From Fratercula arctica (taxonomy: Eukaryota > Chordata > Aves > Charadriiformes > Alcidae), in assembly GCA_947846985.1 (NCBI GenBank), contig CANTUZ010000008.1, forward strand, positions 36,722,817-36,786,816: a DNA stretch of 64,000 nucleotides, written 5' to 3'. The notes below the pieces were generated by a model. The model worked only from the letters and a program-made list of their open reading frames with translations, was not told the DNA's origin and made no database searches. How positions within the stretch are numbered: the first letter of the stretch is position 1; each line of letters opens with the position of its first letter. Positions 1-64,000 of this stretch are shown one piece after another. Made by a program: the position numbers and the translations under genes.

Positions 1-3000
1 GCTTATCTTAACGTGTTTTATATAAACAGACAGATAACTGTAATATGTCTGAATTATGTAGAGTGTTTTCCAATACAAAAACCACATCTAACATATTAAG
101 TATATTCATTTTTCTGTCTGGATCCTCTAGTTCATAGGTTCATCTAAATGATAAGGCATTATGAAGTCCTGTATTTTATTTTTCATTTGGAGATTTGTAG
201 AGAGTAATTTTTTTCTTTCCCTACCACCTCACCAGATTATAATTTTATCCACTACACAAGCTAACTTCATACCTCATTTCTGCCACTGATATGGCTATTT
301 TCTACAATGTGAATGAAGTACCTGGTGCGATAAATATTGAAGTGTGCCTGCAGTTTCATTTTCACATACAATTGACACTTTTCAAAGGATAAAACCATTG
401 CTGCAGTATTTACTAAGTGTCCCTATTTTAATTCTGATCTTCTTGAATTGTATTTCAATACAGCAAGCAATTCGACATCATTTCTCTTCATTTATGACCA
501 TGTTATATTATTTCAACATATCATGCAGTAGTAGAATGAGTTATGCTTATGGCAGACCATTCATATTAGAAAATGTGCATCTAGATATTGCAATAACTCT
601 AATATTACATTTCACCACTATTTCAGTGACAGGAAAATGCAGTATTCTGCTACACTGAGTTACAAATAATATACAATGTAATCTTGCTGAAATATCTGTT
701 TGCATTTTAGTTTTGCAGTGTTAGTAACCCATCAGCATTACCAAAAAATAAAGATGAATATCAACTCTGTGTATTCTTAAATGTCGTGTATTTCCATTTT
801 TTTACTTTGCCTATTAATTGACTTTGTCATATTAACTTGGCACAGTAAAAACACAGAAGTATAGTGATTTATACCAGTGTTTGAGCTCTCCTAACAGTTT
901 AACATGATCTTTCTTTTGCTACTAATGTAGAGGTATTTCTGCATCTTGTCTTTGCAAATAGATTGTCTTCATTCATATTGCTGAGACAATTTGCTTGCAA
1001 GATTTTGTAGCTTGCTTTCTGGAGAAAGGGGAATCAGTTATGTTGATTGGAAAGGCTGTAGTTGGGAAAGAGGTTCTGTCTGCTAAGCTTATCGAACTAT
1101 CAGAAAATTATGCAATGGCCCAAGTCCCTTGCAATTACTACACAATATCTCCTGCGCTTTGATGTCTGTAAGTGTAACATTCCCTGCGTTTCAGTGGGCC
1201 TGATTCTTTCCCATAGCTTTGTTTTGCATCGCTTAAGATGCAGAACAATCAGTGGAGTCACTTCTGAGTAGTGCTGGTGGGGAAAAAAAAAAAAAAGGAT
1301 TTAAAAAATCAGGACAGAAATCCTTATACCACATGCACAGCCTCTGAGTAACTCAATTAGCTCAATTAATGGTGACTGGTAACTCTTCAATAGAAATGCT
1401 GTCAATTCTGGTAGAATTTTTGACATCCTCTTTACCTATCCTTGATCAAATCTAGACGTGTTTTAGGAGAGCAAATCACTTAATGTAGTATAACTATCAC
1501 TCATTGTCGTAAGTGTGAAAAGTTAAATAACCGTTTTCCTGGTGTAAAATATTAGTTCTGTAGCCTACATTTCAAAAGGGAGGGAGCGATAGTTGCAATT
1601 ACAGGGATTTTAGCCCACTGGTTATTTAGTTGTTGGACATGAGCAGAGAATACTGCGGTATTACTGGTTTATTTTTGCTGCCTTTATGCTAAAGACAAAT
1701 TTTAAAATAATAGCTATTATTTCTGTGCATCATGCAGTTCTGCAGGGCCATGGTTGGGCCAGGTAAAATTAAATTCAGATTCCTGCACAGGATTTGCTGA
1801 AGCAAAACATTAACCAAAACTAAACAGAAAAGTAGTGGGGACGGAGGATAAATGTCGATGGCAAAGAAATATGCAACTCACAGAATCTACAAGTCCTGGC
1901 TTGACATACTCTCAGTTACCAGTGAAAAATGAGTTGAAGACCTCACTTAACTTTATGAGGTTTGGTGGGCCTTCGGCATCTGCAGAGCAAGCACAGCAGA
2001 AAAAGCAAAAAATTAAAGGACGTTTCCTAGATGGAGTTAGACTTTCAAACCCTCTGTGTCCACGTTCTAGTGGGAAACTTATTCTCCCACTTCCTGTACT
2101 GCACAGTTCACTACTGTGAAAAACAGAAAAGGATATTTCCTTTTTTAACATTATGGTCTGGCATCTCTTCTCTAAATGCACTTAAAGGCAGAACAATAAA
2201 GGGAGGTTGTGCCAAACATACACCAGGAATATTTGTTTTTTCCAAGGTTTGAAGCAATGGAAACTATAAATATGCTAAAAACTGTAGAAGTGTTTTAAGT
2301 TATATTTGCGGTAACCTCTTCTGATTATTAATCATGAGATATTACAGATGACTAACGAGTAGCACCACATATGATTTCAGTTAATTGTATCTGACCATGT
2401 TAATTTTGGTCTGGGAGAGGACAACAAATTCATTCAAATTACTACCCAAAAAATGACATTTAGGTTCTGAAGCAGTTGGTATTGGAGCAGTTGGGTCAGG
2501 TAGATCCCATGGGTTTGTCTCCTGGGAGGACTTGTGTTTAAAATGAAACACCTGCTTGGATATTTATGGGCCTGAGGCATTACCTTAACATTTACTATAA
2601 CAGTATCTACTCTCTTGGCAGGTGCTCTCAAAAACCCTTGGAAGAGAAAACTGAGAACTCCTTTGGGCTGTTAAAGGTAATTAATTTCACTGATGATCTT
2701 AATATTCCTGATACTAATGCTTGTTTTTCCATTTAGCTTCATGCTCTAATCCAGCAATGCCTTGATTACAGCCATCAGTAAAAGTTTTAACAGTTTTCAG
2801 TTGATGCTATTTGTTTAAGAAGATCCTATTATGGTGTTTTTATGGTGTTTGTCTCCACTTTTGTTATTAAGTTTTGTTTAGGATTTTCAGTGGTGTAGGA
2901 ACCAGCCTTCGAATCAATCTTAGTATTCATTGTAACACCGAGTACCTGAGATTTCAGAGAAAGGGAGTCATGGGATATGTGTCCTTACCTTGGACTGCAG

Positions 3001-4604
3001 AATGGGACAAGAAACAAAAAAACTCTAGAAGGAAAACAACTCACCGTAGAAGCCATTAATTCCTTGTAAGTCAGAGGTAGACTGTGGGAGCTTTAACTTG
3101 CACACTAGCTCTGAAGCCTCTGGTTCCTCACCTCTATCTGCCTGGGGAAATTTTTTTACAAGGAAACCTCACAGGGAAAATTTCAGCATAAAAGGAACGT
3201 GTGGGAGAACAAATGCAACCTCAGCATCTAGTAGGATTTCTGTGGGTTCCCTGTTGCTACCTGTGGAGATTTCTGTTACAGTCTTTCTACATGGTCCTTG
3301 GACCACTGAGAGCTCCCACCTGATGTGGACATAGAGTCACAAAACTGTGAAGGCAACTGATGTTTGTTCTTTGAAAGAGGAAGACTTATGTGCAAAAGGA
3401 GAATCTCCATGAAGGTACGAGGGAGATATTTCCATACTTGCCATAGAAAACAACTGAAATCTTCTAGAGGTAAGTTCTCTGGTCACTCACAGAGGTGCTT
3501 ATGCATTGTTTTATGTCCAAATCATGGCCAGCATATCTGAGGAAAAACTTCTATTACTGAAGTTTAAATGCACAGACATAGACATATGGGCTCAAAGGGA
3601 AATGTTGGTTCCTAAGGGTTCTGCATTATTTTGCAGTTTAGTTTGGCACTGCAGAATAAAGTTGTTGGAAACAAAAAGGAACACCTAAAGTAAATTTAAC
3701 TTAGGCAGACACCGGGACATTAAAAACACAGAGAAATGATTAATGTCAACTTCTTCCTGCAGTTTCAGCAAAGTATTTTAACATTTAAGTTCTACTTAGA
3801 AGTCCTGCTTTAGAAAGCCTCCCTGATGTACTGAAAGGTTCCAAGAAGTGCTAAGCAATAACTAGTGCAGTCAAGACACAACATCTCTGCAGGGTGAGCA
3901 AAGGAAACAAACAAGTGAAGCAGAGCCTCAGGGTGGGAAATGTATTTTCTGACATTGTTCCTGACTTTCTATAACCTGCCCCTGGTCAAGTCAAGGGCAA
4001 TATATTTCCAGTCTAGTTTAGAAGGATTATATACGCTCTTTGCTAACTGTAGTATAGTATTTTCCTGTTACTTTTTTTGTCAGAGTTTTGGTTATGTCAA
4101 ATGTTTTGGGGCTGGTGGAATGAAAGGGAAAAAAGAGATGATGTTGTTTTTTTCCCAAAAGCCCAATGGTCTACTAAGGTGTAGGAGCTTCAAGACTGTT
4201 ACTTTTTTGCTTGAAAGGCTTTGAAGCATAATATGTCCAGGAACTCCAAATTGCCATTATGCACCCTGTTAAAAATTTCCAAAAAGGTGGAGGAAATAGG
4301 AGATAGATCAAGGAAGATCCCCGTAGTCTGTCTTTTGCAGTTATTTCACTTTTCATAAAATACACTTGTGTGTCTGAATTAAAAGTGGCTGAGACTGACT
4401 AGGACTTCAGAGTAATTACTTTAGCATGCTTGGATCAAAATATTAGTCTTCTGGATACAGCTCTCTAATACATCTAGATGAGGAGAGATTATAATCTAAT
4501 GTTTTACGCTAGGCATATGCATTCAAGTGAATCCTTTTGGGATTTCTACTGGGTTGTTATGTGAGCAGAAGGAGAAGACAAGCATTGCAACTCTGTGAAT
4601 CTAG

Positions 4605-4698
4605 GTTTCCTTTGTTTGGTTGGTTGGGGTTTTTTTGGTTGTGTTTTCTTTGGTTGTTGATTTGGGGCTTTTGTTTGTTTGTTTGGTTGGTTTTTTTA
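4605..4698. repeat. GT-rich low-complexity tract
   Basis: The stretch is almost free of A and C, dominated by GGTT and GTTT units, and ends in GTTTGTTTGTTTGG. Confidence 0.85.
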
Positions 4699-5017
4699 AA
4701 GTGTATAAAAGATTAAGAGTTTTTCTGGCCTGAAATTATTCTTTTGTCAAGAACAGCTCAACAGCCAGACTTGCAGTCTTATGCTACTGCACTTCACATT
4801 TTAATATCTCAAAGTACTTTTTTGCAAACACATGAATTTATTCCTGGAATCCTTTTGGATTCAAAGTGAAGCAAAACCAAATAGATATTCTTTAATTACA
4901 CATATTATATTAAATATCTCTCCTTTTTTTTCTTTCTTCTTTAAATTTTAGCCGCTACAGAGTCAGGATTCCTTTGGACAAAGTGAACCACCCAGCTTTC
5001 CCATAGATTGGGAAAAT

Positions 5018-5090
5018 GTTATTGACCTAATTTGCAGGCTAGAAAACAAAGATCCAAGAGGTTAAACTAGCTGCCATTGTTAATCCCATG
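5018..5090 (+). mobile_element. Possible MIR fragment
   Basis: TAGAAAACAAAGATCCAAGA and GAGGTTAAACTAGCTGCC resemble the GGAAACTGAGGC..AGAGGTTAA..TTGCC core of MIR. It is short and diverged. Confidence 0.35.
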
Positions 5091-6867
5091 CAACATGATG
5101 TGTGACAAAAGAGAACCCAGAAGGTTGGCTCTGTAAGTTTTAAGTAAAGCTCTGGTAGAGCACTCTCATGGCTGTGATATAATAGAGCTCTCAACGGTGC
5201 AGTGAAAGGTTAGAGGCGACAATCTGAACAAATAAAACCATCTAACCCATCGGTAAATTAGTAAGCGTGATTTTCAGCCCAATACAAACTAAATATGTAG
5301 GTCGTAAGAGGAGGGATGGTGTAGAACATGATCAGAAACCTGCATTTTGTGGGATGAAAGGGTAGATTGTGGCTGGCTTATTGGCTGACCTGCAGTTAGG
5401 CAGAGAAGTTAGCCCTTGTCTTGGAGAGGCTGACTGCTGGGATTTTTTCCTACGTGGAAGATATTCTAAATCTACAAATGTAATTTGGTGAGAGGAGGCC
5501 AAATTTGGGCCTGTCAACTTTGACACATCCCTTAAAAGATTACAAATGATAGAAATGGTGTGTAAGAGAGTTGTAACAAAGGAGAGGTTTTCAGTTCTTT
5601 TAACAGAGCTACATAATCACACTTTCTCGCAGAAGCATTCAGTGTGAAGATCTGTCAATAGAAATCTCAAACTGTGAATATACAATTGAGCTTTATTATC
5701 CCCTTGTTATTTTGTAACTACATAGGTATGACAGACAGAAACTGATTTTAAAAGAAATCCACAATTGTCAGTGTGTCACATGCATGAATCCCACTGCTGG
5801 AAGTTTTTCAGTAAACCATCATCTTTGGGTAGGTGTGCCAAATGCCATATTTTTAACAAAATGTTTTTGCTCATGGTAACACTCAAGCTCTTAATTTAAA
5901 GAGAATGAACATCCTAACATTTTGTTGCAGCCTTGGGCAGCAGACAGATGGTGCTCTGTCTCACACAGAGCAGACAAGGAATGACAGTTATAAGTACCAG
6001 ATAAAAGGTGCTGAGGGGATGGGGTATATAGGGAAACCTCCAGTTAGACTCGTTACCAAGACATCCCCAGGAGCCCACATAGGCGAATAAGCACTGTATT
6101 GTAAAACAAGAATCATGCGTAAGACACCCCAGGTCTCCTCAAAAGTCCTTCGACTCTCTAAGGAGTACACAGAGGTCTCCAAACCATCACACACCAGCAG
6201 GACTATTTGTCTGCCTTTGTGTCTTAAGGATTTACGGTGCTCCCCTTCTTGGCAGGGCCTGGAAACCTGCCACACACAATGCAGAGAGATGTGGAAGCCT
6301 CTAGGGAATTTCATAGTTCTGTCTTTCGTGGGAGATGAAGAGAAGGGAGCAAAACTCTGCTTAACTTAATGGTTAACTTTACTTTGTATTAAAATAGATT
6401 TGTGATTCATTTGTTTCGGAGTTCCAGGGAGGGTGTGTTGTCAGCGTTTTGTCTGCCAAATCAAAGTAGACATTTGTGGCAGTTGCATAGCAGAAATGTT
6501 TTTCCTGCCTTGTGCCAAATCTTGGCTGCCACTGTCTGTACCCATGCTCAGCCTTGGGGGTTTCCATTTTTAAGGCCGTTAGTGTTTGAATTCCAAAGAC
6601 AGGCAAAATGTGCCTGCAGGTAATAAACGTTTACCTCAACAGGCACTACACTTTCCTGCAACCTTGTTTCTCTGCCATATTTATTAAATGCATAGTCTAC
6701 CAAAGGAAACAACAATTCGGTTCCCTTAATCCCGTTTCTGACAGACCCACGCGCAAATCCTCCAACAGAGCCATGCACCTGTGACTGAGCTGGCTGAGCA
6801 GCAAAGCAGAGAGGGGGGCTGAGATCAGCTCCCTAAACAACTAGACGGCACTGAGTGACAGCTTGTT

Positions 6868-8740
6868 TGTGTATTGAGTGATGTGCAGGATCTGGTTCAA
6901 AATCTCACAATGGAATCGCTGCTGTGTGACAGTGACCGTAATGTACTTCAATTCAGTCCCCCCACAGGAGCAACAAAGGCCAAAAAATCCACCACAAGTG
7001 TGCTTAACTTCAAAAAGAGCAACTCTGTCAAAACAAGGAAGCCCACTAAAAAGAAGCTAAAATGGGCCACTGAAAGAATTAAATCCTTCCAGGGAGCAAG
7101 AAGATCACTGAGCTAAGGGCACAGCAGCAGAGCATGCCCCATCCTTTGGGAAAGACTTCAGAAAGAGTAAAAGGAGACTGGCGTGGCTAATCAGCAAAGG
7201 AAAGAAAGCTACTAGAAACAGGAAGGATCATTCAGAAACTGAAGTTGTGTCCAAACAAAGTAGGAAGGACTGTAAACTAAAGACTAAATATAAAACTCTA
7301 ATCAGTCTAGCCAAAAGAGATTAAGGAGTAAGTAGTTTCAGGGATCAAAATTTCCACTAAACCTGTGTTTCAATCACATCAAAAGAAACACCTGATGACC
7401 AGCATACAAAATGACTGCCCAGAGGATAAAGGCTTTACAGGGAAGCTAAACTCATTTTTTTTGTACTGATGTTTGCTGTGAGTAAAACTGGGGCTATTCC
7501 CACATAGAAACCCTTTTTTGTGGGAAGAGGGTGGGGACATCAGCAAAGGTCTGCCTAAAATTGAATAAACTGAGGAAGGAATAACAGTACCAAAAGACAG
7601 AACGCATTAACAGTACCAAAGGATAGAGTGAATAGTAATAAACAGTAATAAGCAGTTTCCAACCAAAGGCTCTGAAGGCTAAGACAGCTGGATCTGTCTG
7701 CCAGATCTCTTGGAATTCTTTGAACCACAAGCATGAGAGTGGTCTGACCGATGTAGTCTGCCTGGGTTTCCAACAGGCTTTTGACAAAATCTCACACTAA
7801 GGCCTTACACAGAAACTGAACACCCACAACATAGAAAAGAGTTGCCACATGGCTTAATAACTGGCCAAGTAAATGAGAAACAGCGGGTAAGAGTAGCTGA
7901 CTGGTTCTCTCAATGGAGGAGAGGTCACCAGAGGAGTTCCACAGGGATTTAAAAGTATACATAAGATACCTGGAAATGAGGGTGAACAATGAAGTGACAA
8001 AGTTTGCTGAGGACGTGAAGTTCTTCCAGGTAGAAATGATGAGGACCAGCTGTGAAGAATTGCCAAAGTGATTTGGCAATTATCCAGATGAAATTCAGTG
8101 TAGATAAATGTAAAGTACATGTACATTGGGAAAAACAAGCCTATTTCATGTAGAAGATGATGGGCTCTGAATTGACAATTAGCACTGAAGAGCAAGGCCT
8201 GGAGGTTATGATAAATAGTTCCATGAAAACATCAACTTAGTGCTTAGCAGCAGTCAAAAAAAAAAGCAAATCAATTGTTAGGAGTTATTAGAGAAGGAAC
8301 AGAGAACAAACAGAGAACGTAATTATTCCACTATAGAAAGCCATGGTTCACCTGGATGTTGAAAATAGTGTGCAATTCTAGTCATGTCATTGCAAAAATG
8401 ATGTTTTAGAACTGGAAAAGGTGGAGAGAAGGACAACAAGGATGACTAAAGCTGCTTTACACAGGCTGGGACTTGATAGCCGTGAAAAGAGGCAACCTGA
8501 GCAGATATACTGGAGGTCGACAAAATAACAACTGCTGGCAAGAAGGTGGATGCGGACCAACTATTCGCTGTCTCTTACAGTGTAAGAGCACGTGAAGGGA
8601 ATGGGAGAGAGACGTATAAAACAAGAAGAGGGAGTTCATGCAGTGAGTAAAAGGCTTTGCAACTCCTTTCCTAAAGCTGTAATGAACAGAAATTTTCATG
8701 CATTCAAGGGGAGACCAGTGCTTGCATCTGGAAGGCTGCT
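6868..8740 (+). mobile_element. Ancient CR1/L3-type LINE, ORF2 remnant
   Basis: About 1.9 kb reads through the expected ORF2 order of an old chicken-repeat-type non-LTR retrotransposon, with many stops. At 6874-7116 the end of the endonuclease and linker has CDSDRNVLQFS and LNFKKSN. At 7750-7797 the reverse transcriptase has VVCLGFQQAFDKISH (family VVYLDF-KAFD-V-H). At 7999-8020 the catalytic region reads KFAEDVK, the family having FADDTK. MKFSVDKCK follows near 8091, and NDVLELEKVERRTTRMTK near 8399. The 3' part (8540-8700) resembles the old turtle/crocodile-like CR1 end rather than the young avian end. The 5' part is truncated. The copy is strongly diverged, so it inserted long ago. Confidence 0.85.
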
Positions 8741-8922
8741 ACGTTACATGTAAAGACAAAACACAACCAACTCAGAAAATCTCCTGAGCTGAAAATATTT
8801 GGAGACTATGAGAGTATTGGGGGAAATATATGTGCTTGTGTTGTTTTTATTTTCCTCAGGTGGCTGCTGCTGACCACATCCTAGGCTGGATGAATCCGTG
8901 TTCTGAACCGTTATGGCTGGTC

Positions 8923-8938
8923 GTGTGTGTGTGTGTGT
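8923..8938. repeat. (GT)n microsatellite
   Basis: Short run of alternating GT ending at 8938, just 3' of the old LINE. Confidence 0.85.
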
Positions 8939-10156
8939 CATCACAGGTAATTACACATGCAAATTTTTCACCTTTAGACAATTATGACTTATATTGCTAA
9001 ATTAAATAATGGGTTTTGGAGAAGATCAAGTATCAAAAGTAAGATTAGAGTCTTAATACTAAAGCAATAGCATAACATTGTATAATTCTTGACTCTTACT
9101 GACTGTTTTCCTATAAGCTAGCTTCTAGTTGTGCAATTCAGTGTTGGTCGGGAGAGTCGGGACAGAGTGGTGTCCTGACTGCAGAGGCAGTGTTGCAGTG
9201 GGCAGGTTCAGTTGGTGTTTCAACCATTCATTCATCGCATTGCACAAGAAGTTCAAGGGCAGGTTCACTTCTTTTCACCTACTAATGACAGCTGAAATTA
9301 AGAGCCTAATTAGCCTAAAATGTGGGAGTCCTTTTATCTTCAATAGCAGACCTTGTGCCTGGTTACCATTTTGCACTGTTAGACTCCTTTTATGCTTATA
9401 TTTGAACTGGTCACTCTGAAATATGTTTAGTGTGGTTTCTTTGGCTTATGTTGAGTTCTTTCCTAAGCAGTGGTTTCATCTGTGTAGTATTAATATCTTT
9501 TCATACCTGGAAATGTATAGACTTTAAAAAATTGTGTTTGTGCATTCACCTGAAACCATCATTCTAGCATTTGAGGTGCCATCTGTGTTTCATTTGAACT
9601 TGTCAACAATTTTTTTTGCTAATGAATAGTATTGAGAAACCCATATCAAATAGCTTCTCATACGGCTTGGTTTCCCTGTAGAGAATCAAAGTTATGAAAT
9701 TGTATATATTACTATACTTTACATTTAGGTTGATTAGGAATGTTCTACAACGTGATTTCATTTGAAAATGCTGACTGATCAAAAGCGTGATTTCTGCAAA
9801 AGCGTATGAGTTTTATAAATTTCTGTTTAGTTTCAAGACATGTTATTTTTAATTTTCTGATTTACGGGTGATTTTTTTTTCTTTTGTATAGAAAGGTTCT
9901 ACAAATGAGGGATTCTGTGATTTGACCAGTTCTATCTGAGCCACACCTCAGGGAAAAATAACCCATCCTCGGGTAATTTTTCTGAGTTCTCTGGGGTTTA
10001 GGTGACTGCTAAAAAGACCATAAAGATGTTAATAATAGAATTAGAATTGGATTGATCCAAGATAAAGGATCAATATACTACTCTTCCTAAGAAATTTAAC
10101 AACTCTATTACAGTTCCCTTCTGCCTGGTGCTCCACTAAGGTGCTATCTGCCGTAC

Positions 10157-10176
10157 TTTTTTTTTTTTTTCCCCCC
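10157..10176. repeat. T14 followed by C6
   Basis: Homopolymer junction of 14 T and 6 C; a smaller mirror of the A/G junction at 17416. Confidence 0.9.
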
Positions 10177-11936
10177 TCCAAACAACATTCATACTCTGAA
10201 CTATCCCAATTTGATTAAATATACACAGATTATTAGGCATTCTGGAAAGAAAACAGCTGCAAAGGAGCACACTGCCCTGAAGTCAGGCTCATTTGGCAGG
10301 TTTCAAACTAACTTGATAGCAATTATGATCTCCATCGAGTGAGACAGGGAGTGAATAAGATACTTAACACTGTGTGCTTTGGCTGTGAAAACCTTTTCAA
10401 CTCGTGCTTTCAATTTCTGGGTTTCAGTGTTATTAAAATATTTATATGGGTATATTTTAAAAGAAAGAATTATCCTTTTCTCCACACACAGTTTTTTTAA
10501 TCTCTCGGAGACATTTCTCTCCCTTTGCTCTCCACTTCCCAGAAATGGATGCTCTAACCACCATATAGAGCAGGACCATAAATATCTTTTTCCAGCACTG
10601 GAGCTGCAGTTACAGTGTAGTGAAATCTGTCATCTCACTCATATAAGACACAAACTGTCTGCATCAGAAAATGACCCAGGAATTTCTACCCACAGTGACT
10701 GGATTCAATTAGGTTTTTAATTTAAGGATTTGATGCGTATATTCCAGGTAATACAGGTATTCCCACGTAGTTCTTGCATGTATAAATTGCTCTTTCTCTT
10801 TACTATACATTATAGAGTCTTTCTCGATTTATGCAACACTCATCTTTTAACATCTCTAGTCTAACTCAGTGGAGAATTCCCCAACGATACATGTATAAGC
10901 TATGTCAATACTCAGAGTAACTACCATGCCTGAACATCTTCCAAATTCCGTAATAACATTCTCTTACAGTGACTCACCGGCCACCAGAAAGAATGCAGCA
11001 TTCTCAAGCAGGGAGGATCTCAGCCATAAAACATCTAGGATGTTGTAATTACAAGGACAGAAGTGCTTATAAAATCTTAGGATACATTTCTCCTATAAGC
11101 CTGAAAGTTATCTTAAAAACTCTGAAGGTTAAAAGGTACCAAGAGAATACATCTGACCATGGTTCACATCCTTTTGCACTGAATTCAGTCAGGTCTGAAA
11201 CTCCTGGCAAGTTTTTGTTGTTGTTGCTTTTAATTATTATTTTTTAAATTGTAATGCATTATGTAACAGTCATGATCTTGTTCCTAGGTTTCTGTTGTAT
11301 GAAGCTTATGGTTAAAAGTTTAACATTTACTGGATACATTTACTAGATCTACTAGCAGATTTCATGTGTCTTGTTTCTTGTGCATTTCCAAGGCACAAGA
11401 GGGTAATACCAATTTTTCAGAATATTGGAGTCATGCCTCTAATCAAGTCAAGAGCATGAATGTGATAGATGACTTTGCAGCAATGTGGAGGGCAAAATAT
11501 TGGCATGATACAATAAGACTTTTTGGAAAGCTCCAAATTTTGGCACCCATGACAAGCTGCCACATGATTAAGAAATTAAGTTTGTTCCTAATTGTGAACA
11601 GTTGCTGCAAATGGTAGTACTCCCAAATGTGTTTATTCTGAGCCTGTCTGCACAGCCATGTAGTGCAAACCTTGAACAAACTGACTCAAGTACCAGAAAC
11701 AATCTGAATGTAGCAGATCCATGGTCCCTGTACACTTACCACTTATCTCGAAAAAGCCAGGTAAGCATGTCTGCAGCGTTCCAGTTCCCACATAACTAGG
11801 TTGTTTCCCTACTGGGGGCACCTCACATAAAGCTTACATGGTATCTCTCCACTCTGCTACAGTCTATCAATGAGACATCTAATAGATGAAGCCCAACATA
11901 GCAAAGGAGAAAATCTGGGGCTCTGGATTTAAGCTG

Positions 11937-11957
11937 ATTTCTCTTTCTTTCTCTCTT

Positions 11958-12001
<44 letters not shown>

Positions 12002-12257
12002 TCCTTCTCTCTCTCCTTCTCTCTTTCTCTCTTTCTCTCCTTCTCTCTTTCTCTCTCCCCTTCCCTTTCCCCTTCCCTTTCCCCTTCCCTTTCCCCTTCC
12101 CTTTCCCCTTCCCTTTCCCCTTCCCTTTCCCCTTCCCTTTCCCCTTCCCTTTCCCCTTCCCTTTCCCCTTCCCTTTCCCCTTCCCTTTCCCCTTCCCTTT
12201 CCCCTCCTCTCCTCTCTCCCCTCTCCTTTCCCCTTTCCCCTTTCCTTTCCTAAATAC
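11937..12257. repeat. Polypyrimidine tract with twelve perfect 12-bp tandem units
   Basis: The first half (11937-12056) is irregular CTTT/CTCT repeats. From 12061 to 12204 there are exactly twelve copies of TTCCCTTTCCCC without a mismatch, then 50 bp of degenerate C/T sequence. The unit length is a multiple of three, so long open frames (Ser-Leu-rich, Pro-Phe-Leu or Gly-Lys) appear on both strands; these are artefacts. The complementary strand is GGGGAAAGGGAA repeated: G-runs of 4 and 3 with 2-3-nt loops. Confidence 0.98.
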
Positions 12258-13544
12258 CTGGACAACAGTTACCCTGTGCTTACTTGCAGAGCAGACTGCA
12301 GGGACACAGGAGCATGCAGGGTGCTGAGGAGTCCAATTGACTCCCATTGGAGATAGCTCCATGCTTCCTTCCTCAGCCCTTTTCCAAGTCCAAATTCAAC
12401 TGTTGCCATGCAAGTTATCTTTTCAAATATGAATGGTCCTCCCATTTCATTCTTCTGCCTTGTGCCCACAAAGTTTGGCAGGATATTTCTAGAAAACAAA
12501 TTGTATTTCTAGTACAATTCCTGTACTGCCTGTTGCATGCTGCAGGCAGAAAGTGAGGACGATGGAGAAAAGAAATAAGTGGAAGCAAATCCACTTATTG
12601 GATCCAACATTTCTGAACATACTTTTAAAAAAACTGTTGTAAAAATACCATAAAATTCAGCAACTCACTGCACCTGATGTTAATTTTTTTTTTTTATTCC
12701 AAACCGGTTTGCTTTTTCTTTAGCCTTCCTATCTGGGATAGCTTTTAGCAAATTCAGCTGCCACTTTCTATATGAGTGAGAACATTTCTAGTTACTGTGG
12801 ATCATGCTGGCAAGAGGTGAGCAGTAGTGTGAGACCATCAGCAGGTGTGTGGGAGACAGCAGCAATTTGGGAAGCCTGAAAGAGCACATGTGAGGTTGGC
12901 AAAGGGGAATCAATGTTATAAAAAGCATAGTAAAATCTTTCTGGCTGTGAGAGGTATCACTGGGACAACTGTGCTATTGAGAGTGTAATTTTTCTGTGCT
13001 TCAACAGTTTCTGATCTTTTGTATGTTATGTCTAGGTTTTAAAGACAATTTCCTTACTTCAATGCATTTGGAAATATTCATCTTTGGATTGAGGTCAGAA
13101 ATTTACTCATAGTTCCTGAGAGCTGCTTATTTAACATTTGTTTAAAAAACATTGTTTAAAATAAGGAGGAAAGCGGGAGGTCAGATTTTAGAATCTCATC
13201 ATACAGTTGGATCAAAAGGTCACCGCAAAAAGGAGCGTTTCACAAGAAATACCCCAATCATGCCCCAAATACCCAATAACCCAAATCAAAATTTCCCAAT
13301 GGTTATATGTGCAAGACATAAAAATAGATCAATGACATTAAGTTGCCTTGTACATGAATATGAAGGTGTTAGGGGATGTACGGTTACATGAGCTACCTGC
13401 TTACCAAATACCTATTAACATGCTTGCTGCTTCTTTTACATACATTTAGTCTTAAGTATGAGAGTAACTCCATACTGCAAAAGCCCTATTTGAATGCATT
13501 TCTATTAGCACTTTGTGGCAGAGAGACTTTCATCTGCCAGTTCC
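12258..13544. other. No gene recognised; possible very decayed dynein exon
   Basis: Near 12950-13017 a broken frame with LLR then NFSVL could be the remains of the (R)LQRHFSVF segment that precedes the 13545 candidate. Evidence is too weak for its own entry. Confidence 0.25.
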
Positions 13545-13632
13545 TAAAAATTAATGCAACATTCTTCAAGAAAGCATGCCAGAGCTGGCACTCTGGGTGA
13601 AATCCTGAAGTCAAGAGGCACATTTTCATTGC
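13545..13632 (+). pseudogene. Possible dynein exon remnant, linker segment ending in NLRDLSN-IF
   Basis: One frame reads KINATFFKKACQSWHSG, a stop, then NPEVKRHIFI. The dynein linker at this point typically has an ATFLPTA-KFH-(Y/F)-F-NLRDLSNIF pattern. The matches are ATF, A, one aromatic-His pair, N, and IF, with about one extra codon. It lies about 600 bp upstream of the clear exon at 14239 and is the segment expected there. Similarity is weak, so it is listed only because order and strand agree. Confidence 0.3.
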
Positions 13633-14238
13633 CTTTGACGAGGCCAGGATTTGCTGCCTGATAACAGCCAATGAGAAAATGGAGAGTTGGAGTAGCAAAG
13701 TGATAGTTAATGAAGGGTTCCCACAAGGGTCGAGCTGAACAGCACATCAGAAACAAGGGGCAATCTCAAGCCTGATGCGCTGTTTATAATGCTGGTGTTG
13801 TCCTTTGGTATTCGGTGTGCCAGGGTATTCTATGTTGGGAGTGAAGCTGGGAAGAATACAGAACAAAAAGGCAATGTAGAAAAAAGAAGTTTTAAAAAGA
13901 AGCAGGGACTCCAGTAGGACACAGTCAGGCTTTCCTGAAGAGAAAGAGGTGTGTCGGAGATAAATAAAATGGGATTACAACAAAGATGAAAGTCATAGAA
14001 AGGAGGGTGAGGGGGAAGGGTTCACTGTTCCCAAGGCAAAAACACAACCTCATTATACTCCTCCTTTTACAACAGGTCATTAATTGCCCATTAAACATAC
14101 ATACTGTGGGAAGTAAATATTCATGTTTTGGTGACCCAAGGATGCATATCACTGACTGAAACATTTTAGCTTCTAATGAGGGATTGACAGTGTCTCATGT
14201 ATAAGGAAAATAGTGGTTGAATGAAAATGTTTTTGCAG

Positions 14239-14417
14239 GGAAGACTTTCGCTACCCCAGTGATACAGAGATTCCTATTGACTTGCTCCTTTTATGGCTCC
14301 ATGAAATCATCCTGTATTTGCTCAGTTAAATGTATGGAGAAAAAAGATATTGAACATTTTAACAAAATTCTCATCCATGCTACAGCACGTATTTTGAAGT
14401 GTGATTCTTAAAATGAG
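14239..14417 (+). pseudogene. DNAH11: Dynein heavy chain exon remnant, AAA3-AAA4 linker (PIDL..LWLHE)
   Basis: The block has a good acceptor (TTTTTGCAG before 14239) and a strong donor (GAG/GTAAGA after 14417); 179 bp. In one frame it reads EDFRYPSDTEIPIDLLLLWL followed by HE (14240-14305), matching the conserved PLDL-RLWLHE of dynein linkers. That frame then meets a stop at 14327. A second frame continues the family pattern with EKKDIEHFNKILIHATARIL (14337-14396), where intact members have a (E/D)KKD....F segment, and reaches another stop at 14409. At least one frameshift, probably two, therefore separates two recognisable halves of the same exon. The next family segment is the exon at 15204, 0.8 kb downstream. 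Confidence 0.78.
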
Positions 14418-15203
14418 GTAAGACGTATCTGTTTGTAACTGCCCTGTTTCATGCCATATTATTTTCTAAGCATTAGGAAGACGAAAAGGATGTCATGATA
14501 TTGGAATCGTATACTTTACAGATTGTTTATTATAGATATATTTTTTTTAATTCTGCTTCTGGTCTGAATGGACATAATTTCAACATAATAGAAAAGATGA
14601 TAAAATCAAAATCACTCCAGTCATAAGAAGTATTCTGTCCTCTGTTTTACTTGAAGAAGCATACTTAGTCAAGTTTCTTCTTTGTAATGAGACTCTTTAC
14701 CTTTTTTTGGTTCAGATGCTACCACCCTATGGTTGCATGCCATGGTGAAGACTAGGAGAATATTGGGAATCAATGGAGAATACACTGAAGTAGAGCGTAC
14801 TCCAAAGAAAGCAGGGTAAAACTACATGAAATTATATAAAAATAGTGTAAAATGCCTGTGGAAAAAAAAAAAATCTTGTCATTTTGGGGTAAACTCATTT
14901 CCCTCCAGAAAAGGAGCTGAAATGAAAAGCTATCACCAAAACCTGCCTTACATTTTATGCTCTTTTCAGCTGTCTCCAGAGAGAAGACAAAGTGCAAGAG
15001 ATCTTGAACCTAGGCTTCTAGAAATGGCATGCTGCCAGAGTCTGATGGAAAAAAAATAAACCACTCGCTGATATGGTTTCTATAGCTAACAGGATCATTC
15101 CCAGACTCCACGTAAGCGCGCACACAAACACAGGAGAAAATTGTGATAAAGGGTTAATACGCTGGGTGAATACTTGTTTATATCTCTATATTGTTACCAC
15201 CAG

Positions 15204-15395
15204 GGTGTTGATGAACACGTATTTATCCATAAGCCACTAATTTACTGCCACTTTGCCCATGGTGTTGGAGAACCTCGTTACTTTCCAGTATCTGATTGGG
15301 AGAAGCTGACCAGAATTTTAACAGAGTCGTTAGAGCACTACAATGAGCTTCATGCTGCAATGAACCATGTTCTGTCTGAGGATGCTGTACAGCAG
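15204..15395 (+). pseudogene. DNAH11: Dynein heavy chain exon remnant, entry to AAA4 (PLIYCHFAHG..)
   Basis: This is the best-preserved piece. After an acceptor CAG at 15201-15203 the frame stays open and reads PLIYCHFAHGVGEPRYFPV, then SDWEKLTRILTESLEHYNEL and HAAMNHVLSEDAVQQ. This matches the hallmark PL-YCHFA-G-GEP-Y-PV--W--L---L-E-L--YNE--AAMN-VLFEDAM of dynein heavy chains just before the AAA4 P-loop. Most key residues are kept; FED has become SED. The family exon normally ends around EDAMQH. At that point (about 15395) the sequence is GCAGGACAT, with no usable GT donor, and the frame runs on into non-dynein sequence to a stop at 15540. The preceding exon is at 14239-14417. The following protein segment appears only at 51361, so a 36-kb intron starts here. 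Confidence 0.87.
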
Positions 15396-17415
15396 GACAT
15401 GCAAGTTTCTTTACTTTTGGTGGGTATAATATGCGCTCTAGCAAAGATAATCACTGAAATGCAAATACATTTAAAGGTGACCTGCAAGAGTATTAAAAAT
15501 AACCTCACAGCTTTAGAAATATACGCTGAGTTCTTCAAATGACCAGGCTAAGCCAGGCATTTAGCACAGTTTTAACAGGAAATGTAACCGTTTTTACTTC
15601 TAATACTTCCAAGAAGTCTTCACCCACTGTGAATTCTTGGCTCCTTCTCAGTGTGACCCACGGGCCTGCTGCTGGTCATGTCAAATCCACGATAGAGCCC
15701 CAAGGCAGACTGTGCTTTGACCCATCGGGGTATTTTAAAACTCCTTATTACAGCGTTACAGTGGTTTCAAACATTTTACATTTTATGTGGATAGGAAATG
15801 AAGGATATTTAAAACAAAATAATCTTGGCGTGTTAGAAACCTGCGCAGAGCTTTAGGAAAGAGATTTATTTAATGCTGTTAAGCTAGCCCCATATTTTGC
15901 AAAGGGGTCACGTGATGGATGACCTGTCATCTGCTTAATATATTCCAAGGGGTCACCTCATACAGGAGCAGTTACTCCTGCGCAGTTAGAATTTGTGCTT
16001 AAAAGGGTAGATGAGGAGAATGAGATTTACAAATGTTCTTTTAGGAGAGTTTCTGAGGCACGCCTTCCATGTTTCTAAATCTGACAAGTGCTTGATAAAG
16101 TGGTTTTACTTCCTATGCACACTTTATTTTTGTGTCGGGTGCCAACTTCAGCACCAGTTCAGTTCAGTTCCAAGTATTTTAACTATTTATTTAGATTATT
16201 TTTTGCACAAAATTTGCTAGGCGGTCACAGATTGCTCATATAAGCAAGTATTTCCATGTTCATTTGTCAGAAAAAAGTACGTATTGCTTTTGCTGAGTAT
16301 TCACTCATTGCACTCCACGTAATTTGAACTGTAAAATGGCCTTGGTCAGATTTGTTTTGTATGTATTGTTTCACTCTGTTTCTCAGGTAAATTTAAATTG
16401 ATAGCAACCTCAGACTGTTGGCAAGTATTAACTCAAAATCTGCACCTCTCCCTTTACACAGGAAGATAAAATAAGAAAATATTTCTGTCCGTATTGGCTC
16501 CTTCCTTTCAGCTCCCCAAGCTGAAACTGACTGCAGTATAAATTTAAATAATAGCTCTTCTTACAAAAACCTTGGTGCATCCCAAAATTACCTGTTATTA
16601 CATTCTTAGAAAAGTCATTAGATTTATCTCAGTGCTAAAGTGAAAATGGTAACCCCCAAGAAGTACGTACAGGCTTCATCCACTGGGACCCAGAGCAGAA
16701 AGCAAATTAGCTCTTTATCTTGTTTGGATTTTTGTTAATCAAGAAAAATGCACTTAATTACTCTGACAGGAAGCAGTGCATGTAGAAACTGAACTGAGCC
16801 TGGGGCCAGATGTCATGCAGTCTGAGATAGCATAAGTTTGTTGTGCTGCTTCTCTGTAAATAGAAGAGAACCTCCTCAATTACAGTATCTAGAAGAACTT
16901 GTTATTTTTTCCCAATAGGAATTTCAATAAGTCACATAAGAAAAACTTATCCTTTCATGGTTATAAATGTTTATTTTGTATTAGCAACCTGCAACATCTT
17001 TCTTTCATCTCAAAAACTACAGAAGCAGCGAATTGGGCAATAGGACTGCATTTCTTGTTGAGATTCATCCGACACCGGTGCTAACCAAAAACTGCTGTCA
17101 TCCTCTAACTGTACTTGAAAGTAGTCTTAGATCTGTTCATTAGGGATGAAAGCAGAATAGCCCTGTTGCTTATCAACACAGAAAGCCAGAAACTAAGTAG
17201 GTTAGCCTACAGGCAGAATGCTGCTGACAAGTATCTTTCTGCCTTAACACCCACCTAAAGTGAGCAGAGCTTTGTGATGCTTCCTGCAGTCCCACCGTTC
17301 TGACGTTTCACATATTCTCTGTGGATAAGTTATTGGAGTCATGCTTCCTTCACAGCATTTTTGCCAAGGATTACCACTGAGGAAACTCCCCCCCAAAATT
17401 AGTTCTATGATCAGC

Positions 17416-17416
17416 A

Positions 17417-17448
<32 letters not shown>

Positions 17449-17452
17449 GGGG
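17416..17452. repeat. A25 followed directly by G12
   Basis: Positions 17416-17440 are 25 A and 17441-17452 are 12 G with no interruption. No LINE or SINE body is recognised upstream of the poly(A). Confidence 0.95.
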
Positions 17453-20166
17453 CAAAAGAAAAAAGCGCCAGATTTTCAATGGGTGTATTTCCCAGGGCTG
17501 CACTCCCATCTGAATTTCATCTGAATATAACGAGTGATAATGTCACACTGTAGCCTTTCCTGTATCAAGACGTTATATTTTATTTTCTTTTCTTTTTTAA
17601 ACTTGGCCATCTGGGGTTTGGGGTTTTTTTTGAAGCTTGGATGAGCTTAACATCTCTGTGACCCTTCAACCTCTCAATTTTTATTGCAACTGGCTAGCGG
17701 AAATTACCAGCTTTGAATCAACAGACAAACATGAAGTTTGACTGAATAAGAATGGGAATGAAGCAAATTAGTTTCCCTAAGGAAATTACATTTAGAAAAG
17801 TTGAAATAACACAAAATGTAGAGCAGGACTCAGTCAGAACGTCCATCTAATTCCCACTGGCTGCTCTTGGAAAGACAGAAATTCAGATCAGTATTTTGCA
17901 GCTTGGATCAGTCCATGAAGATTTTACCACTATTTTTTAGCGCATGACTTTTGATAGATCAAATATCTTAGGAATACCTGCTATCAAGCAAAAATAAATA
18001 CTCTATCTTAGTCTTGTTTTCATAGTCATCCTATCAGCTGCATTCTCGAGACTCCTTATGGCAATTCTTTCTTAATTGGAGTTGAAAGTAGTGTCAAGCA
18101 AAGTCTATACTGTTTAGTAGTCTTTCACAGCTCACTGGAAGTTCATCAAGTCACCAGACATAAGGAGATGCCCAGGGTATGGATTTTGGTTTGCTGTGGC
18201 TTTTTGTTCTTATGTTGCAACAGTTCATAGAGCATTGCTGACTCCCAAATGCTAGCAATGGGGAGTGTTGGCTTTTCACAAACAATGACCCCGGCCAGGT
18301 TGTGTGTTGGCAGTGGAATTAAAGTTCAACAGGATATTGTAGGGTTTCTTCTCCGCATCATTGTAGAGGCTGTCAATTTTGACCCTGGAATACTACTCTG
18401 TGAATTGTCTGGTTTCATATGTAGGCTGTTCTTTTGAGTGCTTTCCATGGGTAAGCAAGCAAACGAAGGTGGCATGTCCCCACATGTGTGCATATTTTCT
18501 CATCTGCTGTTCTCTTCTTTCTTTTTCTCAGTCTTTACGAGGAGTGTTAATTTAACTTTCATGTTTATGTTGTTTGGGCTGCAAGAAGTTGGCCACCTAT
18601 CCCAAGTCAGACCAGCATCGGCAACCTGTGACACAAGTTCCCACTACAGAGCAGGGCTCTGCTCCAGGTGACGTGCAGCCCGGGCAGGAGATGAAGGCGG
18701 TGGTGCTGTGAGAAGCACTGTGAGAGGCAGCGGATCCCAGTTCTTGGCTCTATAAAACTCTGCGCAAGCTGGGAAACTTCCACCTCACAGACAGGTGATA
18801 TGGTACCAGCTAACTGACGAGGTGAAATCTAAATGCCTTAAAAACAATGTCTCCTGGCTCCTACTGAGTTCCTACTATCACAGTTTATCTGTAATTCAGG
18901 AAAGAAACATATAATCTTGCCAATTGCCCTTTGAAAGTTGTCAGCTCCTTGTTTACACTGTTTCACGAAATAGGTAATATTTCAAGGTTACTTGTGACTG
19001 GCTTTTGTTCTGAGATGACAGGGGACATTGCTTCTAATTAACTCAGCGTGTTCATCAGAGTCAAATTCTTCAAGTCCGTGGGATCTGCATTACAGGGAAA
19101 TTTAACTTCAAGTATGATATACTAACAGGTAGCTAACATTATTTAATCTAGTGGAAATTCATTGAAAATAATGGGAAATTTACCCCACTTTGACTGACAA
19201 CTTAAAATAAAAAAATTACAACTTTCTCAAAATATATGGTCAGTAATACTATAGTGGTGTTAATAGATTTCTAAATGATTATTTTTATACGAATGTAAAG
19301 GCTTCAGAGATGGATCCTTTACTAGGGGTATGCCTATAATTATAGAAAGTAAAATAAGTATTTTACATTTACAGTGCATAATAAAGTATAGTCAATGATG
19401 AAAGAATATTATGTAATGGAGTCCAGAATATCAGAAATGAAAATTGCAGAGTAAAGATTTTCTGGTGTTCTCATCAGCAAAATTCTGTAATCGAGAAGTT
19501 TACTCCCGTATGTCTGATGGGTGGTAGTGTCTCTCACAGCACCATGCTGAAGGCAATATTGATTCCAGACTGGTTCTCCTTTCCTCTTGGTATATTTGTC
19601 TGTTTCTTAGTTTCACTTTAGAAATACCTACATTCATGGTGTTTCTATTGAATCTCTTGCATCTGAAATAAAGCTGCTTTGATATGCAGTAATGAAGGAA
19701 AATTTCACTCAAAAACCCCCAGGCTAATGGCAAACAAAACGTCTTGTGTTGGTTTTGAGGAATTTCTGAAAGACATAAGCTAAGCTCCCAAAGATTTTTG
19801 GAAGATTTGGCTCTTTGCTCTGAAGCTGGTAATCACTCAACTTCTTGGCTTGATATTATTTTGAAATTTTCAAAATATTTTGATTATCTCAAAACTAACT
19901 CCTCTGCCCCTTCTTTCAGAAAGTTTGAAAATGTGTAATTTTTGGTAGTAAGCAAAATTTTTCTTTTTGAATAATAGAATCTCTCATGAAATTGCAACCC
20001 TGATTTTCCATCCTGCTTTACACCTGCTCTAAATACAAGGTAATGCCCTTGTGAGTTCAAATGATAGTGTTTGGATCTGTGAGTTTTCAGACGGCCTGAA
20101 CATATTGTCAGACCTTCCTCTATTTAATTTTAGGGCTTGGATTTGAGCTGTGACCACAGACAATTT

Positions 20167-20191
20167 AAAAAAAAAAAAAAAAAAAAAAAAA
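20167..20191. repeat. Poly(A) run of 25
   Basis: Uninterrupted A from 20167 to 20191. The upstream sequence does not resemble a known retrotransposon 3' end. Confidence 0.95.
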
Positions 20192-20779
20192 TTCACTAAC
20201 CCACCCCCCTTTTCTTTTTTCCTTTCTTAACAACAAAAATGGAAAAATCTGAAGTAGCCCTACAAGAAGATCTTCAAGCATGCTAGACACCATATCCTTT
20301 TAAGGTACTTTAAGATTCTCATATGCAACTACAATGGGCCAGAAAAAGGTGAGTTGAGGAGACTGGATTATCTGTGCATTTTAATCAAAACATGCTCCCT
20401 CCCTTTTTTTCCTGGTGAATTTTGTAATGGACCTCGTCAAAGAAAGAACAGGGACAGGCACTGTCCTGATAATAATTTATATTTATTCTGCTGTCTCTGA
20501 AATTTTAACTTTGATTTGCGTGCCTGCAAAGCTGATGATTTATGTGAAGTTTCCAGAAGTGGCTTTAATATGGCAATCTTCATGGCAGGGTAGCACTTTG
20601 TGCGGAACCCCATGCTTAGAGGACAGAATTGGAAGATTGTGGTTGAAACTATTAGAGAAAGGCATTAGTCCTCAATAACAACAAAGAAATGGCAAAGAAA
20701 AGATAAAATCTTGTCCAGTTGCAGTCATTTCCTTATTTGCTTTCTGCTTCCGAAATATGGTTGTGGTATAAAAGAACAT

Positions 20780-21120
20780 TAACATTATTTATCAGCTCTA
20801 GCTTGGGATCAGGAGGTGCAGCTGAAAATTACAGATGATTGGCCGTATTTGTGTGTCTCGTGTTCGGTGCTATATGATATGGATAGCCAGAATTCCGATG
20901 ATATCTGCATTCTCGAGGAAAAAATGAAGCATCATCAACACTTGCAAATATAGAGGCCCCCGTTAAAATTGCTCACTTATAAGGGGGCTTTATCCTGGCA
21001 CCAACGTGATTCAAAATGTGAAATCACGGCTTTACTGATTGACAATCCTGTATAGCGCAGGTACTCTCTCAGCATTCTCCGAGCCTGCTCTGATCGCTGC
21101 CTCTGAGTTTAAAATTGAAG
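20780..21120. other. Candidate conserved non-coding element
   Basis: This 340-bp stretch retains many CpGs (for example GGCCGT, TCTCGTGTTCGG, TTCCGATG, CTCGAGG, AACGTG, CACGGC, AGCGCAG, TCCGAG, GATCGC). The surrounding intron is CpG-poor and AT-rich. It has no long open frame and no repeat similarity. CpG retention suggests constraint or low methylation, as in an enhancer. This is inference from base composition only. Confidence 0.3.
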
Positions 21121-23839
21121 AGTAGAGGTACTTCTCCATTTGATAGTTTCAGCAGGCAAAAATTGTAATTATTGCATTATTTGTATCTGGAAACAAAAAT
21201 ACAAATTTGACTTTTTTTACCCTATAATATGATAAATCGTTCAATCCCGGACATGAATCAGAAAAATCTTATTGTATCAATGATTTAATTTGATTTATAA
21301 ACTCACTAGTAGTAGCTCTTTTTTGCAAATTATATACAAATAATTATATAATATATATATTAACTCAAGTTTTACTTTACCTTTATAATCAGGACGATAT
21401 TGATGCTTATTTCGTCTTCTTTCTACCTCCCCCCTCCCCCAAACAGTAGTGTTTTACTGCTTTTCTTTCGTTCTGTCTGGTTGTTTTCCATACATTCTGC
21501 AATTCCTGCATTTTACTGGAAAATTTAATGATCCTAGAGGAAAATATTTGTAACGGAAAGTAGTTCATTATTATCTAAGGGCAAACAATATGGGTTTATA
21601 GTGTAATCAGCAAGCTGCTCTGAAAACAAAATGCTTGCTCACGTTTTTGGGTAGCAGTCCCTGTCTTTGTGACAATGGCTGCATCTTCAAATTGTTAATT
21701 ATGTACTGCCCCCTAGGGATTCCTGCTTTGCTTGTGGCAACCTGCTTGCAGCTCCTACGGGATCCATGGATTATTACCGTCTAGATTTCTCATAGGGAAC
21801 TCTGACTTCTCTCCTCTTCGCCTTTTTTTGACCTTGATAGTAACTTTGAATTTCTTCCTATTCCAGCTATAATGATATGACTTGCTTTTTAACTCCTTCC
21901 AGGTTAGTTTTGGGTTTTGTGGGGTTTTTTAAAGTTGATTATTAATATCTGTGTGTTTACAACATTCTGTGTATTTTCAGTGCATGCATATTTGGGTTTA
22001 TATATGAAGTTTTCTCTGCATTATTTGAATGGGATGGGAACATTTTTAAACATTCTTTTTCCTTTTGGCATTTCTAGGAGATGGGCTTTCTTTTCAATTG
22101 CTTGTTAAAAATGAGCTGAGTGAATTTCCTTCTCAGAGCCACATTTTACTTCAGTGCTGAAAGAAAGAACCTGGAAACTGCAGTACTTTACACAGATGTC
22201 AGATACCCAATGAGTGATTTCTTGTACTTACTGATGATGTGGTGGTTTCAGGTAAATAATAATAATAACGAGAACAGTGATAAGGACAAGTTTCCTTTTA
22301 TATCACTCACATAGGTGACATGCGATGTCCACAGAAAATTTGTTCAGAGGAAAGAAGAATTTTGCAAAAAGTATTTATGATCAAAAGAGTTTGGAAATAA
22401 CAGATGGTAAAATGAGCAAAGGGCAGTAGGTTTTGAATAGGCTTCATCAGAAGAGGGGAGAGATCATCTGGGAAGATTAGTTATAGGAGCTATTAAATCA
22501 CCTCTGTGACACTGTTAGAAGATGATGCTTAACATAATCATGTGCAATCAGTAAAAATGCTGTTTATTACAAAATGGTTTTGATTTTCATATTTGGTATT
22601 GTTATGTAAGATGGTGTAATGTAAGGCCATACACATTTCCCCAGTACAAATTATCAGCATTAATGATTTGCGGTCCTTTTCCTGACAACTTTCAAAGTAA
22701 AAAAAATCTGTTGGGAAATACGTCTCCAAACCTACTTTCACTAATATATTTAAAGACTTGCATAGTTGTTTTTCTTTATACTGTAGTTGTAGACACTTGC
22801 AACTGATACAGTGTTTAGATATCAACTAGTTCTGCATCCTGTACCTCTGGGTTTGATTATCCCCCTTAACGACACAGCGCCAGGCCTCTCTGAAGTGATT
22901 CAGTGACAAGAATCTACAATTCTTGTCTCTTCAGTTTGGAGTTAGACTGCTCTATGCATATTTTTCCCATATGTAAAGTAGAGAATTATATCATCACTTC
23001 TGTTTGTCATATATTTATGTAGTACTACGGATTATTTCAGGATGAATGTGTCAATCATGAGTTTTGGATTTGGACATATCTTGGTTGCAAACTGGGTTAG
23101 AAATTGACTCTCATGTTTGATGAGAACTAGTTTGAAAATTTGAGGATGGTGGAAGCTGGCCAGGGTTTTGGGGTTTTTTTTGCATAAGTTTTTGGCACAA
23201 ACTAGTATCTTGCAAGACACTAACTTATAATTTTCCCTGAGTTTCCCTTCATTCTAGGTCATAATCCTGCGAGGATACATGTTCTTGTTCTATCACCCTG
23301 AAGAATGTCTAGATTGCCTGAGAAAAAAACCTCTTAATTTTGGTGTAAGTTTGGAAAGTGTTTTACAGGTGGAAGTGGGCCAGAGTTTCTCTGAATATGT
23401 CTGGATGCCATCTGGTCCTGTGGGTGCAAGAGATAGAACTCAAAGTACCTGGAGACTTAGCCAGAGGGGAAAGAGTAGTACCTACTGTGTTAGCTCTGGC
23501 CTTATTTTTGTTTATAATGTTAGACCTCTGGCAGAAAAGCAAACTAATTTATAGTGTCATAAATTCCAGCACTGTGAAGGCTGGAAACTCTCTAAAGAGC
23601 CAGGATTAGGTATCTGAGGCATTGTTTATCATTATCTTTCTGCAGTGTTATGCTGATGATGATTTCAGTGGGATTATTTTGGCCTAGAACTCACATATAG
23701 TTTTATTCCAGACCTTTTCTTGTATTGCAATATAAGTTAAATCTGGGTATATTACAATTTTACTACCTACAGAATAGTGCATGAAATTTGCAGGAAGCTG
23801 CTAAATCAAGAATAAGAATTTATATGCAAATTTCTTTTC

Positions 23840-23861
23840 TTTTTTTTTTTTTTTTTTTTTT
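23840..23861. repeat. Poly(T) run of 22
   Basis: Uninterrupted T from 23840 to 23861, preceded by TTTCTTTTC. A retroposed transcript on the - strand is possible, but no body is recognised downstream. Confidence 0.95.
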
Positions 23862-26800
23862 AACCTGCTTTTTGGTGATTTATTAGATAGCATTAGCATG
23901 TGTTGGCTTTTTCTTTAATTTTCCCTGCTTATCTGGCAGGCAGAAAGAGCTAGAATGAGGTATGAGTGCAAGTAGGGTACATACTTTTGGAAAGCATTCT
24001 GAAGCATAATATATTGAAATCTTCTATAATGAATCCTTGTTTGCCAGAAAAAATATTCAGCCATGACAGAAAATTATCTGTGAGGAATAAGCACTTTTCT
24101 ACCCCCGTCTTTCCTCCCCCCTTCCCAATTTGTGTTGCTTGGAAGAGAAGACGAAAAATGGCACAGATGCACGCAGTATTGCACAAAGAGTATATATGGA
24201 CATTTCAGTCACTGATATTTCCCCATTTTCTGATGCTAATGTAAGATATGTTGGTTTTGCATTTATAATTAAGATGAACAGATGGTGAAGACTTAGTTTA
24301 AAGTAATACTGTACATCCATTAAAATAATCTCTGCTGACAGTGATTCTTCACTACAGCAAGACTTAATTGCATATATAACGCACATGCATCAGAAAGAAC
24401 TCGGTCTTTAGCCATTTGCTCCATTAGGACAATAGTAAGACAGACGTCACCAAAACAGGATTTGTCCTGGAGACTCCTAGGAGTAACAGATGCATCTCTG
24501 CTGACAATATTGGCTTGCTTTAATTAATGAACACTTTATGAATAAAAGAAAACATAATTTCTGAAAATACACTGGATTTCTTTTTAAAAAAGCACCCATG
24601 TTTTGAGGGAGGAACATTCAGGAACCTGACAGAAGTAAATTTTTAACAGATTGATTTGATGTTACTTACATTATTTCTCCCATGGAGTAGTACATGTAAT
24701 TTGTGGTGTTCCTTGGCAAGCTTTATAAATGTGTGTCTTTGTGCACTGCATTTATGTTTTAAGTTAGGGATATTCTTAAGTGTCTGACTGAAGCAAGTCC
24801 TTAACCTTTTATGAAGCCGAAGCAGATCTCTGCATGTTTTCATTTTTCCATAGAAATTATAAAAAATATAATTTCACAAATTGCTTATATATGGATTTTA
24901 TATATATATATAAAAAAAAAAATCATTATGTGTTATCACCATAAGATCTATACTTCATAGGAAAGGGAACTTCAAGTTAATATCTCCAAGGTGGGTATCT
25001 GTCCTTCACCTGTTGTACAGAACAGCAACAGAGATGCGAAGCGGCAATGCTGATTTTTCACTAAAGAGGTCAGTTATAGAGGTTGTTCTATATTTATAAT
25101 TCAACTCCTTTTCTGTTCATTTCTTGTCCTTCCTGCATTTCACATTGGTAGCTATTTTCTGTGATAATGAAATCTACTGAACTCTAACCTCCAAGGGTAT
25201 AGTTTGGCAGAACTATCTCCCCAAGCTTCTTACGTGAGGACATGTATTTTACTATTGTTGTGATCACCAAAAATAAAGTATAATTAGGGTGTGATGAATG
25301 TTTTCTGCCACGCCAAAATTATCAGTAAAGTTGCTATATAGTGGCTGAACAGTTCTCAACTGAGAAAAACGCTTGTCCACACTAGATTCACAAAATCAGT
25401 GAATCCCCATCCTGTGTCATGTGCTTCAGCTGTTGAAAGCCTGGGCTCCATACTCTCTCCTCCTCAGCAGTTGTCACTGTTTGTGAGAATGCCTTGGAGA
25501 CTGTATTGTGTGATACTTTGGTTTAAGTTTCTTCATTATTTTCCCGCTAAAGTTCTGCTTTGTTTAAAAATATTTAGATATTTATTGAAGCAAGAACTTG
25601 AACCCTGAGGTCCCATTTTCCACATGAGTACCCCAAACCTCAAGTTATTGAGTCATTTTCACTGTCTCTCAGAATATTTAAGTATATTAAACCAAGTGGA
25701 ATAGCACCGGCAGGAGAGATTGAGAGAATCTTTATCCCGGAATATGAAAACTCTATAACATGGTAGTTAAACATTCTTCCAGGAGATGTGGTTCAAAAAC
25801 CCTCAGGCAGAGGAAGGAATTGAACCAGGAATTGAACCAATCTTCCTTCTACCCGAGATGACCTGTAAGGTAAAATAGGAGAGAGATACTGCTTTCTTTT
25901 AATCAATATATTAGTTTTCTTTAAAATGCCTGAAATTGAAATTAAATATTTATCTTCAGTGTGTGTATGCCCCTCCCGCCCCACCCCCAGCTAAAACCAT
26001 TTAAAATTAATTTGGACAGAAATTTGGCGTTGGAAAAGGGTACAGTTTGGCAGCCACTCTGACAAAGTCTTTCATTTGCGTAGACTTCATTCTGGTGACA
26101 AAATTAATAAGACCAAATAGTCTTGTAAATATAGCTGAGGTGTATGGGTAGTGTTCACTGATAAAGGAAATAAGAAATGGGAGGAGGAGTGAGACAGGCT
26201 GGGTGCCAAGGGACCGAAAAAGACAGCAAGTTTTACAAAACATTCATTTGACTAATTTGCTTAACATAATAAAGAAAGGATGGTTTTATTTGGGGAGTTA
26301 GCAGCAATGATTGATTAGAAGGGTATTATATTTGCTGGATATGGGATGAATAATGTCTGTGAATGGATATAGAAAATATCTCTCCAAAATTGGAATAATC
26401 CATAAGTCATAGGATGCAGAGCACAAAATACCAACACACTAACATACTGAGAAAGGCTTTAAACAATAACTGAGCAAATCTTGGAAGAGTTCCAAAGAAA
26501 CAGAGAACAGAAAAGGAACTACATGCAGAATAATGGGTTTTAGACAATAGAAATAGTGCAGCAGACATTTGTGAATGGAGTATTAGCTCTTTAATTATAA
26601 TAATTACCTAAGTTTAAGGTCAAGGCACCTGTGCATTGCCGTCTGTGAGAAACCGATTAAAAAATTAGAAGTAGCATTTAATCTCCGTGATACTATTTCC
26701 AAAAATTCTCTTAGAAATTTGGATATTGCCGAGACCATTACTTATTATTTGTACTGTTCCTAGAGACAGTGACTGAGATGTGTCCCATGTTGCCACCCTG

Positions 26801-28240
26801 AGATCATTGACATCAAGATTCACTCTCTTATCACTTAAAATAAAATATAAAATGAAAATCTTCCACAGGGAGGAAAACCCTGAAAAATGAAGATTCTTAC
26901 ATACTAATTTATTCTGCTTTCCCATTCATACTGACCGTGGAAATGAAAGGCTTCATATTGTTCCCTTTAGTAATTCAGACAAGTCTATTCCTGGTCTTGG
27001 AAATTAACTTCTTGGCTAATCAGTTGGTATATCCTCAGATTTGCTGCAAGGGAACCCTATCTGAGAAGCAGCAGAGGTGGATCTTGTCACCAGAACAGGG
27101 ATGAGGCACGGAGTGTTGCAGAGCATCTCTGGTTGGAAGCAGCCCTACTCACATCATTCCAGTCATGTTCCTTGCTGTTGGAGGGACTGTGCTGATTTCT
27201 GAGCAGGGGAACGCGACTGTCTGAATAACTTGTGCTTCTGCAACACCACATCTAACCGGTATGTCACGCCAGTGTCTATCAGAAACATTGCACTTTGTGT
27301 TTTCCTTGCCGTCCACCATGTTAGAATAAGTTTGAATTTGAAAAAGAGCAGGCACAGATCAGTGAGTTGCATACACAGAGGGAAAGATTTCTTTTCCCTT
27401 TTTCATCCTCGCCCAAGGGCATAAATATTTGGATTTGGATTGCAGGTGACAAAAGAAAGCCAGTCCCAATAGGAACAGATATCAGCGTTTTCTACTGAGA
27501 ACAGAGTCAGAGGAGACCCGAGTGAAGAACTGAGTGTTGAGCTGAGGGAATTAAGGAATCAACACAAGGGCAAGGAATAAGGAATAAAACAAAGAGAAGC
27601 AGGAAATGTTAAAAGTGATGGAGCCAAGGCACAGAGAGGTATTATATAGAAAGCGGTTTTCTAAAAGCTTACAGAGATGAGAAGCATAAGGTTATTTCTA
27701 GAAAGAACAAGGGAGCGAGTGAGTGCATGGAAAGGAAGTCATAGAAGAGGACAAGAAGGGGGAACCTGGAAATAGAGACCGAAAAAGAAAAGGTGACAAA
27801 TTGGAAGTGATTTGCTGGACATTTGTTGTAACTACTGCTCTGCAATGTAATTTGTGACAGAAGAATATTCCCATCCCAGTAAAAATCTGAAATTTTATAG
27901 GGTATTTTAAAATGAGTGATTTCTAATAAAAATCATATGGAAATTTTAGTTTACATTTTTAGGTTAGTTTACATTTAGAAGCAACCTCAATTTTGATTTG
28001 CTGTTTCTTGCATTTCTCTCTATTTTTGCTACTTTCTCCCTCTTTCTTTTCCCCCATTCTAACAACTCAAAGCTGCACCATCTTCAAAAAGAAGTGTGTG
28101 CTAGAAGGAACAACTGAAACATAATTTTGATGATCTAAAGATGTCAAAAGAATGAAGAAAAACTAAACATATCACAAGTGCACTTGACAAGGAGGAAGGA
28201 ACAGTTTTTGCAAAAAGTCACCCAAAAGAATAAAAAATTT

Positions 28241-28866
28241 CACAGAATCATAGAGTGGTTAGAGTTGGAAGGGACCTTAAAGATCACCTAGTTCCACCCC
28301 CCTGCCCTGGGCAGGGACACCTCCCACCAGACCAGGCTGCTCAAAGCCCCGTCCAGCCTGGCCTTGAACACCTCCAGGGATGGGGCATCCACAGCTTCCC
28401 TGGGCAACCTGGGCCAGTGCCTCAGCACCCTCACAGGAAAGAATTTCTTCCTGATATCCAATCTAAATCTACCCTCTTTCAGTTTGAAACCGTTATCCCA
28501 TGTCCTATCGCTCCACTCCCTGATCAAGAGTCCCTCCCCAGCTTTCCTGTGGGCCCCCTTTAGGTACTGGAAGTGGCTACAAGGTCTCCCTGGAGCCTTC
28601 TCTTCTCCAGGCTTAACAACAGCTCTCTCAGCCTGTCCTCATAGGAGAGGTGCTCCAAGCCCTCTGATCGTCTTCATGGCCCTCCTCTGGATTCACTCCA
28701 ACAGGTCTATGTCCTTCCTATGTTGGGGGCCCCAGAGCTGGATGCAGTACTCCAGGTGGAGTCTCACAAGAGCGGAATAGAGGGGCATAATCACCTCCCT
28801 CAACCTGCTGCTTATACTTCTTTTGATGCAGCCCAGGATGCGGTTGGCTTTCTGGGCTGCAAGTGC
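28241..28866 (-). mobile_element. CR1 LINE 3' fragment, avian type
   Basis: The + strand begins with the reverse complement of the CR1 tail (CAGAATCATAGAGTGG..). On the - strand the ORF2 C-terminus is still readable: KLKEGRFRLDIRKKFFPVRV and, further on, PSLEVFKARLDG. The copy is 626 bp, truncated at its 5' end near 28866 in the AAAVKKAN-like region. It is the youngest-looking CR1 here, with only a few frame breaks. It lies inside the 36-kb dynein intron, opposite to the host transcript. Confidence 0.95.
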
Positions 28867-29270
28867 AATATAGCTTAAAATAAATGCATTAACATTTTTC
28901 TGTTGAGAAAAATTAAGTGACGTTTCCAGAAAAGCTTCATTGGGGAAACAAAGCCATTTTCTAGTTTGTATTTATTGTATTTTTGAGCTAAAAAGAAAAT
29001 GTTGAAAGGACGTGTTAAAACAAAAGCAACCTTTGGATCCTTTTCTGACCCTGAAGCAAGTGTCTGTCATGGCTATCATTGCAGAGCGAGATGTTTTGTC
29101 TCCAGCTGTGGCCTGTGGGTGATAACCAGACCTTTTACATTTCAGTCATAAGTGTTAGAGATAAAGATGTCGTGAAAGAAAGAGAATTAATGTTTTTTCA
29201 CTGTTTTACGTGCTCACCCCCTCTTGTGCTCTTGCTAGTTCAGGGGTCGTTGTTTACCTTCACATTTCAG

Positions 29271-29394
29271 GTAAAATGTACTAGTGATGATCACTGGAAA
29301 AAGAAGTTCACAGAAGATGAACTGGGAAAACGAGGTGCCTGTGGTGAAATTCTGGATAAAAGCACAAAATTAGCTGCCATCCAAGCCAAAGAGG
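29271..29394 (+). other. Exon-like block with strong splice sites, product unknown
   Basis: A pyrimidine-rich acceptor (TTTACCTTCACATTTCAG) precedes 29271 and a near-ideal donor (GAGG/GTGAGT) follows 29394. The 124 bp between are open and encode a charged peptide including HWKKKFTEDELGKRGACGE and LDKSTKLAAIQAKE. I do not recognise it and it does not match dynein. It could be an exon of a non-coding RNA or an unrelated gene, or chance. It lies inside the large dynein intron, 0.4 kb past a CR1 copy. Confidence 0.3.
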
Positions 29395-30495
29395 GTGAGT
29401 AACTCCACGTCAGTACCACCATCACTCTGATTGAAGTAGTGAAAGAATATCGAAAGAGCCTGTTCTAGGTGAGAACAAGCCCGAAGATGAGGAGAGGGAT
29501 AAGAGGATGAGAGGATGGAAAGCTTTTAGGGAATCAAAAGCAACTATTAACAATAAATAATTAAATAAAGGTGAAGAAGAAGAATCCTTCTTCATTTTCT
29601 TGACATTTTCATCATATAAAAGAGTCTTGCAGTTTTGTTTGATAGTACCTTCGAGAGGGGTGGCAATAACGGGCAAAGTATAGCAGGAAATCAGTAGTAT
29701 TTCACAGTTAGAATATTGTTACAGTGAAAATTGGGACCAGGTCTGATTGTTTTCAATATGATTAAAAACTGAAAGTTTGACTAGAGCAGAAAACTAAGAA
29801 TAAAGATTATTTGTTTTATAATATAATCTGGAAACTTCAAGTGGGAAGGTTCTGTAAATTAATATATAGGCAGAATTAGAAGAAGTTGCTGATTTAAAAA
29901 ACATGCAATTTAGAAAGAGAATGAAGTAAAAGGATGGGAGGAAGAACAGAAAAGGAAGTTAATGTAATTTCCAGCAAACTTTATCCTGGGAATTATAAAA
30001 AAAAATAATCTGATGATGAAAGCAATTTGACAATATCCCAGGCTATCTAGAGACATTGGGAAAGCCTAACTGGAAACTAGATAAATATGTTTTGCATAAT
30101 TATTCATTTTGGTTAAGTGGCTGGACTACATTATCTTTTTAGATTCTTTCTAGCACGTTTTCTGACTGGGGTCTTCTGATTCTAGGCCAGCCCATATCTT
30201 TCTCATTACACCACACTGGCTTTTTAAGGGACATAATGTGGAACTTTGGGTGTCATTGCAGTCAAATTGTGAGCTGCTTATCCCCACTGGTATGCAGCTA
30301 CTTGCTGAAATAGTCCAATTAATTTAAATGTGTCTATCTGTGCAAATCATTTCTACTAAAGGCATGAACAGATTCATAACATGGCCTTTAGTTTGGGGGT
30401 TTGGGGTTGTGCTTTTTTCCTGTCCTAGCTGTTTGGTTTTTTCTTTCAGGTAAGAACTTAATTTGCAGTGATCTTATGAGGCAGAACGTACTTAC

Positions 30496-30538
30496 TTTTG
30501 TAGAGTGCTCTGAGATCCCAAAGTGAGAAGCGCTAAAA
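30496..30538 (+). mobile_element. Probable MIR / CORE-SINE 3' end fragment
   Basis: GTAGAGTGCTCTGAGATCCC followed by AAAGTGAGAAGCGCT resembles the 3' end of CORE-SINEs (..AAGCGCTTTGAGATCC..GCGCTAT). Only about 43 bp match. Confidence 0.5.
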
Positions 30539-33329
30539 CCTTTTGAAGGCCTTGTTACTCTTCTCCACTAATTAACATCACTGTAAGCGACAGGGTGTGA
30601 ATTTGCAAAGTAGGCTGTGAGTTCTATGTAATGATCTTATATTGTAGGCGAGAATACTTGCACCTTCTGGTGACATCTGCATTGTTTAGCCAAGGCAAAC
30701 ATCAAGAGAGCATCATTTCTTCTCCTGGCATGGAATTACAAGGGTTTGGCCAGGCAGATTCAAGAGAGAATGATGGGCAATTTTTTTATTGACAGAATTT
30801 GTCAACAGTTAAAGGTGAGAAAGGACAATAAATGGGAATGATGAGACCTTCTTTTTTTTTTCCTTTTACAATTGACAAATAACTTCACCAGGCAGAAATA
30901 CAGCAGAATGAATTGTAATAAACACAGTGTTTGTGGTAAATTATCTTTGTTAGTGAGGAAAAATCAATGTATTGATTTATTCTTTTTATGTGCAGAATCC
31001 AGTTATAGGATGCCTCATAAAATCATCCTTTAATCCTCATATTACCTGCAAGATCAGAGTAAATTAGGGAAACTCCAGATCACTGTGTTTCATTTGTTTC
31101 TGCAGAAAAACCTTGAATGGCAGAAATGGCAAAATCGCGTTCTGATTGATTTTGAGAGGTACTTAAGAGTAGCTCCCCCAGCTTCAAGCTGGGGTAAAAA
31201 GAAAAGGTATGTGTCTGAACCAGCTAGTTTGTGTGAATAAATTTGGCCACTGAGTTCCCACTGTAAATCCCACGGTAACTCCCACTGACTTTCTGCAATA
31301 GCTCACCTGACTGAGCTAGCTAATGGCAACAAGCTCCTTAGACCTGAGTAAGGCACCCTTCTGCAGGGAAAAGTGAAGAGATCAGATATTTTTGGAAGCT
31401 TGAATTAAACTTTGTGTAAGTGGCACCAGAAGGCTACATGAGTTGAGTGCTATTTTCTATCTTTTTGATTATGCTTTGCAAAAATACTGGAAAAAAAAAA
31501 TTCTAATTGTCTTCTTTTTCACCTCCAAGTTCCAGCATAACTCAAATTTTGTTTCCGAAGTAACACGTGCTGATGCATTCCCTAGCATACTTCTGAAAGT
31601 TGTAGGATATAATTCGTCAGATTTAAAAATGACAATTTTGACATCTGGGGTGAAGTAGAAAGACTGGAACACAACCACCTCTGACTCTGTCTTGCTGGCA
31701 GTAATAAAAACATACATTTACGAAGTGAGCAGATACATGGGACTAATTCTACCTTGGTAGTGTAAGTGAAATGAATGAGACTGAGTTACACAAGTGTAAA
31801 GGCAGCATAAAGGAGAAAAGAAATCAATCCAGAGTATTTTGAAAGCACATACAGTCATGTGTTATTTATACTACCGTGTTGCTGAAAGCAACCCAAACGC
31901 TTTTGGCGTGGTATTTGTGCATCCTTTATGGGCATGTGTGAGAATGCCATTTCCTGGGATTTTAGCATGGAGCAGACTATGCACGACATAGATTCTTTTT
32001 TTATATTATTCTTTTTTCCTGGACTGGAGAATGAAACCAAGGCAAAAAAAATGCTAGCTTGGTTTTTAGGTGGCTCTATTTCCGCCAACCGGATTTATTT
32101 TGCCAATTAGAATCATGGTGAGAGTCACTATGAGATGATGCTGAAGAGAGTGTTCAGTGGAAAATGCTTCACCTATTTGTTACAATTCTCCCAGTAGGTG
32201 TTCAGTTGTAAAACAGTAATTTAACATATAGAGTAACCTAGAATCTCTGCTAAATACTTATTCACCTATGTTGTTGGCTTAAGTGAAGATACAGATGACT
32301 GGATCAAACTTGATGTTTGTAATGTCATTAGTCATGGGAATAAATGGGATTCTTCATGGTTCATTTTCCTGTAAAGATAGGAGGAAATAAAATTCCGATG
32401 AGTTAATGTTGCAGGCATAGAATTTCCTGTGTTTTTCTAGAAATAATTTCATATTAAATTCTTCAGGCTTTTGAGTAACATGTGGTCTTTAAAATACTGT
32501 TTAATTAAAAAAGAAATAAGCATAGCGTGTTTCATGTGGTTTTAAGCATAACCCTGCACTTCATAATTTTTCCAAAATACTTCCTGAAGATTTCCAGACT
32601 GGTTTAAGCCATTTTTCAAGCATTTCTTTGATTATTTCTGCTTTACGGTTGGACTTTTTCTTTCAAATTAATTCTTTGATTTGTGACGTGTCAGAGGATT
32701 ACGTTCCCACTTGAACCAGGCAGGACAGCATTTACTGCCGTAGGACTCCTGTGGTACAGCACACTTGCGTACAGCCAGTGTCTGACGGACTTCTCTGTGT
32801 TGCGCTGGGCTGAACAGAGGTGGCTAGAACCAAAAGTTCGCAGCCTCGGAAGTTTTAGATCAGGTACCAAGGAAAAGGGACTTGGCAACAGTTCACAAAT
32901 GGAGGAAAAGGCTTTGTAAAGTAAAATGAGAAGCATGTGTGCCTCAAGGAGCGTGTTTCTTCGTCTTTCAGCAATTCTTTCCACAAGTCTCATCTGCTTT
33001 AGATACAATATTTTTTATATTCGGGTTTTGTTCTCTGATAAATTCTATTCAATAACGGGTAGAAGTTGTAGATCTGCAACAAACAGGTCCCAGATACAAC
33101 TGGCTTTTACACTAATGGCTGTGTAGGATTTTCCCTGTTTTCCCTCTGCCTAGTCCTAGGTGATATTCTGGCATTCCTGTGCCTCATCTTTTTGATATAT
33201 AATATATTTCCATGGTATATTTGTGTGTTTGTGAAATTTCCCTTTAGCTGTCCTACAACATACATGCTGTGCTTAGTACATTGAGAATTTGTTGCCCTGC
33301 CTCTGTCATTTGATCCTGATTTCATTCCT

Positions 33330-33540
33330 TTCCAAGATAGTGTAACCTCCATGTTCTGACCTTCCCACCCCCTTTCAGCATTTCTCCAGAGAACTGATCA
33401 ATACCTGCTGCTTTCCCTTTGTTCAGTTGATGGATAGCTTTGGATAACTCTGTAATCTTTGCTGTCCTGTTCACCATCAGATTCTCCGAGCACTGACCAT
33501 ACAGGAATTCTTCAGGTGGCATGCAGGAACCGTGCCTGTT
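33330..33540 (-). mobile_element. Fossil reverse-transcriptase fragment, RTE-like
   Basis: The - strand encodes ITELSKAIHQLNKGKAAGID then QFSGEMLKGGG (the GKAAGID..EMLKGGG core at 33364-33417). The pattern I-AI--LK-GKA-G-DGIPAE-LK-GG is the N-terminal reverse-transcriptase motif of RTE-clade and related LINEs. It differs from the corresponding CR1 pattern. After GGG the similarity is lost. The clade call is tentative. Confidence 0.55.
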
Positions 33541-36500
33541 TCCGAAAGGCTGAAGAAAGTCCTGGTAGGTTCTCTTGTTATTTATTTAGGTTTCCTGAAA
33601 TAGAGAAAGCAAAACATAATAAAAGCGAGATATTTTGACTTCTGACCTCTTGTAAGGTTCCACAAAGCTTCACCAGCTGGGTGTTGTTTGATCCACTTCT
33701 ACGTTTCTGCAATCTATACTTGACCTAGTTTTAAGTGTGATCCAGCCCTTTCCAACAGGTTAGTTTCACATGACTGAGTGTTTAAGTATTTACAGGGGAT
33801 GCCTAAGTGAGAAAATAGGTATTTACTGCCCAAAGAATGTAAGTCTTGTCTTGAAGCTGCTTTCTGGTGCTGCAAAGTGACTCACACAGGGTCAGAGGCG
33901 AGAGAAATTGTCAGAGGAATTTTCATAATCCAGCAGACAGCCTCATGATTCCCCCTTTTACTCTGAAGAAGCAAGAAAAAGAAAAGCTGATCTGTTCCCT
34001 GCCACATAGTTGGGCAGAGTCATGTCATTCACACTAAAACGGAGGGTAGAATATACCTACTTGGGCTTAAAGTTAGGGCCAACAGACAGCGCTCTTTTGA
34101 ACGAAAGGAAGGAGAAATAATGAGCAGTTCTTATTTTGTGATGGAGTGGGCACTGACCAGATGATGCGAAATCTGAATGCAACAGCATCCCACTTCCAGC
34201 AGAGAGGCTGCTGGAATTACCTGGGCGCTGGTTGATATCCAGGAGGAACTGTCAAACCTGAAAAAAAGTGAATGATTTTAAATGAACACCAACTCTGAGA
34301 TTACTCTCTGAAATATCATTTTGAATTACCTTTTCAAATGTGCTTTTTTATTTCAGATCTATTTAACTTGCATTACTTTTAGAGCTGTCCCTTTCTATTG
34401 TTTCTCCTTACGCTGTGCATTGTGTATATTTGTATCCAGCTGCGCACATGCTTGGGTGCATCATGGATTGGTCTGTACAGTAGAGTCATGAAGTATTTAT
34501 GACTAGATCCTAGTCTCAGATGGATAAAATTGCACCAGTATCTTACGATGAACACAAAATAGACTGACAGCATGTCATAAATATGACTGAATTTCACTTA
34601 AAATAATTGAGCTGACAATACGCAATAGTACCAGAGCCTGTAAGACCTGCTGAAGTGATCTTGATTTAAAAAGGACTTTGTCAGCATAATTTCTTAACGT
34701 TCACATTAGAAAGCAGCAAATAAAAACAAAAGGCAAGTTTCTGGTGGAGCACGTGTGCTAAATTTTAGCACATCGTCTCCTAATGCTTTTCTTTTAATGC
34801 TTGCTTTTTAAAAGTAAGAGTTCCTCTGTTCTCTGGTAGCATTTAGAAATTACTTATTTTGAAGGACTTTTTGAAAAGGCATTAACTGTTTTTATATATA
34901 AGGATAGGTAATTACATGCATATGTACTTTTTCCCATGCATTTTAGTAAATTTTCAGGCTGAAGGAAATGTTTTGTTGAGCAAAATGAAATACTGATATT
35001 TCAACTTTTTAAACTGCTAAATACACTTAAACTTAATTTCTTTTTTTTTCTTAAATAGAAAACAGTTTCATTTCTAAATTGTTTTGATTACAAAAATGTG
35101 TTTTTCCTTCAGATAAAATTCTGTCAAATCAAGATAAACTCCCTAAATGCCTATCTGATATTGAGGGGAGAACCCACAACACCATCAAAAATCTCACCTA
35201 ATTCTCTGGGGTTTAAAACAAAACTAATTTTCCAGTCCTGATGAACTGCACAGCCATTGACTAGGTATCTGGGAGCCTTGGAGCAGCACTGTCATTGAGA
35301 AGGTAGAGTTATTTGATTAAGCTTATGTTACTTCTTTCATGTTACTATTTTCCCCCCTCCTCCAATATTGTCTTATTTGGAACTATCTGTTCTGAAACAA
35401 CACAAAATATTGTGTTCTTTCAGACTATCTGTTAATAACAGCTTCAAGCAAAAGCTGAATGTTGCTAAAATCAAAGCTGAATAGTTTGAATGTTGCGAAA
35501 TACAGTGCAGACCAGCAACGCAAAACAATTTTTGAAATGTATTCCTAAGTTAAGAGGATCTCTCTTAAATTTGTTCAATTTGATTTCTGCTTAGTCCTTC
35601 TGAAAGGTGCCAAACTAGGAGTAGAGACTAAGGCAAAATTTGCACGCTATGCACAGCATGGGAACAAAATGATCCACGTGTTGCCCTTAGAACACACCCA
35701 GGTGAATCAAGATTGTCAGTTCTTTCGACTTCATTGGATTTTGTGATACTGAGATTTGTGATATTTGTCATCTAGGTTCTTCTTAAAGCCTTAATTCCTA
35801 GAATCAAGGGATTACTTGGAAATTCTAGCTTTTTCTCATTCTCTTTTCTTGTTTCTCCTTTTTCTTCCTTTGTTTTTTCCTTCCTTTCTTCCTTTCCTTC
35901 TTTTTATATATCTCTCTTTTTCTGTCTTACTAATAACTTTATTGCTTCCATGGCTGCAGAGAAAAGCTTGAAAACATGTTCTGAATAAGTGTAAAAAGAA
36001 AAGTGTATCTTACATGTCTTACTTCATTACTTTAAAGCCAATTCCGTTTTTCAGTGGGACATAGAGGCATAAATACTAGCAGAACTTCCTGTTTCCTCAT
36101 CTGTAAGACCCAAGTTGTATCCCAATGCCACAATGAACCATCCTTCTCAGATGGCACTTGAGTCCTCCTGAGCTCAGGGAGAAGCAGAGAAAGGAGTATT
36201 CTGGAGAGCATCGCATGACTAGGGAAAAAGAGATTTTGGACCTCTGGCTCCTGCTGCAGAATCTGCTGCTACCTGATCTCATCAGATCTTTGCCCTCTGC
36301 ACCAAAATGAACCCCATGTTTAACTGATCTGGAGAGTGTAGTTGGCTGAGATGTCATAAGTGCAGGTTCTTGCTTCCAGTCCGTCAGGAATGGGTGTCCA
36401 AATGCAGAGGTCAAGGCTGTATTGCTGTATTTGAAGCCTGACTAAGTTTGAAGTCCAGCCTTTCAGGCAAGCATGGAATAAATTTCACCACAGAGGAGAG

Positions 36501-39500
36501 GATATAATCTGTGGAGCCAAAAGTTCACATTTTCTATCGGTTTAAAAATATATATATACACACGTATTGACACATTACTCATGGAACAGATGCTAGGGGG
36601 TTGGGGATTTTTTTTGTTGTTGTTGTTCCAACTTTGTAGAGCAGTATAAATTTTATATTCACTGGAAAATGACAAGCTGTTTTTAAGCGATGGCTTCACG
36701 TCAGTGCTGAAGGCTGCAGTTGTGATTGCCAGAGGGATGAAATACCCTTAAAGATGGCAATTTTACTAGTACTGTGGGATTTCTGGGTGCATAGTGAATT
36801 TAGCCATGAAAAAAATGTTTTTTGGCAGAAACGTGCACTTTGTCCTGGATTCGGTTTATAAATACCACTCAAAATATCATTGTCTTTTTCTGTGTGTGTG
36901 TATGTGATTACTCTCAAGACGGGAAATGGGCATTTCCACACAGCTTGAAAGCTGTGATCCTTGAAAACCCATCTTTATTCTCTGTCAAGGATGACTGGAG
37001 TAGATTACGCTGGAGTATTAAAAGTACTAGACCACAAAAACATTGAACCATTACTATAACTAAGCTACAATAATAATGGTAACATTCTTTTTTTTTTAGA
37101 TCTAGAATGTGGAATAAGTGTCAGCTTTCTTACTTTTTTAATAAACAATCACTTTATCACTATAAGAGAATTTACTTATTCCTTGCAATCTGCATTTATC
37201 AATAGAACTAACATTGTAAAAATAGAGCAATTATATTTAAATGACAGAGCTAAATATTGTGTCAGAGGTATGAAGCAAATGGCATTGTTACTCATTTCTT
37301 GAGGAATAATTTGCTTCAGGAAAGTAACATTCCCGGGTTGTGAAACGCAGCAGGTCCCTTTCTGTCAACAATCTACAACTTTCAAGTAAATTACGTAAAA
37401 TTCAGTGCATAGTGTTTCTGTATTTCACATGGTTACGTGCACATTATATGTGATTTTTCCCTGCTCAGAAAAGTCCTTAGAGTTAGATCCCACTCCTCTG
37501 CATACTAATGTAAATCATAAAAAAACAAGGAAATTACCAGTTAAGCCGTTCAACTATTCACCTACACTCTAGTCACTTGGCTACCTCTGTTCTGCTACTT
37601 CCCACACACACATCTCCATCCTCTACTTGAACAACCCACAATTATCCTCATAATATGTTTATAATATGGAGCTGGGAGCATCATCTATCAGGTTGCCTTA
37701 AACTTCCCATTGAATGGCCATGTTTTCAGTTATTCCTGTGAATGAATTTCGGATACTTAATAGAATTTCAGGTACTTATAACCTTTCCCAGAATGAATTT
37801 TTCCTGTGTCTATACTTCAGTCTGAAATTTTGGGAAAACTGCAACCAAAGCAGTGCAGCTATTTTCAACCGAAACGCTGAGGCGAGGTGGGTGAATTTGG
37901 TCAAGATAAATTACGCTGGGGACTGTTTCTTTGAGAGTGCAAGAATTTCTAGTAGGTGGGGCAGGGCTCTGATATTGAGAAAGAAAACAAGCTTTTTGCC
38001 AAATCTGTGGAATTCTACCCAACTTTAGCTAAGTTAGAACCACATGAGCTAGGTATAGTTTTGCCAGACTTGGCAGCTCTGTGTGAAATGAGAAAGGTCC
38101 ACCCTGAAGCTGCAGGTGACAGACCAGGGCTTTTCATTGAGCAACAATTCTCACTTGATGTGGGCTTTGCAGTGGCCTAGTCTGGGCCCTAGAATGCAAG
38201 GATCTGTGCTTCCCTTATTATTGTTTCTCTTGTTCATTATTTTTTGTGTCTTTGAAGGACCCACAAGTTCAAGTTATCAGCCACAACTCGCCCCGCGAGG
38301 TGCAGCAAAACAAGACAAACAAAAATTGCATTTCCCTGTAGAGGACGGACACCAATGAGGTACAAACGAGGGAGGACCCCTAGGAAGCCCTCCTTTTGTG
38401 TTGTTCAGCATTGCCCTGGCACACGAACAGCCTGGCTCTTGCTGCGGTTTCTGAAGGCAAGCGAAGATCTGAGAGGGGATTTAAAAAGGCAGAACGTGAA
38501 GGCTTTGCAGATACTGATAGGCAATTCCTGGCCCATGTGTGAGGGGCAACAGAGGAAAGAGCATGACTGGGTTTGTTTGAAAGTATTACAGTCAGAGGAA
38601 GGTACCTGGGCTCATAGACTAATTGGAAGCAAGAGCTGACCTTTTGATATTGAACATGAGAGGGTCAGTGGTGAGCGGATAGGCCACAAAGGGCTTTGAA
38701 AGTCAAGACAAGTCATTTGTGTCTAATTCGGCTGGGAAGTCTACAGAGAGCCAGACCCAGGGAGGGGCAAGGGAAGGAGATTTGTGTCAAGAGCTTGAGA
38801 GAGAGAGGGCTGAGACTGGAGGCGGGAGAGGGAGTTGGGAGAGCAGGGGAAGTGGCTGGACAATCTAACCGAGATCAGCAATAGCAATGAAAGGGGGAGG
38901 GAGGATGGGATGTTTGAAGCAACCTTCGTATGAATGAAAGCTTGACAGAAAAGGCAGCAGTTTCTGAATAATTATAATATATTCCAAAGACATGCCAATT
39001 CAGGAGTTCACAATGCAGCTGTTGTTTCTGAGGGAATGAGAAATTATTTTAACAATTTATGCAAAGGACTATTAAAAAGGTGGCAGACGAAGAAAAAATA
39101 TCTACATAAAAAGGAAAGTTAATTGCTCCATCTAATGACTCACTGAGTGATTCAAAAATCTTCTCATGCATAAATATCAAAGTTTTACTGTTTGGGTATT
39201 TTTTGTTTGGTTCCTTCATACTGGAAGAGTAATTCTCACAGGCCAGTATCTCCAGAAATAGTAGTAGTTGCATAATTGGTTGTTATGAAACAAAGCAGAT
39301 ATCTCTTGATTTTAGCTTCCTGGAATTGGAAAGTCATAGGAACTGAAAAAATTATTTTCATTTCTATTTGCTGGATTTACCCATGGACATTTGTTCAGAG
39401 TACTCATTATGTGCCTGACTTTCACTTTACCTTTGGGACTATCAGGGGCATAACTTTATCTGAGCATGGATCTCTTGTCATCCAAAAAAAAAAAAAAATA

Positions 39501-42084
39501 AAGAAAAAATTAAAGTTATTGCCCTTGCAAATTACCGCGCTAAAGTAGTAAGTGTTATGAGCACTGGACTTCTCGTGAGCTTAAATGCTGTGCTAATAAA
39601 TGGCCACTATAATCATCCACCAGTTCCCTGTGAAGTGTTCTGTCAGTTGATTCTTTTTCTCATATGACCATGTATGAAGACAATTCTGAAAATTCACATT
39701 GCTTCCTCCAAATCATGGCTGCGGCTGGCAGTGTTCTGTACAGTAGAATACGTACTTCATGATCCCGGCTCTCTCTTACTGTTGCTGTTGCACAACGTGC
39801 CTGTCCAATGAAATGTGGGCTTCATTCTCATGGGTGATGTGCAGATGTGGAACCGAAATGTGGCTGGTTTTGTTGCAACTGTCTCATTGTTCATTTTAGC
39901 ATGGGGGCTGGTTTCAAAGCAATGTTCTGCAAAGAACCCATCACCGACAGAATTTGCGGGGGTGCCTTTTATGCATATAGGTGGCTTGTCACAAATCACA
40001 GACCTGTTCTTTTATTTCAAAAGCAGCAGCTGGATGTTGTAGTTAGCCAGGTGTCTATAAATCCCAGCTCATCAGCTCCAAAGAGGAGAGCAGTTTTCCT
40101 GAGGGGGGAGGATAAGCTAGCTTGAAAGGCTTTGGAGAAACCAGGAGTGGGGAATTAGGTACCCTTAGGCTTTCACATGCATCTTGCCTACATGCAATCA
40201 TATTTGCTTTCCAGCTTCTAGCTTGGAATTTGGATGGCGATATTCCTCTAGATAGATGGGAAACACAAAAGCATTGTAAATAGCACAAGGTCCCCTATAT
40301 CTATATTTATATTTTATATTTATAGTGTTTATGGCTGGATGTGTTTTTGTTGGATGCGCTTCATATGGAGGTTTGCTTGTGGGCTGGTACTAGAGACAAT
40401 GGTTTTATTTTGATGGATAATTTATACATACTGTGTCATCTCAGCTCATATTTGCAGGGAACTTTATTCCAGCTAAGTTAAGACAAGATGTGGACTGTGT
40501 CATAATACAGGAGTAATTCGGTCAGCGTTGCTTCAGGGTGTTGCCCACAAACAAGGGGAAGTAAATTCCCTTCCTAAATGAGGTGGGTTTATGTGCCACA
40601 AGGATAACGGCACTGTTAAAAATAAAGAAACAAATTATGTTCTTCAACTGCCAGAGCTGCCCAGTCCAGTGCAGCTCCCTTTGTTGTCACTCCAGCGATC
40701 CTCCTTTGCTCCCCTGTAGCAAATCAGGATGAGTGGCTGCTCAACCTAGCTGATTATTTTTTTTGCTTTCTTGTCCCTCTTTGTCCCTCACATCTGATTT
40801 CCCAAACCCACAATACTAACCTTCCTCTGCTCTCTTTGCCCCTCAAAATAACCTGTCTGTCTGGTTCTGCTCCACTGCTCTAGCATCCCACATAATTATT
40901 CACTCAGTCCCGTGCAATACCCCATGACTACCTCAGTCCTCTACGAAAACTTATCTTCTTATGCTTCCTTGACTCTTCAGTGATGAGGATTTTGAAAAAA
41001 ACAAAACAAAACAAAAAAAATCTATGCAAGATTCTTCATTTTTTTTCCTGCTCTGCTTAGTTTCAGAAACTGGAGCAACTATTTACTCTGTCATCTTTGC
41101 TCAATTTTTTTTTAATAGTAGCAAACAAACAATTTTTTTTCTGGCCAATCCCCTTCTCCCTGTTCTGTAAGGAATCCTGCGTGTTTATCCTGCCTTAAAT
41201 TGTGCACGTGAACAGTGAAAACGTCTTTGTTTTAAAGACGTTGTCTTTGATGGCTCCACCTATTTCTCGGCTTTTCCTTGGCCTTTCACAAAAAGTCTTG
41301 GTGCCCCTTCTGTATCTATATACTCTATATAAAAACATATCTAAATGTATTTTCATGTAATTTTTCTTCCATCAAGTTGTCAAACAAGCAGAAAGTTCTC
41401 AAAATAACTGCAAAGAACTGACCTTTATAGAGGATGTGAGTGACATCTTTTTGTCACAACTCATGATATGAGTCAATTCTGATAAGCACAGCTCAGGAGC
41501 AGTTTGAGTAACACTGTACACACTCATAATTTTAATTGTGAATCCAGGCAAATTGTAGTTACCAGTCTGTCCAGATTCTTTGAGATGTATTTTATAAGGG
41601 CTGTCTGCCCACTGTCCTCTTATTTTGTGATCTTAGCTGGTTTTCATGATGCTGAAATATAAATTTCTGGTCACACTTTGTTTTTTTTTACAGCAGAATA
41701 CATTTTTCATGTCACATTTTAAAAAATGCTCCCCTTCAAGAATTCCCCGCTGTGAAAGGTTTATAAAGAATTAAAAGGTGGTTTAGCTGGGTTTAATTTC
41801 TGACAGTAGAGCAATTGAGCACAAAAATCTCCTTTTCCTTAGTAACTTATGAATTAGAATTATGAAATAAAATGTCCCCAAAGGTGTCTATACGCCAGTT
41901 TGCAAGGAGAACGCACTGTGCTATATAAAGAGAAGGGATCTCTTATTAAAGGACTGAGGCTTGGAACATCTGAGTGCTCTTTAATGGTATTTACTCACTG
42001 TTGGCTTAAATCCAGCAATAGAAACTCTTTACATACAGCAGTGAAGAACTGGGCCCTGAGAGACGTTGTAATAACAAATTACCC

Positions 42085-42231
42085 CTCTCTTTCCTCCTCA
42101 GTTATCTCCATCTGTGAAATGGGAATAGCCTGTTTGTCAGAGCACACTTGTGAGACATAATTCATTAATGCCTGTGAAATGGTTTGAGAACATCGCATGG
42201 AAGTCTCTGTTCAAGTGTCAGGTATTATTAG
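42085..42231 (+). mobile_element. MIR / CORE-SINE-like fossil
   Basis: CTCAGTTATCTCCATCTGTG and AAATGGGAATAGC followed by TGAGACATAATTCATTAATG, GTGAAATGGTTTGAGAACATC and GGTATTATTA follow the order of a tRNA-derived CORE-SINE 3' half. The copy is diverged and old. Confidence 0.72.
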
Positions 42232-43395
42232 CTCTGAAATGAAAGCTATTTTATATCGCTGCATCAGGAGCTACTTGACGTCTCTTGTTCTATACAAATA
42301 ACGAGTGGTACATGAGTGACATTTCTTTTGGCTTAATAAGATAGTCTATCCCAGTGCTGAAGGAACTGTTTGTGCTGGTGAAATGACATTAGGGAGCGCT
42401 GCTAACACGCTGAGCAAAGTCACCCATTCCAGAAGTGTTTTGATTTGGAGAGTCAAAGAACCAGGAAAGAAAGAAGAGAAAAGAGAGAAAGGCAAGAAGA
42501 GGGTGGCTGGGGCAGGAGGTACGAGAATGAGGTGGAGGAAAGGAGGAGGGCAGGCAGAGCAGGACAGATAACCTAGAAAAAAAAAAAAAAGATGAGGAGG
42601 AAAAATGGAAAGAAATGTAAAAAGTTACTTTTTAATTAAAATAAAAGAGCAGTTGGATGTTTTTATTGCAAAAAACCACAACTTAGAAAAACAAGGCTGT
42701 AATGCCATCTTGGGGTTTCTGGTGACATCTCAATCCAGCAGAGCTCTGCTCATTTGGTTTGTGAATGTCAACAGAACCCCCTTGATGCCATTGAGGCTCA
42801 CAGTTGCCTCTCATTGATTTGGTATTACTTCAACAGCAGAAAAATAACACCTTTATTTTCACAGCCAAAGTATCTCACACTGGGATAGAAATGTACATGG
42901 GCTTACTGGATATAATCTCTGTTCATTTTTATCTAACTTTTGTGTTATCACTATGAATTAGAAAGATATGTGTTCTTTTATGGCTATCATGTGAAAGACT
43001 ATTTGTCAAATATACTGTAGTGCAAGTTTTTATTAGGCTAAGAGATATAAACTATTCTGTCCAGCTGTCTTCCACTGTTTATTATTTTAAACTCACCTTA
43101 TCGTTACAGATATTACCCCAAATAAGCCTCTTATTTATCCCTCTGAAGTGTTGTGTGCATTTTTCTTCTATTTTACAACAGGGCAGTCAAACCAGAATAA
43201 AACCTATTTTGTGAAATGGCTGAGAATATGCACCATTTAGTCATAAGAATGTATAAAATGTATTGGATCTTTGAGCCCGACTCTGTAACCTGTGGACAGA
43301 CTTCAAATTTGGCTAAAAGAAAAGAGGTTCAGAGATGACACCAGTGGCCAAGTGGTACGCTGTCCCTTGATCTCCAAAGAGTTCAGGTAAATAGG

Positions 43396-43966
43396 TGTAT
43401 TGGGTCTGGCTGAGATGGAGAGAATTTTCCCCACAGCAGCTCTCATAGTGCTGTGCTTTGTATTGGTAACTAGAAAGGTATTGATACGCACCAGTAGTTT
43501 GGCTACCACTGAGCAGTGCTTGCACAGCATCAAATGTTTCTCCTCCTCACCCAGTAGGCTGGAGTGGGCAAGATCTTGGGAGGGGACAGAGCCAGGACAG
43601 CTGACCCAAACTGACCAAAGGGATATTCCGTACCATATGACATCTGCTCAGCAATAAAAGCTAAGAGAACAGAGGAGGAGGGAGAGGCATTTGTTATTAC
43701 AATGTTTGCCTTCTGGAGCAACCACTGTGCATACTGAAGCCTTACATCCTGGGAAATGGCTGGACATCACCTGCTGGTGGAAAATAGAGAATAAATCTTT
43801 TGTTTTCATTTGCTTCCCCACGTGGCTTTGCTTTTGCTTTATTAAACTGCCTTTATCTTGAACCACAAGTTCTTTTCCATCTTATTTTCTCCCTGTCCTG
43901 CTGAGGAGGGGAGGGATAGAGCAGCTTGGTGGGCACCTGGCGTTCACCCAAGGTCAGCTCACTACA
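43396..43966 (+). mobile_element. Solo LTR of an avian ERVL-type endogenous retrovirus
   Basis: The 571-bp block starts TGTATTGGGTCTGGCTGAG and ends CTCACTACA. It carries internal stretches I recognise from bird ERVL LTRs: GGACAGCTGACCC, CTGACCAAAGGGATATTCC, CCATATGACATC, a TATA-like AATAAA at 43653, a poly(A) signal AATAAA at 43790 and TTAAACTGCCTTTATCTTG. Flanks are ATAGG (43391-43395) and ATAGA (43967-43971), a 4-of-5 match to the expected 5-bp target duplication. No internal viral genes are present, so it is a recombination-derived solo LTR in the dynein intron. Confidence 0.88.
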
Positions 43967-46900
43967 ATAGAAACCAATGCCATTGTAAAATGTACAGCCT
44001 GAACTATACTATCCCGTGCATGAGTTACAAAAATCCCATTAGTTAATTGCATGAAAGCCAATTTCACTGTCTGTGATGACAGTGGAAAAGATCAACATTT
44101 AAATTATAGAAAATTGAAATGTTATTCTCTATAGAATGCTCCTAAAGTAGTTCTTATCATTGAGAACTATTCAAATAATCACAACTTTTCAGTAGGAGTT
44201 TTTTCTTTAGAAAGAGCAAAATTGTGAAGAAGACTATTATAAGAGTAACTTATGTTATGGTAACTGAGCTGACATATCTTTCTGCCTTAAAACATAATTT
44301 TCTGACTGACCTGAGTTCACATACACCTAAACCTTCCCTAACAATCATGTCCCTATCGAGTCTGGACCAAAATCCCTTTGGTGGTGAGAATTCCACCACT
44401 GTCTTACCTAAGTTGGACGTGTGCTTCTCTGTCCTTACAGCTAGAAAACCTTTACCCAATTTCTCAGCTATATCTTCATGGCTTCAGACTGAAATGGTTA
44501 TTTCTTGTCCTGCTTGTGGTGGACATGGAGGAGAAAACTGATCACCAGCCTAACCATAACATCTTTCTGCAAAAGTGAAAATGTCATCATACGTAATCTC
44601 TTTTCTAAACATTATTCTCAATCCATGTTTTCTAAATTGCTCCAATTTTTTCTTGTTCTTCCGTGGATTTTCTCTCAGTTGTGAATATAACTGTTGAACA
44701 GTGATGCCAAAAACCAGCCATCAGTTCTCTTGCTGAGACGTTGTATGTATTGCGTAGATGACCTCTGGTGTCCTTCTCAGATCCTGCTGCTAAGACATCC
44801 AGAATGATGCTTTGTGTTTTTCCCAGTTCCGTCTCACCGATGACCCACAGTCTGCCTTTGGCCTTCTCCACCCCGCGGTACTCAGCTGCAGTGCTGTTGT
44901 CTGTCCAGGTATTCTTTGGTTTGGGTTTGTGTCTGTGATACTTGCTACCTAAGTACAGAGCTTATTTTTCATACTACAACCCCAAAACTTCTTGCACTGG
45001 GTGAGAATTTTGAATCCACAGGCACTACGTGTTCTGGCTGAGGGTATGCATTCAGTTCTGTGAATTGCCTTGAAACTCTATTAGTGCCATAGAGGGCTCT
45101 TATTATTAATCTTAAATAAATTTACATATATTACCCCACACTTTTGGGGGGAAAAAAAACCAACTTGATTTCAGAATTTTAAAATTATTCTTCATTTTCT
45201 TTTTCTTTTTTCTTAGCGATGAGCACTTTATTCTAACAGTCTTTAATTATCAAAACTTTATTGAAAACATCAAGAGTTATGTGTAGATACACTTGACCTG
45301 GAGTGAAGTATCAGGAGTTTTTAAACATTTAACTTATAGTGTATATTAGTATGAAACTAAGTTGAGCAGAACCCATTAATGTCACAGTGATCGGTTACCA
45401 ATGGAAATAAATAATTCATGATGAAGGGAATTAGTCTAATTAGCAGGCAGTTTGAGTCCTTTGATAAAACCCAGCTCTAATTCCGTGAAGGGCAGGAAGT
45501 GCTGTCATCAGTCAGCCCTGAAAAGATTAGCATCTATTATGAATGAGGTTAGACACCCTAGTGAAGTCATGTGTGTCCTGGAGACAAACTTAATATGTTC
45601 CAGAATGGGACACAGTTTGTCTCACCAACACATCATGATTCCTACTGGGCTATTGTATGTAATAACAAGCAAAGATCAGTGCTCCTTCCTATCATTCTCC
45701 CCCTGTCCATCATTCTGACAACTGTGCAAATACATTTTCCATGCAAAGCAGGGAATGTGCCCTGAATACTTGTAAAATTGCACTAGATGTCAAAGAAAAT
45801 GTGTTACCTTTTCTCAGCAACCTAAAACCAAACCAACCAAAATAGCAGTGCGGAAAGAGGGTTTAAAAACATATCCAGTGAATATATGGGATGTAGAGGG
45901 AGGGGTATCACTTTTGAAGTACATTGATTCCATTTGAAAACACTGTTGCCATCTGTCATAAGATGTGTCGATAAAACTATAGACGTAGCTATGCATGATA
46001 GAAAGGTTTTAAAACAACTGGTGATGCTATAAGCTTAAAGTATTGGATGGATATATAGAAGTAACGTCCTGAAAAATTGCCTTAAATTCTGGAAGTAAGG
46101 CCTTAAAAAAAGGAGAAGCTTCTCTGTGTTATGTACTTTCATTTAGAAATGTTAACTGGTTCATTTGAGGAGACTAGCTGGGAGCTGTGCAAGCTTCACA
46201 GTTTTGTACTACACGCTGACGCAACATCAGCTGTGTTTCCATTTTTGCTTATGAGCCTTTTGAAATTATATGTTTCCGTTTTGCAATTTGATGCAATAAT
46301 GAAGAAACTCCACATTTGTACGTTATTGTATTGCCTGTTTTTATTGTAGGAAATTAATTGCTCCTTTTATTTATGTTATTAAGGGGGGAGAAAACAATTT
46401 TGCAGTATTTTATCATTTGCTGTAATAATTATCATACTAGTAATACAACGGAAGCCTTAGAAACAGAGTATATTATGCTCAAATGTCTGAATGGCACTTA
46501 ATATGCTGACACTTGTGGCTGGGGAATGTTGGTATTCAAAGTACGTTGAAAAAGGTAACAATAATATCCCTGATGAGCTTAAGATGATTTATAATATGGA
46601 AAAGAATAAGCGTAGTCAACACAAGAAATGATTTTCACAGAAACAGAACAATATAGCGACTCAGCTGTCCAAATACTAAATGACAATGGAGCACTGATAG
46701 TGCAGAGAGTGCCAGAATCAAGTGCCACACTAACTTCAAGTAGATTCCTAGATGAGGTTAAAAAAATAGCGACCTTCTCTGGAGGGTTTATTGCTGTGAG
46801 TTCCTGGAAGAAAAAAGATATACAAGGTAGTCAACCTTGATTGGTTCATTTTTGTCCTGAATTCACTGGCTAGTAAAAGTCAGGACAAAATTCAGCTGTA

Positions 46901-47753
46901 TGAGCATTTTGGGGTTTGAGTCTATCATCTCTACGTGCCTCTTAAAAATGACCTACAGTATGGGTGTGCCTTGGGCTGGTGAATGGGTTCATTCAGCTCA
47001 TTAAAATGGATTTATTTATACATATGTGTGAACAGGTGCATACTATAACCACTATTTTTATCAATATGTTGGTGGGGCTTTCTGCTTGGAAGCAGAAAAG
47101 TTACGTTCTGGAAAGCTTGCAGTATTAGGTACCAGTTTAGGCAATTAACCACGTATAACCACAAATAACATAATAAGACAATTAGAGAAAAGATTGTAAC
47201 AAAAACATGATTTTGTGAAATCTCTTGAGGTCCTTACCTGGACACCTAGCTTTGGCTATTGTCACAATAAACAGGAGCTTCTTGCATAATTCACTGGTAT
47301 ATTTAAGTTCTTCATGGAGTTCACAGACTGGCTGGTACACTTTTTTCAGGTTGAAAACGATTCTGAGTGTAAACAGAAGAATTTGTCAAAACATCATTTG
47401 TTCCATATATCCCAATAACACCTGTTCCAGGTCATACTTTGGTGGTCCTCTCCACCAGAGAAAGTAGAGCAGTGAATTCCTTCTTCCAAAAGTCCTCCTC
47501 CTCTCCTTTCCTGTCTTGTCTAAGGAAGGCTGAAGTGACTCAACATCGATACTTTGCCCTTTTTGTCTGTGAAGCGTGATATACTTTTCAGCAGCTGTTG
47601 TTTTTTCCAGGCTATTCCCTTCAAAATTTGTAGAGTGAAGTACAAGGATGGGGGGAGGGTTAGTGGCCAAAGGCTGGTTACGTCCAGCTTTGCTCTGTAG
47701 TTCTGTGTGAGGTTTCCACCCGGCACTGCGCGGCCTGACGTTGGTGAGCCTGA

Positions 47754-47875
47754 GTCATAGAATCATAGAATGGTTTGGGTTGGAAGGGACCTTTAAAGGT
47801 CATCTAGTCCAACTCCCCTGCAATGAAAAGGCACATCTTCAACTAGATCAGGTCATCACGGACAAATCCAGCCCT
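47754..47875 (-). mobile_element. Short CR1 3' end
   Basis: The sequence TCATAGAATCATAGAATGG followed by TTGGAAGGGACCTTTAAAGG is the reverse complement of an avian CR1 3' end. Similarity fades after the AACTAGATCAGGT stretch near 47875. The piece lies in the large dynein intron. Confidence 0.9.
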
Positions 47876-49549
47876 TTCAGTTAATAAATCACGAGTAGTT
47901 TTACAGCTCAGCTGTATTCCTACTGAACAAAGATACATACCCCAAGTGCAACCAGAGAATAAACTCTTAATCTGCTGATTTTACTTCAATGAGGTGTTTA
48001 AACAGTACGCTATTCTTATTCTTATTTTCTGTCTCTTTGCTTTCAGTACCAGGAAGGTGACACTGGGCAATGGCTATGTGCACAGCATTTCTGACTCTTA
48101 TGGCGTACTTGCATTGCGATGTTCCTGTGACAAAATCCAAGTTCTTAGCTACTGGCACAGATGGAGTCACTGTATCAGTAAGGAAAACTGGGGAGGTCAC
48201 AGTACTTTCCGCATCATGTGACGAAGAGGGCACACACCTCAGGTGGCCGTGCCACTATGGAGCTGCTCTTTCACATTGTACTGAAAAGGTCAGTTCTGCA
48301 GGACTTTGATATTCTAAAAACCAGCAAGCTCGTGAGAGAAGATCCTTTCACTGAGGCACTCTTTATCTCGGCAGCTGTCTCACCTGCCCCCTCACTGAGG
48401 CATCCTTATGGGTTATCATCCATTAATCAATTCCTCTCCTTCCTGCTATTTTGTAACTGGTGTTTACATGTGTCATTCCATGTCTCTATTGTCCTTAATC
48501 CTCGCTCACCCTCCCACAACACCAACACAGTGAGATATTGCAGCAAAGGACACGTCATCCACATTCACAACTATATCTGTAACATGCTGAACCATTTTCA
48601 AGGCTTACAAAAGTGGGTGTAACAGTCCTGTGTTAGTCCATTCTCATTAACTACTGATCACACTTTTAATCTGTTCTTGCTGCATGTTTAATTCAGGGGT
48701 TCTTGTCATGCATATCAATGTGAGTCATCTCTTTCATAAATAAAGGACTGTTTGGAACTTCTTGTAAATAATAACATAGACTAAAACTGTGCTGATGAAT
48801 ATAACACATTGATGAAATGGTTGTTCACAGCTATGTCTTCGATTCATGATGCTTATTATATACTATGTTATCTAAACCAACGGCTGCCCGTCGTCCCATC
48901 TCAGATCAGCTTGTGTTCTCAAATACCTGCTGAAGAACACTAGATTCTGCTGCTTCTACTGAACAGAAACATGGAGCAGAAAAACCTATGATGTCCCTCA
49001 GTTTTCCAATTCACCGTGAAATTAATCTCTTGGTTTTTTCTGTTAGTAATGTAAATTCAGATGCTGCAACTCTCACTCAAAAAGTTTTGTTTACTTCTTA
49101 GATAGAGAGCAATGAAGAATAGGAGAGAAAGGAGAAAAGATACAGGTTAAAGTATTACCGTGCTGTGCACCGGTTTCAGCATGTGTTTGGCTGCATCAAA
49201 CCAACCAAAGTTTACTTTGCGTAGATAGAGCAACAGGATGGAAACGGACTGAAATGAAGTTACAGGAATATTCATCGGGAAAGTGTTCAATTCTAAGGGC
49301 GCTGCTGGAAGCACATAAAGCTGAGCACATAGCAGCATGTCAGACAGGAGAAGGAAGGGATCATGGAGGCTAACATTGCAGGGACGTAGAGAAAACTGGG
49401 ATGTGAAGTCAGTAGCATACACTGAAGGAGCTATCCTGAAGGAGCCCGATTAAAAAGAAGCTTGAACTTGAGCTAGGCAGAAAAATGCTGAGGCAGCTGA
49501 GTCTTTGGAACCATACCGAGAAATAATACTTCTGGCATTACAAGCAAGT

Positions 49550-49585
49550 AAACTTTTTGCTGCCTTTAAACTTTTTGCTGCCTTA
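49550..49585. repeat. 18-bp tandem duplication
   Basis: AAACTTTTTGCTGCCTTT at 49550-49567 is followed at once by AAACTTTTTGCTGCCTTA at 49568-49585, one mismatch. This is a recent local duplication in the dynein intron. Confidence 0.93.
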
Positions 49586-51360
49586 GTTCTAACTGGCTGT
49601 ACTTCATCTCATGCCCTGCCTGACATCACTGTGTTTGCAGATGAAAAATGCAGCTCATACTCTTAACTAACTGTGAGAACCGAGTCCAGAGGGAACATTT
49701 TGGGAGCATTTCCTATCTTTTGAACAGAATGGAATGTAGACACTCTCTCTACTGCACCCCTAGTGACCCGAGAGGAGGAAACAGATTTGCCCTCAGTTTA
49801 AGAGCCCGAGACATTCCTATGGCAAGTCTGCAGTCCTGATGAATGGGAGGTTCTTGTTCATCCAGCAACGTGAAGTCTGGTGTAAATAGCTACAGTAAAT
49901 TAAGATCTTATGAAAAGTCTTTAATTAAATATTATTTTATATTTATTTGCTGATGATTGTCTCAATTTCTGTTTTTCCTTTTTCCAGCTCCAGCTCTTTC
50001 CCTGCCAGTGCCTCAGGCCCTCTTCTCTGCTGCTGCTTTTCCTCAGCAGCATCACCTGGAACCTGCTGAGAGTGCCACCAAAACAGGCAGTAGTGAGAGT
50101 CCACTGACGGGATGCTCTTTCAATTACTACACTCAAATATCAGGTTCGTGTCTGCATTTTCCATAAGAAATGAAAACAATAGGAATTGGTGCTTACATTT
50201 ATTAGCAGAACTCAAAACTTGGTTCAATTATAAAATGCGCAGCCTCTCTGATACACTGCAACATTTTGACAGAAGTCGGCTTGTTGAGGTGTTTGTCTCC
50301 CAACTGAGTAACAACATGACCTTCTTCTATAATATCATCTGTACGAATGCAAATTGTATTTTACCAATGCACCAAAATTTTGAAGCTAACAAACCTTCTG
50401 TGAGCAGTGTACTGTAACTTCTGCTCCATAATTAAACCAGAACCCCTCTTCTGGACAGGTTCACTCAGCTTTGCCTTTCTTTGAGTAATACACCTTCAGA
50501 CCAGCGCCTTGTTTTGATGTATTACAATGATAGACTGAAGAGTTCATGTAATATATCATCACAGTCAGCTGTTGCTGGACGCCAAGGATTGAGAGACTGA
50601 GCCAGCTGTTTTTCTGATCTATTCTGGTAATGCATCACCAGATGATGGAAACAGATAATGTATTACTTCAAAATGACACCACCCAGAAAAGAAAGAGTCC
50701 AGAGGTGCAGATTCTGTGTAATGAGTCATTCAAAGTATGATACAGGGCTGCAAACTCCTGGAACAAGATGTTGGTAATAAATCAGCTTTCTGTAGTATTA
50801 CATTAGCGATGTGGCTACACTGGTACACAGACACTCTTGTGTGTAACCTGATTTCCAGTGCCTCTTTGTGATGCTGCTTTTGTGAAGATCAAAGGTAACC
50901 CTAGCAGCAGTTTTACCTTCACTTCTCTTACAACTAAACAGTTCACAATGCTAGCAACCCAAGAGTTGCAAGAGTTGAGATTGCTCCTCAGTTTGGAGTA
51001 CCGCTAGAGCCACTGGGATGCTGCTCTTTTAGTGATCTGGGCCCATCTGTGGCAATGGGAGTACGCTTCTCCTTTGCCCTCGACCTGGAGGGGCAGAATG
51101 GGCTGGCCCAGAGCACTGCAGTTGTGATTGACTTTTCCTGCAGGTTGACTGAAGGCAAGGCAGGTTCCTTTGGCCATCTCTTCATCCCCTCTCTGTTCAT
51201 CTTTCCCCTGCCATGCACACACAGAATCAAGCCAAGCAGTAACTGATCCCCAATTATTAACATCAATTAAAAAGAAAATTCGGTAGCAATTCTGAACATT
51301 TGCCTGTAAAACTTTATCTCCTTGATATTGCGTATGTGTAAAAAATATTTCCTCTGAATT

Positions 51361-51471
51361 TGCTTTTAACCCCAGGGCAAGCATGGGAAAACAGAAAAAC
51401 TGGAAAATTATTTTTTAGAATCGTGAGCTACATCTCTGCCAGTAACTCTTCCAAATACTTCTTTTTTGTTA
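51361..51471 (+). pseudogene. DNAH11: Dynein exon remnant, AAA4 P-loop (Walker A) region
   Basis: This is a heavily eroded exon. Nucleotides 51364-51381 resemble codons for IL-TP-GNA that precede the P-loop in this dynein class. A lysine-containing GK remnant follows. RIVSYISAS is read at 51417-51443 (family R-AAYIS). After a one-base shift, LFQILL is read at 51446-51463 (family VFQITL). The glycine-rich P-loop itself is mostly lost to deletion, so no nucleotide-binding site survives. The call rests on four short matches in the right order and on the stronger exon at 51639. Confidence 0.5.
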
Positions 51472-51638
51472 GATGCAGTACTGTTTATAACTTTGTATGT
51501 GTAAACCTCATTATATCTTTGGCAAACCCTTGAAGATAAATAGGTCCTGCCCTCAAACTTTTTCTTTACGGAAGGTTTACACTGCAAACAAAGGCTAAGT
51601 ATATTTTATGAACAGTAAGTATACTTTTCTGTTTGTAG

Positions 51639-51815
51639 TCAGATATTATAAATCACGGGACTACAAGATGTTAAACATGGTTTTGTGGCATGTGATTCTG
51701 AGTCAAAAACATTCCAACCTCATATATACAAAGGTCCGTACCAGTACAACTCACTCTGCTAGCTCAAATTTAATCAAAGATTTTTTGAAGAGAAGCTTTG
51801 CCTGGCAGACTTCAG
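51639..51815 (+). pseudogene. DNAH11: Dynein exon remnant, AAA4 core (GIQDLK..VKNIPT..LIND-LL)
   Basis: Acceptor TTTGTAG precedes 51639 and donor CAG/GTAGTT follows 51815, giving a 177-bp exon. GLQDVK is read at 51658-51675, where dyneins have GIQDLK. VKNIPT is exact at 51702-51719. LIKDFL at 51770-51787 matches the LINDLL of the Walker B-proximal segment. The three matches are in different frames with stops between them, so at least two frameshifts have accumulated. Spacing between motifs is close to the intact exon. The next family motifs lie 115 bp further on. Confidence 0.65.
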
Positions 51816-51930
51816 GTAGTTTCACAGCCTCTCCTTTCATAGCCACCACAAGGCTGGCATAAATATCGTGCTATGTGCCATGACTTACCCTGCAGAACAG
51901 TGATTGCGAGCTCATATCTGATCCATTGCC

Positions 51931-52085
51931 AGAACTGTCATTTATTCTCTTCATCTTTGTTACTGCAAGGAGCTGGGCATTTTCAGCCTCTGCCTGCCTT
52001 TCATCTGGAAGCCAATGCTTAGCACTTTGCAAGGGCAAGTTCCATAGAATCGCATCTGTAATTTATTTCCTGCAGTTGGTTGTGG
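51931..52085 (+). pseudogene. DNAH11: Dynein exon remnant, AAA4 C-terminal part (NCWKFF..CFSP..STLR..FPAV)
   Basis: Short matches run in family order. AACTGT begins the block (NC of ENCWKFF). CAAGGAGCTG resembles codons for RRQL at about 51966. TGCCTTTCATCT at about 51997 reads CLSS for CFSP. AGCACTTTGCAAGGGCAAG (52021-52039) differs from codons for STLRVRA mainly by two CG-to-CA changes, as expected from CpG decay. TTTCCTGCAGTTGGTTGT (52066-52083) reads FPAVGC for FPAVVNC. A GTAAAA donor follows 52085. Frames shift several times. Each match alone is weak; order and spacing carry the call. Confidence 0.5.
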
Positions 52086-52454
52086 GTAAAAAAAATTCCA
52101 AGTGCAAATGATCTCAATAACCCACCAAAGATTTCTTGATTTTAAAGAAAGAAACACAAGAGTTTTCTGGGCTTGCTTTTCCAGACCACCTCATTTCATC
52201 CCCAAGATTATATAAATAATTGGCAATCAACCTTGAAGCATCACAGAAATATTATACTCAGTCTTGACTGCTCATCTTTTATTTTACTTTTATTTTTAAA
52301 CTATTTTTGCTTTTCCTTTAAACACTCTGGCTAACATGCATATAGGGCAAAAGATCACATATCAGGAGTTATGCTTGCAAGGGACCGGTGGAGAGTGTCA
52401 GTTATACATTTCCTCTGTGACACCATTTTGTCACAGTTAAATAATGATCATTAA

Positions 52455-52535
52455 TATCTCCTTGAATGAGACTTCATGGAAATTGTAGTTCTCAACATGC
52501 AATCAGCTCATTTATGGCCTAACAAGTGTTGCCCT
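52455..52535 (+). pseudogene. DNAH11: Dynein exon remnant (RFLEET..SISLFMA)
   Basis: CTCCTTGAATGAGAC at 52458 resembles codons for FLEET with one inserted base. ISSFMA at 52502-52519 matches ISLFMA, and it is followed directly by TAA where the family has Tyr or His. This is the segment leading from AAA4 to the base of the stalk. Borders are uncertain; a possible acceptor TTTTGTCACAG ends at 52437. Confidence 0.42.
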
Positions 52536-52845
52536 GGGCCAGCAGTTGGCACTCAACCTTTTTTGTAAAAGTCACCTTATCTGCTACTATTAGACACTGG
52601 GATGGCACTCCTCTCTTTCAGTTTTTGGCACACAAGCATCTCATCTCCACTCTGCATGCGGAAAAATCACAAAATTTATATTTAGCTCTCCTCATAAACT
52701 TGGACAATATGACAAGTGTCTAATCCAAATAATTGTTTAAGATTATTACAATGATAATTATTGCGCTGATAATAACAACACATTATTTCAGCTGACAATA
52801 CATTAGTTCCTTAGGGAGATAAACTGCAAGGCCAATGGATTTATC

Positions 52846-52944
52846 TTGATAACAAAATGGGTTACTATTAACTATGCTTATAATTTTTCCATCCATGCAC
52901 AAAGAAATCTCCCATTGAGTTCATTGTCTTTTGACTGACTGCTG
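52846..52944 (+). pseudogene. DNAH11: Dynein exon remnant, start of stalk (NEMS..YY..NYTTP..FKNLL)
   Basis: NKMGYY is read at 52851-52868, where the family has NEMS--YY. NYAYNFS follows (family NYTTPKS). The block ends FD-stop-LL for FKNLL, placed exactly before a strong donor CTG/GTAAGA after 52944. The expected QNERR residues are deleted and about six codons appear inserted in the second half. The following stalk exons (KK-NE... to EERK) were not found with confidence between 52945 and 55864. Confidence 0.45.
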
Positions 52945-55864
52945 GTAAGAGTTTTCTCTACATATACATAACAGGACTGGATCCCAAATTAGTATGATGT
53001 TCTTGTTATTCTGCTATTGTCTAAGCAAAGCCCAGAAGCCTATACCTTTTCTTTGCACTATAGGAGTAGGACTACTGGCTTTGAAAATGCCTCTTAAAAA
53101 TTACGAAATGGAAGACAAATGAGGGATAAAACCAGCTGTGAATCTATTCGGATTTTACAGAGTAGATACATAAATGAGAACAACAAATCTTAACCTAACT
53201 ATGATTTCCTGTACGTAGCAGCATAGAAGAGATGGCTGTACATCCATGAACTTCCATTAAACCAGAATTTTCACTATACCGGTAATACAAACTTTGGACA
53301 TTACAGTTCCAGCCTCTGATTATGATTTTGGGCTGTAGCAGGTAATTATCTTTTATCCCTGACTTTTATTCTCATTCTGAAAAGTATCTAAGGACACTTG
53401 ATCAAGGGAAGGATCTTTCCCAGTGATCACGTTTTTGCAGGAAGGCAAACATACAGAACTGTATTGTTAAAAATCTGCGGCCCAGTGTCTTCAAAGAACT
53501 TTGGATCAGACCATAAGTCTTGACTTAACACTTACTCACTTACAAAAACTGCTATAATCAAAAACCGTTAAAAATCCATACATGTTTTGTTTAGTTCATC
53601 TGCTTCATATCTTTCCTATATATTTATCACTGTGCTGAGCTGGTTTTTTTTACTTTGTCTTTACAACATACCTTCTTAAAAAGAATAATTAATCCAGGTC
53701 AAGAATACTATAAAATTCTTTGGAAATTTTGATAATTGTCATGGACATTTATTTGCTAAAAAATACATTTGACACCACAAGACTAACATTAATATGCAAA
53801 TCAGTGGACTATAAAATTCATTTTGGTGCCTCCAGGGCAGTATTTTTATAAATACAGAAAGATAATAATGCATCCTCCAGAGGACGAAAAATAATTATAC
53901 AAATTTGCAACAAAGCCCAAGGCAGTGTCTCCTTTTAACTGTCTGTTTTTAATATCATTTAAATCTTGTTAAAACTTAATTACCAATTCTCTTTTGTAAT
54001 AATTTAAGTGGAAGAGCTGAGGCCTAAGCTTCATGTTTGAGAGAGAGGACTTCATCAGAGAAACAAAGACGCCAAGGCACAGACTGACAAAATAGGACAG
54101 TGCACAGTAAAACTTGGTAAAGGAAAAGTCATCAGAGACGATGATGAACAGAATATACACAGAGCTGTTAACATCTGCATAAAGTGGAACTGAGCTGATG
54201 TCTTGTATGATGGTAATACAAATACACCAGCATATATATAAACCTAAATATAATATTTATATCTACAAATATATACTTATGTATATATGGTATAGCTCAA
54301 GCTGTATCCACCTGGGAGGGGAGTTGCAGGACCAGGGCCTTCATCTCCTGTCCCTGTTCCCCAGCTGTTCTGTCTGGGAGATGGTGGCTGCTCAGAGCAG
54401 CTTTAAAAGGGAGTGGATCTAAGTTCAAAGCTGGCCTGGTTACAAGGTTTCGGCAATGCCTGGAGGAGGCACATTTTATGGGGAATTTCTACTGTTTGAA
54501 TACCTGTGGATCCCTGTTTATTTTTTAAGGCTGCATGTCTGAACAAGATAATCTGTTCTCTTTCTCCATGGCTGATAGAAACAGGTACAATGGCAGCTCT
54601 ACCTCTGTATCAGAGGTATGAGGTCAGGGAGAGGGCCTCAGCTTTGTACCCCAAATAAGGCACCTGGTGAGCCATTTAAAAGAAATGTTGCACTGTCAAA
54701 ACCTGTTTCTTTGGACTGATTTACTGAAGATTCTGTACCCGTTACTTTTTTATGTGTTCATCCAAAGATCCCAGCAATGTCTTCTCTCTTTACATTAGAG
54801 GTAACGCAGAGAGTAAAGCATATGGCTTCTCTGCACTGTGGTGCTACCCCCCGCCGCCTCCTCTTCCCCCTGGTTTCTCCTTTGCTGCCAAGAAAGATGA
54901 GGGATGTAGAAAACAGGGTAGCTTCTTGATTTCCTCCATCAGCAACACACATCCCATTGACACGGAGACTGCTGCCTCAGGTCTTTTCTTGGTGTCATGT
55001 TTGCCAGCTAGTGTTTAGTAACAAGTGTCACTGTCTGCTCCTCTGCTTTGAACTAGAACACATTTCTGTTAGCCTTCACATCCAACTGAAAGCAGCTTTG
55101 CATTGATTTAATTCACCCTTTTTAGTATGACCATACTCACAATGAGGGATGTGCATCCAAACTTCCAGCTACTGCACAATTGCCACTGGGCATAAATTCA
55201 AGTGATTTGGCACAGCATCTGGTTGGGAATCAATTCCCATTGGTTCATGCTGCCCAGCGCGTGCGTTCCTTTTGATTGAAACGCCAGGCGTTTGTTAGCA
55301 TTACTGATGCTGGTGACAGGCGTCCTCATAGCACTTCTCTGTGCTTTCAGGCTGCGTATTCATTGAGTGTTGATGGAAATAAGAGACGGAAAATATTAGA
55401 GAAGGCGGTATATTACAGATTTCGCGTACTTGCCTTATTGCATTAACAAATAACTTGTTCATTTGCAAATATACAAATTCATCATATTTGTGACTGACAC
55501 TTTGTATGCCTCAATTTTTCCTAGAATGATAATGCTTAAATTTTAAGATGTCAAAACTATGTTTTTATTTAACTGCATAGACTACTCACAAATCTTGTAG
55601 CTTTCATATAGAAATAGTATCCTTCAGAGCTAGAAGTATGGCATATATAATAAGCCTCTTTAATTTGTAAAACCTTGAAATTTAAATCAAGTGTTAAATA
55701 GGCTGTCATTTGCACCTGTGCAATTGAATTTGAAGTTGAGGGGTTTCCTGAACTGGACTAGGTTGTAAATATGGTGGTTTCATTGGGCTGTAAATACATT
55801 TGCTTCTAATCATTGTTTGCCACAACCGCAGTGGGTGTGAAAATGGAGGTGTGATATTTTCCAG
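52945..55864 (+). other. Interval where the first stalk exons are expected; nothing secure
   Basis: The family would place the ascending stalk helix here. The only hint is 55351-55407, bounded by a strong acceptor (TCTGTGCTTTCAG) and a GTATAT donor at the expected phase, but its peptide shares few residues with the family. AT-rich simple sequence lies around 54230-54290. No other element is recognised. Confidence 0.4.
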
Positions 55865-55978
55865 GTTGTTGCTAGTCAGGCAGAAATTATGAAGCAGCAA
55901 CAAGAGTCGAAAGATGATCTTGCTAAAGCTGACCCTGCTCTCAATGCAGAAAATGCTGCCTTAAATATTTCAAATACA
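55865..55978 (+). pseudogene. DNAH11: Dynein heavy chain exon remnant, stalk coiled coil (DLAKA-PAL)
   Basis: After acceptor TTTTCCAG the frame reads VVASQAEIMKQQQESK then DDLAKADPALNAENAALN, matching the near-invariant (E/D)DL-KAEPAL-AA--ALNTLN of the dynein stalk helix; about half of 39 aligned positions are identical to the class pattern I recall. The helix forms part of the antiparallel coiled coil that carries the microtubule-binding domain. At the end, TLN(K/R) has become ISNT and the sequence is ACAATAATG where a donor is expected, so splicing to the next exon at 56094 is probably lost. The frame meets a stop at 56006. Confidence 0.82.
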
Positions 55979-56093
55979 ATAATGTGTCTCTGTTCCTTGC
56001 TTTGAGGTAAAACGATCAGAATTTTTTCCCCTGGTTGTAAGTTCTGGATCTATACTTCTTACAACTGAGCTTTGCAATCTTGTCAGCTTTTAG

Positions 56094-56227
56094 GTAAACC
56101 TGATGGAGTTGAGAACTTTCCTGAACATACCTGAGCTATAAACAATGTGTTGCAGCACCGTGGGGCCTTGTGTTTCCAGAGGAAAAAGTCCAGAGGCTGG
56201 AAAACTGCAAAGATATACGTGGAGAAG
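56094..56227 (+). pseudogene. DNAH11: Dynein heavy chain exon remnant (VNL-ELK.. to SWK-AK--)
   Basis: The 134-bp exon has an exact acceptor (CAGCTTTTAG before 56094) and donor (AAG/GTAACT after 56227). The first frame reads VNLMELRTFLNIPEL, the class pattern being VNLSELK-FPNPP. It then hits TAA at 56139 where Val is expected. After a frameshift the end reads KKSRGWKTAKIYVEK, matching PKDRSWKAAK-FMGK. It follows the stalk exon by only 115 bp, and the continuity ALN-then-VNL is exactly the family order. Confidence 0.82.
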
Positions 56228-59200
56228 GTAACTGAAAAAGTGATGGGAGCACATTTGAGATATATGATTTATTTGAACAGTCCAAGTAAATGAGGTTTTA
56301 TTGCTAGGCATAGGTTTTCTAGTGATATTTCAAGAAAATATCAAAGATCACAGAAATGGCAGGAGCTTGTCAAATTCTAAAAATGTTCCCAGGTTAATTT
56401 CAAGACCCTTTGCCATCTTATTTCTGCAAAATGTGACGTATTTAAACATTGCCAAAGAATACACTTCTTAAATGCCAGTATATTTTAGGAAACATAAAGG
56501 CTCTGAGATGTATGTCAAAACCCCAGGTTCCCCAGATGGGTGCCACAGAAAATCTTTCTCCAAAGAAGCTTCAGAAATTTCGGTCTAATGTGTATTATTA
56601 ATGCAAGTCTGTGACAGCTCTTGAGAGGGCTGTTATTATCAGGCTTGTTTGGACTGGACTATGTCAGACGACCACAGGCTGAAAACTCGGAGTGTTCAGC
56701 CTTGCTTGTACTTCAGGTAGGCAGTCGTAAGACACCTACCCAACACTATACCTTCTTCTTGCCGTGCCTTGGAGGCCTGCAATTCCCAAATAATCCCTGT
56801 GTGTGAAAAGGGAAACAAATTCCTGCTTCCTTTGCTTGAGGCTTGGGAAATACTAACTTTTATCATTCTACTGAGAAGCTGGTGGCGGCAGCGCTGAAAT
56901 GCCAAAGAGGTAGGTAGTGGGAGCTTTACAGCATGCCTGTTTACATTGCCTCATCTCCTTTGTGCTGGATTCCTCTGTAGCACATCCTGTCCATTTGTCA
57001 CCAAGAAATAAGATACAGTGGCCAAGAGAAAGTTGCTTCAAGTGAAGGATTAATTTCATACCACGTAAGAAAGATGGCTATTGATACTGGGTGAGGGGAA
57101 CACTAATCATGCTGATAAATATCATGTAGCTGATAGCGTCAGGCACCAAAGGTTCAGTTTCAACATTGCATCCTTTGCAACTCTTGCAAGCTCTGAGGCC
57201 CAGTTAAACACCTGCACGTTTTAAAGTTGAAGCCTTGCTTCATGGGATGGCATGGGGAGATTGAATCCTACCTGCTCTGTGTAAGGTTCCAATCCTCCGG
57301 CATTCTGTAGTAGCTCTGATGAGATACAGAATAGAGAGTAAGGTTCCAAAGCCTTGCAGTACATATCAATAGGTGTTAACTATGAAGAGAAAAAGAATTT
57401 TTTCATTAATGCTAAATGGATCTTTAACATACAGACACTAAATTTCCTAGAACATAAAGAATTCTCTGTGTGCCCCACGTCCCTGAAAGGGAAGGTGGAA
57501 ACATTTTTCAGAAGCTTTAACGGAAGGACAAATATCGTGGGTTTCTTTTCGAATTGCCAGCAGCAGTGTAACTGCACAGCCCCTGCCGCCGGGTTAGGCT
57601 GAGAAGAAGGCTGGGTGACGCACTGGATGCCTTCAGGTGGGTGAAGTAACAGTTATTGTGAGTCGTGTTGTGACAGTCCCCAGTAGCAATACTGCACTCA
57701 TATTGTGGCAGACTTACAGTGTCAAGACTGTGTTCCAGCCTCCAGTCTGCTCTTTTCTCCAGTTCCGCACTGCCTAGCCCAGGTTATCTAAAGTTAAATG
57801 ATTGAAAAGTACAAATAAAAGGAGTTCAAAATGCACGTCAGGAAAAAGACGCACTTCCCATGGTATTAGACTACAAAATTCTGCTCTGAGTTAGGAAGTA
57901 AGCACACCAGCTATGCCTGTCTTTAATTTGGTGGTGTTTTAAAAGACAGAGTAATTACCAAAATATGGTTGACAGTTTTGAGGTGAAGAAGATACTGATG
58001 TACACTTCACAGATTGCTCTGTCCCCCTTGCTGCAATGGAAAATCAAAGGCTTATGATATTGGACCTTACTGCTTTAAAATCGTTTGAGACAGGGGTGTG
58101 GGGGAATACGTTTAGATTTCAACCTCTCCAGATGTCACTATCCATATCTTAGAGAATATAGCCCCAGTATTCCAATAAAAGGAGTAACTGGAAATTTGTT
58201 GATGGCCCTACGAAGTAACAACATACTGAAATTAAAAAGTAAAATAATTGACCGTCATAGCTGACCATAAAACTGCTGAAATCCTCAGAGGGGTATGGGT
58301 TTTTCAGCTGTCTGTCTTCCTGTGTGTTTTAAGGCTGTGTCTGTGCCCGGCTGCACACACATCCTTCCACCGCAGTCCCATGTAGGATGCAAAGCATGTC
58401 AGGAAACCCTATGTATGAAGATCCTATCTTGACTACCACACAGGTAGAGTTTTAGTTTCTCCTGAGTTATTAATCATTAATAGTTTTGTAATCAGTTTTA
58501 TCCCAGGGATTATTCATGCCACTACTTGGAAGACCCAGTTTGATCTATTGATCAATAAAGAAAATAAGACAAATCAAGTTGTTCCTTAAAATTAAGTTAG
58601 TGATTCAGAGAATCATAGGGTTGGAAGGGACCTCTGGAGATCACCTAGTCCAGCCCCCTGCCAGAGCAGGGTCACCTTAGAGCAGGTTGCACAGGAACGC
58701 GTCCAGGCGGGTTTTTACCCACTGGACCTAATACCTCATTTAGACTAAACATTTAAAAGTTACATTTCTGCAAAGTAATGAATCTAAAATATTTTGTTAC
58801 TTTGGTTGCTTACTGATCTATTTCAGAAAAACAACAGTCCCTGGTGAATAAAAGAAATAAATTACTGCATGCTTCAAGTGGAGTTCATGTTAGTAAATCA
58901 GTCATTAGTCCAATTAAATAATGTTTGTCTCCGGAGATGAATTGTTTCCCACATCCTGGAACAGTTAGAATATCCCCAGGATCACAGACATTTGAAACAG
59001 TGATTGCAAAACACATTATTGAGATATACAATATTTGCATAGTTTGCATGTAGAATGAAAGCTTTGTGTTCTTTTTCTTTATGAGACTGTTGTTAGCAAA
59101 TTGCTAGATTACCCAGAAGACTTGTTGAGATCAGAGAACAAGCCTGCATAAAGAGGTCATGCCTAACACTAAAGACACCCACAACTGCGGGCTTTAAAAA

Positions 59201-59830
59201 CAACAGCATTACCCATTTGAAAATAGCAATAGGAGCCATGGGAAAATAGCATCCTGCAGTCAGTCCAAACATACCGGAATCGGTGGGAGTCGCTCATGCA
59301 AAGTAAAGGCCAGAACTGAGTGTTCTGTGCTACGTATCGACAGTCTTACTGAACTAAAACGGCAGCATTTCCCCAGGTTGTCTTTTAGAATTTGTAATTA
59401 CTCCTTTCTTTTTAACAAACATAACAAAATAATGAAATAGGTGAACTATACTTCGCTTTCTGTGTATGTGAGGTCACTTATTTAATTTTCTCTGTACTAA
59501 TATGTTTTTTAGGTTTCACTAGTTAAACCCCAGAATACAGTGGTTACGTGAGGGAGATATGGAAAAAGACTGGGGAGAAAATTTATTGGTGAAAAAAGAC
59601 TTGTACTTTCATGTAATAATAAACTTCAGTAAAGGGAAGGGTTGGAAAGAACAGGTTTAGTGTCAGAAGAAATATCCAAACTAACATTCAAAATATATAT
59701 GAAAAGCAGATTTGAACCACTTTTTACCAGTGCTGACCCACAACTTATCAAGCTGGTATTTCCACAAGCTTCAAATTTTATTACTAATTAGTCAATCTTC
59801 ACAAATATTTTCCTTTTTTTTTTTCTTTAG
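56228..59830 (+). other. Intron of the dynein pseudogene with a CR1 insertion
   Basis: Canonical GT at 56228 and AG at 59829-59830 bound a 3.6-kb intron between two recognisable exons. It contains the short CR1 copy at 58605-58720; I see nothing else of note in it. Confidence 0.7.
58605..58720 (-). mobile_element. Short CR1 3' end
   Basis: AGAATCATAGGGTTGGAAGG and CCTCTGGAGATCACCTAGTC are CR1 3' end in reverse complement. The following GAGCAGGTTGCACAGGAACG is typical of one avian CR1 subfamily. It sits in the 3.6-kb intron between dynein exons at 56227 and 59831. Confidence 0.9.
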
Positions 59831-60012
59831 GTAGATGGATTTCTGAAAAAGCATATTAATTTTGATAAGGAATACATTTCTGTGGTTCTCTTTAAAACTG
59901 TAAAAGAAGATTAGCTCTGTGACCCAGAGTTCAACTCAAAATTTGTGCAAGCAAAATTTCAGCCGCTGCTGCACACAGTGCTCGGGTTGTTAACATCGTT
60001 AGAGTCCAGGAG
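59831..60012 (+). pseudogene. DNAH11: Dynein heavy chain exon remnant, post-stalk (VDGFL..DPEFN..AAA..NIVR)
   Basis: A long polypyrimidine run and TTTAG precede 59831, and GAG/GTAGGA ends the 182-bp exon at 60012. The frame reads VDGFLKKHINFDKEYI, the family having VD-FL--L-N(F/Y)(D/N)KE-I. It continues VKED to a stop at 59912-59914 (TAG where the family has Tyr) and resumes DPEFNSKFVQAK. A one-base shift at about 59956 then gives SAAAAHSARVVNIVRVQEV, matching S-AAAGLC-WV-NIV-FYEV. The stop lies inside a segment whose length agrees with DNAH9/11-type proteins. The next exon (CDVEPKRQAL region) was not found before the window end. Confidence 0.87.
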
Positions 60013-60254
60013 GTAGGAGTTAAACTGGTGTAAATTTCTTCAGCTCGAAATTTTAAATTTTTGCTTCTTTAAGCCCTTCTTTTCTTAACACAAAGAATTC
60101 ACTTCATGCTTATAGCCATTAAAAGGTACTGAAGAAAAAGTGTTTTGAATGTCATAAATTATTTTTATACTGTGAGAATGGGTTGTGTATTATGGCCATG
60201 GTTCATCTGGAGGGTTCTGACCTTCCCAAAACAGCTCAGCAGAATCGTCTCTGC

Positions 60255-60400
60255 ATGGGGGACCCAGAAGATCTGAATTTAAACCTGGTTCTCTCGCTGA
60301 TCTTCAGGGTGACCTTGGGCAATCTGTGTGCCATTTTCCTGCTCGCTAAAATGAAAATAATACTACTTATGGCCTTTGCAAAGCACTTTCAGAGCAGAGC
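60255..60400 (+). mobile_element. MIR SINE fossil
   Basis: The order GACCCAGAAGATCTGAATTT, AACCTGGTTCTC, GTGACCTTGGGCAATCTGTG, CATTTTCCTG, TAAAATGAAAATAATACTAC and GCAAAGCACTTTCAGAGC matches the MIR consensus as I remember it, + orientation. The open frame over 60183-60428 is therefore repeat, not gene. Confidence 0.8.
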
Positions 60401-61522
60401 ATATGAATCGATAACATCTTCTCCTTAAGTATGTGAAATAGCAGAGGAAACTCTTCCCACTTGCATTAGTGCACTTTTAGCATTTAGAAATGTGAAATTA
60501 TAAGGATTATTGCATGGGAGGGAGAAGCTCAGAAGTGTTCCCCTAATCAATAAGTTGCCAGCTGGAATGCAAAGGAAAACAGCACTAGGGTAATGTACCA
60601 TTTAGTGTGACAAAGAAAGGAGAAAATATATGTTTTCAATGTGAGTATGGTGGCTACCAGTGCAGTCATACTGTACTACGTTGCTGGCTGGCTTGCTTGT
60701 GCTGCAGTAGAGAAGTAGAAAACATATGAAGGGTTTGAAATCTCTATGTTGGTTTTCAAGACTTGCAGTTTTCCTGGAGAGATCTGTCAGTTCAGATAGA
60801 AGAGGAAAGCTAGACTGAGCGCTTTGGCCGCGTGAGCATGCCGTGTTCTGCATGTGGGGACTTCCTTCCCCCTGGGACGCTGCTGTAGCCTCCCCCGGCA
60901 GACAACCGGCACCAGTTGTACTTGGCGCGGTGCGGTTTGCAAGAATGGCAGAAGGCACGATTTTTCACTTGTGTCCATCAGCTTCCCACCTTCTGCAGAG
61001 CCTTTTTGTGGTCCATGCAGATGGATTAATTGCGCTTGAGTAGTGTACATTGCTTGTACACTGTCTCTTAGGCTTTTATAACAGCATTTTATAACGGGCA
61101 CTGTACAGGTCCGGTGTCATCTACTGTGCAGCCTAGCTGAGCCCTGGCAGTAATTAAAGTATTTTAAACCATTTGCTTAATTGCATTAAAAATACACTGA
61201 TGAGCTTGTACTGTTCGAATGTTCTTCAGGAAACCATTAGGCTAAAGCAATTCCCTTTTGGCAATGTTTAACTAATTCACAGTGTTTGTTCTGTGAATTA
61301 CAGCTGGTCTTTATACCGTTTGTTAGTCTTACCTGTAGCAGAGCACTGCTTGCTTCTACCGAGCCCACAGGTTCCTCCTGTTCTTCTTCTTCCCTCCGCT
61401 TTCTCATTGCAGCCTGCCAGGCTCTTCCTTGAAGTGGAGACGTTGGGAACGGCACATGAGAGAAAGAGATGGGCAGCGAAATCCAGCCCTTTTCCCTCCC
61501 AGCTTTGGAGCTTTGGCTATGC

Positions 61523-61598
61523 GTAGAATCATAGAATTGCCTAGGTTGGAAGGGACCTTTCAGATCATCTAGTCTAACCATCAACCTAACTCTGCCAG
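61523..61598 (-). mobile_element. Very short CR1 3' end
   Basis: TAGAATCATAGAATTGCC followed by AGGTTGGAAGGGACCTTTC is a reverse-complement CR1 tail of about 75 bp. It is truncated near TCAACCTAACTCTGCC. Confidence 0.88.
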
Positions 61599-64000
61599 GA
61601 AAAAAAGCACTGGAAATGCAGGAGAGAAAGGCTCCTAAAAGTACAGGTAAGTATCGTAGACTAATGGGCTTGCTTTGCTTTTCATTAAGCATAAATTTAA
61701 GTCAATCCTTTAACAGGCATTGGAGTCAACCCATCGTGAAGATTGCTTGAATATTCCATCCCTGACACATGGGCAAGAGTCAGTGGGTAGTTTGTACTAA
61801 GATGAAGCCCCACCCTTTCTATTCAGAAATCCCCCTTACTGTTTAATTAAACTGCCTGAATGTCTCCCCAAAACCACTATGTAAGTGTTTAATAATATGG
61901 ATTACAAATATTGGGATAGTGTGAGGTAATGCTATTAGATTATCTCGGCATAAACTAAAATAAGATTGTAATGTTTATTCATTTTGCTTGATATATATGC
62001 AAAAAAGAAAATTTCCTGTTGGGTGTGGTACAATGTTTATGATTAAATGCTTTATTCGTACTTGTATGTCAATCTATTAGTGTGCTGTTAATTCAAATGT
62101 TACTATGATGTATTTTATCGCCGTTAGCACATTTATCACAGGTAGATGTGAAACTTAGACAAAGGTGTACATTCTCATTAATGATGAGCAGCCTATTCAT
62201 CTTACTAGAGTGTAATTAATGTTAGTTACAATACTTAATTTTTCACTGTTTGTCATGGTGCATATTTAGCATTTCTTCTGTCCTTTATCAATCTGGTCTC
62301 CTATCATACGAGCACATCAAAAAGATATATGTAAGTATCTGACCTGTTTTGATGCCTAATTTTTATACTTTTCCAAGAACTGGAATATTTTTATTCTTAT
62401 ACTGTAGCCAGCACGGTTAGTTAAAAAACAGACTGCGCAGTGTTGTCCACTGCTTTGGGTTCTGGGTTAGCTTTTTTTGCATTAATAATATACCAACCAG
62501 GTAACGCAGTAAAGCAGGGCACACAACGAAGACACTGGTGATCACTTGATGTAGTGTTATGCTGTGCTTGTGTGAGGTTTTAATGGTCCCAATTGTTCTC
62601 CTGGATTTTCAATGACGATTTTTTTGTACTATTAAGAATGTTAGTGCTAGTAAACATGTTGTGTGAGTAATGCAGCTCCGGAAACAATGCAAGAATGGTG
62701 TCTCTGAAAAGCGTACGTTATTAGGTAAGTATGTGTTACAATAGCTTATTGTTGTACATCGCAGAGCATTGCTTTGTCAATAGTGCTGTTAGCAGTCACA
62801 GAGCCAAACCACAGTCGCTTGTTCAGTGGTGCAAGGGTGGAAGAAGCTATGGCTAAACACGTCACACGGCGGCTGGGAAAGAAGCTGTGCAGAGGTGGGT
62901 AAAAGGGAGTGAGCGCCGAACACGTCCTTGGATTTGCTCCTCAGCACGCCAATAAATCCAGCTGTGCTGGAATCCTAGGATAAATCCATACTTCTTTATC
63001 GGTCCCAGGAACAACACAATTGCCTTAGTTGAACCCTGGATATCAAAGCAGTTTTATTTCTTGATCATCCAAAATTCCCATTAGGCTGGGCTGAAAGAGA
63101 ACCGATCCTTCCGATAATGTTTGGTAAATAAAATTCCTTGGGAAAGATATTTGAGCTGGGTCAACCAAGTGCTTTAGGTATAGAGTTCTGTGGATGTAGA
63201 ATGGATTTGGGATGTATTTTCTCAAAATTTTAAGGAGGGCTCCTGGGGAGAAAACACACCAATTCCTATTCGTTAGCCTCTTAATTGGCAGGCTTCACAT
63301 TTCTAAGGCATTTTGATAATAATGGAAGTTAAAGGAATCGGATGTTATTTTCTGTGAGATGACCTCTTTTGTAGCCACTGTTTGAATTCTGCCCCAGTCT
63401 ACTGTTCGTGCCAGACACGAAGCTGATCACATCTCCACCATAATGAAATGGGTCTTAAACTTTCATTCAAGACAAGAAGAGCTAGTCATTGCCGCAGAAC
63501 AACCTGAAGCTATTGGAAAACCCTAAAAATAGTTTCTTTGTACGCCTTGGATTAATCATAATTTCCTTTTGACCCACTACAGGTGAAGTATAAGGGAACC
63601 AAACACAAGGATTTAACGTATTTCAGTATGAAAATTCAATTTGGACACAATTACAAGTAGGGGTAATTGTGGATTTGTAGCGAACTAAGAACAAAAATAC
63701 CAAGCTAGGTTTAGGCATTTAAAACAAAATGATAGTTGAAGGTGCTCCATAGTGACTGAAGTACAATAATAACCTGTAATGTGAACAGAATTGAGTAAAT
63801 TTTTTTCCGTGGTACCACAGCAATGCTCCACAACAAGGAGTTATAGTTCTATGACTGCACTGAAATCTTTTTTTTAAAAAAGAAACTCCTTTCTTTGAAT
63901 TTTCTATGGCAAAAAGACCAAAAAGTTTCCATAATATAGCAGAATTCCTGAAACAACAAACTCTGGTGTTCTCTTTCCCCCCATCCATTCCTAAGCCCTG

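Follow-up and report, generated by a model that had tools for sequence, protein, structure and literature searches.

In mammals, defects of the outer-arm beta dynein heavy chain DNAH11 (lrd/iv in mouse, the PCD7 gene in human) cause primary ciliary dyskinesia and laterality defects. Like the gene analysed here, DNAH11 belongs to the beta class and is followed just downstream by a CDCA7-family gene on the opposite strand. However, it occupies a different locus beside a CDCA7L-like gene, found on contig C2 in the present genome, and the gene analysed here is read as its ohnolog. A closer relative is the dnah9l/DNAH11-like chain known from tuatara, lizards, amphibians, fishes and sharks, of which the shark and lizard versions share approximately 80% of their residues. 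The gene in the window (the whole analysed stretch of 64,000 nucleotides from Fratercula arctica) agrees with this chain in sequence, exon order and clade, but those animals have it annotated as full proteins whereas the window copy is wrecked.

Gene losses of a comparable kind have been described in birds. STK33 is reported to be a unitary pseudogene in neognath birds dated to approximately 100 million years (PMC4509753), and there, too, exon remnants carrying indels and stops mark the decay of an entire gene; it is, however, another gene and was surveyed in 28 neognaths, whereas the present finding comes from one genome. The published bird loss of motile-cilia genes likewise concerns cilia, but affects central-pair genes, and the term DNAH is absent from its main text.

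A translated search of the window detected 14 exon clusters of an outer-arm beta dynein heavy chain between 965 and 60012, all on the plus strand and in protein order. The sequence-only reading had recognised nine or more ordered remnants on one strand from 13545 to 60012; its end point coincides with an exon end at which the donor is kept, but the remnants begin at 965 already. Dynein matches were obtained at all four positions it had singled out (15204, 55865, 56094 and 59831). When 13 reference proteins were searched against the 324 kb locus, 11 of the 14 clusters reached the cut-off of E<=0.001 alone, while the remnants at 22138 (best E 0.038) and 35229 (E 0.31) are weak on their own. No convincing dynein match was found in the 10.8-14.2 kb interval of the window, where a single stretch at 13002-13328 scored E ~1. 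The remnants are as follows, with residues numbered as in the Sphenodon protein P0001.

965..1159, plus strand, exon remnant, residues 909-974, 34/65 identical, one-codon deletion
2593..2775, plus strand, exon remnant, residues 967-1030, 28/61 identical, stop at 2734
5721..5825, plus strand, exon remnant, residues 1030-1064, 31/35 identical, open
10506..10747, plus strand, exon remnant, residues 1065-1145, 48/81 identical, stops at 10566, 10644 and 10710, frameshift at 10725, donor kept
14226..14398, plus strand, exon remnant, residues 1142-1199, 32/56 identical, frameshifts
15201..15400, plus strand, best-kept exon remnant of the window, approximately residues 1199-1264, 61/75 identical over 15195-15419, donor degraded
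18021..18164, plus strand, exon remnant, residues 1263-1310, 28/48 identical
22138..22251, plus strand, exon remnant weak alone, residues 1322-1359, frameshift, stop at 22215, donor kept
30636..30814, plus strand, exon remnant, approximately residues 1350-1408, 38/57 identical, stop, frameshifts, donor kept
35229..35351, plus strand, exon remnant weak alone, residues 1426-1466, stop at 35262
54008..54157, plus strand, exon remnant, residues 1535-1584, 24/50 identical, stop at 54038
55865..55981, plus strand, exon remnant of the stalk region, residues 1584-1622, 26/40 identical over 55862-55981, acceptor kept
56094..56236, plus strand, exon remnant, residues 1622-1672, 25/46 identical, frameshifts, acceptor kept
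59831..60012, plus strand, exon remnant, residues 1670-1730, 35/61 identical over 59831-60015, stop at 59912, frameshift at 59957, acceptor and donor kept

The lesions include changes in two nucleotide-binding loops: the first reads GKAVVGKE instead of GNAGVGKT (965..1159), and the next GVESSVKQ instead of GVGGSGKQ (18021..18164). The mixture of stops, frameshifts and kept as well as lost splice sites noticed earlier holds up, with eight stop codons present in the letters themselves (TAG at 2734, 10566, 10710, 35262 and 59912, TAA at 10644, TGA at 22215 and 54038). Splice sites were read by eye: acceptors are retained upstream of 55865, 56094 and 59831 and donors past 10747, 22251, 30814 and 60012, while the donor at approximately 15400 is degraded. 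Frameshift counts are noisy, as the same aligner also placed two, each at the edge of an exon, in the control locus DNAH9.

With the flanking genome included, the pseudogene comprises 36 separate exon clusters across 200 kb on a single strand, collinear with the protein in 35 of 35 steps, and contains 20 stops. The aligned residues amount to 1880 columns, less than half of the 4464-residue protein. The region holds some N runs. Chance similarity is ruled out by the decoy proteins, since shuffling the proteins in five rounds or reversing them once left no match on the 324 kb locus, compared with 437 HSPs at E<=0.001 for the real proteins, none of them on the minus strand. A processed pseudogene (retrocopy) is ruled out as well because the exons lie kilobases apart. 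The introns thus persist at the resident place with splice sites partly kept, as in a unitary pseudogene, and the disabling mutations exceed what error would produce: under the same protocol the pseudogene shows 18 stops in 32 clusters, the DNAH9 and DNAH17 loci none in 9.

In a tree built on 1861 alignment columns from 31 rows, none of them mammalian, the pseudogene falls inside the group of Sphenodon and lizard “DNAH11/DNAH11-like” proteins with support of 100, on a branch of 0.61 as compared with 0.059 for Sphenodon. Of two shark paralogs from the same species, P0090 scores 1686 bits with the pseudogene and P0107 only 1210; P0107, a candidate for true DNAH11, leads slightly for the C2 exons (609 vs 593), but DNAH17 shows the same tendency (575 vs 549). 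Tree and shark paralogs therefore both place the pseudogene in the dnah9l/DNAH11-like clade reaching from tuatara, lizard and frog to fish and shark. No bird, crocodile, turtle or mammal was among the matches listed in the protein searches (109, 8 and 53), which give one name per 90% cluster and are subject to thresholds and a shared-word filter. The absence of mammals agrees with Table 1 of PMC6008050, where Dnah9l has no human counterpart. In a small comparison over 51 sites, 5 of the original 56 having been dropped because their mapping was unsure, human DNAH11 residues taken from papers agree with each of 13 full-length members of the clade at 31-34 positions. The members agree mutually at 38-47 of the 51; with 36, shark P0107 is only slightly closer to human DNAH11. 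The database label “DNAH11” for the dnah9l-type clade is loose.

The pseudogene, on C8, is preceded by an SP-family gene with an SP3-like C-terminus and followed by a PF10497 gene of the CDCA7 family on the minus strand. The upstream SP exon gave no match in Pfam and PDB. The PF10497 search returned two loci only, on C8 and C2, and in both cases a beta heavy chain gene lies immediately upstream; the residues are CDCA7-like on C8 (TKTNCRNPDC) and CDCA7L-like on C2 (TKTICRNQGC, at C2:35.311M). By these residues the C8 flanks are probably SP3 and CDCA7. Instead of the CDCA7L and SP4 anticipated by the sequence-only reading, the flanks are thus presumably their paralogs. Judged by synteny, the beta chain gene on C2 would be DNAH11.

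Taken together, the locus very probably represents a unitary pseudogene of a fourth outer-arm beta heavy chain of the zebrafish dnah9l type, a DNAH11 ohnolog located between SP3 and CDCA7. The earlier view is retained in that an axonemal beta heavy chain gene with introns has decayed at its resident place, but its identification as DNAH11 is not supported. DNAH11 proper was rejected on synteny, with the CDCA7L-like gene on C2 and the probable SP3 and CDCA7 as flanks on C8. That the locus is nevertheless the human ortholog in decay, the SP3/CDCA7 reading being wrong or two beta genes having swapped places, seems improbable. The clade's database names are mostly DNAH11 or DNAH11-like and the flanks are of the same kinds as around human DNAH11, but the other CDCA7-family gene adjoins another beta chain, and both the poorer fit of the human residues and the lack of mammals among the listed matches and of a human counterpart in the published table speak against it. 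A dead segmental duplicate would be expected to retain introns too. However, a genome-wide query with the Sphenodon protein revealed no intact or better-matching copy among the 16 of 332 first-look candidates scored, the remaining beta-type places being DNAH9, DNAH17 and the C2 gene, and the remnants, which lie between neighbours unrelated to each other, represent almost the full gene; a working original elsewhere is therefore very unlikely.

Assembly or sequencing errors lending a living gene a dead look were rejected given the stop-free control loci, and are hardly credible in view of 20 stops in 36 clusters and a branch tenfold longer than that of Sphenodon; apart from N runs nothing was found in their favour. 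Decay is, however, uneven: retention of invariant residues differs among exons beyond chance (chi2 78.8, 32 df), the best-retained exons keep 43/46, 31/35 and 34/39 residues, and an open frame spans 15150-15539. Selection might thus still preserve parts that form a short coding gene or whose exonic sequence regulates the neighbouring genes, but this appears unlikely since the best exons are few among 36 and were chosen post hoc, and low-retention rows may contain wrongly extended alignments.

Under the favoured reading as a unitary pseudogene, the resident dnah9l-type gene would have been released from selection, probably as its paralogs DNAH9 and DNAH17 covered or replaced the chain in its cilia; stops, indels and splice losses would then have built up along the whole gene length, and the locus would yield no dynein. 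The decay K amounts to 0.085 from stops and 0.17-0.20 from invariant residues, the latter corresponding to 56-170 million years with assumed substitution rates of 1.2-3.0e-9. The loss may have occurred on the order of 100 million years ago, with poor bounds.

The earlier reading had named survival of DNAH11 in intact form at the syntenic locus as a refuting case. The gene is present on C2, but its intactness is unsupported: in the 10.9 kb analysed, out of a locus exceeding 100 kb, 8 exon clusters contain 3 stops, as against none in the 9 clusters of DNAH9 and DNAH17, and DNAH11 may be damaged in this genome too. Whether both ohnologs are lost, leaving motile cilia and sperm with DNAH9 and DNAH17 as their two outer-arm beta chains, we consider an evenly balanced question. 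The finding also calls for caution, as the ohnolog may be what is meant by “DNAH11” in annotations of reptiles, amphibians and fishes and in probes derived from them. A lineage without the sister beta chain, and perhaps without DNAH11 too, represents a natural knockout for asking which cilia needed these motors.

The window carries the decayed remains of a dynein heavy chain gene. Tblastn with 12 DNAH11 or DNAH11-like proteins from tuatara, lizards, amphibians, lungfish and sturgeon detected dynein exons in the window between 965 and 59956, collinear and all on the + strand; in a frame-aware alignment, which also lists lesions, the last window exon reaches its donor after 60012. With eight stop codons read directly in these exons, the sequence-only reading of a decayed dynein heavy chain with ordered, lesion-bearing exons on one strand was confirmed. 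Over 14 window exon clusters 449 of 762 aligned residues are identical to DNAH11 of the tuatara Sphenodon, and 266 of 413 residues survive that are invariant in its clade (dnah9l/DNAH11-like proteins of tuatara, lizards, amphibians, fishes and sharks). Two nucleotide-binding loops are changed (GNAGVGKT to GKAVVGKE; GVGGSGKQ to GVESSVKQ). Two exons, at 22138 (best E 0.038) and at 35229 (E 0.31), are individually weak and are supported by their position within the series.

The window also contains retrotransposon tails on the + strand (28246, 47761, 58620-58645, 61527), which we take to be CR1-like as in bird genomes, a reverse-transcriptase-like frame on the - strand (28696-28971) and two pyrimidine tandem arrays lying side by side, with 12-base units (11940-12250). 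Together with the size of the genome and the sauropsid position of the dead gene in the tree below, the tails point to a bird.

The assembly searched comprises 1.21 Gb in 28 contigs. The window lies on contig C8 (C8:36,722,817-36,786,816). Adding 200 kb of upstream and 60 kb of downstream sequence revealed 36 exon clusters at C8:36,632,085-36,832,217, which run from about residue 191 to residue 4333, numbered as in the 4464-residue Spea protein. All 35 steps between them are collinear, none of the 437 HSPs lies on the minus strand, and no HSPs were obtained against the locus after shuffling (five sets) or reversing (one set) the 13 query proteins. The clusters retain 1200 of 1880 residues of the best reference and 622 of 919 invariant residues, and carry 20 called stops and 32 called frameshifts; frameshift calls are noisy (the DNAH9 control has two, each at the edge of an exon), stop calls are not (none in 9 control clusters). 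Judged by its sequence, the C8 locus yields no working dynein. Residue retention is uneven along the gene, differing between exons by more than chance (43 of 46 tuatara residues are kept at C8:36,794,359-36,794,496). Within the 3' part, C8:36,816,817-36,818,816 shows long open frames that are G+C-rich and of low-complexity appearance; a Pfam search with two of them gave no matches.

The upstream neighbour of the dead gene is on the same strand and has a glutamine-rich exon and zinc-finger exons (C8:36,613,120 and 36,615,547); we take its C-terminal words to be those of SP3 rather than SP4. The downstream neighbour is a PF10497 gene on the minus strand. The sole other PF10497 locus found, at 35.311M on contig C2, likewise follows directly downstream of a beta heavy chain and on the opposite strand. 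The pair is visible even without gene names, as two loci each with a beta chain and a CDCA7-family gene. From the motifs TKTNCRNPDC (C8) and TKTICRNQGC (C2) we assume the former to be CDCA7 and the latter CDCA7L. The sequence-only reading had named SP4 and CDCA7L, as neighbours of DNAH11, for a synteny check; the C8 flanks instead read SP3-like and CDCA7-like. Human DNAH11 lies between SP4 and CDCA7L, and a CDCA7L-like gene is present on C2; we therefore interpret the C2 locus as that of DNAH11, and the C8 locus as its copy generated by the vertebrate genome duplications. Pieces of the C2 beta heavy chain, next to the CDCA7L-like gene and by synteny DNAH11, are:

C2:35,186,817-35,196,816
C2:35,274,201-35,274,660
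C2:35,293,380-35,293,820

The C2 gene carries 3 stops and 2 frameshifts over 8 clusters (10.9 kb examined of >100 kb) and is probably dead. Two further beta chains were assigned on contig C11, DNAH9 at 13.26M (477 bits vs 429 for DNAH17) and DNAH17 at 4.37M (195 bits vs 170 for DNAH9); the short pieces examined contain no stops (2 and 7 clusters, respectively).

Among the window exons, the best reaches 129 bits with Sphenodon DNAH11, compared with 62 and 58 for DNAH17 and DNAH9 (PDB chains). In the maximum-likelihood tree the dead gene groups with Sphenodon and lizards at a support of 100, but at only 62 for a pairing with Sphenodon itself; its branch length is 0.61 vs 0.059 for Sphenodon. Against two beta-chain paralogs of one shark it scores 1686 (P0090) and 1210 bits (P0107). 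The clade carries three database names, "DNAH11", "DNAH11-like" and, for several proteins in UniProt, "heavy polypeptide 9 like". The names displayed by three protein searches (109 matches among 113 candidates; 8 of 16; 53 of 1832 at the strict threshold E<=1e-101), with at most 1-2 names per 90% cluster and one row unnamed, include no bird, crocodile, turtle or mammal. Mammals possess DNAH11, yet none was listed, and the clade can therefore hardly be mammalian DNAH11 unless the latter evolves much faster. According to excerpts of PMC6008050, zebrafish has dnah9, dnah11 and dnah9l, and Dnah9l is without a human partner. Human DNAH11 residues reported in excerpts of PMC6491566, PMC13155666, PMC13275048, PMC11344339, PMC8435457 and PMC8208527 gave 51 usable sites (5 of 56 dropped), of which 31-34 are identical in 13 full-length clade members and 36 in P0107, compared with 38-47 between clade members; two partial clade proteins matched at 25/42 and 20/40. 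The clade carrying these database names is probably the ohnolog, not mammalian DNAH11.

Among the literature matches listed, with subscription journals mostly outside coverage, we recognised no report of a loss of the dead gene or of DNAH11 in birds. An excerpt of PMC6491566 describes DNAH11 T3460 as conserved in mammals and not in chickens; the chicken therefore has something alignable at that site. Divergence K since the loss is about 0.17-0.20 from invariant residues and 0.085 from stops, which with assumed avian rates suggests an age of the order of 100 million years, and most living birds should therefore share the loss. STK33, a unitary pseudogene of neognath birds according to PMC4509753, is the parallel. 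The lack of crocodiles and turtles in the protein listings allows for an older loss.

Expression of zebrafish dnah9l and chameleon "Dnah11" may indicate the former job of the lost gene. In PMC6008050, dnah9l was detected at embryonic stages in the otic vesicle only. In PMC10126504, chameleon "Dnah11", with a probe that may hit either ohnolog, was found in the otic vesicle and kidney and was absent during left-right patterning; reptiles, birds included, are described there as lacking motile cilia in the left-right organizer. The gene most probably lost its function and thereafter decayed neutrally, and its role may have passed to DNAH9 and DNAH17.
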